Source: Hamadaea tsunoensis DSM 44101
GTDB taxonomy: Bacteria; Actinomycetota; Actinomycetes; Mycobacteriales; Micromonosporaceae
DNA length: 64,000 bases
Direction: 5' to 3'
Assembly (NCBI RefSeq): GCF_000428945.1
Contig: NZ_AUAX01000002.1
Span: forward strand, 372,001-436,000
The notes beneath the pieces are model-generated. The model saw only the letters and a program-made list of their open reading frames with translations, was not told the DNA's origin and searched no databases. A program made the translations under genes and the position numbers. Of this stretch, positions 1-64,000 are shown piece by piece (position 1 is the first letter of the stretch; every line of letters begins with the position of its first letter).

Positions 1-52
1 TGATCGCCGCCGCCAGCCAGGCACGCCGGTTTCCGGGGGTACGACGAGTCAC
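1..52 (-). CDS. 5' end of a secreted protein gene (partial)
   Basis: Reading leftward off the window edge, a GTG at 52 follows an AGGGGAGG ribosome binding site five bases away and opens a frame of 17 codons with Arg-rich then Ala-rich residues (TRRTPGNRRAWLAAA), the look of a signal peptide n-region and start of its h-region. It lies 56 bp after the stop of the LamG protein on the same strand. At 42-54 kb the equivalent position after a paralogous LamG protein is filled by an RHS gene, so this may be the start of a second RHS-type protein. That is inference; only the start is visible. Confidence 0.45.
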   Translation of the reverse strand, partial: MTRRTPGNRRAWLAAAI

Positions 53-108
53 GATGGCCTCCCCTGCCATTGCGGTTGCCGAGGTCGTCCGGGATGGTTT
101 CGAGGCAC

Positions 109-3100
109 TCACAGTGCACCGTCCGATGTGGTGTAGAGCCGATTGACCATGTCCGGGCTCAGGACGCCCTGGAAGACGCGTACCTCGTCGGTACGCCCCA
201 CGGCGTAGTCGGTCGGGTAAGTGCCGCTGCTGCTGTCCGACCACAGGGCCCGGTTGATCGCGAAGGTGCCGGTGGCGTTCCACCGCGTCGTCCGCCCGGC
301 CGACGCGGCCTGCGTACCGTTGACGTAGAGGGTGATCTTCTGTGCGCTGGCGTCGAACACCGCCACCAGGTGCACGAAGACTGCATCACCGTTGGCATCG
401 GTGCCGACCTGGGCTGCGCTGATCGGCACGGACGCCGACTGCCCGGTGCAGTCCGTCACGGTCGTGTCACAGTCCTGGTCACGCATGCTGAACGCCCAGG
501 ACGACACCCCGCTCACGGCCCGGGAGCTCAGGTAGAACCCGGACCGGAACTGGCCGTCCTGCGACACGAACGTGTTGACCGGCGCAGTCGCCGCCGGGAT
601 CGCGTCCAAGTGGACCCAGGCGGAGACCGAGAACGACTGATCGGTAGGGATCACCGGCATGCCGGTCTCGAGGTCTCGGGTGCCGTCGCCGACAGCCGAG
701 CCTCCGTCGGTGGCGCTGTGACCTTGTGTCGACCACCATGCGGGATTGCCGGGATCGCTGATGTCGTCACCGCCTCCGCCGACGAATCCGGTGAGTTCGA
801 ACGGTGCTGCTATGCCCTTACCCGGCGCGCTGTCGGTCCCGACGGTGTCCAGGTCCCAGTTCGCCCGCTCGGCCACCGCGAGCGCGCCCAGCTCGCGGGG
901 GTCGGCGGCGCGCTGCCACACGGTCACATCGTCGATCAGTCCGTGCCAGTAGAAGTTGAGGTCACCGGTGCCGATGCGGAGTTTGTTGGCCGCATCGGGG
1001 TATATACGAGGGACGGCGAAGTCCGCCTTCTCCAGCACTCCGTTGACATAGAGCTTCATGCTGGTCGACGCCGGATCGAAGACCCCGGCGATGTGGGTCC
1101 ATACGCCCGGCTGCGCGATGCTGGTACCCGTCACCTGGTACCAGCTCGACAGCGTCCCCGCCGCGTCGGTGACGGCGGCGTGGAACCCCCAGTGCTTGTC
1201 CCAGCCCCGGTACATCAGGTAGAAGTTGCCGGCCTGTGAGCCGCCGGTGTCGGAGAGGAAGATCTGGTCGGCGGTGGTCTGCGCGTCCAGCTTGACCCAG
1301 GCCGACATCGTGAAGGCCGCGGACACGTCGATCGGGCTGCCGACCTCGGAGTAGTCCTCGTCGGCAGTGCCGCCCGAAGTGTTGGTGCCGTCGAATCGCC
1401 AGCTGCTGCCGAAGTCTCCGCGTTCCTCGGTGGACTTGACCATCGAACCGTGTCGCGTCGCGTCGAAGGTTCCAGCGGTGTCGTCGAGGTAGGTCTGACC
1501 CGCGGGATCGTCCATCGCCCAGTGCGCGACCGCGGCGGTGGCCGACTTGACGTTCGACGTATACACGGCCTTGTTCTGCGACCACCGGTTGGTCGCGTAG
1601 TACAGCTCGGCTGTGACGGTCACCTGGCTGCCCTGGTTGATCTCGGCCAGGCTACCGGTGCCGCCGAAGGGCGGAGTCCAGGTGAACGACACCGAGCCGT
1701 TGTGCGCGGACGGCGTCAGCTCGGTCCACGCGGAAGTAGTGCCGCCGTACGACACTTTGTAGTGATACTTGACGATATCCGCCGCCCCGGGTACGCGTGA
1801 CATCGGTGCGGCGAGTGTGAACACCGCCGACACGCCGACTCCGCCACCGGTGCCGTCCTTGGGATAAACGTTGCCCGCCACGCTGACGAGCGGAGACTCG
1901 TCGGTCGAGCCGTTGTCGATGTAGATCTGGCACTGGGCGCTGGTCGTTCCCGTGGTGACTCCGTCGGTGGCGTTCACCTGCATCACATAGGTGCTGCCGG
2001 GCGTGAGCGTGAACCCGGCGGGGACGGGGACCGTCGCCAGCGTGCCGCCGGTGGAGCCCGCGACCGCTTTGCTCACCGTCGGTGACGCCGGCAGCGCGTT
2101 TCCGGCCTCCGCCAGGTAGAACTGCGCGGTCACCTGCCGTTCGGATCCGTCGGGGTCGGAGACGCTCGCTTCGACGTTGGGCTGGCCGCCCGTCGTGGAG
2201 ACGCTCACCGCCGACGAACCACAGGCCTTGCCGCCCACCTTCAGCGCCGTGGGCGTGTTCGGCGGCCGGTTGTAGGTCACCGAGATGTAGGGGTCGTTCG
2301 ATCCCGCCTCGGCGGACTGGAACTTCTTCCAGCCGTTGTGGTTGGTTTCGCTGCTGGCCCGCAGGCCGATGTAGCAGCCGGTCCAGGCACTGTTGATCGA
2401 CTTCTGGCAGGAGCCCTTGACGTCGACGGACACCCAGCCCGCGCCGCACGAGGAGCCGTATCCCTTGGTGGTGGTGGATTCGCCGACCTTCGAGAACCAG
2501 GAGGGCTGGCTCGACCATCGGTTGGTGGTGCCCGGATAGCCGATGCTCCATGCCTGCCAGCCGGCCGCGGTGCAGGACCACGACCACGTCTCGTACAGGT
2601 ACAGGTTCGCCGTCAGCAGGGTCGAGCCGTAGAACTGCGCCGCGTTGTCGAACCGCAGCAAGGACCGAGCCGTGCAGCCCGATCCGCAGCCGCCGCTGGA
2701 GTCGTCCGAGTAGCCGAGCTTCAGCTCGCTGGCCCCCGACTGGTCGGACGAGTAGGTGTTCTCGATGAACGCGTCGTAGCCGCTCTTCCACGTCACGCCG
2801 GGGTCGATGGTCACCGGGTAGGTCGTCGCGGCCGACGCCATGAACTGCGCGTCCGGCGTCACCACGAGATCGGCCGTGGTCGACGCACCGCTGGTCCTGG
2901 CCTGCCTGGTGGCACCCGTGTCCACAGCCATGTCGACCGGCGCCTGGTGCGCCGGCTCACCGGACGTGGCCGATGTCTTCGCATCCCACATCCGCGCCGC
3001 CGGCATCGTCGCGACGACCTCCCCGGAGGTGTCGGCGAAGTCCACGCCGCCGCCCTCGGCGGGCGTGCTCGTGAGTCCGTGCGCGGACAACGACATCCGT

Positions 3101-3708
3101 AGCTGCGCCACAGATGCGGCCGCCGCCCGGTTCTTGACGACCAGGAACTGCTCGAAGCCGGTGCGCGTCACCTCGATCCGCAGGTCCACACCTGGCCGCA
3201 CCTCGGGATATGTCGCCGTCGTCCCGTCCAGCACCGGTTGCGGCAGGGTGCCCGTCCAGCCGAGCTCTACAGATTCGTCGCCCGTTCCCAGGCTCGCGAG
3301 GGTGTGCGTACCGGCGTCGGCGGTCGCACCCGACAGGACCAGCCCACGCGGATGTGCCTTGGGCGCCACGGTTCCGTCCGTTCGCGCCGCCAGGTTCAGG
3401 TCGACCGACTGCCACGCACCGGCGTCATCCTTGAAGCGCACTGGACCGCCGTGTACTTCAGCCGTGAACGTCCCGTCCGGATTGGCGACCACCGACGTGG
3501 TCTCCGTCATCAGCGACGGCACATCGACGGACTTCCCGGCGACCCGAGCGGCCGCCAGCGCGGCATCCTCCGGTGACACCGTGGCGGCGTGCGCCACGGC
3601 CGGCACGAAGACGAGGCCGCACGCGGCCGCCACTGACATAGTCAACGAAACGATTCCAGTCCGCGACCGTGCCGACGCACGCCGAACCGGACCCAAAATT
3701 CGGGCCAC
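109..3708 (-). CDS. Secreted DNRLRE/LamG-domain surface protein
   Basis: Large exported protein, about 1199 aa. I prefer the GTG at 3708, preceded by GGGGAGCGGGGAA, over an ATG at 3750 that has no ribosome binding site; the GTG start gives an Arg-rich n-region and a cleavage site near AVAHA. Domains in order: N-terminal region with an NPDGTF motif, DNRLRE-type beta domain (about 310-480, Cys-rich, SLLRFD), fibronectin-like linker (about 485-740), then two LamG/concanavalin-like jelly rolls (about 755-925 and 940-1195) ending in typical DDV.VW and DEVRVFQG motifs. Such proteins bind glycans or support wall-associated RHS systems. The N-terminal 300 residues are clearly paralogous to the protein at 48722-54394. 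No catalytic motif is evident. Confidence 0.85.
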   Translation of the reverse strand: MARILGPVRRASARSRTGIVSLTMSVAAACGLVFVPAVAHAATVSPEDAALAAARVAGKSVDVPSLMTETTSVVANPDGTFTAEVHGGPVRFKDDAGAWQSVDLNLAARTDGTVAPKAHPRGLVLSGATADAGTHTLASLGTGDESVELGWTGTLPQPVLDGTTATYPEVRPGVDLRIEVTRTGFEQFLVVKNRAAAASVAQLRMSLSAHGLTSTPAEGGGVDFADTSGEVVATMPAARMWDAKTSATSGEPAHQAPVDMAVDTGATRQARTSGASTTADLVVTPDAQFMASAATTYPVTIDPGVTWKSGYDAFIENTYSSDQSGASELKLGYSDDSSGGCGSGCTARSLLRFDNAAQFYGSTLLTANLYLYETWSWSCTAAGWQAWSIGYPGTTNRWSSQPSWFSKVGESTTTKGYGSSCGAGWVSVDVKGSCQKSINSAWTGCYIGLRASSETNHNGWKKFQSAEAGSNDPYISVTYNRPPNTPTALKVGGKACGSSAVSVSTTGGQPNVEASVSDPDGSERQVTAQFYLAEAGNALPASPTVSKAVAGSTGGTLATVPVPAGFTLTPGSTYVMQVNATDGVTTGTTSAQCQIYIDNGSTDESPLVSVAGNVYPKDGTGGGVGVSAVFTLAAPMSRVPGAADIVKYHYKVSYGGTTSAWTELTPSAHNGSVSFTWTPPFGGTGSLAEINQGSQVTVTAELYYATNRWSQNKAVYTSNVKSATAAVAHWAMDDPAGQTYLDDTAGTFDATRHGSMVKSTEERGDFGSSWRFDGTNTSGGTADEDYSEVGSPIDVSAAFTMSAWVKLDAQTTADQIFLSDTGGSQAGNFYLMYRGWDKHWGFHAAVTDAAGTLSSWYQVTGTSIAQPGVWTHIAGVFDPASTSMKLYVNGVLEKADFAVPRIYPDAANKLRIGTGDLNFYWHGLIDDVTVWQRAADPRELGALAVAERANWDLDTVGTDSAPGKGIAAPFELTGFVGGGGDDISDPGNPAWWSTQGHSATDGGSAVGDGTRDLETGMPVIPTDQSFSVSAWVHLDAIPAATAPVNTFVSQDGQFRSGFYLSSRAVSGVSSWAFSMRDQDCDTTVTDCTGQSASVPISAAQVGTDANGDAVFVHLVAVFDASAQKITLYVNGTQAASAGRTTRWNATGTFAINRALWSDSSSGTYPTDYAVGRTDEVRVFQGVLSPDMVNRLYTTSDGAL

Positions 3709-4112
3709 TGCTTCCCCGCTCCCCGTTAGAACAAGATCGGCGCGGAGCATAGAAGGGTTCAGCGCGGGACGGAAGAGTCGATCATGGTCGCGTCCTGGGT
3801 GGATTCACCGACATAGATAGATGCCGCTCGCTGGCTGACAGAAGAAGCATGAGGGCGCGAGCAGGGTGCATAGACCAACCCTGTCGACGACCCATAGCCG
3901 TGCGACATGCATGCAGGTAAAAGGCCACCGTTACCAAATCGAGATCTTCGGCGTTTCATCGAACACGGCGGCGACATTCAGCCTACGACGCAGTGCTAGC
4001 GACTTTTGTCGCCCCTCTGGCACGACACATGGCGATGTATCTGGCCCTGGCGAGGCTCCCCTTCTGAGGCGCCCGGCTTCCGCCGGCCACCCACCCGACG
4101 AAGGGACCGCTC
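3709..4112. other. Divergent intergenic region
   Basis: About 400 bp between the leftward LamG gene and the rightward lectin gene. It must hold both promoters. I see a small hairpin GCGAC-tttt-GTCGC at 3999-4012 and otherwise no convincing coding frame, RNA gene or strong promoter consensus. GC content is lower than in the flanking genes. Confidence 0.5.
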
Positions 4113-4661
4113 ATGAAAATTCTCCGCCGTGCGTGTGCCGCGCTGGCGCTCTGCGCGAGCCTGGCCGCGGCGGGCCTCGTGAACGCCTCTCCTGCCCACG
4201 CCTCGTTGCCTCCGTACCTGATACACAGCATCGATTCCGGGGGCAGCCTCTGCATCGACGTGGCGTACGCGAGCACGGCCAACGGCACACGCATTCAGCA
4301 GTGGCCGTGCTATCACGGGGCCGCGCAGAGTTGGACGCTGGACGATCAGGGCGTCTACAACGGAGTGCGCTACTACCAGTTGGTCAGCGGCCTTTCGACG
4401 CCGTCCAGCCCCAAGTGCATCGAGGTTCCGTGGGGCAACCCGGCGGCGGGTCAGGCGCTGGAACTGTGGGACTGCCTGGGTGCCGCGCGGCAGCTGTGGT
4501 CCTACGGGCAGGTGCCCGGCACCACCTACTACGCGTTCACGAACATGCAGACAAAGCAGTGCATCGAGATCCCGTGGAACACCCCGTCCGCGGGTTCGCC
4601 GGTGCAGCAGTGGCCGTGCTACCCGGGCGAGGCTCAGGAGTGGTACTTCACGCTCTACTGA
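4113..4661 (+). CDS. Secreted ricin B-type (beta-trefoil) lectin
   Basis: A 182-aa exported carbohydrate-binding protein. Residues 1-30 form a signal peptide (Arg-rich start, Leu/Ala core, cleavage after SPAHA). The rest is a single RICIN domain with the diagnostic repeated Q-x-W motifs: QQWPC plus AAQSW near residues 67-75, a middle repeat ending ARQLW, and QQWPC plus AQEWYF at the C terminus, each with a paired Cys-I-(D/E) segment (CIDV, CIEVPW, CIEIPW). There is no attached catalytic domain, so it is a stand-alone lectin rather than a glycosidase. The start ATG follows GAAGGGA. The exact sugar specificity cannot be read. Confidence 0.9.
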   Translation: MKILRRACAALALCASLAAAGLVNASPAHASLPPYLIHSIDSGGSLCIDVAYASTANGTRIQQWPCYHGAAQSWTLDDQGVYNGVRYYQLVSGLSTPSSPKCIEVPWGNPAAGQALELWDCLGAARQLWSYGQVPGTTYYAFTNMQTKQCIEIPWNTPSAGSPVQQWPCYPGEAQEWYFTLY

Positions 4662-4757
4662 CCGTGACAGAAGCGATTCCGGCGCCGGACGCGACACCAT
4701 CAAGCGATGACCGCGAGCCGTGCGCCGGAAACGAACGTCCCGTCCCCATGCCGACCG

Positions 4758-4788
4758 GCGGCCGGGCACTCACCACGTGCCCGGCCGC
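4758..4788. terminator. Bidirectional hairpin terminator
   Basis: Perfect 12-bp stem GCGGCCGGGCAC / GTGCCCGGCCGC with a 7-base loop, midway between the rightward lectin gene and the leftward flavodoxin gene. No U tract on either side, as is common in high-GC actinobacteria. Confidence 0.7.
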
Positions 4789-4819
4789 TGTGTCCGCTCG
4801 CGTACGCCGGCTGGTCCTG

Positions 4820-5326
4820 TCAGGATTCCGCGCCCGCTCGCGACGGCCGGAGCACGTCGGCGACCTCGGTCGCGAATGCCTTGACCTGGGCCGGATCCCG
4901 CCAATCACCGGCCCGGGTCTTGGCCATCGAGTGGGCGACGAACCCTCGCGCGTCCGGGGTGAGCCGGCCGCCGAACGTGACGCAGCCGCGCGCCCCGACG
5001 TTCCGGCTGACCCGGGCCACCTGCGGCACCGGCGGGAGCACGGAGGTGGCCGCGGAGTCGTCGAGCGGGCCGCTGGACACCAGCCAGACCGGCCGGGTAC
5101 GCAGGCCCTCGGACAGCCGGCGGGCGAACTTGCGCGCGTCGGGGTGCCAGCGGTTGATGTACAGCGAGCCGGCCAGGACGACGGCCTGGTAGTCGTCGAC
5201 CGAGGTGACCGTGTCCGCGGGCAGGACGTCGGCGGGCAGGCCCTGCGCGACCAGCTCCGCACCGATCATCTCGGCCAGGCCGGCGGTGCCGCCGCGACGG
5301 GAACCGTACGCGATGAGGACGGTCAT
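4820..5326 (-). CDS. Flavodoxin-domain protein
   Basis: A 168-aa cytoplasmic protein starting MTVLIAYGSRRGGTAGLAEM, where T/S-x-R-G-G-T-A matches the phosphate-binding loop of flavodoxins and protoporphyrinogen oxidase-type flavodoxin proteins; VLAGSLYINRWHPDARKF and VWLVSSGPLDD match the second and third flavin-contact loops. It probably binds FMN and acts as an electron carrier or quinone/NAD(P)H reductase. The start at 5326 follows GAAAGGAGT and overlaps the upstream cNMP gene stop by 4 bp (ATGA), so the two are translationally coupled. The family recurs in actinobacterial DevR-type dormancy clusters, which fits the neighbours. Confidence 0.88.
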   Translation of the reverse strand: MTVLIAYGSRRGGTAGLAEMIGAELVAQGLPADVLPADTVTSVDDYQAVVLAGSLYINRWHPDARKFARRLSEGLRTRPVWLVSSGPLDDSAATSVLPPVPQVARVSRNVGARGCVTFGGRLTPDARGFVAHSMAKTRAGDWRDPAQVKAFATEVADVLRPSRAGAES

Positions 5327-5808
5327 GGCGTACTCCTTTCGTTCGGCTCCGGTCGGCCCGTGGTGGCCAGTTGCAGCCGCGTACGCTGCAGCCGGTCGAC
5401 GACGACGCCGAGGAACCGGTTCATCACGATGTATCCGAGCGAGCGGTCGTTCTCGCACAGCTCACGGACGCCCGGGCCGTCCAGGACGACGGCGTGCACG
5501 GCGCCGCGGGCGGTCGCCGAATACTGCCATTTGTACGGCGGGAACAGCCACGACCAGCCGAGCACGGCGCCGGGGCCGAGGATCTCCAGTTCGACCTCGC
5601 CGCGGCCGGGGATCGAGGCGGACAGGGTCACCTCGCCGTCGTCGATGAGCCAGAACCGGTCGGCCCGGCCGCCTTCGGCGAGGATGCGCGTACCGCTGTG
5701 GAAGTGGGTCGTGTGCCCCCAGATCGACAGCTTGTCGACCTGGTGCGGGCTGAGGCCGCGCAGGAACGGGTGCGCCGCCAGCAGGTCGTAGGTGGTCTCC
5801 GACAACAT
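5323..5808 (-). CDS. Cyclic nucleotide-binding domain protein (Crp-like, no HTH)
   Basis: A 161-aa protein consisting of one cNMP-binding beta barrel (about residues 5-125: FLRGLSPHQVDKLS, FHSGTRILAEGGRADRFWLIDDGEV, LGPGAVLGWSWLFPP) and a helical tail. There is no winged-helix DNA-binding domain, so it is a ligand-binding effector rather than a Crp regulator. The phosphate-binding cassette is unusual: the expected GE..AL..R..ATA signature reads GWSWLF...YSATARG, so it may bind a ligand other than cAMP. The ATG at 5808 follows AGGAGGG; an upstream GTG (5826) lacks a good site. First gene of an operon with the flavodoxin, with a DevR-type box 58 bp upstream. Confidence 0.85.
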   Translation of the reverse strand: MLSETTYDLLAAHPFLRGLSPHQVDKLSIWGHTTHFHSGTRILAEGGRADRFWLIDDGEVTLSASIPGRGEVELEILGPGAVLGWSWLFPPYKWQYSATARGAVHAVVLDGPGVRELCENDRSLGYIVMNRFLGVVVDRLQRTRLQLATTGRPEPNERSTP

Positions 5809-5866
5809 GGTCGCCCTCCTTGTCACGCTTCCCTTCCATCACAGCTCCGCCGCGGCGCCCGGGTCA

Positions 5867-5880
5867 GGGCCGAAAGTCCC
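5867..5880. promoter_or_regulatory. DevR/DosR-type box (cNMP operon and nitroreductase 1)
   Basis: GGGCCGAAAGTCCC resembles the DosR half-site palindrome GGGACT-NN-AGTCCC with two mismatches. It lies midway between divergent genes, 57 bp from the nitroreductase ATG and 58 bp from the cNMP gene ATG, the same spacing seen at two other island promoters. A weaker match (tGGACCCTGGcCC) lies at 5896-5909. Confidence 0.6.
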
Positions 5881-5937
5881 GCGTCCGGGCGCCGCTGGAC
5901 CCTGGCCCGGTGGCCGGGGCGGCGCGAATCTGGGGTC

Positions 5938-6915
5938 ATGACCACCACGACCGCCGGCGATCCGGCCACGATCAGCCCCGAGCTGCTGCCCTGCCTGACC
6001 GCGGCGATCGCCGCGCCCTCGATCCACAACACGCAGCCCTGGCGGTTCCGGGTCCGGCACAACGTGGTCGACGTGTTCGCCGATCGCGGGCGGCAGCTGG
6101 CCGTGCTCGACCCGGACGGCCGCGCGCTGGCGGTCTCCGTGGGCGCGGCGGTCTTCAACCTCCGCGCGGCGCTGCTGGCCCACGGCCACCTGCCGGTCCT
6201 GACGCTGCTGCCCGACCGGGGCGAGCCCGACCTGCTGGCCCGCGTCGTCGCCGGGGCCGCCGTCGCCCCGCCCTACGCGGCCCGGCGCCTCGCCGGCGCC
6301 ATCCCGCACCGGCATTCCAACCGGCGCCCGTTCGCGTCGTCCCGCGTGCCCGACTCCGTCGCCGACGACCTGCGCGCCGCCGCCGTCGCCGAGGGCACCC
6401 GCCTGCTGATCGCCGACGACCCGCTCGGCGAGGGCATCCTGAGCGTCGTACGCACGGCCGAGAACCGCCGCCGCGACGACCCGGACTACCTCGTCGAACT
6501 GGCCGCATGGACCGGCGCGGAGCGCGGCCGGCGCGACGGCGTACCGCCGGTGGCCTACGCTCCGCGCGATCCGGACGAGCGCCTGCCGCTGCGCGATTTC
6601 GGTCTGGCCCATCCGGTACGCCACGGCTGGCCGGCCGCCGGCATCGACCAGCCGACGGTCGCGGTGCTCTACACCGACGGCGACGACCTGCGGGCCTGGC
6701 TGCACGCCGGGCAGGCGCTGGAACGCGTACTGCTCACCGCGACGGCCGAGGGGCTTCAGTCGACGCTGATGACGCAGCCGCTGGAGTATCCGGAGCTGCG
6801 GGCGTTGTTCGAGGACAGCGCCACCAACCGCATCGCGCAGGCGATCATCCGCTTCGGGTACGGCCGGGAGGCGCCGGCATCGCCCCGCCGACCGCTCGCG
6901 GGCTTCCTCATCTGA
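5938..6915 (+). CDS. Acg-family nitroreductase-fold protein (copy 1)
   Basis: A 325-aa protein of the Acg/Rv3131-like nitroreductase family. The N-terminal signature APSIHNTQPWRF (about residues 25-36) matches the FMN-binding start of the family; two tandem half-domains follow, with PHRHSNRRPF and a late LRAWLHAGQALERVLLTATAEGL segment typical of the group. Members bind or sequester FMN and are induced during hypoxia and dormancy in mycobacteria; enzymatic nitroreduction is not certain. The ATG follows TGGGG. A second copy sits at 16124-17116. The upstream DevR box suggests hypoxic induction. Confidence 0.88.
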   Translation: MTTTTAGDPATISPELLPCLTAAIAAPSIHNTQPWRFRVRHNVVDVFADRGRQLAVLDPDGRALAVSVGAAVFNLRAALLAHGHLPVLTLLPDRGEPDLLARVVAGAAVAPPYAARRLAGAIPHRHSNRRPFASSRVPDSVADDLRAAAVAEGTRLLIADDPLGEGILSVVRTAENRRRDDPDYLVELAAWTGAERGRRDGVPPVAYAPRDPDERLPLRDFGLAHPVRHGWPAAGIDQPTVAVLYTDGDDLRAWLHAGQALERVLLTATAEGLQSTLMTQPLEYPELRALFEDSATNRIAQAIIRFGYGREAPASPRRPLAGFLI

Positions 6916-6943
6916 GGGGACCTCTTGACCGCCGCGGCACGGG

Positions 6944-7687
6944 TCAGTTGCTGAATCCGCCGTCGACGTTGACGGTCGCGCCCGTGATGTAGCGGGCGTC
7001 CGGGCTCGCGAGGAACGCGACCACCGCCGCGATGTCGTCCGGTTGCGCGTAGTGCCCCAGCGCGGTGAACCCGTTGACCGTCTCGGCGAAGGAACTGTCG
7101 GCGGGGTTCGTGTCCGTGTCGGTCGGGCCGGGGTTCACCAGGTTGACCGTGATCGACCGCGGCCCGAGTTCCCGGCCGAGCGCCTTCGTCAGGCCGGTCA
7201 GCGCCGTCTTGCTCATCGCGTACAGGGAGAATCCGGGGAAGACGGCGCGCTCGGCCACGTTGCTGCCGATGTTGATGATCCGCCCGCCGGCCCGCATGTG
7301 GCGGACGGCCGCCTGTGACGCGACGAAGGGCGCGCGGATGTTCACCGCGACGGTCTGCTCGAAGTCGTCCAGGGTGAACTGCTCGACCGGGCCGACGGCG
7401 AACGCCCCGGCGTTGTTGACCAGGATGTCCAGCCGCCCCCACCGGGCGACCACCTCGGCGACCGCGTCCTGCATGGCGATCGGGTCGGCGCTGTCGGCGC
7501 GTACGGCCTCGGCGCGGCGGCCTTTGCTACGGACCTGGTCGGCGACCTCCTCGGCGCGTTCCTTGCCGTCCCGGTAGGTGAGCGTCACGTCCGCGCCGAG
7601 GTCCGCCAGCCGCAGCGCGATCGCCGACCCGATTCCCCGGCTGCCGCCCGTCACGAGGGCGACCTTGCCGTCCAGTGTGTTGTTCAT
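6944..7687 (-). CDS. Short-chain dehydrogenase/reductase
   Basis: A 247-aa classical SDR: dinucleotide-binding TGGSRGIGSAIA near residues 14-25, NNAGA motif about residue 90, catalytic Ser in IINIGSN, YAMSK (Tyr/Lys pair) near 157-161, and the C-terminal VNVDGGF segment. It should reduce or oxidise a carbonyl or hydroxyl substrate using NADP(H), judged by the basic residue after the first strand; the substrate is unknown and resembles FabG/3-oxoacyl reductase-like members only in general form. No strong ribosome binding site precedes the ATG at 7687. It runs tail-to-tail with nitroreductase 1, separated by 28 bp. Confidence 0.9.
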   Translation of the reverse strand: MNNTLDGKVALVTGGSRGIGSAIALRLADLGADVTLTYRDGKERAEEVADQVRSKGRRAEAVRADSADPIAMQDAVAEVVARWGRLDILVNNAGAFAVGPVEQFTLDDFEQTVAVNIRAPFVASQAAVRHMRAGGRIINIGSNVAERAVFPGFSLYAMSKTALTGLTKALGRELGPRSITVNLVNPGPTDTDTNPADSSFAETVNGFTALGHYAQPDDIAAVVAFLASPDARYITGATVNVDGGFSN

Positions 7688-7761
7688 GCGTTCGAGCCTG
7701 CCGCGCGGCGAGGTCGTCGTCTGGCGAAGATCGGACGTCGCGGCGTACGCGAAACGGCGGG

Positions 7762-8238
7762 CTACGAAGCGGGCGCGACCTCGGCGGCCGCGCGGACGAG
7801 GTGCTCCAGATCGGCCTGGATGCCGTTCCTGATGCCCTTGCCGAGGATCAGGTTCCACACGCGGGCGAGCGGTCCGGCGAGCGTCACCGTGACGTCGATT
7901 CGCGTGTGCCCGCCGGAAACGGTGTCGACGAGGTGCCGGAAGGTCAGCCGGGCGCCGAACAGCAGCGAGACGTCGGTGAACTCCGAGGGGGTGAGCACGG
8001 CGACGACGAACTTCGTCTTCGGGCCGCCCTTGGGCTTGAGCTCGCCGGTCGCCCCGGCGGCGAACGGCCCGTCGAGGCGTACCCATGCGGTGTCGGTGTT
8101 CCACTGCGGCCAGGTCGCCATGTCGGCCCACCGGGCGAAGAACGCCGACGCCGGGAGGTCCGCCGTGACATGGGCGCGCGCGACCGTGATTCCCGGCGTA
8201 CGCGTGGTGCTGCTGTGACGTTCGGCAACCTGTGGCAT
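7762..8238 (-). CDS. SRPBCC (START/polyketide cyclase-like) family protein
   Basis: A 158-aa protein with the helix-grip fold signature: VTADLPASAFFARWADMATWPQW near residues 24-46 (the family PxxxVw.ll.d...wp.w motif), a central set of beta strands, and a long C-terminal helix from about residue 130. Members bind hydrophobic small molecules in a cavity; most are of unknown function. The ATG follows GGAAAGG. It lies 74 bp upstream of the SDR on the same strand and may be co-transcribed with it. Confidence 0.8.
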   Translation of the reverse strand: MPQVAERHSSTTRTPGITVARAHVTADLPASAFFARWADMATWPQWNTDTAWVRLDGPFAAGATGELKPKGGPKTKFVVAVLTPSEFTDVSLLFGARLTFRHLVDTVSGGHTRIDVTVTLAGPLARVWNLILGKGIRNGIQADLEHLVRAAAEVAPAS

Positions 8239-8364
8239 GGCTGGAGCCTTTCCGGCGACGGAACACGCGACGGGAGCGCGTGAGGACGAGCGACTGCTCC
8301 GAGTCTTGTCGGCGGTGCCGCCGCGGCCCAGTGGACAGATTCACGAGCGAACCGTGAAGATCTC

Positions 8365-9135
8365 ATGGGTCCGTACGGGGAGGGGGCGACCGCGGTGACG
8401 GCGAAACTCAGGCTGCGCGCGGAGGACCACCTCGCCGTGGGGGCGACGATGTGCTGGCTCCTGATCGGCATCCTCGGCCTCATCGGGCGCCACGCCGCCC
8501 ACCGGGGCTGGGGGATCACGATTCTCTGCCTGATCACGGCGCTGCAGATCTGGCACTGCCGGCGCAGCCACGACCGGCGGCGCATGCGGTTCTGGACGGT
8601 CACGGTGCTGCTGCAGGCGGGGCTGACCTACGCGCCGGTGTTCTTCCTCAGCGCGGATTCCGTGGGCGGCGCCGGGCTGCTGGCCGCCTCGCTGCTGCTG
8701 TTCCTCGCGCCGCCGTGGCGCTGGGCCGGCTGGGCAGCGGTGATCGCCAGCCCGCTGCTCATCGTCGCGATCGGCCGCGAACCGCTGTCGCTCGGCGTCT
8801 ACTTCCTGCTCGGTTCGGTGCTGTCCAGCCTCGGCATCTTCGGCCTGACCCGGCTGACCGACCTCGCCGGGCGGCTGCGGGCGGCGCGTACCGACCTGGT
8901 CGGGCTGGCGGTCGCCCGGGAGCGCGAACGCGTCACCGGCGACCTGCACCACCTGCTGGGTTACCGCCTGACGGCCATCGTGTCGCAGGGCGAACGCGCG
9001 CGGGTCGCGGCCGCGGGCGGCGACGCGCGACAGGTCCGCGCGGAACTGGCGCCCCTGCTGGTCTCCTCCCGTCAGGCCCTCGACGATGTACGCGCGACGG
9101 CCCAGCGCTACCGGGTCCGGCCCGGCCCGCGATGA
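8365..9135 (+). CDS. Truncated DesK-type sensor kinase (no ATPase domain)
   Basis: A 256-aa protein: four to five membrane segments (about residues 25-150), then a HisKA_3-like dimerisation helix pair containing LHHLLGYRL, then a stop. The HATPase_c domain is absent. The residue after the putative phospho-His is His, where active kinases (including its neighbour, LHDLLGYSL) have Asp. It is clearly a degenerate duplicate of the next gene: membrane regions align (WRWAGWAAV versus WRWVLWGAV). It probably cannot autophosphorylate and may instead heterodimerise with the full kinase. A GTG at 8395 with GGGGAGGG 10-11 bases upstream is a more likely start than the ATG at 8365. The stop overlaps the next start (ATGA). 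Confidence 0.8.
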   Translation: MGPYGEGATAVTAKLRLRAEDHLAVGATMCWLLIGILGLIGRHAAHRGWGITILCLITALQIWHCRRSHDRRRMRFWTVTVLLQAGLTYAPVFFLSADSVGGAGLLAASLLLFLAPPWRWAGWAAVIASPLLIVAIGREPLSLGVYFLLGSVLSSLGIFGLTRLTDLAGRLRAARTDLVGLAVARERERVTGDLHHLLGYRLTAIVSQGERARVAAAGGDARQVRAELAPLLVSSRQALDDVRATAQRYRVRPGPR

Positions 9136-10259
9136 CGGCCACCGAACCCGGTCCCGACGAGGCGGCGATCCCCGCGGCGCGTACGGCGATCGCCGTCACG
9201 GTCGCGATGATCCTCTGCTTCGTGGCCGTCACGTTCGGCTCGATCCTGTCCACTCAGTCCGAACACCTCGGCTGGTACGCGGCGACGCTGGCCGCGCTGG
9301 CGGTGATCCAGATCAGGCATCTGCGCGGCGGGCTCGGCGGCCGCCGGCCGCGGTACTGGATCGCCACGACGGTCCTGCAGGTGGTGCTCATCTATCCGCC
9401 CTTCCTGGCGGCGGGGATCTCCTGGGTGGCGACGCCGGCGTTCCTCGGCGCGACGCTGCTGCTGTTCCTGCGCTCCCGGTGGCGCTGGGTGCTCTGGGGC
9501 GCGGTCGTCGCCGGCGAGGCCGCAATCGTCCGGGCGCTGGACCCGGACCTCGTGGACTGCGCGTACTACACGGCCGGGCTGGTCTTCGCGAGCATCTGCA
9601 TCTACGGCCTGACCCGGCTGGCCGACCTGATCGTCGAGCTGCGCGCGGCCCGGGCCGAGCTCGTCCGGCTCGCGGCCGCCGGGGAACGCGACCGGGTGGG
9701 CCGCGACCTGCACGACCTGCTCGGCTACAGCCTCACCGCCGTCGTCCTCAAGGGCGAGCTGGCCGATCGGCTGGCCGGTGGCGACCTGCCGCGGGCGGCG
9801 GCGGAACTCGCCGGACTCGTGGACGTGGCCCGGCAGGCCCGTTCCGACGTACGCACGATCGCCACCACGCAGCGCCGCATGTCTCTCGACGACGAGCTGG
9901 CGGCGGCCCGGTCCGTTCTCGTCTCGGTCGGCGTCGCCACGGAGGTGTCCGGACCGGACGACGCGCTCGACGCCGGCACGCAGACCGTCCTGGCGACCGT
10001 TCTGCGGGAGGCGGTGGCCAACCTGCTGCGCCACAGCCAGGCCACCACGTGCACGATCCGGGTGCGGATCCGGCCGGACGGGGTCGCCCTGCGCGTACGC
10101 AACGACGGCGTCCCCGCGGTGCCGGCCGGCAGCCCCGGTACCGGTCTGGACAATCTCGCGCGGCGGCTCGGCGAGGCCGGCGGTCGCGTCGAGACGGACA
10201 CGGCGACGGCGGGCTGGTTCGAACTCATCGCACGGCTGCCCGCCTCAGAGCCAGCCTGA
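9132..10259 (+). CDS. DesK/NarL-type membrane sensor histidine kinase
   Basis: A 375-aa kinase: N-terminal membrane domain of about five helices (residues 15-150), HisKA_3 domain with the phosphoacceptor His in RDLHDLLGYSLTAV near residue 198, and a C-terminal HATPase_c domain with N box VLREAVANLLRHS, G1 VRNDGVP and G2 GTGLDNLARR. It has no extracytoplasmic sensory domain, so it likely senses membrane state or an interacting protein. It is translationally coupled to the truncated kinase upstream. Its likely partner regulator lies on the opposite strand, with the two 3' ends overlapping by 15 bp. Confidence 0.9.
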   Translation: MTATEPGPDEAAIPAARTAIAVTVAMILCFVAVTFGSILSTQSEHLGWYAATLAALAVIQIRHLRGGLGGRRPRYWIATTVLQVVLIYPPFLAAGISWVATPAFLGATLLLFLRSRWRWVLWGAVVAGEAAIVRALDPDLVDCAYYTAGLVFASICIYGLTRLADLIVELRAARAELVRLAAAGERDRVGRDLHDLLGYSLTAVVLKGELADRLAGGDLPRAAAELAGLVDVARQARSDVRTIATTQRRMSLDDELAAARSVLVSVGVATEVSGPDDALDAGTQTVLATVLREAVANLLRHSQATTCTIRVRIRPDGVALRVRNDGVPAVPAGSPGTGLDNLARRLGEAGGRVETDTATAGWFELIARLPASEPA

Positions 10260-10850
10260 CTCCTGCGCGATGCGGACCGCGTCGACCTTGCCGCGGGCGT
10301 TGAGCTTGGTGATGACCGCCGTCAGGTAGTTGCGGACGGTGCCCACCGACAGGAACAGCCGCCCGGCGATCTCGACCGGCGGAGCCCCGGCCGCCGTCAG
10401 CCGCAGGACCTCGGTCTCCCGCGGCGTCAGCGGACTGTGCTGGGCGTCCCACAGCGCGGCCGCCAGTTTCGCGTCGATCACTCGCTCGCCGGCCGCGACG
10501 GACCGGATGGCCGCCGCCAGCTGTTGCGGCGGGGCGTCCTTGAGCATGAACCCCTCGACACCGGCCTCCCGGGCGCGCAGCAGGTTCGCCGGGTGCCCGA
10601 AGCTGGTCAGGATCAGCACCCGGCAGTCCGCCAGCCGCTCCCGCAGCCGCCCGGCCGCCGTCAGCCCGTCCATGCCGGGCAGGTCGATGTCCAGCACCGC
10701 CACGTCCGGCCGGACGGCCAGGGCCGCCGGCACGACGGCGTCACCTGAGTCCACTTCGGACACGACCTCGATGTCGGGCTCGAAGCCGAGCAGCGCCACC
10801 AGCGCGCCGCGTACCAGGCGGTGGTCTTCCGCGAGCAGTACGCGAATCAT
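10245..10850 (-). CDS. NarL/LuxR-family response regulator
   Basis: A 201-aa regulator: receiver domain (residues 1-120) with acidic pocket AEDH, phosphoacceptor Asp54 (VAVLDIDLPG), Thr in ILTSFG and Lys in MLKD; then a LuxR helix-turn-helix (about 135-195: LTPRETEVLRLTAAG...VEIAGRLFLSVGTVRNYLTAVITKL). It is the probable partner of the kinase at 9132-10259 by family pairing. The gene is convergent with the kinase and overlaps its 3' end by 15 bp, so the two are not co-transcribed and full-length transcripts would be antisense to each other. Confidence 0.9.
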   Translation of the reverse strand: MIRVLLAEDHRLVRGALVALLGFEPDIEVVSEVDSGDAVVPAALAVRPDVAVLDIDLPGMDGLTAAGRLRERLADCRVLILTSFGHPANLLRAREAGVEGFMLKDAPPQQLAAAIRSVAAGERVIDAKLAAALWDAQHSPLTPRETEVLRLTAAGAPPVEIAGRLFLSVGTVRNYLTAVITKLNARGKVDAVRIAQESGWL

Positions 10851-11028
10851 CGCGACGTCCCTGGCCGGACGGGTGAGCGTTGCGGACGGCGTGCGGTCAT
10901 CAGACAACTGTAGGAGGTCGGCCGGTAGGCCGGATCCGGCGCTCCCGAGGCCGCTGATCTGCCAATAAGGTACCCACACTGCCGCTGCATCTTTCCTTCC
11001 CGTGCGCGGCGTGCATGTAATGGACGGC

Positions 11029-11781
11029 ATGGCCCTCGTCTTCACGGTGGAGCGTGATTGGCAGGACGGGATCTGGACCATCACGCTCGCCGGCGACTAT
11101 GCCCACGCCGACCACGTCGATCTGCGGCGGACGGTCGCGAGATGCCTGGCCGACCGGCCGGCGACCATCATCTTGAACCTGCAGGACGTCAGGTCCACCG
11201 ACCCGCTGCTGCCCCACGCGCTGGCCACCGAGGAGCGCCGGGCGCAGCGCGAGGAGGTGTCCCTGGTGTGCGCGCTGAACGACGAACTCGCGACGACGGT
11301 CCGGGCGGCGAGGATCGCGAACTTCCTCACCGTCTATCCGAGCGTCGCCGTCGCCCACACGCTCGTGGCCGGTGCGGCCACCCACCGCTGGCTGCACGTG
11401 CTGGTCGAGGACATCCCCAGCACCGTGAGCCACTGCCGCAACCGGGTCACCGCGGCCTGCCTCGCCTGGGGCGTCTGGCCCGTCCAGGACGCCGTCCGCA
11501 GCGTCACCACCGAACTGGTCGGCAACGCGCTGCGGTACGCCGGCGGCCGGGCCGAGGTCACCTTCACGCTGCGCCGCGGCCTGGTACGGATCGGCGTACA
11601 CGACTTCAACGCCACCTTGCCGGTCCTGCCGTCGCCGGTCGGCGTCCCCGCACTCGGCGCCGGCCGGATGCGGGGCCTCGACCGGGTCGCCGCGACCGCG
11701 ACGACCTGGGGCGCGCGCAAGACGCCCCGCGGCAAGGTGGTCTGGGCGGCCATCCGCGTCGGCCCCTCGTCGAGCGCCTGA
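11029..11781 (+). CDS. STAS plus HATPase fusion (anti-sigma/antagonist type)
   Basis: A protein of about 250 aa. The first half has the STAS fold pattern (GIWTITLAGDYAHADHVDLRR..., ATIILNLQDVRSTDP), as in SpoIIAA-type anti-sigma antagonists. The second half is an RsbW-like HATPase with N box SVTTELVGNALRYAGG and a degenerate G1/G2 region. Such fusions belong to partner-switching systems that control sigma factors or other outputs under stress. Starts at 11002 (GTG), 11020 (ATG) and 11029 (ATG) share the frame; none has a good ribosome binding site, so the start is uncertain. It is convergent with the P-type ATPase gene, with a 4-bp gap. Confidence 0.75.
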   Translation: MALVFTVERDWQDGIWTITLAGDYAHADHVDLRRTVARCLADRPATIILNLQDVRSTDPLLPHALATEERRAQREEVSLVCALNDELATTVRAARIANFLTVYPSVAVAHTLVAGAATHRWLHVLVEDIPSTVSHCRNRVTAACLAWGVWPVQDAVRSVTTELVGNALRYAGGRAEVTFTLRRGLVRIGVHDFNATLPVLPSPVGVPALGAGRMRGLDRVAATATTWGARKTPRGKVVWAAIRVGPSSSA

Positions 11782-11785
11782 TCCG

Positions 11786-14311
11786 TCAGCCGGTCTCCGC
11801 GGTCCGCTCCGCCGGCCGCTCCGGCCGCAGGCGGACGATCCCGAGGACCAGTCCGGGGATCACCGCGGCCGCCACGCAGATCCCCCACTCCGTGAGCGTC
11901 AGCGACTCCGTCCGCAACAGCAGCCGCAACGGTTCCAGTACCACCGCCGCCACCTGGGCCACCGCCGAGGACGCGATCGCCAGCAGCAGGCCGGGATTCG
12001 CCCAGCCCTGCCCGTGCGGGCGGCGTGCGCGTACCGCCAGGGCGACGCCCAGCTGGGCGAGGCCGAGGACCACGAACACCATCGTCTGCCAGGGCCGGCC
12101 GGCCGCCGACGCGTACACGCCGACGGCGAGGGTCACCGCCGCGACGAGGCTGCCGAGGGCCAGCACCGTCCACCCCAGACCGCCGCCGAGCACCTGCTCC
12201 TGCGGCGGCCTCGGCGGGCGTCGCAGCAGGCCGGGTTCGGCCGGCTCGGCGCCGAGGGCCACCCCCGGCAGGCCGTGCGTGAGCAGGTTGATCCACAGGA
12301 TCTGGCCGGGCAGCACCGGCACCGGCAGCCCCAGGAACGGGCCGGCCAGCATGACGACGATCTCGGCGAACCCGCCGGCCAGGGCGTACCGCAGGAAGCG
12401 GCGGATGTTGTCGTAGACCCGGCGGCCCTCGGCGATCGCCACGGTCACCGTCGCCAGCTCGTCGTCGACCAGGATCAGGTCCGCGGCCTGCCGCGCCACC
12501 TCCGTGCCGCCGCCCATCGCCACCCCGATGTCCGCGCGGCGCAGCGCCGGCGCGTCGTTCACCCCGTCCCCGGTCATCGCCACGACCTGCCCGCCGTCCT
12601 GCAGCGCCGCGACGATGTCCAGCTTCTGCTCCGGACGCGTACGCGCGAACACGCCGGCCGATCCCGCCGCCTGCGGTGCCCCGCCGTGGCCGATCTCGTC
12701 GCCGGGCGCCCAGATGCCCAGCTGCCGCCCGATCGCCGCCGCCGTCTGCGGATGGTCCCCGGTGATCAGCATCAGCCGTACGCCGGCCGCCCGGATCCGC
12801 TCGGCGGTGTCGGCCGCGCCCGGCCGGAGCGGATCGCCGATCCCGACCACGCCGAGCACCTCCAGCCCGGCCGGCGTACGCGGATCGCCCGGCTCCCCCC
12901 TGCGCGCGGCGACGGCGAGCACCCGCAGCCCCTGTGCCGCGAGCTCCTCGGCGGCCGTCAGGGCCTGCGCGACGGCCGGATCCGCGGGGTCGGTGATCGG
13001 CGCGGCGAGCACGGTCTCCGGCGCCCCCTTGCAGACCGTCAGGTACGCGTCGCCGTCCTTGTGCACCGTCGTCATCCGCCTGGCCTCCTGGTCGAACGGC
13101 TGCTCGTCGACGCGCGGGGCGGCTGAGCGTACCCGCGCGGGGTCCAGACCGCAGCGGGCGGCGAACGTGACCAGCGCGCCTTCGACGGGGTCGCCCACCG
13201 CGTACCAGTGGGGGTGCTCGCCGTCCGGAGCGAGGACCGCGGCGTCGGAGCAGAGCACGGCGGCCCGGGCGAGGTCGAGCAGCGGCGCGCCCGGCGGCGG
13301 CTCGACCTGGCCGGCCGGATCGTAGCCGGTGCCGTGTGCACTGTGGACGATCCCGGCGGTGTACGCGCGCCGGACCGCCATCTTGCCCTCGGTGAGGGTG
13401 CCGGTCTTGTCGGAGGCGAGGACGGTGACCGAGCCGAGCGCCTCGACGGCGTGCAGGTTGCGCGGGATGGCGCGGTGGCGGGCCATCCGGCGGGCACCGA
13501 GGGCGAGCGCGAGGGTGACCACGGCGGGCAGCGACTCGGGCACGGCGGCGACCACGAGGCTGACGCCGACGAGGGCCATGGTCAGCAGGCTGCGGCCCTG
13601 CAGGAGGCCGATCGCGGCGACCAGGGCACTCAGCAGGACGATGAACACCCCGAGCGTACGCCCGAACGCGGCGAGCCGGCGTTGCAGCGGCGTCGCGGTC
13701 GGCGCCCCCGTACGCGTGAGCGCGGCGATCTGCCCCAGCGCGCTGCGCGGCCCGGTACGCGCGACCGTGCCCGTCGCCCGCCCGGTGACGACCACCGTCC
13801 CGGCGAGGAGTTCCTGCTCGGCCGCCCGGGCGACGGGCACGGACTCGCCGGTGAGGGCGGCCTCGTCGACCTGGCACCGGTACGCCTCGGCGATCACGAT
13901 GTCGGCCGGCACGACGTCGCCGGCCTCGACCCGGACAAGGTCGCCGCGCACGAGCCCGGCCGCCGGGATCTGCCGGTCGGCACCGTCCCGCACGACCCTC
14001 GCGACCGGCGCCGCGAGCGCGTCGAGGGCCGCGATCGCACGGTCGGCCCGGACCTCCTGGGTGACGCCGATGGCGGTGTTCAGCGCGACGACCAGCACGA
14101 TGATCGCGGTGTCCGGCCAGTCGCCGAGCAGCGCCGTGACGACCGCGGCACCCAGCAGGATCGCGACGAGCGGCTCGGCGAGCTGGGCCCCGACCCGGCG
14201 CGGCAGGCCGCGCGGCCGCGGCTTGGGCACCTCGTTCGGCCCGTCCGCGGCCAGGACCGCCGCCGCCTCGGCCTCGCTCAGCCCGCCCGGCAGACCGGTG
14301 GCGATCGTCAT
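11786..14311 (-). CDS. P-type cation-transporting ATPase (CtpF-like, P2 type)
   Basis: An 841-aa pump with a cation ATPase N-terminal domain, actuator loop with TGES, phosphorylation motif DKTGTLT (Asp301), nucleotide-binding KGAPE, hinge [11 protein letters not shown], and about ten membrane helices. The M4 ion-binding motif reads PESLP rather than the PEGLP of calcium pumps, and M6 carries NLLTHGLPG, so calcium is plausible but not proven. The Mycobacterium tuberculosis relative CtpF belongs to the DosR regulon. I choose the ATG at 14311 because a DevR-type box lies 58 bp upstream; a GTG at 14356 would sit almost against that box. Confidence 0.9.
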
Positions 14312-14369
14312 GACCCGAGCATGACGGCGCGAAGGGCTCCGCCAGTAGTGCGCCACGCCCCTGCCCGTC

Positions 14370-14383
14370 AGGACTTTCGTCCC
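14370..14383. promoter_or_regulatory. DevR/DosR-type box (P-type ATPase)
   Basis: AGGACTTTCGTCCC matches the mycobacterial core GGGACTTTAGTCCC at 12 of 14 positions. It sits 58 bp before the ATG of the ATPase on the minus strand, matching the spacing at two other promoters in the island. Confidence 0.65.
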
Positions 14384-14463
14384 GGCCTACCATGATGATC
14401 AAGAGCCTGGCCGCCGCTGGTCTTGATCTCTGCGAGTACCACCGCCACGTTGGGAGTCACGCC

Positions 14464-14988
14464 ATGCCGGTCACCCGGGTCGCCACGCTCGACGACGCCC
14501 CCGCCGTCACCGAACTTCTGCGTACGCACCGGGACGCCCTCGCGCCCTGGGAGCCGCTGCGCGAGGACGCCTGGTTCACGCTCGACAGCCAGCGCGCGAT
14601 CCTCGAAACGTCACTCCAGGCGTACGCGCAGGGCACCCTGGTCCCGCTGGTCATCGTCGACGGCGATCTCGACGGCGGCGAGGTCATAGGTCGACTGAAC
14701 CTCAACGGTGTCACCCGGGGCGCACTGCAGTCCGCGGCCCTGGGCTACTGGGTCAGCCCGACGCACCACGGCCGGGGATTCGCCACCCGCGCGGTCGCCG
14801 ACGCCGTCGCCCTGGCCTTCGGCGAACTCGGCCTGCACCGGCTGCAGGCCGAGACGCTGCTGCACAACACGGCATCGCAGCAGGTGCTGCTGCGCAACGG
14901 ATTCCGGCCGTACGGGGTGGCGCCGTCCTACCTCAACATCGCCGGCCGCTGGCAGGACCACGTCCTCTTCCACCTCCTCAACGAGTGA
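14464..14988 (+). CDS. GNAT N-acetyltransferase (RimJ/RimL type)
   Basis: A 174-aa acetyltransferase: N-terminal VTRVATLDDAPAVTELL, acceptor-side WEPLR, and motif A around LGYWVSPTHHGRGFATRAVADAV (residues about 93-115) with the acetyl-CoA loop HHGRGFA, then the late HRLQAETLLHNTASQQVLLRNGFRPYG motif shared by RimJ/RimL and related N-terminal amine acetyltransferases. The substrate cannot be told. The ATG at 14464 follows TGGGAG with normal spacing; an in-frame ATG at 14392 is less likely and would overlap promoter elements of the divergent ATPase gene. Confidence 0.88.
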   Translation: MPVTRVATLDDAPAVTELLRTHRDALAPWEPLREDAWFTLDSQRAILETSLQAYAQGTLVPLVIVDGDLDGGEVIGRLNLNGVTRGALQSAALGYWVSPTHHGRGFATRAVADAVALAFGELGLHRLQAETLLHNTASQQVLLRNGFRPYGVAPSYLNIAGRWQDHVLFHLLNE

Positions 14989-15014
14989 ATCTCACGCGCC
15001 ATCGTCGTCGTTCT

Positions 15015-15149
15015 TCCATCCGGGAGTACGCGTAGCGGCGCCGACCAGTTCCGAGGACATCTCCGATCCCGGGCGGCCGCCGCGCGATCGCCCGGTGTCA
15101 GGGATGTCCTCGTGCTCAGTCGGCGCCGCAACGCGTATTCCCGGATGGA
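15015..15149. repeat. Long imperfect inverted repeat (47-bp arms)
   Basis: The left arm 15015-15061 and right arm 15103-15149 are inverted copies matching at about 39 of 47 positions, starting TCCATCCGGGA and ending CGAGGACATC. The 41-bp centre contains a second small inverted repeat (CGGGCG/CGCCCG). It fills the gap between convergent genes (GNAT and universal stress protein). It may act as a strong terminator, but the length suggests a MITE-like element or structured RNA. Confidence 0.75.
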
Positions 15150-15190
15150 GGTAGGACCACCACGGCGCGTGAGAAGCCAGAAGTACAGGA

Positions 15191-16096
15191 TTAGATTTGG
15201 TGGTCTGCGTGGATGACGGCGATCGGATGCACCGCGTGGTGGACGAGCGCCTGGCTGACCGAGCCGAGGAGCAGCCCCTTGAAGCCACCCCTCCCCCGGC
15301 TGCCGACGACGATCAGGCCGGCGGTCCGGGCCGCGTCGATCATCGCCTGCTGGATGTTGTGCGCGGCGAGCGTACGGGTCTGGATGCGGACGCCCGGCTC
15401 GTGCGCCCAGGGTGCGACCGCGTCGGCCAGGACCAGCCGCGCGCCGGCCTCGGCGCGGGCGACCTCGTCGCGGGTCTGTGTCGCGGTGATCGGGAAGACG
15501 TGCAGGGCGATGAGGTCGACGTCGCGACGGCGGGCCTGATCGACGGCGAACCGCAGGGCGGTCTGGCCGGCCGGTGAACCGTCGACGCCGACCAGGATCG
15601 GGCCGTCGGGGGCGGGTGGCGCGGGCGGCTGCTCGGGGCCGGGCGGCACCTCGGCGGCGGGCGGCCGCAGCACGATCACAGGGCTCTCCGCATGCGCGAT
15701 CAGCTGCGACGACACCGAACCGAGCAGCAGTTCGGTGAAGCCGCCGATGCCCCGGCACCCGACGACGGTGAGCTGCGCCCGGCGGGACTCGTCGATCAGG
15801 ATCCCGGCCGCGCCGCCGACCACCTGCCGGCCGGAGATCTCACGCACAGCCGGGTACTCCTCGCGCAGCTGCTTGCCCAGAGCGGCCAGCTGCTCGTCGA
15901 TCTCCGGCCGGTCGTCGGGCAGGTAACCCATGCCGGTCGGGAAGTAGCCGTACATCGGAATCTCGTACGCGGCCAGCAGCACCAGCGGTGCGCCCCGCAA
16001 CTCGGCCTCGTGGGCGGCGTACCGGGCGGCGGCGAGACCGCCCGCGGACCCGTCCACCCCGGCGACGACCGGCTTGATCGGGATGTCGGTGGGCAT
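15191..16096 (-). CDS. Tandem universal stress protein (two UspA domains)
   Basis: A 301-aa protein with two Usp domains (about 6-145 and 160-298). Each starts with a V.GVDGS strand and ends with an ATP-binding loop: VVGCRGIGGFTELLLGSVSSQL and VVGSRGRGGFKGLLLGSVSQAL, matching G-x2-G-x9-G-(S/T). It should bind ATP. Tandem Usp proteins of this kind are DosR regulon members in mycobacteria and promote persistence under hypoxia. The ATG follows CAGGAGGAG. It is 27 bp behind nitroreductase 2 on the same strand, so the pair is an operon driven from the DevR-box promoter upstream of 17116. Confidence 0.93.
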   Translation of the reverse strand: MPTDIPIKPVVAGVDGSAGGLAAARYAAHEAELRGAPLVLLAAYEIPMYGYFPTGMGYLPDDRPEIDEQLAALGKQLREEYPAVREISGRQVVGGAAGILIDESRRAQLTVVGCRGIGGFTELLLGSVSSQLIAHAESPVIVLRPPAAEVPPGPEQPPAPPAPDGPILVGVDGSPAGQTALRFAVDQARRRDVDLIALHVFPITATQTRDEVARAEAGARLVLADAVAPWAHEPGVRIQTRTLAAHNIQQAMIDAARTAGLIVVGSRGRGGFKGLLLGSVSQALVHHAVHPIAVIHADHQI

Positions 16097-16123
16097 GGCT
16101 CCTCCTGAAGTCTGGGAGATCGA

Positions 16124-17116
16124 TCAGTTCTCGGAAACGGTCACGATGTCGCCGAGGCTGCGGCGGGGACTGGCCGGCGGCGTGCCCTGCGGCGGGTGGC
16201 CGACCCGCAGGGCGAGCTGCGGCAGACCCACCCCGGCCAGCAGCCCCCGCAACCGCTCCCGCGTCAGCGCGGTCTCGGTGACGTCGCTGATCGGCGCGCC
16301 GGCCAGACCGTCCACCGTCGCGGTCAGCAGCATCGACGAGAGCGCCTGCCCCGTACGCAGCCAGGCCTCCGGCGTGTCCTCGTCGGTGAACAGGATCGCG
16401 TACAGGGCACCGGCGTCGGTGTGCTCGCCGGCGTCCAGGCCGGCCGCGCCGGGGACGGCGAAGTCGCGTACCGGGACCCGGCGGGCACCCGGGGCCACCG
16501 CCGTCGCCGCCGGTACGCCCTCCCCGTTGGCCGGACCGGGCACCGAGCCGACGGTCCACCGGGCCAGTTCCCGCCGGTACGCGGGATCGGCCAGTTCCAG
16601 CTCCCCGGCCTGGGCGGCGACCGCGGCGAGGGCGCCGACCTGGTGCTCGCGCAGGACCGCGAGGTGCGCGCCTTCGGCCTCGGCGGCGGCCGCCAACCGC
16701 TGGACGGCCGCGTCGGCGACCGGTTCGGCCGTGAACGCCCGCCGGTCCGTACGCCGCTGCGAGATCGCGTGGTACATCACGTACTCGTGGACGTCGGCGG
16801 TCCGGGCCTCGCCGGGTTCGATGACGGCCAGCAGATCCGGGTCGGCCGGGTCGGGCAGTACGCGTACCGTGCTCGACCGGCCGCCCGCCGTCACGGCAAG
16901 CCGCGCGTGGTGCAGCGCCGCCCCGCAGCTCACCGTCAGCAGCCGCCCTTCCGGGTCGGCGACGAGCAACTGGCGCGCGCGGTCGGCGTACAGGCTCAAG
17001 GTTCGTCCGGCAACGACCCACCGCCACGGCTGGGTGTTGAAGATGGAGGGCGCGTGCAGTGCGGCCTGCGCCGCGGCGCGCAGCTGCCGTTCCGTCACCG
17101 GTGTCGTCTCGGTCAT
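16124..17116 (-). CDS. Acg-family nitroreductase-fold protein (copy 2)
   Basis: A 330-aa paralogue of the protein at 5938-6915, with the same APSIFNTQPWRW N-terminal signature, SQRRTDRRAF middle motif, and AWLRTGQALSSMLLTATVDGL late motif. It probably binds FMN; in mycobacteria these proteins are among the strongest hypoxia-induced products. The ATG at 17116 follows a G-rich GGGTGGGGG stretch. It is the first gene of an operon with the universal stress protein and is divergent from devR, with paired DevR-type boxes in the shared region. Confidence 0.88.
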   Translation of the reverse strand: MTETTPVTERQLRAAAQAALHAPSIFNTQPWRWVVAGRTLSLYADRARQLLVADPEGRLLTVSCGAALHHARLAVTAGGRSSTVRVLPDPADPDLLAVIEPGEARTADVHEYVMYHAISQRRTDRRAFTAEPVADAAVQRLAAAAEAEGAHLAVLREHQVGALAAVAAQAGELELADPAYRRELARWTVGSVPGPANGEGVPAATAVAPGARRVPVRDFAVPGAAGLDAGEHTDAGALYAILFTDEDTPEAWLRTGQALSSMLLTATVDGLAGAPISDVTETALTRERLRGLLAGVGLPQLALRVGHPPQGTPPASPRRSLGDIVTVSEN

Positions 17117-17173
17117 GCCCCCACCCTGCGCCCGCCGCGGCGGTCTGCGCAGAGTCCGCCGCCCGCAACGCAC

Positions 17174-17187
17174 GGGCCACAGGTCCC
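17174..17187. promoter_or_regulatory. DevR/DosR-type box, nitroreductase-proximal
   Basis: GGGCCACAGGTCCC, an imperfect version of the stronger box 24 bp to the right (centre to centre). It is 57 bp from the nitroreductase 2 start and 60 bp from the devR start. Paired boxes about two helical turns apart are common at strong DosR promoters. Confidence 0.55.
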
Positions 17188-17197
17188 GGCGCGACGC

Positions 17198-17211
17198 GGG
17201 ACCAAGGTCCC
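17198..17211. promoter_or_regulatory. DevR/DosR-type box, devR-proximal
   Basis: GGGACC-AA-GGTCCC, a perfect palindrome in its 6-bp arms and the best DevR-like site in the window. It lies 36 bp before the devR ATG, so it could give autoregulation, while with the neighbouring box it serves the divergent nitroreductase/Usp operon. Confidence 0.7.
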
Positions 17212-17247
17212 TATGCGCGCGGTTGCGGCTGCTGCGACACTGACGGG

Positions 17248-17883
17248 ATGATCCGGGTGTTTCTCCTCGACGACCACGAGGTCGTCCGCCGTGGCCTGCG
17301 CGAGCTGCTGGAGGCTCAGGGCGACATCGAGGTCGTCGGCGAGTCCGGCCTGGCGGTCGAGGCCGCCCACCGCGCCCCGGCGCTGCGCCCGGACGTCGCG
17401 ATCCTCGACGCCCGGCTGCCCGACGGCAGCGGCATCGACGCCGCCCGCGACATCCGCTCGGTCGACCCCTCGATCAAGGTCCTCATCCTCACGTCCTATG
17501 AGGACGACGAGGCGCTGTTCGCCGCCATCATGGCCGGCGCCGCCGGCTACCTGCTCAAGCAGATCAAGGGCACCGATCTCGTGGACGCCGTCCGCCGGGT
17601 CGCCGCCGGGCAGTCGCTGCTCGACCCCGCCGTGACGCTACGCGTGCTCGAACGCATCCGGCATCCGCAGCAGGAGCCGGCGCAGCTGCGCTCGCTCAGC
17701 GAGCAGGAACGCAAGATCCTGAACTACATCGCGGACGGGCTGACCAACCGCCAGATCGCCGAGAACATGTTCCTCGCCGAGAAGACGGTGAAGAACTACG
17801 TCTCCAGCCTGCTGGCGAAGCTCGGCCTGGAGCGGCGTACGCAGGCGGCCGTTCTCGCGACGCGGCTGCGCGACGGCCGCTGA
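17248..17883 (+). CDS. devR: DevR/DosR-like response regulator
   Basis: A 211-aa NarL-family regulator. Receiver domain residues 1-120: LLDDHEVVRRGL, phosphoacceptor Asp54 in AILDARLPDG, LILTSYEDDEA, and KQIKG. C-terminal LuxR HTH about 145-205: LSEQERKILNYIADGLTNRQIAENMFLAEKTVKNYVSSLLAKLGLERRTQAAV. The HTH and the VDDHEVVRRGL/LPDG.GI segments closely follow mycobacterial DosR, including the helix-9 recognition segment AEKTVKNYVS. It likely activates the island through the GGGAC-N-GTCCC boxes listed here. The GAF kinase at 19961-21625 is its natural partner, although they are not adjacent. Confidence 0.9.
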   Translation: MIRVFLLDDHEVVRRGLRELLEAQGDIEVVGESGLAVEAAHRAPALRPDVAILDARLPDGSGIDAARDIRSVDPSIKVLILTSYEDDEALFAAIMAGAAGYLLKQIKGTDLVDAVRRVAAGQSLLDPAVTLRVLERIRHPQQEPAQLRSLSEQERKILNYIADGLTNRQIAENMFLAEKTVKNYVSSLLAKLGLERRTQAAVLATRLRDGR

Positions 17884-17918
17884 CCCGTCCCGTTCCACCC
17901 GGCGGCACCCGGGTCGTC

Positions 17919-17968
17919 AGATGTCAAAGACTCCCTTGACATCTCGCAATGCCAAAGTACTCTTTGGC
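17919..17968 (+). promoter_or_regulatory. ArsR-type operator/promoter, leaderless
   Basis: Two perfect inverted repeats: AGATGTCAA/TTGACATCT with an 8-bp spacer (17919-17944) and GCCAAAG/CTTTGGC with a 4-bp spacer (17951-17968). A -35 TTGACA (17936-17941) lies in the first and a -10 TACTCT (17958-17963) in the second, 16 bp apart. Transcription would start at about 17970, next to the ATG at 17971, giving a leaderless mRNA. Both repeats cover the promoter core, as expected for autorepression by the ArsR-type regulator that follows. Confidence 0.75.
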
Positions 17969-17970
17969 TT

Positions 17971-18510
17971 ATGCGCGTCACCGATCCGCAGGCGATCCGG
18001 GCATTGGCCCATCCCCTCCGCCTCGATCTCCTGGAACTGCTCGGCACGATCAGCCCGGCGACCGCCGCCCACTGCGGCCGGATCCTCGGCGTACCGCAGG
18101 CGAACTGCTCGTTTCATCTGCGGCAGCTCGCCAAGTACGGATTCGTCGAGGATGCCGGGCCGGGCGAGGACCGCCGCGAACGCCAGTGGCGCATCGCCGC
18201 GACGACGCCCCGGATCCGGATCGACTCCGGCGGCGACCACCTGCTCCGGCGGCAGATCGAGAACGTGGTGGTCGACCGCGAGATGGCGGCGATCCGGGCG
18301 TACGTCGACCGGGAGCAGGACGAGCGGCCCGAGTGGCGCGAAGGCCTGGGCCTGGCGACCGGGGTCGCGAAGCTCACCGCCGAGGAGGCCGCCGAGCTGG
18401 CCGTGAAGTGGCGCGCCCTGCTCGAGCCCTACCAGACCCGCGACGACCGGCCCGGCGCCCGGCACGTCCGCGTCTTCGTTTCCGTCACCCCCCTGGGAGA
18501 AGAGCAGTGA
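17971..18510 (+). CDS. ArsR-family winged-helix repressor
   Basis: A 179-aa regulator. The N-terminal wHTH reads DPQAIRALAHPLRLDLLELLG...TAAHCGRILGVPQANCSFHLRQLAKYGFVEDAG (residues 5-65), the classic ArsR layout. It has no CxC metal-binding box; the C-terminal 100 residues are helical and may bind a small ligand or support dimerisation. It overlaps the following MBL gene by 4 bp (GTGA). The paired inverted repeats over its promoter suggest that it represses its own operon. Confidence 0.9.
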   Translation: MRVTDPQAIRALAHPLRLDLLELLGTISPATAAHCGRILGVPQANCSFHLRQLAKYGFVEDAGPGEDRRERQWRIAATTPRIRIDSGGDHLLRRQIENVVVDREMAAIRAYVDREQDERPEWREGLGLATGVAKLTAEEAAELAVKWRALLEPYQTRDDRPGARHVRVFVSVTPLGEEQ

Positions 18511-19397
18511 ATCTCGATGTGAGTCTCGATGTCACGTGGATCCACGGCACCGCCGGCGAGCCCGACATCCAGCTCCACCGCGCCGGCGACGGCACGTTCA
18601 TCCTGCGCCAGAACAAGGCGGTCACCTACGAGGCGCCCTTCCTCTTCCTCCTCGCGGGCGACGACCGCGCGCTGCTCCTGGACACCGGCGCGACCCCCGG
18701 GCCCGAGTCCTTCCCTCTGCGGGCCACGGTCGACGAGCTGATCGGCGACCTCCCGCTCGTGGTCGCGCACTCGCACGGGCACGGCGACCACGTCGCGGCG
18801 GACGGCCAGTTCGCCGACCGTCCACACACGACGATTGTCGACCGCGACCTGGAAGCCGTACGCGCCTTCTTCGGCTTCGGCCCGGCCGACGACCGGCTGC
18901 CCGGCGAGACCGTCACCTTCGAGCTCGGCGGCCGGACACTGTCGATCATCGGGTCGCCGGGCCACCACAAGGCCGCGATCACCGTCCACGACCCGCGTAC
19001 CGGCTTCCTGCTCACCGGCGACACCGTGCTCCCCGGCCGGCTGTACGCCTTCGACTACCCCGAGTTCCTCGCCACGCTGGACCGCCTCGTGGCTTTCGCC
19101 GACGAGCACACCGTCTCCTACGTGCTCGGCTGCCACGTCGAGATGCGGCAGCAGCCCCGCCGCGACTTCCCGATCGGCGCGACCTACCACCCGGGCGAGC
19201 GCCGGCTGGAGATGACCGTCGAGCAGCTGCGCCAGGTCCGGAAAGCGGCCCACGACGTCGCCGGGCGCCGGGGCGTACACCGGTTCGACGACTTCGTCAT
19301 CTACAACGACCCGAGACAAGGCGATCTGCTACGGCTGCTCGTCCGCGGCCGGCTGCACAAGCTCATCGGCCGCCGCCCGCCCCGCCGTACCCCCTGA
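18507..19397 (+). CDS. Metallo-beta-lactamase-fold hydrolase
   Basis: A 296-aa MBL-fold protein with the metal motif HSHGHGDH (His88-His95), a downstream GSPGHHKA (third His region), TGDTVLPGRLYAF (bridging Asp) and LGCHVE near the end of the fold. It should hydrolyse an ester, thioester or phosphodiester; family members include glyoxalase II-like enzymes, but the substrate is unknown. The GTG start at 18507 follows GGGAGAAGA and overlaps the ArsR stop, so expression is coupled. The C-terminal 60 residues add a basic helix. Confidence 0.9.
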   Translation: MNLDVSLDVTWIHGTAGEPDIQLHRAGDGTFILRQNKAVTYEAPFLFLLAGDDRALLLDTGATPGPESFPLRATVDELIGDLPLVVAHSHGHGDHVAADGQFADRPHTTIVDRDLEAVRAFFGFGPADDRLPGETVTFELGGRTLSIIGSPGHHKAAITVHDPRTGFLLTGDTVLPGRLYAFDYPEFLATLDRLVAFADEHTVSYVLGCHVEMRQQPRRDFPIGATYHPGERRLEMTVEQLRQVRKAAHDVAGRRGVHRFDDFVIYNDPRQGDLLRLLVRGRLHKLIGRRPPRRTP

Positions 19398-19428
19398 CCC
19401 CTGGCTCTCGTCGCCACCCCGTTCTCGA

Positions 19429-19496
19429 CGATCTTGCGCGAGTGTCTCGAATTTCGCGGCGAACGCCCGAAAGGCCCGGACATTCGCGCAAGATCG
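19429..19496. terminator. Hairpin terminator or repeat with 18-bp arms
   Basis: CGATCTTGCGCGAGTGTC (19429-19446) pairs with 19479-19496 with a single mismatch, around a 32-bp loop. It lies 30 bp after the MBL gene stop. The arm length is unusual for a simple terminator. Confidence 0.6.
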
Positions 19497-19581
19497 CGGG
19501 AAGCGGGAGTGGCCGCGGGTGTATCCAGGCGACCGGGTGGGGCCCCTCATCTGCGTACGCACTCACGATGAGGAGAGTCCG

Positions 19582-19914
19582 ATGGACGAGTCGAAGCCCA
19601 CCCGCCACGAACTGAGCGGTGACGACCAAGCCCGCATGCTCCGGTTGACCGAGGAGATCCAGGGACGGCTGCAGGAGATCAGCCTCATCGCCGGGCGGGT
19701 GCTCGGCGTCAGCTATCCCCCGGACGTTGTCCGGCAGTTCAAGCCCGTCCCGGTACGCCGGGAGTCCGACGGTGTCCAGACCGGCATCTACATCGAGATC
19801 GTGGCCGGCGGCCCGGGTGTCTGGTACGACGACGTGTGCTTCGTCTACTGCGCGGGCGAAGGTACGCCGGTCACCTGGATCGAGTCGCCGTGCGGCGGCA
19901 GCATGTCCTGCTGA
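19582..19914 (+). CDS. Small hypothetical protein with Cys-rich C terminus
   Basis: A 110-aa protein, no recognised family. Residues 1-60 are charged and helical (LTEEIQGRLQEISLIAGRVLG); 61-110 look like beta strands (VQTGIYIEIVAG..VWYDDVCFVYC) and end PCGGSMSC, with four Cys in the last 30 residues. The ATG follows GATGAGGAGAG, a good ribosome binding site, and codon use is normal, so I believe the gene is real. It lies tail-to-tail with the DevS-like kinase. The leader-plus-Cys/Ser core shape is reminiscent of some RiPP precursors, but no modification enzyme is nearby. Confidence 0.65.
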   Translation: MDESKPTRHELSGDDQARMLRLTEEIQGRLQEISLIAGRVLGVSYPPDVVRQFKPVPVRRESDGVQTGIYIEIVAGGPGVWYDDVCFVYCAGEGTPVTWIESPCGGSMSC

Positions 19915-19957
19915 TCCACGGTCTGCCGATTCACGGTCTGCTGATTGGTGGTCTGGT
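19913..19957. repeat. Three 15-bp tandem repeats
   Basis: Units GATCCACGGTCTGCC, GATTCACGGTCTGCT and GATTGGTGGTCTGGT lie head to tail between the 110-aa gene and the convergent kinase gene. They are progressively diverged copies. Confidence 0.6.
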
Positions 19958-19960
19958 GAG

Positions 19961-23137
<3,177 letters not shown>

Positions 23138-23163
23138 ACCGTCCCCGGCCGGTGACGCCGCAC

Positions 23164-23232
23164 GCAACGCAGGCAAGTCAGGCCCCGCAACGCAGGCAAG
23201 TCAGGCCCCGCAACGCAGGCACGTCAGGCTTC
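23164..23232. repeat. Three 23-bp tandem repeats
   Basis: Units starting GCAACGCAGGCAAGTCAGG at 23164 and 23187 are identical; the third at 23210 is nearly so, then diverges. It is followed by looser repeats of a CTTCGCTC..TGACGGGC-like word to about 23290. Lies between convergent MFS and hydrolase genes. Confidence 0.75.
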
Positions 23233-23286
23233 GCTCAGTGGACGGGCGGCAGGACTTCGCTCGATGACGGGCGAGCCGGACGTCGC

Positions 23287-24048
23287 TCAGTGGTCGGTGA
23301 GCCAGGCGACGACCGTGGACACCAGCCAAGCGCGCTGGGACAGGTGGACGTCGTGGCCGGCCCCCAGCGCCTCCCGGAACTTCCCGCGGGGGATCGCCGC
23401 GGCGAATTCGCGGACGAGGTCCGGCGGGCAGAACGGATCGTCGGTACCGGTGATCAGCAGGGCCGGGCAGCGGATGGCGGCTGCCTGCGACCGGCTGATG
23501 TCGCCGCCCGCGTCGATGATCGCACCCATCGCCTCAGCCCAGCTGCGGGCCATGATCCGGGCTTCCGCCACGCCGTACTTCTCGGCCAGGTAGGCCGCCA
23601 GGGTCTTGAGCTCGTCGATGGGGTCGTCCGGCAGCCGGGCCAGCCCTTGCAACAACCGGGGCGCCGCCACGACCTGGCCGGCCGCTCCCCAGGCGGCGAC
23701 GGACAACGCCCCGGCCGGCCGCAGCGCCGCCATGAGAAGTGCCAGCTCGCCGCCGTCGCTGAAGCCGACGAGATGGGCCACGCCGAGTCCGAGTTCGTCG
23801 AGCAGACCGAGCAGGACGAGGGCGTCGTCGCGGTAGTAGGTCGAGGTGTACCGCCTCGGCTGAGGCTGCGACCGGCCCGACCCCGGTATGTCGACGGCGA
23901 TGACGCGGAACCCGGACACGAGTTCGAGTCGCAGCCGATCGAGGTCGATGATGCTGCCACCCCAACCCGGCATGAGCACCACGGCGTCACCCCGGCCGTG
24001 GTCCTCGTAGTAGACCCGGTTTCCGTCCGATGGCTCGTACCAGGCCAT
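23287..24048 (-). CDS. Alpha/beta hydrolase
   Basis: A 253-aa alpha/beta hydrolase: oxyanion-hole region VVLMPGWGGS (about residues 24-33), nucleophile elbow GFSDGG (Ser near 96), acid Asp in ITGTDDPFCPP (near 200) and catalytic His in GAGHDVHLS (near 229). Asp directly follows the Ser of the elbow. It resembles small esterase or haloperoxidase-type members and has no signal peptide; the substrate is unknown. The ATG at 24048 follows GAGAGGG. Confidence 0.9.
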   Translation of the reverse strand: MAWYEPSDGNRVYYEDHGRGDAVVLMPGWGGSIIDLDRLRLELVSGFRVIAVDIPGSGRSQPQPRRYTSTYYRDDALVLLGLLDELGLGVAHLVGFSDGGELALLMAALRPAGALSVAAWGAAGQVVAAPRLLQGLARLPDDPIDELKTLAAYLAEKYGVAEARIMARSWAEAMGAIIDAGGDISRSQAAAIRCPALLITGTDDPFCPPDLVREFAAAIPRGKFREALGAGHDVHLSQRAWLVSTVVAWLTDH

Positions 24049-24179
24049 GGAGCCCTCTCAGCGCCGGCGATGGGAGCGCCGACCGGCGGGCCGGGCCTCC
24101 GCCCCGTGAAGGTAGCAGGACCGCTCCGCACCGGCGATACGACCTCAGGCGGTACGAATTCCGATAATACGCCTCATAG

Positions 24180-24241
24180 CGGTACAGATCCGGGCGGTAC
24201 AGATCCGGGGCGGTACAGATTCAGGGCGGGACGGACTCAGG
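24180..24241. repeat. Four 15-16-bp tandem repeats
   Basis: CGGTACAGATCCGGG-type units at 24180, 24195, 24211 and 24227, the last more diverged; the array begins less clearly at about 24149. It runs into the 3' end of the small gene on the minus strand. Confidence 0.7.
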
Positions 24242-24497
24242 CGAGGTCGGCCGGGCGACCGGAGCCGCCGGTGGTCCCGCCCCGCACAGCCTCGCGGATC
24301 CACCGCATGCGGGCGGCGGCGGTCTCCGGGTGGTCGCCGTACTCCTCGGCGACCCGCTCGGCGCAGTACTGCGGGCCGAACTGCCGGAGCACGGTCGCGA
24401 TCACCGTGGAGATCTGCCGGGAGTCGGGCTGATCGGACGCCTGGACGTGGGACGCGAAGAGCGCCTCGCGCATCGTGTCGATGTTCGGCTGGAACAT
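24237..24497 (-). CDS. Small hypothetical protein (86 aa)
   Basis: An 86-aa, mostly helical, cytoplasmic protein (MFQPNIDTMREALFASHV..., STVIATVLRQFGPQYCAERVAEEYGDHPETAAARMRWIREAV). One Cys, no motif that I recognise. The ATG at 24497 follows TTGGAGGA with good spacing, and the gene has normal codon use until its Gly-rich end, which lies in a tandem-repeat array. A possible function is not visible. Confidence 0.7.
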   Translation of the reverse strand: MFQPNIDTMREALFASHVQASDQPDSRQISTVIATVLRQFGPQYCAERVAEEYGDHPETAAARMRWIREAVRGGTTGGSGRPADLA

Positions 24498-24842
24498 TGC
24501 ATCCTCCAATGCACTTCGCTTGGATCCATCGTCGCGTCCGGTCACAGCCGCGAAACATCGTCTTTACGGCCTATTACACAAAAGGTATTTCGCGGAGGAA
24601 CGGTGCTAAACAGGACCGCACCTCGCAGGTCTCCCTACGCTCGGTAATCAGGCATACACCGGCGAGTCACCTACCACGACCGGTTCACCGGATCGTCCGG
24701 ACAGGACCAAGGGCCCGTACGCGAGGGTGCTGCGACTCTGCCGGCGAACCCGACACGGCGCGCATCGTGAACACGGAAGACAGGAAGGAAAAGGCAGGAC
24801 CACCGAACGCAGACGCGGTCGATGACGGCGAAGGAGACAGCC
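24498..24842. other. Intergenic region before the DoxX gene
   Basis: About 345 bp with lower GC content between divergent genes. It holds a DevR-type box at 24703-24716 and, just before the DoxX gene, GAAGGAGAC. I see no conserved coding frame. An AT-rich patch around 24565-24600 may carry the promoter of the leftward small gene or of an unidentified leader. Confidence 0.5.
24703..24716. promoter_or_regulatory. DevR/DosR-type box (DoxX gene)
   Basis: AGGACCAAGGGCCC matches the devR box GGGACCAAGGTCCC at 12 of 14 positions. It is 126 bp from the DoxX ATG, farther than the 57-58 bp seen elsewhere, so the link is weaker unless the leader is long. Confidence 0.5.
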
Positions 24843-25391
24843 ATGACCACGACGACCCGCCGGACCGACGCTGGGCCGGCACCATCCACAGAGGAGACCT
24901 CGGCACAGAGGGCAGCCCGCTACGTCTTCGCCGGCGTACGCATCGCGATCGGCTGGACGTTCCTGTGGGCCTTCCTCGACAAGCTGTTCGGCCTCGGGAT
25001 CGCCACACCCGACAGGGGTGCCTGGATCAACGGAGGCAGCCCGACGGCCGGCTTCCTCGGCCACTCGGCGACCGGCCCGTTCGCGTCGGTATGGCACGAC
25101 GTCGCCGGCACGTGGTGGGCGGACTGGTCCTTCATGATCGGCCTGCTCGGCATCGGCCTGGCCCTCATGCTCGGCATCGGAATGCGCATCGCGGCCGTCG
25201 CGGCCACCGTCATGTACGTGCTGATGTGGAGCGTCGTACTGCACCCGGCGGCGAACCCGTTCCTCGACGACCACCTGATCCAGGCCGGTGTCGTCATCGG
25301 GCTCGCCCTCATCGGCGCGGGCGGCACGCTCGGACTCGGGCACTGGTGGACGCGTACGGGGCTGGTGCGGCGGTTGCCCTGGCTCACCTGA
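24843..25391 (+). CDS. DoxX-family membrane protein
   Basis: A 182-aa integral membrane protein with about four helices. After a 25-residue cytoplasmic lead, ARYVFAGVRIAIGWTFLWAFLDKLFGLG (residues 24-51) is the conserved start of DoxX/thiosulfate:quinone oxidoreductase small-subunit-like proteins, followed by GIGLALMLGIGMRIAAVAATVMYVLMWSV and a short helical end. Members are linked to sulfur or thiol redox at the membrane; the enzymatic role here is unknown. The ATG follows AAGGAGACA. The weak DevR box upstream would place it in the redox-stress regulon. Confidence 0.85.
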   Translation: MTTTTRRTDAGPAPSTEETSAQRAARYVFAGVRIAIGWTFLWAFLDKLFGLGIATPDRGAWINGGSPTAGFLGHSATGPFASVWHDVAGTWWADWSFMIGLLGIGLALMLGIGMRIAAVAATVMYVLMWSVVLHPAANPFLDDHLIQAGVVIGLALIGAGGTLGLGHWWTRTGLVRRLPWLT

Positions 25392-26012
25392 GCGCACCCC
25401 GCTTGGGCTGGTCGGCCGCCAATGCCGGCCAGCCCTGCGCGCGAACATATGCCGACCTTACTGACGGCGAGAGTATGCAATGAGCATTCCGTTAGCGGCT
25501 GCTCGGACCGCCCGCGGCCTGAGCCCCGGCACGGAGCCACCGATGACGGCCGTCATCGGTGGCGCTCCGCGGTGGATGTTACGAACGGTTCGGTGCCGGT
25601 CGTAGAGTCTCCACGCCCAGGTATACGACGGCCCACACACAGGGAGGGGCGCCTCGGCGCCGACACCGGCCATCATGGTGTGCGTGGCGATCAGCTGACC
25701 TGAGCTGCTGTGCCCGACGGCGGTTGATGGACGTCGTTCCGTCCCGATGGACGATCAGCGTCGTCCCCTTGGAGCCACCGCGACGCTCAGCGCGGCGGTA
25801 GCCCTGATCCATTGTGGACGCGTTATGATGATCAACCTCCATTTATGAGATCGACTGAACCGCTCGCCGGACGCTACCGATCAGGAGCATGCGATCGACT
25901 CGCCGACGACCCGGCGCACGCTCCTGTCCATCCGGCTGAACGCCCGAGATCACTTCGTGCTGGATATCCTGTGAACGACCCGGCGACGTCATCCGAAGGA
26001 GGCCCAGAACCT
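25392..26012. other. Gene-free region before the TIR gene
   Basis: About 620 bp without a convincing gene. It contains a perfect palindrome (25536-25563), a partial inverted repeat near 25735-25775 built on GGACG words, and an AT-richer patch at 25825-25860. The last 20 bases carry the GGAGG site of the TIR gene. It could be an eroded insertion or a regulatory region. Confidence 0.5.
25536..25563. repeat. Perfect 28-bp palindrome without spacer
   Basis: GCCACCGATGACGG joined directly to its exact complement CCGTCATCGGTGGC. With no loop and no T tract it looks more like a protein-binding dyad than a terminator, though it could also end the DoxX transcript 145 bp upstream. Confidence 0.7.
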
Positions 26013-27518
26013 ATGGCCGGTGACCAGCCGGTGCAGCGACGGGACTTCTTCATCAGCTACGCCAGGGTGGACGAGCCCTGGGCCCGCTGGATCGCCGTCA
26101 CGCTGGAGCAGGCCGGCTACAAGACCTTGGTGCAGGCGTTCGACTTCCGCCCCGGCAACGATTTCGTGCATGCGATGCGGGTGGGAGCCGAGTTCACCGA
26201 CCGGACCATCGCCGTCTTCTCCGAGTCCTACTTCACATCGGCGTACGGCGCGGCCGAGTGGCAGGCGGTCTTCGCCAAGGACCCGACCGGCGCGAAGGGA
26301 CTCCTGATACCGGTCGTGGTGGACGAGGAATGTGAACCACCGGGCCTCCTCAAAGCCCGCATACGCGTGACCCTTGTCGGGCTCAGTGAGGAGGAGGCCA
26401 AGGTCGCACTGCTGGAGGCCGTCGACCGGAACCCGCTGCGGCCGACCAGCGCGCCCTTTCCCGGAGTTCCGGCCACCACGCCGCGCGTGGTCTTTCCCGG
26501 CGATCAGCCCGCAGTCTCCCCCAGCGATCAGCGTGTGGCCCCTTCCGGCGGTCGGCCCGTGGTCCTCTCCGGCAGGTCGGACACGAATGCCTCCGAGTTT
26601 CCGCCTCCACCGACAGCGCCCGTTCAGCTGCGAGTCCGAGGGCTGGTACTGGAGTCCGCCACGGGCGTACCGCTCGCGGGCGCGACGGTCGTCCTGCGCG
26701 ACTCCGCGGGCAAGGCCTTTCAGCAGCTGACAGGCGATGACGGCGGCTTCTCCTTCCCGGAGGTCACCCCTGGGACGGCCCATCTCGGCGCGCAACTGAA
26801 AGGTTATCGGCAGCGGACCGGCCCGGTCGCCGTCGAGGCCGCGACCATGGCTCCCGACGTCGAACTCCGGATGAGCCGGGCGGTCCCGTCGCTCGGCGTT
26901 GCCCCTCGTCGCCCGGTGCCGGCCGATCGTCGCCCTGAGGGGCCGGTGTTCCATCTCAGCTACGCGCATACCGGCCAGGGCAACAAGGATGTCCTGAGAT
27001 TCTTCGACCACGTGGTGGCGGACCTCGATCAGCTGATCACCGCCGTGCCCGGCCAGTCCCTCGGGTTCACCGACCGGATGCTGTCGCCGGGCCTGGACTG
27101 GCAGCGGGAGTTGCTGGAGGTGCTGAACACCTGCCAGGTCTTCGTCCCGCTGCTCTCGGAGCGGTATCTCCACCGCAGCCCGTGGTGCGTCAAGGAATGG
27201 GACGTGTTCAGCCGCCGCGCCGTGCGGAACGGGGACGGCTCGGCGACGGTGCGGTCCGGCATCCTGCCGGTCCTGTGGGCGCCGGTCGGCAGCGGGATTC
27301 CCCATCGCGTACAGGCGGTTCAGGGCTTTGCGCCCGAACGTGCCGCCCTGCGGAACCGGTACGCGGCGGAAGGCGTACTCGGGTTGGCGAGGATGAGCGA
27401 GAAGGACTACCGGGAGGTGGTCTGGTTGATCGCGTTGGAGATCAGCAGGATCGCCGCAGAGGTCGTGGTGGAACCAGGGACGACCTCGACCACCGACGGT
27501 CTGATGTCACAGTTCTGA
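26013..27518 (+). CDS. TIR - carboxypeptidase regulatory domain - TIR protein
   Basis: A 501-aa soluble protein. N-terminal TIR domain, residues 9-145: RRDFFISYARVDEPWARWI, then SESYFTSAYGAAEW with Glu82 at the position of the NADase catalytic Glu. A Pro/Gly linker (about 150-200) leads to a carboxypeptidase regulatory-like beta sandwich (about 203-280: VRGLVLESATGVPLAGATV, GDDGGFSF). A second TIR-like domain (about 308-480: FHLSYAHTGQGNK, LLSERYLHRSPWCVKEW with Glu395) resembles the FxsC protein of FxSxx-COOH peptide systems. It might cleave NAD or act as a signalling scaffold. The ATG follows GAAGGAGG with about ten bases between. The double-TIR layout is unusual. Confidence 0.82.
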   Translation: MAGDQPVQRRDFFISYARVDEPWARWIAVTLEQAGYKTLVQAFDFRPGNDFVHAMRVGAEFTDRTIAVFSESYFTSAYGAAEWQAVFAKDPTGAKGLLIPVVVDEECEPPGLLKARIRVTLVGLSEEEAKVALLEAVDRNPLRPTSAPFPGVPATTPRVVFPGDQPAVSPSDQRVAPSGGRPVVLSGRSDTNASEFPPPPTAPVQLRVRGLVLESATGVPLAGATVVLRDSAGKAFQQLTGDDGGFSFPEVTPGTAHLGAQLKGYRQRTGPVAVEAATMAPDVELRMSRAVPSLGVAPRRPVPADRRPEGPVFHLSYAHTGQGNKDVLRFFDHVVADLDQLITAVPGQSLGFTDRMLSPGLDWQRELLEVLNTCQVFVPLLSERYLHRSPWCVKEWDVFSRRAVRNGDGSATVRSGILPVLWAPVGSGIPHRVQAVQGFAPERAALRNRYAAEGVLGLARMSEKDYREVVWLIALEISRIAAEVVVEPGTTSTTDGLMSQF

Positions 27519-27563
27519 ACGGGAGTTCGCCCGCGAGGTGGAGCTGCCACAACCGGGGTTGTG

Positions 27564-27890
27564 TCAAGCGTGCAGTGCCGTCGCGACAAGGAACGTGGCG
27601 AGGCCGGCGCAGAGCAGCAGAAGCTGCCAGCGGGTGAAGCGCCGCGCTCGACGGGGGTCGCGGGTCTGCAGGACCCCGATCGCGTAGGCCGCGCTGGCGG
27701 TGTTGACGGCAGCGGGCACAAGCAGGACGAACAGCACGTGGGACGGCGTGGAGTGCGCGAGCTGCCCGCGACTCCACCAGATGATCAGTGCTGCCAGCGG
27801 TACGCCGGCGAGGAAGAACCACAGGGCGAGGCCGGCAAGGGCGATACTGCGGCGTACGTCGTACCAGGGTCCGGGCGTAGGTTCAGGCAT
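27564..27890 (-). CDS. Small membrane protein, type VII-linked operon
   Basis: A 108-aa protein with three membrane helices (about 16-38, 47-68 and 84-105) and a basic loop (RDPRRARRF) before the last. No recognised family. It is the last gene of a four-gene run with EspC- and WXG-like proteins; its ATG at 27890 overlaps the stop of the previous gene by 8 bp, so it is translationally coupled. It may anchor or help export the upstream products; that is inferred only from position. Confidence 0.7.
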   Translation of the reverse strand: MPEPTPGPWYDVRRSIALAGLALWFFLAGVPLAALIIWWSRGQLAHSTPSHVLFVLLVPAAVNTASAAYAIGVLQTRDPRRARRFTRWQLLLLCAGLATFLVATALHA

Positions 27891-28200
27891 CGCGGTCACC
27901 TGCGTCGGTCTCGGTGTCGCTCGGATCGAGGGGGATGCGTGACCGCTCGACCAGCTCGGCGTATTCACTGCTGCTCAGTTGCTTTCGCCACTGGCCATAG
28001 GACTCTATGGCCGCCCGCAGGGACGGCAATACCGCATTGCTGGTGGCCACATCGCGCAGATGTAGCCGCCCGGCGAGCAGGTCGTCCGCGAGATCGCGCA
28101 GAGCCGGATCGGATCCGGTACGCAGTGCGCGCAGCACAGCGCGTAGTGACGCACCGGAGTACGCGTTGTCGGGTTCGTCGCCGGTCTGGTCCATGGTCAC
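27883..28200 (-). CDS. Small soluble protein in EspC/WXG operon
   Basis: A 105-aa, charged, helical protein (SLRAVLRALRTGSDPALRDLADDLLAGRLHLRDVATSNAVLPSLR-type sequence, then LSSSEYAELVERSRIPLD) with no recognised domain. The GTG at 28200 overlaps the previous stop by 4 bp (GTGA); an ATG two codons later is also possible. Its leucine-rich amphipathic helices would suit a chaperone or helical-bundle partner for the upstream secreted proteins, as EspG-type chaperones do, but similarity to EspG is not visible. Confidence 0.65.
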   Translation of the reverse strand: MTMDQTGDEPDNAYSGASLRAVLRALRTGSDPALRDLADDLLAGRLHLRDVATSNAVLPSLRAAIESYGQWRKQLSSSEYAELVERSRIPLDPSDTETDAGDRDA

Positions 28201-28922
28201 CGAGCCGCCACGGGTCCGGTGTAGGCGTGGTCGGGCAGGCTGATCTGGCCCGGGTCGCCGAACTCCTTCAGGAGCGCGGCGAGGAACGCGAAGGCCATGG
28301 TGATCGCGGTGGCGGCGCTCTGGATGATGGTCGACGCCTTGGTGATGAGCTTCAGGATGTTGATGATCTGCACCGTGGCGAGCCCGTAGCCGACGACGGC
28401 CCCGATGCCGGTCTCGACCAGAGCGGTCCCGGCGGCCATCTCCAGCAGCGCGAGGACCGCCTGGTCGCAGATGCTCTGCAGGAGGTTCTGCAATTGGGTG
28501 GCGATCATCCACACGTCCAGCGCCAGTTCGCTGTACCGGTGGGCGGCTCTGCTCATGATGGCGGAGGTACGAGAGACGCCGGCGGCCACGTCCGAGAAGT
28601 AGGTGAAGGCTTGTTCGGCGGCGTTGCCGGTCCAGCGGGTCGTCAGCAGGGCGGCGTGTGCCTCGGTCTGTACGGCGACATCGCCGAGGCAGGCGGCGAG
28701 GTGCGTAAGCGCGTCGCCGTACTCCCCGATGCGGGCCCAGTCACCGGCGAAGGGCTGCACGACGGTCTGCAGGACGTCGCGTCCAGTCATGTCGGCGATC
28801 GCGGTGTTGAGCCACGCGGTGGGGCTCGCGTAGTCGAGCAGTTGAGTGAGGTTGATGTAGCCGGTCTCGGCGGTGGGCTGAGGTGCCGTGGGTGCGGTGA
28901 GGTGGCGCGTCGGGTCGTCCAC
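28197..28922 (-). CDS. WXG-like type VII secretion substrate candidate
   Basis: A 241-aa helical protein. The central segment ALLTTRWTGNAAEQAFTYF (about residues 93-111) contains the WxG turn of WXG100/LXG-like proteins, flanked by long helices. Two hydrophobic stretches follow (about 165-185 and 205-222), giving the membrane-active look of some ESX substrates. The GTG start overlaps the TAG of the preceding EspC-like gene by one base (TAGTG), so the two are coupled. No toxin motif is visible at the C terminus. The secretion machine itself is not in this window. Confidence 0.72.
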   Translation of the reverse strand: MDDPTRHLTAPTAPQPTAETGYINLTQLLDYASPTAWLNTAIADMTGRDVLQTVVQPFAGDWARIGEYGDALTHLAACLGDVAVQTEAHAALLTTRWTGNAAEQAFTYFSDVAAGVSRTSAIMSRAAHRYSELALDVWMIATQLQNLLQSICDQAVLALLEMAAGTALVETGIGAVVGYGLATVQIINILKLITKASTIIQSAATAITMAFAFLAALLKEFGDPGQISLPDHAYTGPVAAR

Positions 28923-29260
28923 TATGCCGCCCCCGGCTGCCGCTGTGCGGGCGGACCGGCTGCCGGCAGCGTCGCGTCGATGCGGGCTGCCGAGGCTTGG
29001 TCGGTGATGTCGTAGGCGTCGGCGGCGCGGCGCAGCCCGTCCGCGCTGTCGCGGAGGACATTCGCGGCTTGGCGCAGCTTCATCGCCAACTGCTCGACGA
29101 ATTCGTCGTGCGCCGGGTTGAGCCGCACGATGAGGCCGGCCTTGGCCAGGTCGAACTGGCTGTTCTCATGGTGATACCGGTACGCGGCCGCGAGGTGGTC
29201 GGCGTGCTGGCCGTAGTCGGCGGCGGTCTGCCGTAGCGCGGCGGTGTCGACACAGAACAA
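28922..29260 (-). CDS. EspC-like ESX secretion-associated protein
   Basis: A 112-aa helical protein. TAALRQTAADYGQHADHLAAAY opens the family fold, and the conserved end NVLRDSADGLRRAADAYDITDQASAARI (residues 68-95) matches ESX-1 EspC/type VII secretion-associated proteins. The most likely start is TTG at 29260, six bases after GAGGAGA; an ATG nearby is in another frame. First gene of a four-gene overlapping operon, in the usual order EspC-like then WXG-like. Confidence 0.75.
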   Translation of the reverse strand: MFCVDTAALRQTAADYGQHADHLAAAYRYHHENSQFDLAKAGLIVRLNPAHDEFVEQLAMKLRQAANVLRDSADGLRRAADAYDITDQASAARIDATLPAAGPPAQRQPGAA

Positions 29261-29848
29261 CGCATCTCCTCTGGGCAGGATGAGCGTGAACGAGGCCGGC
29301 CGATGCAGCCCCGGTTCGGCTTGTGGTGGTGCGGCCCGGTGGTCGCGCCGCGCCGGTCGCTATCGCGTCGACGCCCGGCGAGAATCGCCGCATACCGTAT
29401 TCGTGATGGCGATATCACCGAATGTAACAGCCATTGCGGTCGATGATTCGCTGCTGTTCTACTCAAGCGCGTACGTATGTCGCTCAATTGACGGCCCGCC
29501 TACAGCGCTTCATCCTCCGGCCCAGTCCTGTGAGCTGCGGCGTCTCAGCCCAGGTCGAGGCCCGACGCTGAGCGGTGTACAGCTTGGACAGACGCATTCG
29601 GCGATGCAGCCCGCTACTCGGTAGAGCACTGGCGGTCGCTGGTGTCGGTCCGCGACGCCGCCGACATCCTGTAAGCGCCGGCGTCACCGCACACGCACCA
29701 GCTTCTGCGGCGGCGCTGCAGGGCCGGCCGGGCGCTACCGCGACTGGCTCGCCGAGGCCGTCACGCAGCGACTCCTGACCGTCTGATGGAGAGGCTGAGA
29801 TGGCGGCGTCTCAGAGCCTTCTGAGAAGCGCCCGGGAGGCTGGCCCCC
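29261..29848. other. Gene-free region with possible coding remnants
   Basis: About 590 bp with mixed codon statistics. Around 29605-29675 and 29730-29785 short stretches read like protein (SVEHWRSLVSVRDAADIL, WLAEAVTQRLLTV) but are interrupted by stops, so they may be remains of a decayed gene. A short inverted repeat TCTCAGA..TCTGAGA lies at about 29809-29825, just before the DUF2231-like gene. No RNA gene seen. Confidence 0.4.
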
Positions 29849-30349
29849 GTGACCACCATCAGCGGCCTGCCCGCCCACGTCCTGCTCGTGCACGCCGTCG
29901 TCGTGCTGCTGCCCCTGTCCGCGCTCCTGCTGCTGGTGACCGCCGCGTGGCCGGCCGCCCGCCGGCGTCTCGCCCTGGCGAACCTGATCCTGTCGGTGTT
30001 CGTGCTCGTCCTCGTTCCCCTCACGACCGACGCGGGCGAATGGCTTGAGCGGCGCGTACCCCGCAGCACGGCCGTCCGTGACCACGCCGAGCTCGGCGAC
30101 ACCGCCAAGATCGCCGCGTTCGCGGTCGCCGTCGTGGCCGCGGTCATCTGGTGGCGTACGCGTGGAAACGGCTGGAAGTTCCTGATGCCGGAGTCGACCG
30201 CGGCGACGGTGGCCGTCATCGTCCTGGCGACGGCGGTGGCCGGCGGGGCCTGCTACGACGTCTACCGCATCGGCGAGTCCGGCGCCCAGGCGTCCTGGGA
30301 GGGGAAGTTCTCGACCGCGCCGCAACCGGGCGGCTTCCGCGGCAACTGA
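29849..30349 (+). CDS. DUF2231-like integral membrane protein
   Basis: A 166-aa protein with four membrane helices. Its start, GLPAHVLLVHAVVVLLPLSALLLL, has the LPxH..LVH pattern of DUF2231 membrane proteins (some of which are haem-binding or linked to cytochrome biogenesis). The residues after helix 2 hold TTDAGEWLERRVP and a conserved HAELGD motif (near residue 78) found in the family. The GTG at 29849 follows GGGAGG by about ten bases. Function unknown; no coupled gene. Confidence 0.75.
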   Translation: MTTISGLPAHVLLVHAVVVLLPLSALLLLVTAAWPAARRRLALANLILSVFVLVLVPLTTDAGEWLERRVPRSTAVRDHAELGDTAKIAAFAVAVVAAVIWWRTRGNGWKFLMPESTAATVAVIVLATAVAGGACYDVYRIGESGAQASWEGKFSTAPQPGGFRGN

Positions 30350-30409
30350 GCGGTCATCCCTCGGGAACGAGCCGCTGCCCAGGTGTGCCCGGGTCGTACC
30401 GTTGCGCGG

Positions 30410-33133
30410 GTGGACTTTCGCCTTCTCGGCCCGATGGAGATCACCGTCTCCGGTGCCCGGATCCACATAGGCCGGCGTCAGGAGCGCGAGCTGCTGGCCC
30501 TGCTGCTGCTCGACGCCGGCCGATGGATCTCCGTGGACCGGATCGTCGGCGTGCTGTGGACGGACGAGCCACCGGCCGCCGCGCACCGGACGGTACTGAC
30601 CTACGTGTCCCGGCTGCGGCGGGTGCTGCGGGCGGCCGGCGCGCCGGAACTGCTGGAGCGGCGCGGAGACGCATATCGGATGGCTGTCGATCCGCAGGCC
30701 GTCGACTGCCACCGGTTCGACGGGCAGACCCGGCGCGCGGCCGGGCTGGCCGATCCCGCCGAGCGGGCCGCTGCCTACGGCGACGCGCTGCGGCTGTGGT
30801 CCGGACCGGCACTCACCGACGCACCCGCCCTGAAGTCACTGGCGGCGGCCTGGGAGGGGCGCCGCCGGCAGGCCCAGCGCGGCCGGTACGCGGCCGACCT
30901 CGACGCCGGCCGGGCGAGCGAGCTCATCGGCGAGATCACCGCCCTGGCCGAGGCCGACCCGCTCGACGAGGACGCCACCGCGCTGCTCATGCGCGCATTG
31001 ACCCAGGCCGGCCGCCGCAATGACGCGCTGGCGGCGTTCACGCGGCTGCGCGTACGCCTGAATGAAGAGCTCGGGTTGGATCCCGGGCCGGCGGTGACGG
31101 CGCTGCACGAGCAGGTCCTGCGCGGCGAGGTGACGGTACCGGTGGCGGCACGCGTGGTTCCCGCGCAACTGCCCGCCGAGCCGCGGCGGTTCGCCGCGCG
31201 CGGCGGTGACCTGGCGCGCCTCGCGGACCTGATGAAACGGCCGGGCGGGCCGGCGGTGCTCACGATCGCCGGGCTGGCCGGGGTCGGCAAGACGACGCTG
31301 GCGGTGAGCCTCGCCCACCGGCTGCGCGATACCTACCCCGACGGGCAGCTCTATCTTGATCTGCGCGGCTTCTCCCCCAGCGGGCTGCTGGACGCGGACG
31401 ACGCGCTCTACGCCCTGCTCATCGGCCTCGGAGTCGCTCCGGCGGCGATGCCGCCGGGATTCGACGCCCGCGCCGGCCTGTACCGCAGCCTGCTCGCCGG
31501 CCGCCGGATCCTCGTGGTCCTCGACAACGCGCGCAGCGCCGACCAGATACGCCCGCTCCTACCGCCCGGCGGGACCTCCGCCGCGCTCGTCACCAGCCGG
31601 AACCGGCTCACCGGATTGGCGGTCACGCACGACGCGCAGCCGTTCGAGCTCCCGCTGCTGGACGAAGCCAGCGCGCGGCTGGTCCTCGCGGCGCACGTCG
31701 GCCGGCACCGCATGGACCGCGAACCCGCCGCCGTCGCCTCGATCCTCGCCCACTGCGCCGGCCTGCCGCTGGCCCTGGCCGTCCTCGGGGCGCACGCCGT
31801 CGCGCGGCCCCGGCACCGGCTCGCCGACATCGTCCGCCAGCTCGACGAGACTCCGCCGGGCGCCGACGCCGCGACCGACGTGAACAGCGTCTTCTCCTGG
31901 TCGTACCGCCGGCTGTCCGGCCCGGCCGCGCGGATCTTCCGCCGGATGAGCGTGATCCACAACGGCGAGCTGACCTTGCCCGCCGCGCGGAGCCTGGTCG
32001 GCGGTGCCGGCTCGCGCGACCTGCGCCAGGCTCTGGACGAACTGGCCGACGCGGGCCTGCTCACCGAGCTCGGCCCGGACCGCTTCGGCTCGCACGACCT
32101 GCTGACGGCGTACGCGACGGAACTCGCCGCGGCCCACGAGGACCCCGCCGAACTGGACGCCGCCCGGCTGCGCCTGTACCGGCATTATCACGACACGGCC
32201 TGGCAGGCCAGGATGCTCGTGTACCCGTCGGAGCCCTCGCAGTGGATACCCGGCGACGGCGGCGTATCCGGTCATCTCCGGGACGCCGAGGACGCGCGGC
32301 ACTGGTACGTCACCGAGCGCGTGAACCTGGTCCACGCCGTGGCCGACGCCGCCGGACGCGGCTGGGACGCCCTCGCCGTCGGCCTCGGCCTCGCCATCAC
32401 CTTCTTCCTCGACCGGGCCGGTCACTGGCAGGACTGGGTCCGCATGAACGAGCGGCTGCTGCCGATCGCCGAGAAGCTCGGCGATCCGTCGCGGCTCGGG
32501 TTCCTGCAGCGGTCGCTGGGCTACGGGTACATCCGGTTCGGGCGCGAGGACGAGGCCGAGACACGACTGCGCGACAGCATCGAGACGCTGCGGCGCAGCG
32601 ACGACCGACGCGGCCTCGGCAACGCGCTGAACGGGCTCGCCCACCTCTACGACCTGCGCGGCGACCACGAGGGCGTACGCGCGGCCGCGCAGGCTTCCTA
32701 CCAGGTCTACACCGAGGCCGGAGCGGTCAACTGGGCGGCGGGATCCATCAACGCGATCGCGTGGGCCGAGGTGAACCTCGGCGAGCTCGATGCGGCCATC
32801 GGGCACTGCCGGCAGGCACTCGACATGCTGGAACAGGGCGGATTCGCCGAGACCACGCACGCCGCCGCCACCTGGGACACCTACGGAGTCGCCCTGCACC
32901 GCCTCGGCCGGTACGCCGAAGCCCGCGACGCGTACGGCCGGGCGGCCGACCTGTGCCAGCGGAGCCTGCACATGACGCGGCTGCTCACGGTGCGCACACA
33001 CCTCGGCGACTGCGCATCGGACGCCGGCGACCGGGCGGGGGCCGCGGTGGCGTACCGGCAGGCGCTGGAGCTCGCCGAGACGATCGACGCGACCCAGGCC
33101 GAACGGCTGCGGGCCAAGTTGCGCGGTCGATGA
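30410..33133 (+). CDS. SARP-type regulator with NB-ARC ATPase and TPR (AfsR-like)
   Basis: A 907-aa regulator. Residues 1-90: OmpR-like winged helix (FRLLGPMEITV...GRRQERELLALLLLDAG). Residues about 95-240: bacterial transcriptional activation domain (BTAD). Residues about 280-560: NB-ARC-type ATPase with P-loop GLAGVGKTT (near 287), Walker B RRILVVLDN and GLPLAL motif. Residues about 650-900: TPR repeats. AfsR-like proteins integrate ATP or peptide signals and activate antibiotic or developmental genes. I take the GTG at 30410, the conserved VDFRLLG start; no ribosome binding site precedes it, so it may be leaderless. No biosynthetic cluster is adjacent. Confidence 0.92.
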   Translation: MDFRLLGPMEITVSGARIHIGRRQERELLALLLLDAGRWISVDRIVGVLWTDEPPAAAHRTVLTYVSRLRRVLRAAGAPELLERRGDAYRMAVDPQAVDCHRFDGQTRRAAGLADPAERAAAYGDALRLWSGPALTDAPALKSLAAAWEGRRRQAQRGRYAADLDAGRASELIGEITALAEADPLDEDATALLMRALTQAGRRNDALAAFTRLRVRLNEELGLDPGPAVTALHEQVLRGEVTVPVAARVVPAQLPAEPRRFAARGGDLARLADLMKRPGGPAVLTIAGLAGVGKTTLAVSLAHRLRDTYPDGQLYLDLRGFSPSGLLDADDALYALLIGLGVAPAAMPPGFDARAGLYRSLLAGRRILVVLDNARSADQIRPLLPPGGTSAALVTSRNRLTGLAVTHDAQPFELPLLDEASARLVLAAHVGRHRMDREPAAVASILAHCAGLPLALAVLGAHAVARPRHRLADIVRQLDETPPGADAATDVNSVFSWSYRRLSGPAARIFRRMSVIHNGELTLPAARSLVGGAGSRDLRQALDELADAGLLTELGPDRFGSHDLLTAYATELAAAHEDPAELDAARLRLYRHYHDTAWQARMLVYPSEPSQWIPGDGGVSGHLRDAEDARHWYVTERVNLVHAVADAAGRGWDALAVGLGLAITFFLDRAGHWQDWVRMNERLLPIAEKLGDPSRLGFLQRSLGYGYIRFGREDEAETRLRDSIETLRRSDDRRGLGNALNGLAHLYDLRGDHEGVRAAAQASYQVYTEAGAVNWAAGSINAIAWAEVNLGELDAAIGHCRQALDMLEQGGFAETTHAAATWDTYGVALHRLGRYAEARDAYGRAADLCQRSLHMTRLLTVRTHLGDCASDAGDRAGAAVAYRQALELAETIDATQAERLRAKLRGR

Positions 33134-33355
33134 ACGCCGACGATGTTGAACGTGCAAATGCCTTGCGGCGCTTGCGAAAGTTCCTCCGCTGACCAGCCGA
33201 CCGCCACCGGCCGATGGGTCCGTATCCGGTCGCCGCCCGGCTGCCGACGCCGCCCGCCGAGCCCTCACCGGCCACCTCGGAACCAGGTTAGAGTCAGCCG
33301 TGTCCACTTCTGACGAAGATCCCTCAGACGTTGCGGACACGGGGGAACCACAAGC

Positions 33356-33796
33356 ATGATCGGCATTTCACGACGACCTCGACCGCTGGTCCTGGCCGGG
33401 CTGGTCGCCGGGGTCGAGTTGGCGAACTGGGTCATCCTGTTCGTCTTCCTCGCGGCCACCGTCTCGCTGCCCGCACCCGCGCCCGACTTCGACTGGGGCG
33501 ACGCGGCGTGCTGGACGACCCTGATCGTCCTGGTACGCGTACCGCTGTCGCTGCTGCGGGTCTTCCTCCAGTACGCGCGGGGCGACGCGCGGGTGCACCT
33601 GCTCGACGGCCGCTGGGGGTGCTGGTGGGCGCGCGCGGTCGACGCGCTGGAGACCGCGGCCGCGGCGGCGGTGGTGCTGTGGCTGGCCGCGGTGCCGCTC
33701 GGCAACCTGCTGGTCCTGGCGACGGTGGCGACGGTGGCGGTGGCGCTCACCTGGATGATGGTCACCGGCCCGGCGCCCGGCGCGGCCGCCCGCTGA
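33356..33796 (+). CDS. Integral membrane protein, unknown
   Basis: A 146-aa protein with four predicted helices (about 12-36, 52-70, 88-112 and 115-137). Motifs PxxxxDWGDAACWTT and RVHLLDGRWGCWWARAVDALE are distinctive but I do not recognise the family. The ATG follows GGGGGAACC. It stands alone upstream of smpB; the 128-bp gap between them has an 18-bp direct repeat. Confidence 0.7.
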   Translation: MIGISRRPRPLVLAGLVAGVELANWVILFVFLAATVSLPAPAPDFDWGDAACWTTLIVLVRVPLSLLRVFLQYARGDARVHLLDGRWGCWWARAVDALETAAAAAVVLWLAAVPLGNLLVLATVATVAVALTWMMVTGPAPGAAAR

Positions 33797-33832
33797 CCCC
33801 GACGGGCCACCCGGCCGGACCACGCGACCGGG

Positions 33833-33901
33833 CCCTGCCGACCGGACCGCCCGGACCAGACCGCCCGGACTCGGCCGGCCCAACCCTGCCGACCGGACCG
33901 C
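33833..33901. repeat. 18-bp direct repeat upstream of smpB
   Basis: CCCTGCCGACCGGACCGC occurs at 33833-33850 and 33884-33901, within a stretch of GGACC/CCCGG words. It lies between the membrane protein stop and the smpB start. Confidence 0.6.
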
Positions 33902-33924
33902 GCGGCAGGCCGTAAGCTGGCCGG

Positions 33925-34413
33925 ATGCCCGACAAGCAGACCGAGCGGAAGGTCATCTCCGTCAACCGGAAGGCCCGCCACGACTACGCGATCCTCAAGA
34001 CCTACGAGGCCGGGCTGGTCCTGCAGGGCACCGAGGTCAAGTCGCTGCGGGCGGGCCGGGTCTCGCTGGTGGACGCGTTCGCCCAGGAGCGCGACGGCGA
34101 GCTCTACCTGCACGGCCTGCACATCCCCGAGTACGCGCACGGCACCTGGACCAATCACACCCCGCGCCGGGTCCGCAAGCTGCTGCTGCACCGGGCCGAG
34201 ATCGTCAAGATCCTGCTGAAGCTGCGCGACGTGGGCATCACCCTCGTGCCGCTGTCGATGTTCTTCGAGAACGGCTGGGCCAAGGTCGAACTCGGCCTGG
34301 CGAAGGGCAAGAGCACCTACGACAAGCGCCAGACGCTGGCCGAACGCGACGCGAACAAGGAGATCACGCGCGAGTTGGGCCGCCGCCTGAAAGGTCGCTC
34401 GGAACGAGCTTGA
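33925..34413 (+). CDS. smpB: SsrA-binding protein SmpB
   Basis: A 162-aa small protein of trans-translation: it binds tmRNA and delivers it to stalled ribosomes. The sequence is typical throughout: [10 protein letters not shown] near residues 14-23, [23 protein letters not shown] (31-53), [52 protein letters not shown] and a basic C-terminal tail. Length is normal. The tmRNA gene (ssrA), often near smpB, is not in the 3 kb downstream, nor elsewhere as far as I can see. Confidence 0.98.
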
Positions 34414-34491
34414 TTCACGGTCTTCACTACGGCGGGCCGAGTCCATAGACTCTCGGCGATACACCCCCGTCACCCTCCGGATGGAGACCCG

Positions 34492-36057
34492 ATGCTACTG
34501 AGACGATTCGCCATCACCCTTGGCGCTACCGTCCTCGGCGCCGCCCTGCTCGGCGCCCCGGCCCCCGCCCACGCGGACACCCTGCAGGCGGCCAGCCTGA
34601 ACGCGACCATCGCGCTGAGCAACTGCTCCGCGTCGCTCGTACGCTTCCCCACCTCGGTCGACACCGACCGGGCCATGATGCTCACCAACGGCCACTGCTA
34701 CGAGGGCGGCATGCCCGGCGCCGGCGTGGTCCTGACCAACAAGAGCAGTACCCGCTCGGGCACACTGCTCAACTCGACCGGCGGCAGCCTCGGCACGGTC
34801 AAGGCCGACCTCGTCCTGTACGCGACGATGACCAACACCGACGTCACCCTGTACCGGCTGAACACGACGTTCGCGTCGATCAAGTCGAGCTACGGCGTGA
34901 CCGCGCTGACGGTCTCGTCGAGCCACCCGGTCGACGGCAGCAGCATGTACATCCCGTCGAGCTACTGGAAGCAGATCTGGAACTGCTCGGTCAACGGCTT
35001 CGTGAGCACGCTGCGCGAGGACGCCTGGACCTGGCACGACTCGATCCGCTACAGCTCCGGCTGCAACACGACGCACGGCACCTCCGGTTCGCCGATCATC
35101 GACCTGGGCAGCAACCAGATCGTCGGCATCAACAACACCGGCAACGACGACGGTCAGATGTGCACTTTGAACAACCCGTGTGAGGTCGACGCGGACGGCA
35201 CGACGCACGCGTACCAGGGGCAGAGCTACGGGCAGGAGACCTACTGGTTCACCACCTGCCTCACCTCCGCCAACGCGATCGACCTCAACAAGGCCGGCTG
35301 CCTGCTGCCCGGTGGCACGCCCACCGGCAACACCGTCACGGTCACCAACCCGGGCGCGCAGAGCGCCGTGGTCGGCACCGCGTACAGCAAGCAGATCGTG
35401 GCCACCGACTCGGCCTCCGGCCAGACCCTCACCTACAGCGCGACCGGCCTGCCGGCGGGTCTGACCATCAACAGCGCCACGGGCCTGATCTCGGGTACGC
35501 CGACCGCGGCCGCCTCGACGTCGGTCACCGTGACCGCCAAGGACACCACCAACGCCAGCGGCTCGGCGACCTTCTCGTTCACCGTCACCTCCTCCGGCGG
35601 CGGCTGCTCCGGCCAGCTTCTCGGCAACGGCGGCTTCGAGACCGGCACCGCCTCGCCGTGGACGACGTCCTCCGGCGTGCTCGACAACAGCGCCAGTGAG
35701 GCGGCGCACGCCGGCTCGTGGAAGGCGTGGCTGAACGGCTACGGCAGCACGCACACCGACACCCTCGCGCAGTCGGTGACGATCCCGGCCGGCTGCCACG
35801 CGACGCTGACCTACTGGCTGCACATCGACACCGCGGAGACCACCACGACGACGCAGTACGACAAGCTGACCCTCACGGCCGGCTCGACGACGCTCGCCAC
35901 GTTCTCCAACCTGAACAAGGGCACCGGTTACACCCAGCGCACCACCGACCTGTCGGCGTACGCCGGCCAGACGGTGGCGCTCAAGTTCACCGGTGTCGAG
36001 GACTCGTCCCTGCAGACGTCGTTCGTCATCGACGACGCCGCCGTAACGCTCTCCTAG
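34492..36057 (+). CDS. Secreted trypsin-like serine protease with Ig-like and CBM-like domains
   Basis: A 521-aa exported protease. Signal peptide 1-28 (cleavage after PAHA). Peptidase S1 fold about 30-265 with catalytic His68 (LTNGHCYE), Asp117 ([10 protein letters not shown]) and Ser198 (HGTSGSP). A putative-Ig (He_PIG) domain follows (about 285-365: [15 protein letters not shown]...GLPAGLTIN...LISGTPTAA), then a C-terminal carbohydrate-binding-like jelly roll (about 372-521: [19 protein letters not shown]). The layout suggests extracellular degradation of polymer-bound protein. The ATG follows GGATGGAGA. Confidence 0.9.
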
Positions 36058-36075
36058 TCCTCGCGCCTGACAGTT

Positions 36076-36158
36076 CCAAGATCTGGTTTGGATCAGGTTT
36101 TCGCACGTAATCATGGGCCATGATTCGGGTGATTTCCCTGATCCAAACCAGATCTTGG
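36076..36158. repeat. Dispersed palindromic element, copy 1 (terminator-like)
   Basis: Perfect 22-bp inverted repeat: arm 36076-36097 starts CCAAGATCTGG and is the exact complement of 36137-36158. A second palindrome AATCATGG-G-CCATGATT lies in the loop at 36109-36125. The right part (36118-36159) matches 63120-63161 at 40 of 42 positions, so it belongs to a dispersed family. It lies between the convergent protease and DUF1003 genes and may end both transcripts. Confidence 0.85.
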
Positions 36159-36161
36159 GCT

Positions 36162-36581
36162 TTAGGCGCCCGCGGGGATCTCGGCGGCGGGCTGCTCTCC
36201 CAGCAGCCGCCGGTGGAGCTCGGTCGTCAGCACGTGGATCTCCCGCGTCAGCTGGGTGTTCGTCTTGAGCTCCAGCTCCTGCTGGTTGAAGTCGTGGTCG
36301 GCCTTCGCCTGCTGGTACGCGGCCTGCCGGTTCTGCCCGATCATCACGAACGTGGACAGGAAGATCGCCTCCAGCGACACGACGAGGGTCAGCGTCGGCC
36401 ACGGATTGCCCTCCGCGAAGATCATCCACAGCGCGAAGCCGATGGCGTGCAGGTAGACGAACATCATCGAACCGGCGAACCGGGTGATGGCGTCGGCCAG
36501 CCGCAACTGGAAGTCCTCGGCCCGCTTCGCCTCGACGGCGACGTTCACGGGGTGGCGGTTGTCGCCGGTGACGATGTCCAC
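36162..36581 (-). CDS. DUF1003 membrane protein
   Basis: A 139-aa protein with two closely spaced membrane helices (about 37-55 and 62-82) and a helical tail. The sequence AITRFAGSMMFVYLHAIGFALWMIF and NPWPTLTLVVSLEAIFLSTFVMIGQNRQA is the signature of DUF1003 proteins; TREIHVLTTELHRRL forms a coiled end. Function unknown; often found near stress genes. The GTG at 36581 has a clear AAGGAGA site. Upstream start options run into GC-skewed non-family sequence. Confidence 0.88.
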   Translation of the reverse strand: MDIVTGDNRHPVNVAVEAKRAEDFQLRLADAITRFAGSMMFVYLHAIGFALWMIFAEGNPWPTLTLVVSLEAIFLSTFVMIGQNRQAAYQQAKADHDFNQQELELKTNTQLTREIHVLTTELHRRLLGEQPAAEIPAGA

Positions 36582-36737
36582 AGTGGTCTCCTTGACGTGA
36601 GGGCGTGCCCGCCCATCATCCCGCCGGAACGGGTTTCTGGGGTCACTTAGGGGGATCGTCTGGGGTGCCCCCGCCGTCACGCCCCGACCTACGGTCGGAC
36701 TGATCACCCTTCGACCACATTCATTGGGGGACCCCTC

Positions 36738-38255
36738 GTGCTGTCCAGACGAACTCTTCTCAAGGCCGGCGGCGGTGCCGCGGTCGCGACCGCCGTCGGC
36801 GTGCCCGCGCTGGCCGGCTCGGCCTCCGCCGGCGGCGGCTGGGACTATCTTCGTACGCGGCTGACGGGCGATCTCGTGCTGCCCGCCGACACCGGTTACG
36901 AGCTGGCCAAGCAGAACCAGTTCGGCGAGTTCGACGCGATCACACCCCGGGGCCTCGTGTACGCCGAGACGACCGCCGACGTGTCGCTGGCCGTCCGCTT
37001 CGCCCGCGACCACGGCCTGCCCCTGCGTACGCGCAGCGGCGGCCACAACTACCGCGGCTGGTCGACCGGCGAGGGGCTGGTGATCGACCTGTCCCGCATC
37101 CACCACACGACGGTCACCGGCGAGACCGTCCACTTGGGACCCGGCGCGCAGTCGATCGACGCCCTGTACGCGCTCGGCCCGCTGGGCAAGCAGGTCATCG
37201 CGGGCACCTGCCCGACCGTGTGCCCGGGCGGATTCCTGTCCGGCGGCGGTATCGGCTACCAGACCAAGAAGTTCGGCGTCGGCTGCGACCACATCGTGTC
37301 CGCCCAGATCGTGCTGGCCGACGGCAGCGTACGCCGGGTGTCGGCGGGCAGCTCGCCGGACCTGTTCTGGGCGCTGCGCGGCGGTGGCGGCGGCAACTTC
37401 GGCATCGTGACCGACTTCGAGGTGACCCCCATCGACGCGCCGCGGATGGTCGCCTTCACCGCGGTCTTCACCTGGGACCGGGCCGCCGAGATCCTCGCCG
37501 CCTGGCAGCAGTGGCACCTCGGTACGCCTGACGAACTCGGTTCGGCACTGGTGTTCATGCTCGACGACGCGGCGCCCGGCAACATGCCGACACCGCTGAT
37601 CACCGGCGGCTACCACGGCTCGGAGGCCGACCTGAGGGTCGCGCTCGCCCAGTTGACCACGCTCGTCGGAGCCGCACCGGTGAACCTGGACGTACGCGAC
37701 CTCGCGTACCACGAGGGGATGGCGCTGTCCTACGGGTGCGGCGAGCTCACCCAGGACGAATGCCACCGCGTCGGCACCAACCCGGCCGCCCAGCTGCACC
37801 GCACCGCGCTGCTGCGCGAGGGCTACCGGTTCCTCGACCGCGCCCTGACCACCACCGAGATCGGCAACCTCCTCGCCGCCTGGGACGGCCAGCGGGTCGC
37901 CGGCCAGCGCCGGTTCCTGCACGGCATGACCCTGGGCGGCGCGAACACGCGTACCGGCCGGCAGGCCAACGCCTTCGTCCACCGCGACGCCCAGTTCATC
38001 CTCGGCTTCGACGCCCAGCTCGACAGCCCGACCCCGGACCTCGTCGCCGCCTCCGAGGCGTTCGTCGACCGCGGCACCGCCGTCCTCGACCAGGTTGCGC
38101 GCGGCGCGTACGTCAACTTCCCCGGTTACAAGCTCCCCGACTGGGCGGGCCGGTACTACGCGGAGAACTACCCGCGCCTGCTCGCCGCCAAGCGCCGCTA
38201 CGACCCCGACAACGTCTTCCGCCACCCGCGCAGCATCGGCAGCCCGTCGGCGTGA
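36738..38255 (+). CDS. Tat-exported bicovalent FAD oxidase (berberine bridge enzyme-like)
   Basis: A 505-aa oxidoreductase. The N terminus LSRRTLLKAGGG is a twin-arginine signal; cleavage falls near SAS-AGGG. FAD-binding PCMH domain about 65-240, with RSGGHNYRGWS (His103) and GTCPTV (Cys158), the pair that bonds FAD at two points in the BBE/GOOX family. The C-terminal BBE domain ends YYAENYPRLLAAKRRYDPDNVFRHPRSI. It probably oxidises a carbohydrate or alcohol with oxygen, producing hydrogen peroxide. GTG start after GGGGGA. It is 29 bp upstream of the next flavoenzyme, so co-transcription is likely. Confidence 0.92.
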   Translation: MLSRRTLLKAGGGAAVATAVGVPALAGSASAGGGWDYLRTRLTGDLVLPADTGYELAKQNQFGEFDAITPRGLVYAETTADVSLAVRFARDHGLPLRTRSGGHNYRGWSTGEGLVIDLSRIHHTTVTGETVHLGPGAQSIDALYALGPLGKQVIAGTCPTVCPGGFLSGGGIGYQTKKFGVGCDHIVSAQIVLADGSVRRVSAGSSPDLFWALRGGGGGNFGIVTDFEVTPIDAPRMVAFTAVFTWDRAAEILAAWQQWHLGTPDELGSALVFMLDDAAPGNMPTPLITGGYHGSEADLRVALAQLTTLVGAAPVNLDVRDLAYHEGMALSYGCGELTQDECHRVGTNPAAQLHRTALLREGYRFLDRALTTTEIGNLLAAWDGQRVAGQRRFLHGMTLGGANTRTGRQANAFVHRDAQFILGFDAQLDSPTPDLVAASEAFVDRGTAVLDQVARGAYVNFPGYKLPDWAGRYYAENYPRLLAAKRRYDPDNVFRHPRSIGSPSA

Positions 38256-38284
38256 CCGCCGGCCCGTTCAGGAAGGACACTGGA

Positions 38285-39883
38285 ATGGACAGTGGACAGT
38301 CACCCGGGCGGCGGGCCGCCGTCGTCATCGGAGCCGGCATCGCCGGCCTGTGCGCGGCCCGCGTTCTCGCCGACCGCTACACCGAGGTCACCATCCTCGA
38401 CCGCGACGCCCTGCCCGCCGACGGTTCGCCCCGGCGCGGCGTACCGCAGGGGCGGCACTCGCACGTGCTGCTGGTCGCCGGGCAGAAGGCGCTCGGCGAG
38501 ATCTTCCCCGGCCTGCACGACGAACTCGTCGCGGCCGGCGCCGTCGTCTTCGACTCCGGCAACGACCTGCACCTCTACCGGCTCGGCGCGTCCTGGAACC
38601 CGGTCGAGACCGGCCTGCCGTTCGTCTCGCTGAGCCGCCCCCTGCTGGAGTTCACCCTCCGCCGCCTGGTCACCGCCCTGCCCAACGTCACGGTGCTGCC
38701 CGCCACCGCCGTCTCCGGCCTCACCGCGCAGGACGGCAGCGTCACAGGGGTCGTCCTCGACGACGCGCGTACGCTGACCGCCGACCTCGTCGTCGACGCG
38801 ACCGGCCGCGGCAGCCGCTCCGACCGCTGGCTGGAAGGACTCGGCTTCCCCGTGCCGGACACCGAGGAGGTCAAGGTCACTGTCGGGTACGTCAGCCGGC
38901 TGTACCGGCGTACGCCCGGCGACCTGCCGGTCCAGGCGGCGTTCGTGCAGCCCACCCCGCCCGTCGAGAAGCGGATCGGGGCGGCCCTGCTCGTCGAGGA
39001 CGACCAGTGGCTGGTCTCCGTCGGCGGCTGGCACGGCGACTACCCGCCGGCCGACGAGGAGAGCTTCCGCAAGCACGCCGAGAGCCTGCCCGACCCGATC
39101 ATCGCCGACCTGATCGCCACCGCCCAGCCGCTCACCGAACCGGTCGCCTTCCAGTTCCCCAGCAACCGCCGCCGCCTCTTCGAGCAACTCCCCACCGTCC
39201 CCGGCGGCTTCGTCAGCCTCGGCGACGCGGTGTGCAGCTTCAACCCGCTCTACGGCCAGGGCATGACCGTCGCCGCCCAGGAGGCGCTCGCCCTCGGCTC
39301 CATCGTCGACGAGTACGCGACGCTCACCCCGGCCGCCGCCCTGTCCTTCTACGGCAAGCTGGCCGGCATCACGTTCATCCCGTGGCAGGCCGCCGTCGGC
39401 GGCGACTTCGACTACCCCGAGACCGGGGGTACGCGTCCCGCCGCCGCCGAGCTGTTCGGCCGCTACTCGACCCTCGTCCAGCTGGCGGCACAGGTGTCCG
39501 GGGCTGTGCGTACCGTCGTCCTGCAGGTGCAACACCTGCTGGTGGCGCCGACGGCGCTCTGGCGCCCGGAGTTCGTCGCGGAGGTGGCGCGGGCCGCGCG
39601 GCACGCCGAGGAGGGTGAGGAGCCACTGGGCGTGGGCGCCCACAACCGTCCCCTCTGGACGGACGAGGACGTCCACGCGGAAAGCGTGCGCGCGGCGCTC
39701 CGCGCGGCCGGGTTCCCCGAGTTCACCGACGAGCAGGCGGGATTCGCGGTCGAAGGCGGCGCGCGCATCGTCATCGCCGGTCTCGACGGCCGCTCGGCGG
39801 AGTACGCGCCGGCCCTGGCCGCGGCGGGCTTCCGGACCACGGAGTCCACCGACCCCCTCGTCCTGTACGCCGAACCAGCCTGA
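38285..39883 (+). CDS. FAD-dependent monooxygenase-like flavoprotein
   Basis: A 532-aa flavoprotein: ADP-binding GAGIAGLCAAR (about residues 16-26), followed by RGVPQGRHSHVLL, VDATGRGSRSDRWL (second dinucleotide motif) and GFVSLGDAVCSFNPLYGQGMTVAAQEAL (GD motif, about 310-337). This layout is shared by aromatic-ring and epoxidase-like flavin monooxygenases; GRHSHVLL is common in actinobacterial members. The substrate is unknown. The ATG follows AGGAAGGA. It likely forms an operon with the Tat-exported oxidase 29 bp upstream, yet lacks a signal, so the two act on different sides of the membrane. Confidence 0.87.
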   Translation: MDSGQSPGRRAAVVIGAGIAGLCAARVLADRYTEVTILDRDALPADGSPRRGVPQGRHSHVLLVAGQKALGEIFPGLHDELVAAGAVVFDSGNDLHLYRLGASWNPVETGLPFVSLSRPLLEFTLRRLVTALPNVTVLPATAVSGLTAQDGSVTGVVLDDARTLTADLVVDATGRGSRSDRWLEGLGFPVPDTEEVKVTVGYVSRLYRRTPGDLPVQAAFVQPTPPVEKRIGAALLVEDDQWLVSVGGWHGDYPPADEESFRKHAESLPDPIIADLIATAQPLTEPVAFQFPSNRRRLFEQLPTVPGGFVSLGDAVCSFNPLYGQGMTVAAQEALALGSIVDEYATLTPAAALSFYGKLAGITFIPWQAAVGGDFDYPETGGTRPAAAELFGRYSTLVQLAAQVSGAVRTVVLQVQHLLVAPTALWRPEFVAEVARAARHAEEGEEPLGVGAHNRPLWTDEDVHAESVRAALRAAGFPEFTDEQAGFAVEGGARIVIAGLDGRSAEYAPALAAAGFRTTESTDPLVLYAEPA

Positions 39884-39899
39884 GCCGTCTTCCTTGATC

Positions 39900-39928
39900 G
39901 CGGGGCGGTGCGCTGTGCGCCGCCCCGC
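39900..39928. terminator. Bidirectional hairpin terminator
   Basis: Perfect 9-bp stem GCGGGGCGG / CCGCCCCGC with an 11-base loop, between the flavoprotein gene and the convergent trmO gene. Confidence 0.7.
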
Positions 39929-39954
39929 GCCGTGTGTCCAAGGAATCGCCGTGC

Positions 39955-40356
39955 TCAGCGGTCCGGGGTGAGGACCGGTTTCAGGTCGAGGATCGGCGTA
40001 CCGTCGAGCGCCTCCAGGTTGCGCACGTGTACGCGCGTCCCCTCGATCGCGAGGATGTGCACCTCGTGCAGGCCGACGGGATTGGGCCGGTCCGGCGACC
40101 GCGTCGCGAAGACGCCGGTCAGCGGCCGGGACTCGTCGCCCCGCGGGTGCACCGCCATCGTCGCCCGGTCGGCCCGGTCCAGCCAGGTCAGCAGAATGAC
40201 ATCGGTCCCCGCCGCCAGACCGGCCAGGGCCGGCGCGTACTCATCGTCGAAGAGCAGCCAGGCGTCCGGAGCGCCCTCGTCGGCCTGCCGGGGAGCGTCG
40301 GCGAGATCGGTCAACGGGGAGAGGACGCGCCCGATCCGGCGTACCGAGAACTCCAT
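39955..40356 (-). CDS. trmO: TrmO-type tRNA methyltransferase (TsaA-like)
   Basis: A 133-aa protein of the TrmO/TsaA family, which methylates N6-threonylcarbamoyladenosine at position 37 of some tRNAs using S-adenosylmethionine. The TsaA beta-barrel motifs are present: IGRVLSP near the start, ILLTWLDRADR, HPRGDESRPLTGVFATRSPDRPNPVGLHEVHI (about residues 70-101; the RSPDRPNPVGL signature is highly conserved) and DLKPVL at the C terminus. Two ATGs lie in a row; the second (40356) is four to five bases from AGGAGGA. It is shorter than E. coli TrmO, lacking the C-terminal extension. Confidence 0.93.
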   Translation of the reverse strand: MEFSVRRIGRVLSPLTDLADAPRQADEGAPDAWLLFDDEYAPALAGLAAGTDVILLTWLDRADRATMAVHPRGDESRPLTGVFATRSPDRPNPVGLHEVHILAIEGTRVHVRNLEALDGTPILDLKPVLTPDR

Positions 40357-40433
40357 CATTCCTCCTGCGTATCTCAGGTGATCAGCTCGCCTTGATCAAG
40401 TACCTCTGCTGTGGCAAAAGAGCGCTTTCTTGT

Positions 40434-41342
40434 TTAGACGTCCGCGTGGTAGAAGACCGTGAAGTAGCCGGTATTGGCGGCCGAGTTGGAGGCCTCGACG
40501 CCGACCCAGCCGTGGAACGTACCGGAGTCGCCGAGGATCTCCAGCATCGGTTTGCGGTGCGAGCCGCCGGTGTAGCAGGTCGCGCTGGTGAGGCATTGAC
40601 ACCAGTGCTCGTAGTAGGTCTTGCGGCCACCGCCCGCGAGATAGTAGCGGATCGGCGAGGAGTTGCCGCTGGAGCAGGCGCTGCACGCCGTCGATGGAGC
40701 GCTCAGGACGCTCAGGCAGTTGGTGCTGCACTGCTGGAAGTCCTGGAGGTTCATGACGCTTGGTCCGGCGCCCCCGGCGGTGTTGAAGCCCGCGTACCGG
40801 CCGCTGTAGCTCTTGCGCGGAACGTCGGCCATCGTGGTGAAGGCGTTGTTGGAGGCGCTGGAGCCGAACCCCCAGCCGACGTTGGCGTCGTAGTTGGAAC
40901 TCGCGAGATCCAGGCGCGCCAGGTCGGTGCTCGGGTGGCTGATGTTCCAAGTCTCGGCGGACCCGTTCGACCAGGTGATGACGGTCTGCGTGGCGGTGGT
41001 GGTGTAGGTGCCGTAGTAGGTCGAACCGGCTCCCTCGAAACCGGCTGCCGTCCTGACCGGACAGTTGTCGCAGCCCGTCGAGGTGACGCCGGTGTTGGCC
41101 GCGCCGACCGCCTGAGTGCGGTTCCAGTACCAGAACCCTTCCCGGACCGTGCCGTCGCCGAAGAAGTAGTACATCGCGATCCGTACCCAGACCGGGCCGG
41201 AGGTCACGCCGGGCGCGGGGATCGCACCCAAGGCGACGGTGTAGATGTGCCTGCCGCCCGGATAGTCGACGGCCACAGCAGGCGTGGGCGTGAGAACGAT
41301 TGCCAGGAACGCGACCACGGACAAGGAGAAGAGTCGGCGCAT
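40434..41342 (-). CDS. Cys-rich secreted protein of unknown function
   Basis: A 302-aa exported protein. Signal peptide 1-24 (MRRLFSLSVVAFLAIVLTP..., cleavage after AVA). The mature protein is rich in Gly, Thr, Ser and aromatic residues with about nine Cys, most in two clusters: TGCDNCPV near residue 90 and CSTNCLSVLSAPSTACSAC...CQCLTSATC between about 205 and 257. A WWG-like GWVGVEASNSAANTGYF end suggests a beta-structured surface protein. I do not recognise the family. There is no ribosome binding site; a -10-like CATAAT seven bases upstream suggests a leaderless message. Confidence 0.75.
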   Translation of the reverse strand: MRRLFSLSVVAFLAIVLTPTPAVAVDYPGGRHIYTVALGAIPAPGVTSGPVWVRIAMYYFFGDGTVREGFWYWNRTQAVGAANTGVTSTGCDNCPVRTAAGFEGAGSTYYGTYTTTATQTVITWSNGSAETWNISHPSTDLARLDLASSNYDANVGWGFGSSASNNAFTTMADVPRKSYSGRYAGFNTAGGAGPSVMNLQDFQQCSTNCLSVLSAPSTACSACSSGNSSPIRYYLAGGGRKTYYEHWCQCLTSATCYTGGSHRKPMLEILGDSGTFHGWVGVEASNSAANTGYFTVFYHADV

Positions 41343-41349
41343 TCTGGCG

Positions 41350-41355
41350 ATTATG
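41350..41355 (-). promoter_or_regulatory. -10 element, leaderless promoter
   Basis: CATAAT on the minus strand, seven bases before the ATG at 41342. Transcription would begin at or beside the start codon. No good -35 is visible in the tRNA-derived sequence beyond. Confidence 0.5.
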
Positions 41356-41380
41356 CCCGATCTGCCGCCCCCGCGACGGC

Positions 41381-41426
41381 CCTCTCAATCCGCGGGTTCG
41401 GGGTTCAATTCCCTGGCGGCGCACCA
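41381..41426 (+). pseudogene. tRNA 3' fragment (tRNA-Lys-like), probable att site
   Basis: From the anticodon loop (CTCTCAA) to the encoded CCA, the sequence follows an actinobacterial tRNA-Lys-like molecule: variable region GGGTT, T-arm CGGGG-TTCAATT-CCCTG, acceptor GCGGCGC, then ACCA. Nothing upstream supplies the D arm or 5' acceptor half, so it is not a functional tRNA. A fragment starting at the anticodon loop and ending at CCA is typical of attR or attL scars left by tyrosine-integrase elements. Confidence 0.72.
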
Positions 41427-41433
41427 TATCTGA

Positions 41434-41466
41434 GCTGCCCATTCGCCGAGAAGGCGGGTGGGCAGC
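41434..41466 (+). terminator. Strong hairpin after the tRNA fragment
   Basis: A 14-bp stem GCTGCCCATTCGCC / GGCGGGTGGGCAGC (two G-T pairs) with loop GAGAA, eight bases after the CCA. It fits a tRNA terminator kept with the chromosomal side of the att site. Confidence 0.7.
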
Positions 41467-41483
41467 TTCGATGTGTTGTGGTC

Positions 41484-41504
41484 GGTGAGTCACTGGTGAG
41501 TCAC
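41484..41504 (+). repeat. Direct repeat GGTGAGTCAC x2
   Basis: GGTGAGTCAC at 41484-41493 and again at 41495-41504, an 11-bp period. Short direct repeats beside a tRNA-derived core resemble integrase arm-type sites. Confidence 0.55.
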
Positions 41505-41829
41505 ACCAGCAGGCTCACCGAGATCAGCTGTTTCGGCTGGTCTCGAGCGCGGTTCGCGCTCAACGCAACCCATCCAGGTGCGGTGCGTTGCCAGGGGTCT
41601 TGAACCCCGAATCCACGGTTCGAGAGTTCGCTCCTCTTCCGATTGCGCTACTGCGCAGGATTGGGACAACGTGAAACTCTTGACCCGAGAGTGGTTCATC
41701 AGGGTGTCCACGATCAAGGGCAAACTCCCTGCTACACGTCGCAGCTGTCGACTGGAGTGATCCAGACCCTTGTCGGGCGTCCGATCGCCGAGACCGCGGG
41801 TACGCGACCACGCGTACCCGCGGATGCGA

Positions 41830-42291
41830 TCAACCGGCCACGATGCCCAGCGCGGCGAGCAGTTCGTCGAAGGTCTCCTCGGCGAGGGTGTGGTGCGCGT
41901 CCAGCGCCGCCCGCAGCGCGGTTTCCGACGCCGTCAGCCCCGCTTCGGCCGACCATGCCAGCGCCTGGCCGACGACCTCGTCCCGCGACGTGCCCAGCGG
42001 CGGAGCGCCCATCTCCTCGGCCGCCTCCTCGTGCAGATAGGCGCGCCAGCGTACGCCGCCGGGCGTCAGCGCCGAGACGTCGGCGAGGTCGCTGTCGAGG
42101 ATGAACGCCGACAGCGCGGGCGAGCCGGTCTGCGTGACCAGCGTCTGCGTGGCCGAACGAAGGTCGCCGTCGAGGTGCAGCGACTGCCAGCCGCCGCCGA
42201 GGTCCTGCTGGTCGAGGATCCCGATGCCGGGCAGCGCCTCGGCCAGCCGGTGGTCGGAGCGGGCGACCACGATCCGTCCGGTGTATCCCAT
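41830..42291 (-). CDS. Hypothetical protein downstream of RHS gene (immunity candidate)
   Basis: A 153-aa, soluble, acidic protein. The first 75 residues look alpha/beta (GYTGRIVVARSDHRLAEALPG, SAFILDSDLADVSAL), the second half is helical (DEVVGQALAWSAEAGLTASETALRAALDAHHTLAEETFDELLAALG). I do not recognise the family. The ATG at 42291 follows AAGGGAA. It begins 74 bp after the stop of the RHS gene on the same strand, the usual place of an immunity gene for an RHS toxin, but nothing in its sequence proves that role. Confidence 0.7.
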   Translation of the reverse strand: MGYTGRIVVARSDHRLAEALPGIGILDQQDLGGGWQSLHLDGDLRSATQTLVTQTGSPALSAFILDSDLADVSALTPGGVRWRAYLHEEAAEEMGAPPLGTSRDEVVGQALAWSAEAGLTASETALRAALDAHHTLAEETFDELLAALGIVAG

Positions 42292-42365
42292 GCGATGTTC
42301 CCTTCTGTCACAGCGAGCGGCGGGCGGTCTTCTCGGCAGTACGGTACCGAGAAGACCCGCCGGCA

Positions 42366-45300
42366 TCAGGCGAAGATGACGATGCCGATGATGATGATGG
42401 CTGCCAAGGCGGCCGCGAGGAGGATGAGGAGCAGCGCGAGGAGCGCGAGCTCGGCCATCTGCTTCACGGGCGCCGGGACTTCGATCGGCGGCTTGTCCTC
42501 GTTTTCGCCGTCCGTGGCCCGGTTGTTCGGTGTCGGCGTCGGTTTGACCCCGGGTGTGTTCTGCGAGTTGGGCACCGGCAACGACGTGGTCTCCGGTTGG
42601 GCGGTGTTGGTCGCCGTCGGGGCCGGCGACGGCGAGGCCGAGGACTTCTTGTCGTCGTCGGTGGTGTACACCTCGACGCCGGTGAAATCCAGGGCGTTAC
42701 CGTCCGCGCCCTTCTTTTTCGTGCTGTCGTGGGTCGTGACGGTTTTCTTCGGGTTGCTGGGTAACGGCCCTTGCTGCTCGGGGTCCAGCGCCGGCCCCTT
42801 GCCCACGGTGCGGCCCTTGTACTGCGAGTAGTTGGGATCGCTATCGATCATGGGTTGGAGCTTCTTGACGTAGTTGTCCAGCTGCGCGGGCCCTTCCAGC
42901 TCCACGCCGTTGCCCTCATGCTTCATCTCCCAGATGTAGACCTTCCCGGGATCGCAGTCCCAGCAGATGATGTCGGCGTAACCGGGCTTCTCGGTCTTAT
43001 TCGACGAGCCTTTACGGATGAAGTTGTCGACCCGGGTCGTGGTGACCCGCGCTTCGGGCCAGCGCTCGTGGATCCGCTTCACCCGCAGCGCGATCGCCTC
43101 CTCATGAGCCTCGTTGAACTTGTCCCACCAGTTCGCGTCGTCGTTGGTGCCGCCGCCCTCGATGTTGGCGTTGCCCGAACCCTCGCCGCCGGGATCGTGA
43201 TACTGACCGGTCGGGTCGCTGAACGTGACCGGGTTGTTGCCTGAGTAGGCGTACCCGTGCATCTGCTGCGGATCGCCGATCTTCAGCAGCGGGTCGAGCG
43301 ACACGAACCGGCCGATCGCCGGGTCGTAGTCGCGGGCGCCCAGGTGGACCAGGCCCGACGGATCGAGCTGGCCGCCCAGGAAGCCCCGTTCGTTCACCCA
43401 CGTCCCGCCCGGCCCCCGGGCCTGGGCGAACGGCGTCTGGTACCGCACGACCTCCTGCTGCGTGCTGGCCTTGACGGCCGTCAACGCGGTGCCCTGATGG
43501 TCGGAGACCAGCCAGATGACGCCGTCGATCGTCCGCTGAGCGACGATCTGCCCGGCCCACTTGTAGGTGCGCGTCTCCGCGACCGCCCCGGTCGACTTCG
43601 TCAGCTTGAACTCGGTGTCGCCGAGGTACAGCGTCACCGTCGTGGCGTCCTTGCGGAGCAGGCGATTGCCGCCCGCGTCGTAGATGTAGGACGTCGTCGC
43701 GCCGGACTCGGTGACCGAGGTCAGCTTCGATTCGCTGTCCCACTGCAGATCCTGGCTCGCCGTGCCGTGCGGACGCGTGCGCAGATCACCGATCGGGTCG
43801 TACGTGTACGACCCGGCCATCGCCCCGGTGGTGCTGTTGAGCAGGTGCTTGCCGTCGGCCACGTGGTAATCGGTGCGACTGTCCCCTGTGGACGTGTGAT
43901 CGACCTGGCTCAGCCGCGTACCGAGGTCGTCGTAGGTCCACGACTGCCAGTAGGGTGCCGGGCCGCCGAGTCTGTCCGTCGTCCGCCGGGCCGGGTCGCA
44001 GTTGCCGTCCTGCGGCGTCCACGCCTCGGTCAGCCGCTTCAGATAGTCCTGCTGGAAGCACTGGTTGTCGCCGGTGACCGGATCGGACATCGCGACGATG
44101 TCGCCGTCGGCGTCGTACGCGTAGTGCGCGTCGGCGATCACCCCGCCCGACGTCGTGCTCGTCGTCGCGTGGTCGAGGCGATGCGTCGGCAGGTCGTAGG
44201 CGAAGTCCCGGTAGACCTCGTCCGTGCCGTGCTTGTCGGTGGTCAGCACGAAGCCGCCCAGCGACGCGTCGCCGTTGTACGCCGTCGACTTCACGTACGC
44301 GTTCGCGCCCGGATAGTCGGTGTCCTGATGGGACGCCAGTCCGGTGACCGGATCGTAGGCGTAGAAAACCGTCTCCGCGGCCAGATCGCCGCGGGCGCCG
44401 AAGGTGTAGCCCGACACGCTCCCGTCGGTCGCGTCGTTGTAGCCGATGACGAAGGTGTAGGCGCCGGCGAGCGCGCCCTCACCTGCCGGCAGGGTCGTCG
44501 TAGTGCCGGTGCTCTGGTTGCGGGCGTTGTAGCCGCGGATCGCCGTCTGATATTCGGCCGTGCCGACCCAACGGCTGGCGGTGGCCGGCTGGCCCTTGCC
44601 ACCCGGTGCGGTGTCGTACGTCCACGTGATCCTCTTGGCGTTGGTGGCCTTGTCGTACAGGCCCGTCTTGCGGCTGAGCGTGTCGTAGGTGTACTTCAGC
44701 GCCGAGGCGGCGCCGCGGGCGTCGGTGACCGTCGAGAGCCGGTCGGCGGCGTCGAAGGTGTAGGTCGTCTCGCCCCGATCGGGGTCCGACGACCAGATCT
44801 GCTGGCCACGCAGGTTGTTCTTGTACTTCCAGACGTTGCCCGCGTCGTCGGTGACCGACGCCAGCTCGCCCTTGCCGTTGTACGCGTACGTGGTCGTCGT
44901 GCCGCTGCCCGCACCCGCGCCCGGGGTGTACTGCTGCAACTTGACCGTGTGACCCCGCGCGTCGGTGTAGACCGTCGTGGCGATGCCCCCGGCCGGCGGC
45001 CCGGTGTCGATATGGTCGCCGCCGTAGTGCGTCGAAGTGCGCCACTGCTCGACACCCCGCGGCTGTGACACGGTGGCGACCGTCCGCCCGGCCTGGTCGT
45101 AGATCGTGCGCGACTGGACGTAGATCTGCGTCGCGTCGCCGCTGACGAGGTCGCCGGACGGCGGCGCGTTGTTGGCGTACGGGCCGAGCTGCAGGTAGCC
45201 GCGGCCGGCGCTGTCGAACCGCGTCTCGGTGATGATCCGCGCGCCGGGCGTCGCCGAGGGCAGCTGGACTTCACGTTTGCGCAGCAGCGAGTCCAGGATG

Positions 45301-48300
45301 GTGTACGAGTCGACGTAGTTGCCCGCCGCGTTCAGCGAGCGGGTGTGCGTCCACACTGGACCATCGGTGCGCATCGCGTAGTCGTAGAGAGTGTTGGCGC
45401 CCGACGCCCGGTCGCGGCCTGGCTGCCACACCGCCGAGGTACGTCCGAGCGCGTCGAATGTGACGTCGGTGCGGTTGCCGTTCATGTCGGTCGAGGCCGT
45501 CGTCGCACCCCACGCCGGGTCCATCTCGACGGTCGTCGTGTAGGTCCGGGAGTCGGCCAGGACGCTGGTGGTGACCTTGTTGACGCCGCCGCCGGACACC
45601 GTGTCGTACACGGTCGTGCGCTTGGCTCCGGCGATGTCGTACGCCACGTCGGCACGCCCGTAGTCGTCGTAATGGGCGCGCAACTGGGCGGCGAACGTCA
45701 TCGTCGTCGCGTTGGTCCACGTCGACAACGTCTCGGTCTTCGTGATGTGGCCGTAGGTCGGCGCCGTCGTGTACGCCGTCGCGTTGTCGTAGTAGTTGCG
45801 CGTGATGCCGATGACGTCGTCCGAACTCACCGGCGCGGTGGCGCACGGGCGGGCGTAGGACTCCACCTTCACGGCCTTGTCGAGAATCCACGCCCCGGTG
45901 TTGCGCGCGTACGTGGTCTTGACGCACGTCTCGTCGCCGACCACCGTGGCGCTGCCGACGACCGCCTCGTCGCCGGAGTCGTCGACCTGGACCGGCATGC
46001 CCATGTCGTCGTAGGTCGTCGCCTTGGTGGTGTACCGCCAGCCGCTGCCGTGGTCGATCTTCGTACGGCTGCGGATCGTTGCGGTGTCGATGAACCGGGC
46101 ACTCGTCGTGACGTTGTTGACCGTCTTGGACGCGGTCGCGGCCGACTGCCACGGCGTCGACACGGTGGCGCCGATGATCGCGTCGCCGTCGTAGGCGCGT
46201 TCCTCCCGGACCAGGCCGGCCAGCGCGTCGGAGTCGGCGACGGGCGGATCGTTGTCGCTGCTGCCGACGGTGACGCTGCGGGTCGTGCCGTCGGCCTTCG
46301 TGTCGCCGTCCATGCCGCGGAAGTAGGTCGTCTCCGTCCGCGTCTGCTCGGCGCCCGTACCGCGCAGGATGCGCAGGCCGTCGTAGCCGCGCCACTGGCC
46401 CCAGCTCAGGTTCTCCTTCTTGACCAGGCCGTCGTCGTAGTCGCGGTGCCAGGCGGGCGATCCCAGGTACTCGTACTTGCTCACCACCGGCGGCGATCCG
46501 CCGGTCAGGTCGGTCTCGGTGACACCGACGACCACGTACTTGTGGAAGTAGTCGGTCACCGGGTTGGCGAACCCGTCGGGCTGCCACTTCACCGGATAAC
46601 ACCGCAGCGAGTTGTTGTCCTCGGCGGCCGGCATCCGGCTGCTCTTAACGCAGTCGGGGTCGCTGTAGAACACCGAGATCTGCCCGCCGGTCTCGGTGCG
46701 GATGGACGTCAGCCGCGGCCACGCGTACGCGTAGATGTTGTCGGTCGGGGTGTCGACCCGGTTGTTCATCATGGTGCCGGTGAGGACCGTCTCGGGCAGT
46801 GAGGTCTCGGTGCCCACGAGGCCGGTGTGGGTGATGCCGGCCAGCCACAGCCCGGCGTGGCTGCCGTCCATCGGCGCGGTCCAGCTCGACCGCAGCGTCC
46901 ACCGGTCGACCGGCCGGTACGCCGTTCCGCCCCACACCTGCGTCGTGACGCTGGCGAGCCGGCGCGCCGACCAGAACGTGGGCGAGTGGTTGTCGCACGC
47001 CTTGTCGGCCGTGCAGCCCTGGTCCAGCGGGGTGTCGAGCCAGTTCTTCCAGTTCGCCTGGACCGTCTGGTCGCAGCCGGTCGCGGTGGAGCACCGGTCG
47101 CCCGGCGTGAAAATCACCTGGGCGGGCGCGGTCCCGTACGCCGTCGTGCTGCGCGTGCCGTAGTCGATCCGGGCGAGCATCCCGCCGCGGATGTAACGGT
47201 TGCGCTTGGCCGGGTCGTTGTTGCGGCCGTAGTAGTTCTCCTCCTGGCTGTACCAGTAGGCGGTGGTGTTCTGGTTCGGGTCGATGACGTAGTCGAGGTT
47301 CCAGCGCCACGCCTGGTCGCAGAACGAGTCCACGAACGCCGCCTGATGGCAGGTCTCCCCCGGGTTGTTGCCGGCGACCGGCTCCGTCCACGTGGACTTC
47401 GTCTCGGTGGCGCCCGCCGTCCAGCCCGGCAGCCGGTTGCGGCCGAAGAAGTACTGGATGCCGTTGGTGGTCGTGGCCCGCCAGTATTCGCCGTTGTCGT
47501 CGCCGTTGCCCAGCGACGCGTCGACGAGCTTCTCGACCTTGGTGCCGTCGTCCTTCTTCAGATGCCAGCGGTTCTCGGCCGCGTTGAAGATGAGTTCGTT
47601 GGTCGCGCCGCCGAGGCTCAGCACGACGTTCTCCGGGCCCCAGCACTGGTCGCCGGTCTTGGTGGTGTTGTTCGCCGTGCCGCCCATGTCCTCGGCGCAC
47701 GCCTTGAACCGCCGCTCGACGTAGCCGGGCGAGTAGTCGAAGCCCTCGCCGAGCATCGACGGCTGGTTGTTGGTCGCCGCCGTCCGCCCGTCGACGGCCT
47801 GCGACGAGTAGGTGAACGTCACGTCGGGGGCGGCGCCGCCCAGGGCGGGCGGCATCCGCAGCGGGTACTTCCAGCCGAAGTCGCCGGTGCTGCCGCCGGC
47901 CTGCCACGACGACGACGGTGCGATCGGCGAGGCGTCGAAGGCCCCGGCCGCGCCGGACGCGCCGGCCTCCAGGGCCATCAGGGTGCTCGCGCTGCCCGCG
48001 AGCGGCGCGCTGATCGTGACGGTGCCGGCCTTCTGGTCGTTCTTCGATGCCACGGGTACGCCCCGGCAGGCGGGCGCGTCCGGAGTGGACAGTGCGCATT
48101 CGGGCAGCGCCACGACACGCAGACGCGACGCCCAGTCCGCCCCGTACGCGTTGCGGAAACCGCGGTAGTCGACGGTCACCGGCGCCCGCGTCGGCTTCGC
48201 CGCAGCCGTCGTGGCCGACAGTCCCGACGTGGTGGCCGGTGTCGCCCGGGCGAGGCGGATCAGCACACCGGCGACGCGGGCGCGCTCGGATGCCGTGCGG

Positions 48301-48635
48301 TCCAGGAACTCCACGCGCAGCCGGGCGGCGCCCGACGCCGGTGCCCCGAGCCGGGCCGGCAGGGTGCCCGCCGTCGCCGCCGCCGCGCCAGTGTCCACTT
48401 CAGACACGCCGACCGGCCAGGCGGCGTCGGGTACGGCGCCGTTCAGGAGCTTGGCCGGTGACTGGAGGCGGGCGGGTTGAGTGCGGACGGCGGTGACGGC
48501 GACCGCCGGGATCTTCTGCCCGTCGGGATGGTGGAACTTCCCGGCGGCCAGAGCCTGTGCGTGGATACCGGTGTTGATGGCGACGGTGATCGGCAGGATG
48601 AAGGCGAATGCCCGGAAGACGCGCGGCAACCTCAC
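42366..48635 (-). CDS. RHS-repeat secreted protein with nuclease-like C-terminal domain and terminal TM helix
   Basis: A 2089-aa exported protein. GTG start after GGGGAGAG; signal peptide 1-31 (LPRVFRAFAFILPITVAINTG). An SpvB/TcdB-like N-terminal region (about 250-600) precedes RHS/YD repeats (about 870-1735) and the RHS core with GFLGGQLDPSGLVHLGARDYDPAIGRFVSLDPL (about 1755-1790), where toxins are usually cut. The variable C-terminal domain has G-Y-ADII (Asp1888)...VYIWEMK (Glu1903, Lys1905), a PD-(D/E)xK nuclease-like pattern, then QLDNYVKKL. A Pro/Thr-rich stalk and a terminal membrane helix (about 2060-2089) finish the protein, which is unusual. Probably a wall- or membrane-borne toxin. 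Confidence 0.88.
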   Translation of the reverse strand: MRLPRVFRAFAFILPITVAINTGIHAQALAAGKFHHPDGQKIPAVAVTAVRTQPARLQSPAKLLNGAVPDAAWPVGVSEVDTGAAAATAGTLPARLGAPASGAARLRVEFLDRTASERARVAGVLIRLARATPATTSGLSATTAAAKPTRAPVTVDYRGFRNAYGADWASRLRVVALPECALSTPDAPACRGVPVASKNDQKAGTVTISAPLAGSASTLMALEAGASGAAGAFDASPIAPSSSWQAGGSTGDFGWKYPLRMPPALGGAAPDVTFTYSSQAVDGRTAATNNQPSMLGEGFDYSPGYVERRFKACAEDMGGTANNTTKTGDQCWGPENVVLSLGGATNELIFNAAENRWHLKKDDGTKVEKLVDASLGNGDDNGEYWRATTTNGIQYFFGRNRLPGWTAGATETKSTWTEPVAGNNPGETCHQAAFVDSFCDQAWRWNLDYVIDPNQNTTAYWYSQEENYYGRNNDPAKRNRYIRGGMLARIDYGTRSTTAYGTAPAQVIFTPGDRCSTATGCDQTVQANWKNWLDTPLDQGCTADKACDNHSPTFWSARRLASVTTQVWGGTAYRPVDRWTLRSSWTAPMDGSHAGLWLAGITHTGLVGTETSLPETVLTGTMMNNRVDTPTDNIYAYAWPRLTSIRTETGGQISVFYSDPDCVKSSRMPAAEDNNSLRCYPVKWQPDGFANPVTDYFHKYVVVGVTETDLTGGSPPVVSKYEYLGSPAWHRDYDDGLVKKENLSWGQWRGYDGLRILRGTGAEQTRTETTYFRGMDGDTKADGTTRSVTVGSSDNDPPVADSDALAGLVREERAYDGDAIIGATVSTPWQSAATASKTVNNVTTSARFIDTATIRSRTKIDHGSGWRYTTKATTYDDMGMPVQVDDSGDEAVVGSATVVGDETCVKTTYARNTGAWILDKAVKVESYARPCATAPVSSDDVIGITRNYYDNATAYTTAPTYGHITKTETLSTWTNATTMTFAAQLRAHYDDYGRADVAYDIAGAKRTTVYDTVSGGGVNKVTTSVLADSRTYTTTVEMDPAWGATTASTDMNGNRTDVTFDALGRTSAVWQPGRDRASGANTLYDYAMRTDGPVWTHTRSLNAAGNYVDSYTILDSLLRKREVQLPSATPGARIITETRFDSAGRGYLQLGPYANNAPPSGDLVSGDATQIYVQSRTIYDQAGRTVATVSQPRGVEQWRTSTHYGGDHIDTGPPAGGIATTVYTDARGHTVKLQQYTPGAGAGSGTTTTYAYNGKGELASVTDDAGNVWKYKNNLRGQQIWSSDPDRGETTYTFDAADRLSTVTDARGAASALKYTYDTLSRKTGLYDKATNAKRITWTYDTAPGGKGQPATASRWVGTAEYQTAIRGYNARNQSTGTTTTLPAGEGALAGAYTFVIGYNDATDGSVSGYTFGARGDLAAETVFYAYDPVTGLASHQDTDYPGANAYVKSTAYNGDASLGGFVLTTDKHGTDEVYRDFAYDLPTHRLDHATTSTTSGGVIADAHYAYDADGDIVAMSDPVTGDNQCFQQDYLKRLTEAWTPQDGNCDPARRTTDRLGGPAPYWQSWTYDDLGTRLSQVDHTSTGDSRTDYHVADGKHLLNSTTGAMAGSYTYDPIGDLRTRPHGTASQDLQWDSESKLTSVTESGATTSYIYDAGGNRLLRKDATTVTLYLGDTEFKLTKSTGAVAETRTYKWAGQIVAQRTIDGVIWLVSDHQGTALTAVKASTQQEVVRYQTPFAQARGPGGTWVNERGFLGGQLDPSGLVHLGARDYDPAIGRFVSLDPLLKIGDPQQMHGYAYSGNNPVTFSDPTGQYHDPGGEGSGNANIEGGGTNDDANWWDKFNEAHEEAIALRVKRIHERWPEARVTTTRVDNFIRKGSSNKTEKPGYADIICWDCDPGKVYIWEMKHEGNGVELEGPAQLDNYVKKLQPMIDSDPNYSQYKGRTVGKGPALDPEQQGPLPSNPKKTVTTHDSTKKKGADGNALDFTGVEVYTTDDDKKSSASPSPAPTATNTAQPETTSLPVPNSQNTPGVKPTPTPNNRATDGENEDKPPIEVPAPVKQMAELALLALLLILLAAALAAIIIIGIVIFA

Positions 48636-48721
48636 TGAAGCTCTCCCCAGTGGCTCAAGCGGATGTCGGAGTGAAGGAGCCGCACCCGCCCGTGTCGGCG
48701 GACGGGTGCGGCGAGAATCGA

Positions 48722-51700
48722 TCAGTGGCGGATGATCAGCGCCTCGTTGTCCTTGAGCGTCCACTCGTGGTCGGCCATCAGCAGACCGCCGTCGCCCGCC
48801 GGATTCACCAGCGAGGCGATGCCCTCACCCCAGTCGTTGCCCTGCAGCGCCGCGGTGATCCCGTTGTAGTTGAAGGTCATCGTTCCGTCTTCGCCGAAGA
48901 CGACCTCGAACCCGAACAGCGGGGTGGAGTCCCAGATCCTGACGTTGCGCCACTCGACGACGAACTGCCGGTTCGGCGCTGTGCCGATGACCTTCGTGTA
49001 GACCCCGGTCGACGGGTCGTCGAAGGACGATTCGCCGAACGGCGCCACGATGTTGGGCGCCGACCACGGGATCGTCTCGCAGTAGTTGAACTGGCCGTCG
49101 GCGGGCTGGGTGAAGTAGACCGTGCCGTACTTGTCGACCCAGCCGGAGGTGTAGGAGACGCCGTAGAACTTGAACGCGAACGGCAGGGTCAGCGCCGACG
49201 CGGCGGTCGTGTTCACCGGCACCTGCGTGGTCCCGGCCACGAACGCGGTGTTCGGCGCGACCGTGCAGTAGTAGCCGTACGCGTCCTGCTTGTGGGCGGT
49301 CACGAAGTCCTTGACCCCGTTGGCCTCCAGGTGCAGGTTCGTCGTCGCGACATCGCCGCAGCGCCGCTCGGCGGAGACGAAGATGTCATGCTCACCGGTC
49401 GCGAACCCGCCGAGGGAGTAATGCCCCGCCGCGTCGGTGTACACGGCGTTGTCGGCCCACCGGTTGTCGGTCACCTGGTAGCCCACGGCGGGGCTGCCGT
49501 CCGGCTTGCGTACGGTGCCCGACAGCGTCCAGTTCTCCACACCCGGCGGGTGGAAGGTGATCAGGCCGCCGTTGAACACGGCGTACTTCATGTACGTGTA
49601 TTGGAATCCGGCCGTACCGGTGGAGTTCTCGATGCCGATGGTCCCGGCCCCGCCGCCCTGGTCGGCCATGTAGATGTCGGCGTAGTTGAACTGGATGCTG
49701 CCGTGCTCGCCCAGCAGCGCCTCGAACGACCACCGGTGGTCGTCGCCGAGAAGGGTGACGTTGCGCCACTCGACGACGAACTGCCGGTTCGGTGCCGTGC
49801 CGATGATGCTCGTACGCACACTCGCCGACGCGTCGACCACGATGTCCGACCACATCGGAGCGATGAAGTTGTTGGGCCCCGCTTCGCTGGGCACGACCGT
49901 GTTCTGGTGGCTGGACTGGCCGGGGTTGGTGAAGTAAAGCACGCCGTTGGTGTCCACCCAGGCCGTGGAGTAGTTGGTGCCGTAGAACGGGAACGCGAAC
50001 GGCAACGCCGTACTGGTCAACGCGTTGTCGCCGGTCAGCGGCAGCACCGTCGTGTCGGCGTGGACGAACGGATGGTCCCAGCCGTCGTAGACGCACCGGT
50101 AGCCGGCGGCGTCGATCTGCGGGTGCAGTTGCAGGTTCATCGCCACATCGTCATCCACATAGGAGTCAGAGACGACGATCTCGCCGCAGTGCTCGTCGGT
50201 GTACGCGATCACCTCATAGGAGCCGTTTTCCAGGCCGGTGAACTGGTAGTGACCGTTCTCGTCGGCCTGGATCCAGGTTCCGGTCGTCGCCAGCTCCATG
50301 GACAGGTACGCCGCGGGCGTGCCGTCGGCGTAGGTCACGTCGCCCGACAGGGTCCACGCTCCGATCGGCTGGGCGAACATCGGCGGCTGGATGGTGATCT
50401 GCTGGCCGTTGGCGGCGATCGGCTGGAACGCCTGGTATTGCAGGCCCACCATGCCGCCCGGGCTTTCGATGCCGACGACGGCCTCGGACTGCACGGAGCC
50501 GTCCGCGGGCAGATTCTGGTAGTTGAACGCGATGCTCTGGTCCTCGCCGAGGATCAGCTCGAAGGAGAACCGGGTCATGGCCGCGTCCCAGTACCGGTAG
50601 ACGTTGTGCCACTCGACCACGAACCGCCGGTTCGGAGCCGTGCCGACCACCGCCGTGCGTACGCTCGACGACGCGTCGCGGACGAGGTTCGCCCACAGCG
50701 GTGCGATGACGCCGTTGGGCCGGGTGCCGGACGGGATGCTGGTCGGATCGCCCTGCATGCAGCAGTCCATCTCGTGGAACGTGACGTCGCCCTGGTCGCC
50801 GACCCACAGCGTGCTCACGTCGGCGCCGTAGTAGGTGAACGCGAACGGCAGTGCCACCGGCACCACGCCGTAGTCGTTGTCGTTGTAGGTCAGCGCCGCC
50901 GAACCGGCGACGAACGGCGCCGCCGCCACGGAGCAGGAGTAGCCGTAGGCGTCGCCCTGCGGCGAGACCGCCATGTCCATGCTGGTCTGCCCCTCGCCCA
51001 GCACCAGTTCGGTACTGGCGAACTTCCCGCACCGGTTCGCACCGGCGAGGACGGCCAGCTTGAACGAGCCCGGCGCCAGCCCGCCGATCGAGTAGTAGCC
51101 GGTGGCGTCGGTGGTGGTGGTCTGCCCGCCGGGCTGCAACGTCACCGTCGCCCCGGCGACCGCCGCCGACGTGTCGGCGTCGGTGACCTTGCCCACGATG
51201 CTCGTCGGGCGGTGCACCCGCAGATCGAAGCGGCCCGCGTCGCTCTGCGCACCGGCCGAGGTGCCGTCGTCGTAGTACGCGAACGCGCCGACGTAGAGGA
51301 CATCCGCGGCGGTCAAGGTCACGCTCACCGTCACCGGGCTGCCGTCGGCGTTGGCGTTGACCGTCTGCACGTTGGCGATGCTGGTGTAGTACTTGAACTT
51401 CTTGACGTTCGTGTCGCCGCCGGAGCTGAGCGTCACGGTGAACGGCGTACCGACGGTCACGTCCACGCTCGCCGACGACACGACCGGCGCCGCCGGGTAG
51501 TACAGGGCCTTGACCTCACCGGCCGACAACGAGCGGTTCCAGACGCGTACGTCGTCGAGCACACCGGCCCAGAAGCCGGCGTTGACGTCCGCGGCCCTCG
51601 TGCGGCCGATCGACGCCGCGCCCGTCGCGTTCCACAACGCCACCGGTACGCTGCCCGAACCGGCCGCCGTCCCGTTGACGTAGAGCTTCACGGTGTTGGC

Positions 51701-54394
51701 CGTCGCGTCGTAGACACCGAGCAGATGCGTCCAGGAGTTCAGCGCCGCGCTGCCCGTCGCGCTGGCCGTGGACGTCGCCGGGGCGGTCGTGTCGGTCTGG
51801 TTGACCGTGAAACGCCAGCAGTCGCAGGCGGTCGCGTAACCCAGCCAGTACGCGCCGGTGTGCGTACCATCCTGGGAGATCGCGGCACGGTCGGCGCCCT
51901 TCGTGGTCAGCTTGACCCACGCGGACACCGTGTAGTTCTGGTCGGTACGCACCGGCGTGTTGGCGGTGTCGGCGGCGTTGCGGCCGTTGATCGGACCGGC
52001 GGTGGTCGCGAAGGCCGTGCTGCCGTTGAGGTTCAGCGCGAAGCCGCGCCCGCCGCGGCCGGTCGTCCAGGCCGCCGACCCGGCGAGGGTGGCCGTATCG
52101 GGATGCTGGGCCGAGGCGTCGGCGGCGGTCGTGCCGGTGCCCTCGTTGAGCGCGAAGTACGCTGCCGGCGGCGCGCCCGGCCCCACTCCGAACTCGTAGA
52201 GCAGGAAGTCGGGATCGGAACCGCCGCTGCCCCGGCTGAGGTTGCCGGCCTTGTCCATGCTCCACACTCGCAGGCTGTTGATCCCGGCCTTCACCGGATA
52301 CACCAGCGCCTTGCCGACGCCGTTGACGTCGGCCGCCACTGGCGTGCACGAGGTGGGATCGAGGACGTCGCTGACCGTGTAGCAGAAGTGGTCGAAGTCC
52401 GTACGCACAGCCGGCGGCTGGAACGTGAAGATGTCAGGCTGCCCCGGGCTGCCGTGCGGATTGCGGTCGGGGTACAGCGTCGATGACACACCCGTCGGTT
52501 TGGGCGGCGGCGTCGCGTCGACGGAGAAGGAGCACACCGGCGACCATTGCGAATTGTCGATCTGGTCGTTGGCGTACGCCTGGAACGTGTAGTCGCCGTC
52601 GGCCAGCGATTGCGTGGTGACGCCCTGGGCGTAGCCGGGGTTGCCGAGGTTTCCCAGGTCCAGCTTCTGGCTGTCGGACATCGCGGCGCCCGGCGTCGCC
52701 CAGTAGAGCCGGCCGGTCAGCGGCTGCCCGGTGTCGGGGTCGGTCACCCGCGCGCGCAGCTGCGGCGTACGCGAGTGGACCCACAACTGGGCGCCGGAGT
52801 TGCACGCCTGCCCGTCGACCGACATCTGATCGGGCGCGTTCGGATATGAGTTGTAGGTGATCGACAGCTGCGCCGTGTTCTTCTCGAACCGCTTCCACGA
52901 CGAGGAGTCGTTCTCGTTCACCGCTCGCAGGCCCAGCGTCGTGGACGGCCAGCCCTCCCGCTCGGACCGTTGCACGAAACTCGTCGCGTCGAAGTCGACC
53001 GGCCCGGCCGGGCACGAGCTGCTGTTATAGAACTTCAGTGAGTTGTTGACGCCGAGGCCGGTCAGCCAGCCGGTGCTGTTCTTGTTCCAGGCCGTGTTCC
53101 ACGTCGTCGATGTGTCGGTGCCGTTGGTGCCCCACAATTGCGTCGAGCGTGTCGTCTTGTCGCCGCACCACGACGACGACCACAGCTGCTTGATGGAGAA
53201 CGTGGCGCTGCTGATGTTCTTGTACTTCAGGGCGGAGGTGTTGAACTCGAAGAATTCCCGGGCGACGAAGCCGCCGTCCTCGGGCGACTTGCCGACCTTC
53301 ACCTCGCCGGCGTAGGAGTTGGAGCTGGACGCCAGGCCGATGTTGTACATCGGGTTCGCCGCGTTGGTGGACACGGTGGACCAATGATTCAACCCGACCG
53401 GCGTGATCTGCCACACCGGGTCGACCATCACCGGGAAGTCAGTGTCGTTGCCCCGCAACAGCTTCAGGTCGGGCTTGACGGTCAGCGCCCCGCCGGACAT
53501 CTCCACATCGACCGGCGCCTGCCGCGGCTCGACCTCCTCCAGCTCGGCCGGCGTGGACGCACCCGCCGACACCGCCGACGGCGACCGCGGCTGCGGCTTC
53601 GACCGCGCCGCCGGGCGTACCGCCTTGGCCCGCGAGTCCCACATCATCGCCGCACCGCGCAGGAACACCGCCCCGGACGCATCGGTCACGGTCGCGATCC
53701 CGGACCGGTCCGTCGTCGACCGCAGACCCGGCGCACTGACCGTGAACGCGACCCGCTCCAGAGCCGGGTTCTGCGCCGCCGCCCGGGTCTTGACGACCAG
53801 GACATGGGTGAACCCGTCGACATCCGCCTGAATCTGCAGATCCACACCGGGCAGGACCTCGGCGTACGTGGCCGTCGACCCTTGCAGCACCGGCTCGGGC
53901 AGCCTTCCCTTCCAGCCCAGCGCCATCCGGCGCCCCGCCGACCCGATCGACGCCAGCGTCCTCACAGCACCGCCGGCGAACGTCATCGGCACCAGGGCCG
54001 CCCGCGGCGACACCGACCCGTCCGCGTTGCGTACCAGCGTGGCGTCGGCCTTCACCCAGACACCGTTCTTATGCGTACGCACCGGCCGCAGGCTCGACTC
54101 CACGGTGAACGAGCCGTTGGGATTGGCGTACACCGTCGCCGTCTCCGTCCGCTCCCCGGTCACCTCGACACGGGTCTTCCACCGCCGCGCGGCCGCCGAG
54201 GCACTACGCGCGTCAGGCGCCTCATGTGCCGGCTGAGCCTCCTCGTGAGCCTTCTCATGCGCCGGATTCCGGGTGCTGCCCGCGGGCGAAGGATGGGAGC
54301 CCGGCGCGCCCTGCGCGTTCACCGGCCCCCACAACACGGTCGTGACCGCGACGGCGGCGGCCACAGCCAGACGAATGGACACAATGGAGCGCAC
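48722..54394 (-). CDS. Giant secreted DNRLRE/LamG/nidogen-like adhesin
   Basis: A 1890-aa exported protein; GTG at 54394 follows AGGGGG, then a signal peptide (about 1-30, cleavage near NAQG). The N-terminal 330 residues are paralogous to the protein at 109-3708. Next come a DNRLRE-like domain (about 335-510), fibronectin-like linkers, a LamG domain (about 750-970), and three repeats of a nidogen-like beta module (about 1148-1325, 1430-1620 and 1715-1888; each with LPFAF..YG and TAPNR.FVVEW), alternating with carboxypeptidase regulatory-like domains (about 1065, 1350 and 1625). It is 86 bp before the RHS gene, so the two form an export unit. It may tether or present the RHS protein. Confidence 0.88.
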   Translation of the reverse strand: MRSIVSIRLAVAAAVAVTTVLWGPVNAQGAPGSHPSPAGSTRNPAHEKAHEEAQPAHEAPDARSASAAARRWKTRVEVTGERTETATVYANPNGSFTVESSLRPVRTHKNGVWVKADATLVRNADGSVSPRAALVPMTFAGGAVRTLASIGSAGRRMALGWKGRLPEPVLQGSTATYAEVLPGVDLQIQADVDGFTHVLVVKTRAAAQNPALERVAFTVSAPGLRSTTDRSGIATVTDASGAVFLRGAAMMWDSRAKAVRPAARSKPQPRSPSAVSAGASTPAELEEVEPRQAPVDVEMSGGALTVKPDLKLLRGNDTDFPVMVDPVWQITPVGLNHWSTVSTNAANPMYNIGLASSSNSYAGEVKVGKSPEDGGFVAREFFEFNTSALKYKNISSATFSIKQLWSSSWCGDKTTRSTQLWGTNGTDTSTTWNTAWNKNSTGWLTGLGVNNSLKFYNSSSCPAGPVDFDATSFVQRSEREGWPSTTLGLRAVNENDSSSWKRFEKNTAQLSITYNSYPNAPDQMSVDGQACNSGAQLWVHSRTPQLRARVTDPDTGQPLTGRLYWATPGAAMSDSQKLDLGNLGNPGYAQGVTTQSLADGDYTFQAYANDQIDNSQWSPVCSFSVDATPPPKPTGVSSTLYPDRNPHGSPGQPDIFTFQPPAVRTDFDHFCYTVSDVLDPTSCTPVAADVNGVGKALVYPVKAGINSLRVWSMDKAGNLSRGSGGSDPDFLLYEFGVGPGAPPAAYFALNEGTGTTAADASAQHPDTATLAGSAAWTTGRGGRGFALNLNGSTAFATTAGPINGRNAADTANTPVRTDQNYTVSAWVKLTTKGADRAAISQDGTHTGAYWLGYATACDCWRFTVNQTDTTAPATSTASATGSAALNSWTHLLGVYDATANTVKLYVNGTAAGSGSVPVALWNATGAASIGRTRAADVNAGFWAGVLDDVRVWNRSLSAGEVKALYYPAAPVVSSASVDVTVGTPFTVTLSSGGDTNVKKFKYYTSIANVQTVNANADGSPVTVSVTLTAADVLYVGAFAYYDDGTSAGAQSDAGRFDLRVHRPTSIVGKVTDADTSAAVAGATVTLQPGGQTTTTDATGYYSIGGLAPGSFKLAVLAGANRCGKFASTELVLGEGQTSMDMAVSPQGDAYGYSCSVAAAPFVAGSAALTYNDNDYGVVPVALPFAFTYYGADVSTLWVGDQGDVTFHEMDCCMQGDPTSIPSGTRPNGVIAPLWANLVRDASSSVRTAVVGTAPNRRFVVEWHNVYRYWDAAMTRFSFELILGEDQSIAFNYQNLPADGSVQSEAVVGIESPGGMVGLQYQAFQPIAANGQQITIQPPMFAQPIGAWTLSGDVTYADGTPAAYLSMELATTGTWIQADENGHYQFTGLENGSYEVIAYTDEHCGEIVVSDSYVDDDVAMNLQLHPQIDAAGYRCVYDGWDHPFVHADTTVLPLTGDNALTSTALPFAFPFYGTNYSTAWVDTNGVLYFTNPGQSSHQNTVVPSEAGPNNFIAPMWSDIVVDASASVRTSIIGTAPNRQFVVEWRNVTLLGDDHRWSFEALLGEHGSIQFNYADIYMADQGGGAGTIGIENSTGTAGFQYTYMKYAVFNGGLITFHPPGVENWTLSGTVRKPDGSPAVGYQVTDNRWADNAVYTDAAGHYSLGGFATGEHDIFVSAERRCGDVATTNLHLEANGVKDFVTAHKQDAYGYYCTVAPNTAFVAGTTQVPVNTTAASALTLPFAFKFYGVSYTSGWVDKYGTVYFTQPADGQFNYCETIPWSAPNIVAPFGESSFDDPSTGVYTKVIGTAPNRQFVVEWRNVRIWDSTPLFGFEVVFGEDGTMTFNYNGITAALQGNDWGEGIASLVNPAGDGGLLMADHEWTLKDNEALIIRH

Positions 54395-54977
54395 GCGGAC
54401 CCCCTGTAGGTCAACCAGGTCGTGGCTGTCGCGACCTTGCGCAGCCATCGCCTGACAAGCAAGCGCCCACCCGGAGACCAGGTTCGGCGTGCCGCACGCT
54501 ACCGATCACCGCTCAGCGAACCGCTCAGCACGGCACACGCCGTCTATCAGCGAAAACGCCGTAGACCGGCAATCGAACCGGCAGTTTCCGCGCTGCCTGA
54601 GGCCGCGTCTCAGTTGGCTTCGTAGCGACGGTGGCCTATGAGTTGGCATGCGAGCGTTGCGAACGCCTGGAAGGTGGGGAGCCGAAGAAGGCTACAAGAT
54701 CAAATTTGAGGCCCGCACGTCATGGCACGCACAGACACGAAACGACATCGAGTGGGTACGAACAGGAAATATAGACACCGGACTCTTCGCCCGCGTGCGG
54801 GCGCGACGCCTGAGGCCGCCGTCCGGTTCGGGGTGCGACGGGTAGCGGCGGCTTTGTCGTTGACCGGTTCCCGACGTGACCCGGCGATGCGAGTAGGTCA
54901 GGGCTGCGACGGGGACTGCCGTGACAGCGGTAAACGATCACCGGCCGCGGGGCGTTCGGCTTGATCGTGGTCCGAAA

Positions 54978-55045
54978 GCTTGATCAAGAGCCCGGATTCT
55001 GTCAAAAGCGGCTCGATTTTGCAGATCCCCGGCTCTTGATCAAGC
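54978..55045. repeat. Inverted repeat built on TTGATCAA cores
   Basis: GCTTGATCAAGAGCC (54978-54992) is the exact complement of 55031-55045; each arm is itself centred on TTGATCAA. A related GCAGATTCCGGGCACTTGAT word occurs again at 55063-55082. A third, looser copy of the CTTGATCA word begins near 55077. Likely a small palindromic repeat family. Confidence 0.7.
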
Positions 55046-55209
55046 AATAGAGCTCCACATCTGCAGATTCCGGGCACTTGATCACCGCCAGCCATCCCGC
55101 AGCCGAACCGGTTCCCTGCCGAACGACGCGACGCGTGCGAGCGGCAGGCCACCCACGCCACAGGCTTGGGACCCCTTTTGGACTCTCGGTCGCGGGTGGA
55201 GATCGTGGT

Positions 55210-55239
55210 GGCGCCGCCGGAAGATCTCCCGGCGGCGCC
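55210..55239 (-). terminator. Hairpin terminator of the lipoprotein operon
   Basis: Perfect 11-bp stem GGCGCCGCCGG / CCGGCGGCGCC with an 8-base loop, 31 bp after the lipoprotein stop on the minus strand. On the plus strand a GTTT follows, but no rightward gene precedes it. Confidence 0.65.
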
Positions 55240-55270
55240 GTTTCACTGGAGGGGACAGAGGTCCCGATCC

Positions 55271-55870
55271 TCAGTGCGGACCCTCGTTGAGGATCTGCGT
55301 CTCCGACTTGCTGATCGCCGGGATCGCCGTGGCACCGAGCTTGATCGACGCCGGCAGCGCCGGGCTCTCCGTGTCCACCTTCACGTACTGGTCGGCCGTG
55401 CCCTGCTGGGCGTACGTGCCGGCCGGGCCGCCGACGACCGCGTACCCGCCGGCGGGGTCGTTGGCCGCGTACATCGCCGGGGTGAGGAAGAGCAGGTACG
55501 ACTTGGACGTCAGCAGCGCCGACTTGCCGGTGGAGATGTCGTCGCCGGGGGTCACGACGTCGATCTCCTTGGCCGTGAGGACGCCGGCGACGACCTTGAC
55601 GATGCGCATCTGCGTGTACGGGGTCGGGGCCGACTTCGCGTCGCCGTAGGGGAACGGCTTCGTCGAGGTCTTGCCGGTCGGCTCGGCGACGACGACCGCG
55701 CTGGCGTGCGTCGTGAGGTCGCTGAGGGTGTTGTATTCGAAGGCGCGCGTGCCCACGTCGGCGATGCGGGGTACCGCGCCGGCCGTGCCCTGGCTCGTGG
55801 ATCCACAGGCTGTCAACGTCATGGCCGCCGCCAATGCGAATACGGCCACTCGAACCTTAGTAGAGCCCAT
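55271..55870 (-). CDS. Lipoprotein, unknown function
   Basis: A 199-aa lipoprotein. MGSTKVRVAVFALAAAMTL leads to the lipobox LTAC-G, so Cys23 should be acylated and the protein anchored outside the membrane. The rest is beta-rich (YNTLSDLTTHASAVVVAEPTG, YTQMRIVKVVAGVLTAKEIDVVTPG, SYLLFLTPAMYAANDPAGGYAVVGGPAGTYAQQ-type sequence), resembling small actinobacterial surface proteins of unknown role. The ATG at 55870 overlaps the end of the upstream protease gene by 14 bp, so the pair is an operon. Confidence 0.82.
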   Translation of the reverse strand: MGSTKVRVAVFALAAAMTLTACGSTSQGTAGAVPRIADVGTRAFEYNTLSDLTTHASAVVVAEPTGKTSTKPFPYGDAKSAPTPYTQMRIVKVVAGVLTAKEIDVVTPGDDISTGKSALLTSKSYLLFLTPAMYAANDPAGGYAVVGGPAGTYAQQGTADQYVKVDTESPALPASIKLGATAIPAISKSETQILNEGPH

Positions 55871-56408
55871 TGACGCCCGCCTTGTCGTCGCTCTGCGGAG
55901 TATTGACCGTACGCGAGTCACTGTAATACATGAGGTACGCGGTGGAACCATTGTTGTGCGCCAGTCCGAACGAGTGTCCGAGTTCGTGGGCCGCGACACC
56001 GTAGCGCTTCGCGGTGCTGTATCCCGACACGATCGGCCAGTTCAGGACGACCTCCATGCCGCCGGAGACCCAGAATCCGCCGCTGCACGTCGGGAAGTCC
56101 TGGACCGTTCCCGGCTTACGGGTGACGCCGCTCCAGGATACGGTGTTGCCGCGATTCTCATTCGTCCCCGTGAAGAGCGCCGGAGTCGTGTTCCAGTTGA
56201 AGTGGGCGTCCAGTCCGTTCCACAAGGGAACGGCGTTGCCCCAGGCCGGATACGAGATCAACGGCGAGGGGACGTAGAAGTTGATGGACGATGTGGACCA
56301 CTTGCAGCCCAGCGAGTTCCACGCCGACGCGCTGGGCGCGTTCACGACCGCGGCGAGGGGCAGGGCGATGAGGAGGGATGTTACGACAGTCAGTAGGCGT
56401 CGTCTCAT
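55857..56408 (-). CDS. Secreted matrixin-like zinc metalloprotease
   Basis: A 183-aa exported metalloprotease. Signal peptide 1-29 (cleavage after SASA). The zinc motif HELGHSFGLAH (residues 141-151) is the full HExxHxxGxxH of metzincins, and STAYLMYYSD about ten residues later is the Met-turn. Matching matrixins, the N-terminal half has a conserved W and several strands; there is no propeptide cysteine switch. It is unusually small, a catalytic domain alone. No strong ribosome binding site precedes the ATG at 56408. It overlaps the lipoprotein gene. Confidence 0.88.
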   Translation of the reverse strand: MRRRLLTVVTSLLIALPLAAVVNAPSASAWNSLGCKWSTSSINFYVPSPLISYPAWGNAVPLWNGLDAHFNWNTTPALFTGTNENRGNTVSWSGVTRKPGTVQDFPTCSGGFWVSGGMEVVLNWPIVSGYSTAKRYGVAAHELGHSFGLAHNNGSTAYLMYYSDSRTVNTPQSDDKAGVNGLY

Positions 56409-56543
56409 CGTTCGAACATAGATATCAGTCAGTATTTATCTGCATCGATTGTCCAAGATTTGCCAGTTCCCCCTTGCCTGGTCAGCCAGGTCGCCCAGCC
56501 TGTGCTAACGTGCGCCTCCCACATGATCACGCCGGGAGAACCG

Positions 56544-57245
56544 ATGAAGCGCTGGCCGCTGTTGCTGGGCACCGTCCTGCTCGCGGGGTGCGGATCTCCG
56601 ACGGCGACGCCGCAGGCCGCGGCCCCCAGCGCCGCGACCTCCGCCACCGCCGGCTCGCCTTCCGTCGCGCCGAAGCCTTCGCCGTCGCGGAAGATCGACT
56701 GGTCGCAGGTCGCCCAGGGCGCCGCGGCCGATCCCTCCTCCGTCGATGCGAGCTGGGGCGCCCCCATCGGTGACTTCCAGGTGGAGCGGCCTTTACTCCC
56801 GGTCTGCGGCAAGGAGGTCCTGAAGCCCGCGGACAAGGCGGTCGCCTGGGAGCGCACCTGGGGTCTCCGGGCGGCCCTCGTGCGCCAGACCGTGTACGCC
56901 TTCCCCGACCCCGCCTCGGCGCGACGCATCCTCGGGGCGGCCGGGCCGGCGGACGCCCGGTGCCCCTCGTACAAGATGCAGTACCTCCCCGAACGTCACA
57001 CGGCGGTGGTGCCGACGGGCGTCCAGCTCAACTCCGACGTCCCGTCGGGGCATCTGCGGTGCGACAAGGTGGCCTGGACAGGTCAGCCGCTGAGGTACGA
57101 ATGCACGGCCGTGTTCGGCTACGGCCACCTCGTCAGCGTGGTGAGCAGCACGGCGGACAACCAGCATGACGCCGAACGCGATCTGCACGACCTGCTCTAC
57201 GCGTCGCTCAACCGGTTCGACCTGATCGCGCGCGCCGCGTCCTGA
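56544..57245 (+). CDS. Lipoprotein, unknown function
   Basis: A 233-aa lipoprotein. MKRWPLLLGTVLLAGC gives a short signal with lipobox LAGC (Cys16). A Pro/Ala/Ser-rich linker (about 20-50) precedes a soluble domain (about 55-233) with three Cys pairs at most (LPVCGKE, ADARCPSYKM, LRCDKV, YECTAV). The repeated pattern of a paired helix and strand before YECTAVFGYGHLVSVVSS is seen in small actinobacterial lipoproteins (some named DUF/sensor-like), but I do not recognise a family. ATG after GGGAGAA. Divergent from the matrixin gene. Confidence 0.8.
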   Translation: MKRWPLLLGTVLLAGCGSPTATPQAAAPSAATSATAGSPSVAPKPSPSRKIDWSQVAQGAAADPSSVDASWGAPIGDFQVERPLLPVCGKEVLKPADKAVAWERTWGLRAALVRQTVYAFPDPASARRILGAAGPADARCPSYKMQYLPERHTAVVPTGVQLNSDVPSGHLRCDKVAWTGQPLRYECTAVFGYGHLVSVVSSTADNQHDAERDLHDLLYASLNRFDLIARAAS

Positions 57246-57261
57246 CCGTCGGGACGCGGGC

Positions 57262-57696
57262 TCAGAGGTCGAACGCGTCCTCGCGGGCCGCCCGGTCGTA
57301 CGCCTGCCGGGAGGCGGAGATCGCGGGCCGGTTGCGCTGCGCCCAGTCCATGAGCGTCAGGAACGACTCGTACAGCTCCCGGGCCATCGGCGTGACCGTG
57401 TAGTCGACCTTCGGCGGGACCGTCGGGTAGACCGTGCGGATCAGCAGGCCGTCCCGTTCGAGGCTGCGCAGCGTCAGCGTGAGCATGCGGCGGCTGATGC
57501 CCTCGATCCGGCGTTCGAGCTCGGTGAAGCGGACCGGGCCGTTGGCCGCGGCGATGAGGATCTGAATGCTCCATTTGCCGCTGATGCGTTCGAGCACCTC
57601 GCGGACGGGGCAGTTCTCGGCGACCGGCTCGATGAAGTCGCGCTCGTCCGGCAGGCGCTCCTCCAGGACGGTCACACCCATGTTCCTCTGGGACAT
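57262..57696 (-). CDS. HxlR-family transcriptional regulator
   Basis: A 144-aa regulator of the HxlR group. NCPVREVLERISGKWSIQILIAAANGPVRFTELERRIEGISRRMLTLTLRSLERDGLLIR (about residues 28-90) is the typical winged helix, with the conserved Cys29 before P-V and the GKW motif. Some family members sense quinones or thiol oxidation through this Cys. The ATG at 57696 follows AAGGAGG. It is divergent from an EmrB/QacA-type exporter gene, a common repressor-pump arrangement. Confidence 0.93.
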   Translation of the reverse strand: MSQRNMGVTVLEERLPDERDFIEPVAENCPVREVLERISGKWSIQILIAAANGPVRFTELERRIEGISRRMLTLTLRSLERDGLLIRTVYPTVPPKVDYTVTPMARELYESFLTLMDWAQRNRPAISASRQAYDRAAREDAFDL

Positions 57697-57720
57697 GAAA
57701 GTGCCTCCTTCCGCACTACG

Positions 57721-57741
57721 TCCATCGTTACAGATGATGGA
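57721..57741. promoter_or_regulatory. Candidate HxlR operator
   Basis: TCCATC-N9-GATGGA inverted repeat between the HxlR gene and the divergent pump gene. It overlaps a GTTACAGATGATGG word whose start recurs at 57746 (GTTACA), giving a repeated layout typical of HxlR-type operators. Confidence 0.5.
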
Positions 57742-57836
57742 CTCTGTTACAACCCGTTCCCTATGGGTGAACGGTCTTGAAGACGGCACTTGTCAGAGAT
57801 CAACACATTTTTGTCGGACCGGAAGGGACAGGGACC

Positions 57837-59303
57837 GTGACCGAGTCCAGGAGCCCGGGTACGCACGCGGGCTCGAAGATGGCACTGCTCGCGTTCTGCA
57901 TGCTCATCTTCTCCATCGACTACAACATCGTCTACGTGGCGCTGCCGCAGATCGGAGCCGACGTCGGCTTCTCGCCGCAGTCGCTGCAGTGGGTCGTCAG
58001 CGCGTACGCGGTGGGTCTGGGCGGCTTCCTGCTGCTGGGCGGGCGGGCCGTCGACAAGCTCGGCGCTCGCAACATGCTCGTGGTGGCGCTGCTGCTCTAC
58101 GCGCTGGCGTCACTCGCCGGCGCGCTGGCCCCCAACCCGGGCGTGCTCATCGGCGCGCGCGTCGTCCAGGGTATCGGCGGTGCGCTGCTGTTCCCGGCAA
58201 CGCTGTCGCTCATCTCCACGAGTTTCGCCGAAGGCCCCGAGCGCAACAAGGCGTTCGCCTGGTGGGGTACCGCCGGTGCCTCCGGCGCCATCGTCGGCGC
58301 GATGGTCGGCGGCCTGTTGACCAGTGCCTTCGGGTGGCAGTCGGTGTTCTACGCGAACATCCCGCTCTGCGTACTGGCCATCTTCGGGGCGTACAAGCTG
58401 CTGGCGAAGGACAACGTCACGGCGGGTGCGGGCGGCTTCGACGTGCTGGGCGCGCTCGTCGCCACCGGCGCGTCCACGCTGCTCGTGTTCGGCCTGATCA
58501 GTGGGCCGGAGGCCGGCTGGCAGTCGGCCCGGGTCGTCGGCAGCCTGGTCGGCGGCGTCGTGCTGCTGATCCTGTTCTTCGTCATCGAGCGGTTCAGCCG
58601 TGATCCGCTGGCTCCGACGCGGATGTTCAGCGTACGCAGCCTGGTCGTGGCGATGGCGATCATCTTCGTGTTCCAGGGCGCCATCAACACGCTGCACTAC
58701 CTGTTCTTCATCGACGTCCAGGACGTCCTGAAGTACTCGGCGCTGCAGGCCGGCCTCGCCTTCCTGCCGATGAGCGCGTTCGCCATGCTCGGCTCGAACA
58801 AGCTGCTGCCGTTCCTGCTGAAGCGCTCCGGCGTACGCGTCGTGCTGTTCGTCGGCATGCTCGGCGTCGGGGCGGCGATGATCATCCTCGCGGTCACCAT
58901 GACCGTCAGCGGGTCCTACTGGACGCTGCTGCCCGGCCTCCTGCTCTGGGGTCTGTTCGCCGGCACGTTGTACCCCGCGATGTTCCTCGCGGCGGGCTCC
59001 GGCATCCCCGGTAACGAGCAGGGCGTCGCGTCCGGCCTCGCCCAGACGTCGGCCCAGCTGGGCGGCGCTCTGGGGTTGGCCGCCCTCATCGCGGTGGCCA
59101 ACGCCGGGCTCGACCTGTCGGCGGGCGCGACCAACTCCGCCGACGTCGTGCTCCATGGGCTGAAGGCGGCCTCGCTGGTCGGCGGCATCGCCGCCGCGGC
59201 CGGGTCGCTGCTGGCCTTCCTCATCCCTCGGCCCGCCGCACAACCGGCCCCTGAGCCGGTCGCCGCCAATGCCTCCGACGGTGAACCGGCCGCGGCGAGC
59301 TGA
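57837..59303 (+). CDS. MFS drug exporter (DHA2/EmrB-QacA type)
   Basis: A 488-aa transporter with about 14 membrane helices. Family motifs: SIDYNIVYVALPQIG in the first helix (motif D1-like), WVVSAYAVGLGGFLLLGGRAVDKLGARNML (motif A), GARVVQGIGGALLFPATLSLI (motif C-like), and WWGTAGASGAIVGAMVGGLL. It likely exports drugs or small hydrophobic compounds using the proton gradient. The GTG at 57837 follows GGAAGGGACAGGG. It is divergent from the HxlR regulator that probably represses it and ends at a strong terminator. Confidence 0.92.
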   Translation: MTESRSPGTHAGSKMALLAFCMLIFSIDYNIVYVALPQIGADVGFSPQSLQWVVSAYAVGLGGFLLLGGRAVDKLGARNMLVVALLLYALASLAGALAPNPGVLIGARVVQGIGGALLFPATLSLISTSFAEGPERNKAFAWWGTAGASGAIVGAMVGGLLTSAFGWQSVFYANIPLCVLAIFGAYKLLAKDNVTAGAGGFDVLGALVATGASTLLVFGLISGPEAGWQSARVVGSLVGGVVLLILFFVIERFSRDPLAPTRMFSVRSLVVAMAIIFVFQGAINTLHYLFFIDVQDVLKYSALQAGLAFLPMSAFAMLGSNKLLPFLLKRSGVRVVLFVGMLGVGAAMIILAVTMTVSGSYWTLLPGLLLWGLFAGTLYPAMFLAAGSGIPGNEQGVASGLAQTSAQLGGALGLAALIAVANAGLDLSAGATNSADVVLHGLKAASLVGGIAAAAGSLLAFLIPRPAAQPAPEPVAANASDGEPAAAS

Positions 59304-59307
59304 GTCC

Positions 59308-59354
59308 GACGGGCGGGACGGTCTCCTGGTGGGGGATCGGCCGTCCCGCCCGTC
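59308..59354. terminator. Bidirectional hairpin terminator
   Basis: Perfect 14-bp stem GACGGGCGGGACGG / CCGTCCCGCCCGTC with a 19-base loop, between the convergent pump and N-acetyltransferase genes. Confidence 0.8.
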
Positions 59355-59365
59355 CGGGTTGGGCA

Positions 59366-60166
59366 TCAGATGCCCGGGGTGAGGATCTGGTCCACGGCCG
59401 CCGCGTACTCGGTGGCGTCGACGATCACCTTGACGGTGTCGGCGCCGTCCACGACCCGGGTGAACCGCCGGCCGATCAGGGTCAGCTGACCGTCCTCGGT
59501 GGCCCGGCCGCGGATGAGGGTCTCGGCACGGGTCAGCTCGGCGGCGTACGCGCGCAGGTTCGGTTCGCCTTTCCACTCCGGCAGCTCGCGGACGCGCTCC
59601 GGGAACCGGTAGATGGGCTGCCACTGACCGCCGGCCGGCCGCCGGTGCAGGATCCACGCGGTGCCGCCGGCGCCGGGGCCGTCAGGGGAAGGGCCGTCGG
59701 GGACCAGCTCGTACGACGCCCCGCCGATCTCCTGGACGCCCGGCGCGAAGCGGAGCGGCTCGGTGAAGGAGGGTCCGGCGAACCCGACGTCGGCGATCCA
59801 CCGCTGACCGTCCAATGTCACGACCGTGAACATGTGCTCCAGCTCGGGCCCGTAGAACCCGTTCGCCATGCGTACGCCGGCCGCCATGATCTGCACGTCG
59901 AAGCCGAGGCGGACCAGCAGGTTGCGGAACAGGCCGCCGATCTCGTGGCAGACGCCGCCGCGACGGCCGGTCACCACCGCGTCGAAGATCGCGTCGACGT
60001 CGATGTCGACCTGTTCCCAGATGTCGAGGCCTCGCGCGGAGTTGAGCGCGTTGTCGAAGGGTATGGCCATGAGGTGGCGCTTGTGCAGCTCGCGCAGGAG
60101 CTCCACCGTCGGGGCGGTCGGGCCGGTGTAGCCCAGCCGCTTGAGGTACGCGTCGGTGTCGAACAT
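59366..60166 (-). CDS. nat: Arylamine N-acetyltransferase
   Basis: A 266-aa NAT-fold enzyme with the catalytic triad visible: Cys73 in RRGGVCHEIGGLF, His111 in LEHMFTVV, Asp126 in RWIADVGF. The third residue after the Glu of the Cys motif is Gly where family members usually have Asn (E-x-N-G). It should transfer acetyl or acyl from CoA to arylamines or hydrazines; relatives act as amide synthases in ansamycin assembly, but no such cluster is present. The ATG at 60166 starts MFDTDAYLKRLGY, the family start; an upstream ATG (60235) would add an unrelated lead. Confidence 0.92.
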   Translation of the reverse strand: MFDTDAYLKRLGYTGPTAPTVELLRELHKRHLMAIPFDNALNSARGLDIWEQVDIDVDAIFDAVVTGRRGGVCHEIGGLFRNLLVRLGFDVQIMAAGVRMANGFYGPELEHMFTVVTLDGQRWIADVGFAGPSFTEPLRFAPGVQEIGGASYELVPDGPSPDGPGAGGTAWILHRRPAGGQWQPIYRFPERVRELPEWKGEPNLRAYAAELTRAETLIRGRATEDGQLTLIGRRFTRVVDGADTVKVIVDATEYAAAVDQILTPGI

Positions 60167-60358
60167 GGCCCGATTGTCGCCCCGGCGAGCTGCCCTTTGC
60201 TCCCCTACCGACCCCCTTATCGGGAAATCGTACATATCACTGTACTTTGCCGGGATGGGCGGCCGATTGCCGAGGGATGGGCGCCCGCAGACCGCGATTT
60301 CCCATCCGCTTGTTAGCGTCGATTTGATCGAAAAAACCGCTCGTCAGGGGAGGTTTAC

Positions 60359-63049
60359 GTGGATCTCGTCGAACGCTCGGAACCGCTCGCGGTCCTGGAA
60401 TCGGCCGCGCGGCGTACCCTCGGCGGCCGTGGTCAGATCAATGTGGTCGGTGGACCGCCGGGCGTCGGCAAGACCGCCATGCTGCAGGCCCTCACCGAGG
60501 CGATGGAGGTCCGCGACGCCGCCGTCGCGCACGCCGCCTGCGCCCCGGCCGAGCGCCACCTCGCCTGGGGCGTCGTGCACCAGCTGGTCGCCGCGCCCGC
60601 CTTCCCCGTCGACCTCGCCGACCGCGCCGAGAAGCTGCTCGGCGACGGGGACGGCACCGACGCCCTCCCCCGGCTCTGCGCCGACGTGCTGCGCGTCAGC
60701 CGCCAGCGGCCGCTGCTGCTCACCGTCGACGACATCCAGTACGCCGACACCGCCTCCCTGCGCTTCCTGCTGCACCTGGCCCGGCGTACGCGCAACCTGC
60801 GGGTGCAGCTGGCGCTGACGACGAGCGTCGAGCCCACCGCCGACACCGAGCCGTTCCTGGCCGAACTGCGCCGGCAGCCGCACTTCCGCTGCCTGGGCCT
60901 GTCGCCGCTGTCGGACCGGGGGGCGGCCGAACTCGTCTCCCGCCGCCTGGACCGGGCGGAGGCGCTCGGCGCGGAGGAGATCCTGCGCGCCGGCGGCGGC
61001 AACCCCCGCCTGCTCGAAGCGCTCCTCGACGACTACGCGCAGACCGGTCTGCCCGGACTCGCGTACAGGCAGGCTCTGATCGGATGCGTGCTGCGCGCGG
61101 AGGACGACGCCGCCCGCGTGGCCCGGGCCCTCGCGGTGCTCGGCGAGGACGCGCGGGCCGCGGACGTGGCGGCGGTGCTGGACCACGAGCCGGCGGCGGT
61201 ACGCGCGGCGCTGGAGACGCTCGCGGCGGCGCGGATCTTCGAGCATCCCGCGGCGCGGGCGGCGATCCTGGAGGACCTGGGCGAGCAGCGTGCGCAGCTG
61301 CACGCCCGAGCAGCCGAAGTGTTGTACGCCAACGGTTCCCCGGCATCCACGGTGGCCGGGCATCTGCTCGCGACCGGTCCCCTGCCGGTACGCTGGGCGG
61401 CCGGCGTGCTCGGCGAGGCGGCCGAGCAGGCGCTGGCCGAGGACCGCACGGCCGTCGCGGCACGGATGCTGAGCCTGGCGATCCAGTGCCCGGCTGAGCC
61501 CGCCGAGCTGGCGCGGGCCCGGGCTGCCCTCACCGACCTGCTGTGGCAGGAGAATCCGGCGAGCACCGGCGAGCACCTGACCGAGCTGATCTCGGCCGCC
61601 CGCGCCGGGCACCTGCCGCGCCCCGAGGAGATCCAGCTCGTCCGCCGCCTGCTGTGGCTCGGCCGCGCCGCGGAGGCGGCCACCGTCCTGCAACGGCTCC
61701 GCTCGGCCGCGGCCGGGTCGGGCGACCCGGAGGCGGAGGTGCACGACCTGGAGCAGTGGCTCACGCTGAGCCACCCGCCGCTGGCCCGGCCGGCGGGCCT
61801 GCGCGGCCCCGACGACGCCGACGCGCGGCTGGTCGCCCCGCGGGTGGACCCGTGGCTGCGGGCGTGCGCGTCGATCGCCGCCTCGCTCGTGCGGGGCCGG
61901 TTGACCGAGGCCGCCGCCACCGCCGAGCGGACGCTGCACGACCTGCTGCTCGGCCGGCACACGGGCTGGGCCGAGGAGTCCGTCCTCACCGCGATGCTGG
62001 CCCTGACCCGGGCCGACCGGGTCGAGGCGGCCGCGAGCTGGCACGCCCGGCTCAGCGCCACCACCGACCGGGGGCCGACCTGGCAAGCGGTCCTGGCCGC
62101 CGCCCGCTCCGAGATCGCGCTCGCCCGCGGTGACCTGGCCGGCGTCGTCCAGGCCGCCGAGGAGGCGCTCACCCTGCCGGTCAAGGGCTGGGGCATCGCG
62201 GCCGGCCTGCCGCTCGGCGACCTCGTCGTGGCCACCTCCCGGCTCGGCCGCTGGGAACAGGCCGCCACCCATCTCGCCGTCGCCGTGCCCGACGCCCTGC
62301 ACGACAGCCGCTACGCCCTGCACTACCTGTACGCGCGCGGCCACCACCAGCTCGCCACCCGCCACCATCACGCGGCCCTGTCCGACTTCCTCGCCTGCGG
62401 TGAGCTGAGCCGCCGGTGGGGGCTGGAACCGGCCGCGCTCGTCGCCTGGCGGGCCGGTGCCGCCGAAGCCTGGCTGCGCCTGGGCAACCGGGATCAGGCC
62501 CGCCTGCTGCTGCGCGACCAGCTCGCCCGGCCCGGTGCCGCCGGCGGGCGTACGCGGGCCGTCTCGCTGCGCCTGCTGGCCGCCTGCGACACCGGGGTAC
62601 GCCGTCCGCAGCTGCTGGCCGAGGCGCTCGAACTGCTCGAATCCTGCGGCGACCGGTTCGAGCAGGCGCGTACGCTCACCGACCTGGCCAAGGCCCATCA
62701 CGGGCTCGGGGACAACCGGCGGGCGCGTACCGTGTTCCGGCGGGCGCTGCACATGGCCCAGCTGTGCGAGGCGGAACCGCTGCGCCGCGAACTGCTCGCG
62801 ATCACGAGCGAGCTGGGCGAGCTCGCGCAGCCCGACGCGGACACCGGGCTGCTGGCGACGCTGACGGGTTCGGAGCAGCGGGTGGCCGCCCTGGCCGCCA
62901 TGGGCTACACCAACCGGGAGATCGCCGCCCGGCTCTACGTCACCGCCAGCACGGTCGAACAGCACCTGACCAGGGTGTACCGCAAACTCAACGTCAAGCA
63001 CCGCCGCGAGCTCCCGGTCGACCTCAGCCGCCTGGTCTCCTCCGCCTGA
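60359..63049 (+). CDS. LAL-type (LuxR family) ATP-binding regulator
   Basis: An 896-aa regulator. N-terminal AAA-like ATPase: Walker A GGPPGVGKTA (about residues 31-40), Walker B LLLTVDDIQ (about 119-127), and LALTTSVEP (sensor 1). A long helical, TPR-like middle (about 280-820) senses the signal. The C-terminal LuxR HTH (about 828-890) reads LTGSEQRVAALAAMGYTNREIAARLYVTASTVEQHLTRVYRKLNV. LAL proteins often activate antibiotic clusters or sugar uptake; MalT-like. The GTG follows GGGGAGG. No cluster in view. Confidence 0.93.
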   Translation: MDLVERSEPLAVLESAARRTLGGRGQINVVGGPPGVGKTAMLQALTEAMEVRDAAVAHAACAPAERHLAWGVVHQLVAAPAFPVDLADRAEKLLGDGDGTDALPRLCADVLRVSRQRPLLLTVDDIQYADTASLRFLLHLARRTRNLRVQLALTTSVEPTADTEPFLAELRRQPHFRCLGLSPLSDRGAAELVSRRLDRAEALGAEEILRAGGGNPRLLEALLDDYAQTGLPGLAYRQALIGCVLRAEDDAARVARALAVLGEDARAADVAAVLDHEPAAVRAALETLAAARIFEHPAARAAILEDLGEQRAQLHARAAEVLYANGSPASTVAGHLLATGPLPVRWAAGVLGEAAEQALAEDRTAVAARMLSLAIQCPAEPAELARARAALTDLLWQENPASTGEHLTELISAARAGHLPRPEEIQLVRRLLWLGRAAEAATVLQRLRSAAAGSGDPEAEVHDLEQWLTLSHPPLARPAGLRGPDDADARLVAPRVDPWLRACASIAASLVRGRLTEAAATAERTLHDLLLGRHTGWAEESVLTAMLALTRADRVEAAASWHARLSATTDRGPTWQAVLAAARSEIALARGDLAGVVQAAEEALTLPVKGWGIAAGLPLGDLVVATSRLGRWEQAATHLAVAVPDALHDSRYALHYLYARGHHQLATRHHHAALSDFLACGELSRRWGLEPAALVAWRAGAAEAWLRLGNRDQARLLLRDQLARPGAAGGRTRAVSLRLLAACDTGVRRPQLLAEALELLESCGDRFEQARTLTDLAKAHHGLGDNRRARTVFRRALHMAQLCEAEPLRRELLAITSELGELAQPDADTGLLATLTGSEQRVAALAAMGYTNREIAARLYVTASTVEQHLTRVYRKLNVKHRRELPVDLSRLVSSA

Positions 63050-63076
63050 GCGCTTACCCCCGGCCGCTTACCCCGG

Positions 63077-63161
63077 CCCATGATCCCGCTTGGATCACGG
63101 TTGTCACCCGAATCTTGGCCCATGATTCGGGTGATTTCCCTGATCCAAACCGGATCATGGG
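63077..63161. repeat. Dispersed palindromic element, copy 2
   Basis: Left arm 63077-63118 and right arm 63120-63161 are inverted copies (35 of 42 positions). The right arm matches 36118-36159 at 40 of 42. Its tail ACCGGATCATGGGAG recurs at 63181-63195. It is just downstream of the LAL gene and could end its transcript. Confidence 0.85.
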
Positions 63162-63248
63162 AGCGGGGCGGGGTGCGGCGACCGGATCATGGGAGGCGGC
63201 GGGGTGTCCGGGGGCGGGGCCTGGGCGGCTGGCATGATCCACACAGTG

Positions 63249-64000
63249 ATGGGTGCCGCGCTCCTGCTGAAGCTGTTCCTCGCTCCCGCTCTCGTCGTCG
63301 GTTCCACGCTCGCCGGGCGCCGCTGGGGACCGGCCCTGACCGGCACCCTGGTCGCCCTGCCGATCGTCGCCGGTCCGATCCTGCTGATCAGCTACCTCGA
63401 TCACGGCCCGGGCTTCGCCGCCGACGCCGCCTCGGCCTCGCTGCGGGGCATCGCCGTCCTCGGCGGCTTCGCCCTGCTGTACGCGGTGGTCTGCGTACGC
63501 CTGCCCTGGCCGCTGACGCTCGCGGTGACCTGGACCGCCTGCCTCGCCGCCGGTTACCTGTCCGCGCTCGTCCACGTCGGACCGGTCGTCGGCCTGGTCC
63601 TCGCCCTGGCCACCAACACCGCCTGCTGGTACGCCCTCGGCCGGCTGCGCACCGGTCACCCGCCCAAGGTACGCCCGGCGTGGTGGGACCTGCCGAGCCG
63701 GGCGCTGGCGACCGGCGTACTCGTGGTGGCCCTGACGACGGCCGCGGCGGCTCTGGGACCGGAGCTGACCGGCGTGCTGGCGCCGTTCCCGATCGCGACG
63801 AGCGTCGTGGCGACGTTCGCGCTCGTCCAGGCCGGACCGGCGGCGGCGATCACCACCCTGCACGGGGTGCTGCGCGGGCTGCCGGGATTCGCGGTCTTCT
63901 GCTTCGTGGTCGCGCTGACCGCCGGGCACGTCGGCGTGTGGGCCTACGCGCTCGCGTCGACGGCGGCGCTCGTGACCGCCTACGCGCTGCGGCCCGCCCT
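63249..64000 (+). CDS. Integral membrane protein, unknown (partial, runs off the end)
   Basis: An open frame of 250 codons cut by the window end. Translating 63249 onward gives a highly hydrophobic protein with eight or more predicted helices (GAALLLKLFLAPALVVGSTLAGRRWG..., LLISYLDHGPGFAADAASASLRGIAVLGGFALLY, PFPIATSVVATFALVQAG). G-PALTGTLVALPIVAGP and PFPIATSVV look like two related half-repeats, so the protein may be an internal duplication. Family not recognised. The start could be GTG at 63246 or ATG at 63249; no good ribosome binding site is seen. The stop lies beyond the window. Confidence 0.75.
   Translation, partial: MGAALLLKLFLAPALVVGSTLAGRRWGPALTGTLVALPIVAGPILLISYLDHGPGFAADAASASLRGIAVLGGFALLYAVVCVRLPWPLTLAVTWTACLAAGYLSALVHVGPVVGLVLALATNTACWYALGRLRTGHPPKVRPAWWDLPSRALATGVLVVALTTAAAALGPELTGVLAPFPIATSVVATFALVQAGPAAAITTLHGVLRGLPGFAVFCFVVALTAGHVGVWAYALASTAALVTAYALRPA

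Follow-up and report, generated by a model that had tools for sequence, protein, structure and literature searches.

The window, by which we mean the whole 64,000-nt stretch of Hamadaea tsunoensis DSM 44101 DNA analysed here, contains an island that we regard, at a probability of roughly 0.9, as the central part of a two-component regulon of the DevR/DosR (OsdR) type in a member of the Micromonosporaceae. The system, called DevR/DosR in the mycobacterial literature and OsdR in that on Streptomyces, is best known from the dormancy of the tubercle bacillus; the island is a new example of it, with a few unusual details. We computed protein sequence identity, the boxes, their clustering, and their conservation. 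The features are as follows (positions are those of the window; scores are those of the weight matrix described below).

4820..5326, minus strand: flavodoxin-domain protein, second gene of the predicted cNMP operon, 4-nt overlap (Pfam Flavodoxin_5, E 2.9e-13)
5323..5808, minus strand: cNMP-binding-domain protein, 161 aa (Pfam cNMP_binding, E 1.7e-11)
5867..5880: predicted DevR box, score 12.9, one of 8 strict genome sites, common to the cNMP operon and nitroreductase 1
5938..6915, plus strand: nitroreductase 1, Acg/Rv3131 family FMN oxidoreductase (NCBIfam NF047509, 292 bits, cut-off 199)
11786..14311, minus strand: P-type (Ca-type, CtpF-like) cation ATPase, 841 aa (Pfam E1-E2_ATPase, E 1.1e-49)
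14370..14383: predicted DevR box, score 17.1, 58 nt to the ATPase start
15191..16096, minus strand: universal stress protein with two Usp stretches (Pfam Usp, E 1.6e-49)
16124..17116, minus strand: nitroreductase 2, Acg/Rv3131 family FMN oxidoreductase (NCBIfam NF047509, 300 bits, cut-off 199)
17174..17187: predicted DevR box, score 12.6, nitroreductase 2-proximal (57 nt), devR-distal (60 nt)
17198..17211: predicted DevR box, perfect consensus, score 17.6, devR-proximal (36 nt), nitroreductase 2-distal (81 nt)
17236..17241, plus strand: putative -10 hexamer GACACT, -12 to -7 from the devR ATG (aligned element in 4 genomes)
17248..17883, plus strand: devR, NarL-type response regulator, 211 aa (matches M. 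tuberculosis DevR over its full length)
19961..21625, minus strand: devS, GAF-GAF-HisKA_3-HATPase sensor kinase, 554 aa, GTG start (Pfam)
24703..24716: predicted DevR box, score 15.1, 105 or 126 nt to the DoxX start
24822..25391, plus strand: DoxX-family membrane protein (Pfam DoxX, E 3.7e-5, just above the cut-off)

Results

The best structure match of the devR product is M. tuberculosis DevR itself (3c3w_A, E 1.8e-70, residues 1-210 of 211), followed by VraR (E 7.8e-47), and the closest genomic paralogue shares only 46% identity with the devR product. The phospho-acceptor D54 is present, and the recognition helix carries EKTVKNY at position 178, as in M. tuberculosis DevR; K179, K182, and N183 are the DNA-contact residues. 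Pfam identified GAF_2 (two stretches), HisKA_3, and HATPase_c in the devS product, and its GAF-A matches the DosT/DevS structures (best E 1.4e-52). The heme proximal His and distal Tyr of GAF-A are aligned and lie 22 residues apart, as in DevS, in four alignments (2vzw, 2y8h, 4ynr, 2y79); the corresponding residues of M. tuberculosis DevS are H149 and Y171. Judged by sequence, the GAF-A of DevS is of the heme type. DevR and DevS had been placed in one island by an earlier reading made from the sequence only, and both are found there (17248-17883 and 19961-21625). The third-position-GC gene caller chose an opposite-strand ORF over devS, and gene lists from this caller may miss genes; an island without DevS was rejected, as a genome-wide protein search found one DevS in the window and another on contig C14. 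The kinase and regulator genes at 8365-11084 were also rejected as DevS and DevR, their best PDB matches being DesK and DesR, and no GAF domain was detected in them at E≤0.001. These genes, together with the intervening SDR, STAS, ArsR, MBL, and ABH genes, do not look like regulon members.

The genes served by the boxes were said to match the mycobacterial DosR set, and profile matches agree, identifying two Acg-type nitroreductases, Usp, and a Ca-type P-ATPase. The ATPase scores about 497 bits with TIGR01522/01116, below the equivalog cut-off; the Ca-type P-ATPase of M. tuberculosis is named CtpF. The islands of two congeners include ATPase orthologues (67-69%), and a cNMP orthologue (61-64% identical) likewise lies in the devR islands of two congeners. 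The flavodoxin gene has an ATG start and an open translation, and the Usp gene, which follows nitroreductase 2 in the same orientation, probably forms one operon with it. No Hsp20 was seen in the annotated part of the window.

The boxes were tested as 14-mers resembling GGGAC-N4-GTCCC, and all five are present at the sites proposed, with one mismatch at 5867, 14370, and 17174, none at 17198, and two at 24703. Counting the plain consensus does not separate them from background and was discarded as evidence: with up to two mismatches, the window holds 51 matches versus 97.9 ± 9.5 in shuffles, and with up to one it holds eight, of which 42948, 44330, and 55252 fall outside the claimed region and 14632 is intragenic. 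As the plain consensus fails to discriminate, a weight matrix was needed; ours spans 20 nt and was trained on 27 boxes taken from devR promoters elsewhere in the Micromonosporaceae, with this genome left out. The matrix matches at ≥10 in the window are exactly the five boxes and 55252, those at ≥8 additionally include 4728 and 18440, and 400 kb of the same genome gave five matches at ≥10 and two at ≥12. Between 5800 and 24800, there are five matches at ≥12.5 versus a mean of 0.18, and a largest value of 2, in 300 first-order Markov simulations. The expectation that the boxes would exceed shuffled or simulated sequence fails for the bare consensus but holds for the matrix. The strict form, GGGMCNWWNGKCCC, occurs at eight sites in the 9.48-Mb genome, six of them within the present island or another boxed island, on C14, which contains genes for pyruvate formate-lyase and its activase, phosphoketolase, alcohol dehydrogenase, Usp, a nitroreductase, and an ATPase. 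The genome total is below that of a reversed-pattern control (13), with no excess, so that the signal lies in the clustering of the sites and not in their number.

From box 5867, the ATG of nitroreductase 1 (5938) is 57 nt away and that of the cNMP gene (5808, minus strand) 58 nt; the ATPase ATG (14311, minus strand) is 58 nt from box 14370 and the nitroreductase 2 ATG (17116, minus strand) 57 nt from box 17174. The claimed 57-58 nt to four starts was thus reproduced. Box 24703 has no start at this spacing, the DoxX ATGs being at 105 and 126 nt. Box 17174 is indeed 60 nt from the devR ATG (17248), but the proper box of devR is 17198, at 36 nt. Constancy of spacing, the main argument of the sequence-only reading, survives in part: 57-59 nt is seen at six starts in the genome (the four in the window, plus a nitroreductase at 59 nt and a CBS protein at 57 nt on C14), but other boxes are 35 to about 100 nt away. 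The remaining C14 boxes lie 35 (Usp), 64, 76, and 79 nt from starts, those ahead of most phosphoketolase genes in relatives about 70-100 nt, and box 14370 is also 80 nt ahead of the ATG of a GNAT gene (14464). The commonest spacing in the genome is 57-58 nt, and that of nitroreductase 2 is kept at 58 nt in two congeners, but the regulon as a whole does not keep to this spacing. Inspection by eye revealed no convincing shared -10 hexamer among the 57-58 nt promoters.

It is improbable, in our view, that only the devR/nitroreductase 2 boxes and perhaps the ATPase box work, and that 5867 and 24703, or the cNMP, GNAT, and DoxX assignments, are due to chance. Of the five boxes, 5867 (12.9) and 17174 (12.6) score lowest, and box 24703 is 105-126 nt from a start. 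Box 55252 is perfect and scores 16.5 on the matrix, and no gene follows it within a plausible distance, which indicates that chance matches of such quality can occur. However, two matches in 400 kb at this threshold make several chance matches within 19 kb unlikely, box 5867 is symmetric to two starts (57/58 nt), and of the 14 devR-linked DoxX copies open to testing, seven carry a box.

The tandem-box promoter between devR and nitroreductase 2 is conserved in congeners. A counterpart of box 17198 lies 36-37 nt from devR in all three congeners and 35-36 nt from it in 21 of 27 family loci, and a box precedes devR in 4/4 genomes of the genus. Box 17174 has a counterpart in two of the three congeners, at 58/61 and 58/60 nt (score 9.4-9.9), and none at ≥7.5 in the third. 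TA[GC]NA lies at -12 in 24 and at -13 in one of the 27 family devR promoters. The -10-like hexamer at -12 to -7 suggests a leaderless mRNA, and the devR transcript may be leaderless throughout the family; this reading is weakened by Shine-Dalgarno-like words in the last 16 nt before devR in 11/27 promoters.

Neighbours and boxes were counted by tblastn across 80 fetched devR loci. Homologues were found of devS in 62, nitroreductase in 32, Usp in 23, DoxX in 15, and the ATPase in 9, and of cNMP and flavodoxin in two and one, respectively. DoxX had been named as a less expected member, and this does not fit its recurrence beside devR. Among the intervening genes, SDR has homologues in 2/80 loci, the DesK-like kinases in 0 and 1/80, and STAS, GNAT, ArsR, MBL, and ABH in none; eight further window genes reach 0-4/80. 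The DesR-like regulator was left out of these counts because any response regulator would match. A box lies near the projected start of nitroreductase in 27/50 cases, Usp in 14/54, DoxX in 7/14, the ATPase in 3/9, devS in 8/60, and cNMP in 0/2. The congener orthologues of cNMP and nitroreductase 1 have no box above 8.0 within 330 nt of their projected starts, and the congener ATPase boxes are 210 and 277 nt away. Upstream of both devS copies, no box at ≥7.5 lies within 330 nt; in another genome (G001), devS does have a box, 96 nt from the projected start.

It is very improbable that the boxes are real NarL-family sites read by another regulator, such as the DesR-like protein (10245-10850) or a NarL-type paralogue, with DevR as one user among others: the genome does hold 95 DevR-like response regulator matches at E≤1e-3, a DesK/DesR-like system inside the island (kinases 8365-10259), and on contig C1 a GAF-kinase/response-regulator pair, 45% like DevR, with its own GGGACCTTGGTCCT palindrome upstream, but the box holds a fixed place before devR in 21/27 family loci and 4/4 genus genomes, the window DesK-like kinases have homologues in only 0 and 1/80 devR loci, and the DNA-contact segment EKTVKNY is the same in M. 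tuberculosis DevR.

Discussion

Under a DevR/DosR-type regulon, we infer heme binding, oxygen sensing, phosphotransfer, DNA binding, activation, operons, and start sites. Low oxygen (or NO/CO) would be sensed by the heme-type GAF kinase DevS, DevR would be phosphorylated, and DevR~P would bind the 14-nt palindromes and activate transcription, the boxes being placed at or just upstream of the -35 region of target promoters. Box 5867 would then turn on cNMP-flavodoxin and nitroreductase 1, the two units that diverge from it; box 14370 would turn on the ATPase; the pair 17174/17198, 24 bp apart, would serve the divergent devR and nitroreductase 2-Usp units, with devR autoregulated through its own box; and box 24703 would act on DoxX.

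The island shares with the DosR regulon of M. tuberculosis the DevR and DevS/DosT orthologues, the Acg/Rv3131 nitroreductases, Usp, and a Ca-type P-ATPase. Unlike in M. tuberculosis, cNMP-flavodoxin and DoxX accompany the island. Here devR, which may be leaderless, is preceded by a promoter of its own, whereas M. tuberculosis has an Rv3134c-devR-devS operon. Closely packed boxes are also a feature of M. tuberculosis, where PMC3029386 gives two sites in the tgs1-Rv3131 intergenic region.

Similar to OsdR/OsdK of S. coelicolor (SCO0167-SCO0219; Urem et al. 2016, PMC5069765), the island combines a DevR-orthologous regulator with a DevS/DosT-related kinase, and palindromic boxes stand ahead of Usp and nitroreductase genes and the regulator, grouped round the regulator gene. 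According to the main text of that paper, OsdR binds M. tuberculosis DevR targets as well as its own predicted sites; its published consensus is AGGGCCGATCGGCCCT, versus GGGACCAAGGTCCC-like boxes here. The same text describes osdR-osdK as an operon, whereas devS here is separate, on the opposite strand, and in two copies, and it places the Nar2 nitrate reductase in the OsdR cluster, whereas no nitrate reductase is among the genes annotated here. A word search of the main text returned no DoxX, phosphoketolase, formate lyase, flavodoxin, or cyclic nucleotide, and Table 1 lists two Crp-like genes (PMC5069765). A literature search by title gave no DosR/DevR-in-Micromonosporaceae or DoxX-with-DosR title among the matches listed, which does not mean that none has been published.

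The same regulator, boxes, and core targets, joined by fermentation genes and DoxX in a soil actinobacterium, offer a place to study the workings of the system and its ancestral targets. Across the family, the devR box, -10-like element, and start codon keep a fixed register, which yields a sharp prediction, namely, a leaderless mRNA. The fuller picture, in which two boxed islands are served by one devR and two near-identical devS genes (coding-only gene conversion), with a fermentative module, DoxX, cNMP/flavodoxin, and a leaderless devR in family-wide register, is a tentative one that we put somewhat short of an even chance.

Each of the two islands rich in strict sites holds one devS, and the C14 copy is 96.7% identical to that of the window, over the coding sequence only. 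M. tuberculosis DevS and DosT are a diverged pair, whereas the two genes here are near-identical; two such sensor genes per genome raise the question of gene conversion and of sensor dosage. Directly upstream of the second devS, a 101-aa ORF matches Hsp20 over the C-terminal part of the profile only (59-101 of 102, E 4.8e-6).

The DevR/DosR-type island

The window system belongs to the known DevR/DosR/OsdR kind. The sequence-only reading had proposed a DevR/DosR-type regulon; its observation is right, and its interpretation is right in substance. The minor new points are a near-identical devS pair, a second island with fermentation genes, a predicted leaderless devR and the recurrence of DoxX. 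In the 9.48-Mb assembly (68 contigs), the window corresponds to C2:372001-436000, and its genes of interest are as follows.

4820-5326, minus: flavodoxin, behind the cNMP gene
5323-5808, minus: cNMP-binding protein
5938-6915, plus: nitroreductase 1, above the curated cut-off, Acg/Rv3131 family
11786-14311, minus: P-type ATPase
15191-16096, minus: Usp, behind nitroreductase 2
16124-17116, minus: nitroreductase 2, above the curated cut-off, Acg/Rv3131 family
17248-17883, plus: devR
19961-21625, minus: devS
24822-25391, plus: DoxX

Among named carriers, Catellatospora, Dactylosporangium, Couchioplanes and Micromonospora have the devR most like this one (the best five at 81-83% protein identity), which makes membership of the Micromonosporaceae probable. 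By orthology with DevS/DosT and OsdK, with the proximal His and distal Tyr aligned, DevS would carry heme in GAF-A. Loss of O2 would then activate the kinase, and DevR would be phosphorylated at D54 and bind the boxes, as expected from DevR/DevS/DosT and OsdR/OsdK. In Mycobacterium tuberculosis, there is overlap between the -35 element and the proximal box, and cooperative binding accompanies closely packed boxes (PMC3029386). PMC5069765 describes Streptomyces coelicolor OsdR binding M. tuberculosis DevR targets as well as its own sites, and low or lost activity of three target promoters in an osdR mutant.

Box statistics and spacing

All five boxes (GGGAC-N4-GTCCC-like 14-mers, putative DevR sites) are present, at 5867, 14370, 17174, 17198 and 24703. 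The bare consensus with up to two mismatches showed no enrichment (51 matches in the window vs 97.9 in shuffles), and we therefore built a 20-nt matrix. A matrix from the window's own five boxes had been proposed; ours was trained on 27 boxes from devR promoters of other genomes. At a score of ≥10, it finds the five boxes and 55252 in the window and no others, and 20 background stretches of the same genome (400 kb) gave 5 matches at ≥10 and 2 at ≥12. The interval 5800-24800 holds 5 matches, against a mean of 0.18 and a maximum of 2 in 300 Markov simulations. A Poisson model with the rate seen in the 400-kb background puts five or more boxes at a probability of about 6e-8, a figure that is not selection-free because the region had been picked for these boxes. 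A whole-genome site count depends less on that choice. The strict form GGGMCNWWNGKCCC occurs 8 times genome-wide, which is not above the control (13 reversed-pattern sites); two sites are in the window island, four on contig C14, all within 10 kb of one another, and one each on C18 and C48. The relaxed pattern (R and Y at the ends) gave 26 sites vs 68 for the control, with 4 in the window and 5 on C14.

The box at 55252-55265 is a perfect GGGAC-N4-GTCCC (matrix score 16.5) just beyond the stop codon of a minus-strand ORF (55271-55999), and neither strand shows a start at a plausible distance; it is likely a chance match, or else belongs to a small unrecognised transcript. Nearby, a 0.2-kb repeat (54912-55122) recurs at 85% identity in another locus (L119 4428-4637), in an 800-bp gap without clear genes.

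The inner box edge lies 57 nt from the start codon for nitroreductases 1 and 2, 58 nt for cNMP and the ATPase, 36 and 60 nt for devR (two boxes) and 105 or 126 nt for DoxX. A fixed 57-58 spacing had been considered the strongest argument for the boxes. It does recur: 57-59 nt is the commonest box-start distance in this genome, and two congeners retain it at nitroreductase 2. It is not general, however, since distances from 35 to about 100 nt are seen for other good boxes, both here and in relatives. The independent matrix, clustering and conservation are better arguments.

Conservation and the devR promoter

In the devR-nitroreductase 2 intergenic region, a box 36-37 nt from devR is found in 4/4 genomes of the genus and a second, 24 bp off, in 3/4; the second is weak in the congeners (9.4-9.9). 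Distances in the window and in congeners G001, G002 and G003 are 36/60, 37/61, 36/60 and 36 alone to devR, and 57/81, 58/82, 58/82 and 82 alone to nitroreductase 2. The G001 and G003 islands hold nitroreductase, devS, ATPase, cNMP, Usp, nitroreductase 2 and devR, and DoxX adjoins devS in G003. In G001, Usp and nitroreductase 2 are followed immediately by cNMP, all three on one strand, and cNMP may therefore use the box of those two genes; the gap from Usp to cNMP in G003 measures about 2.6 kb and contains a box of score 19.8. At projected congener starts, boxes lie 277 and 210 nt from the ATPase, 68 nt from DoxX (low score, 9.3) and 96 and 279 nt from G001 devS; none was found for G003 devS, and none above 8.0 for nitroreductase 1 and cNMP.

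We surveyed 31 of 80 fetched devR loci and dropped four outside the family whose match start lacks a start codon (L063, L064, L106 and L109). A box (≤2 mismatches) stands 35-36 nt before devR in 21 of the remaining 27, and TA[GC]NA precedes the start at 12 nt in 24/27 and at 13 nt in 1/27, compared with 1/27 in each of two control intervals. The aligned hexamer in the genus is GACACT, CAGACT or CACACT at -12; in G001 it is displaced one base, to -13, and the box is displaced equally. Box, 23-24 nt, -10-like element, 6 nt and ATG thus look like a locked unit, and from this register the devR transcript may start at the A of its ATG. Shine-Dalgarno-like words in the last 16 nt (11/27) count against this leaderless reading, and the conserved stretch could partly be a ribosome-binding site. 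If devR is leaderless, the box would lie at about -50 to -37, which would fit an activator at -35.

Membership of the regulon

Homologues were counted by tblastn (E≤1e-15, 40% coverage) against all 80 devR loci, and an anchor was considered boxed when a box of score ≥12 fell in the range -60 to 250 nt relative to the projected start. Some nitroreductase and devS anchors include devR-side boxes used in matrix training.

Homologues in 80 devR loci, and boxed anchors
devS: 62; 8/60
nitroreductase: 32; 27/50
Usp: 23; 14/54
DoxX: 15; 7/14
ATPase: 9; 3/9
cNMP: 2; 0/2
flavodoxin: 1
SDR: 2
DesK-like kinases: 0 and 1
STAS, GNAT, ArsR, MBL, ABH: 0 each
eight further window genes: 0-4

In these loci, 68/164 boxes fall in anchor range. 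DoxX had been called a less expected member. From the homologue and box counts, it is a recurrent predicted member, and within this genus cNMP is a probable one. Apparent passengers are the DesK/DesR-like genes, SDR, STAS, ArsR, MBL and ABH. A GNAT gene, a possible member, adjoins box 14370.

At 8365-10259, two tandem DesK-like kinase genes face a DesR-like regulator, and the first (8365-9135) stops after HisKA_3, without an ATPase-domain match. An ORF at 25812-27518 combines two TIR_2 stretches with a CarboxypepD_reg match and is a possible defence or signalling protein.

A second island and two devS copies

A separate contig, C14, holds an island at about 170-188 kb that also contains a devS. 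Distances below are readings to in-frame starts, and several genes offer alternatives nearer or further.

Boxes of the C14 island (gene; distance; score)
Usp; 35 nt; 12.9
weakly F420H2-quinone reductase-like gene (under the Pfam cut-off); 64 nt; 9.7
pyruvate formate-lyase and activase; 69 nt to an ATG; 12.5
phosphoketolase; 79 nt to a GTG; 20.9
nitroreductase; 59 nt; 16.1
CBS-domain protein, then P-type ATPase; 57 nt; 10.5
zinc alcohol dehydrogenase; 76 nt; 16.7
ORF without Pfam match; two boxes, no clear start; 16.7 and 8.7

One strong match falls inside the ATPase gene (17369 of L028, the C14 stretch). A short ORF immediately upstream of devS matches the C-terminal part of Hsp20.

The window devS (19963-21634) and the C14 copy (L028 18288-19959) align without gaps over 1672 bases at 96.65%, from 9 bases before the GTG start to the first base of the stop codon. 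Of 56 differences, 41 are at third codon positions, and five amino acids change. This could be explained by a recent or an ORF-precise duplication, or by gene conversion confined to the coding sequence. G001 and G003 each have a single devS (E≤1e-75), 8 and 10 kb from devR and about 70-72% identical to the pair; G002, whose assembly is 87% complete, gave no devS match. The devR identity across the three congeners is 91-92%. Among 101 family genomes, devR is found in 78 (E≤1e-75) and devS (E≤1e-90) in at least 80, with two or more copies in at least nine; the devS counts are lower bounds, as 13 candidates were scored per genome.

Box-like sites also occur elsewhere in the genome. On C18 (L030 8388-8445; C18:168387 onward), three tandem boxes at exact 22-bp steps, the first of which resembles the mycobacterial consensus, precede a large FG-GAP-repeat ORF (1115 aa). 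On C1 (L032 8119-8132; C1:262118), a single-GAF histidine kinase has the near-perfect palindrome GGGACCTTGGTCCT 50 nt upstream of its longest ORF, and a NarL-type regulator, 45% like DevR, comes after the kinase; it is possible that this site reflects cross-talk with DevR, or autoregulation through a similar site.
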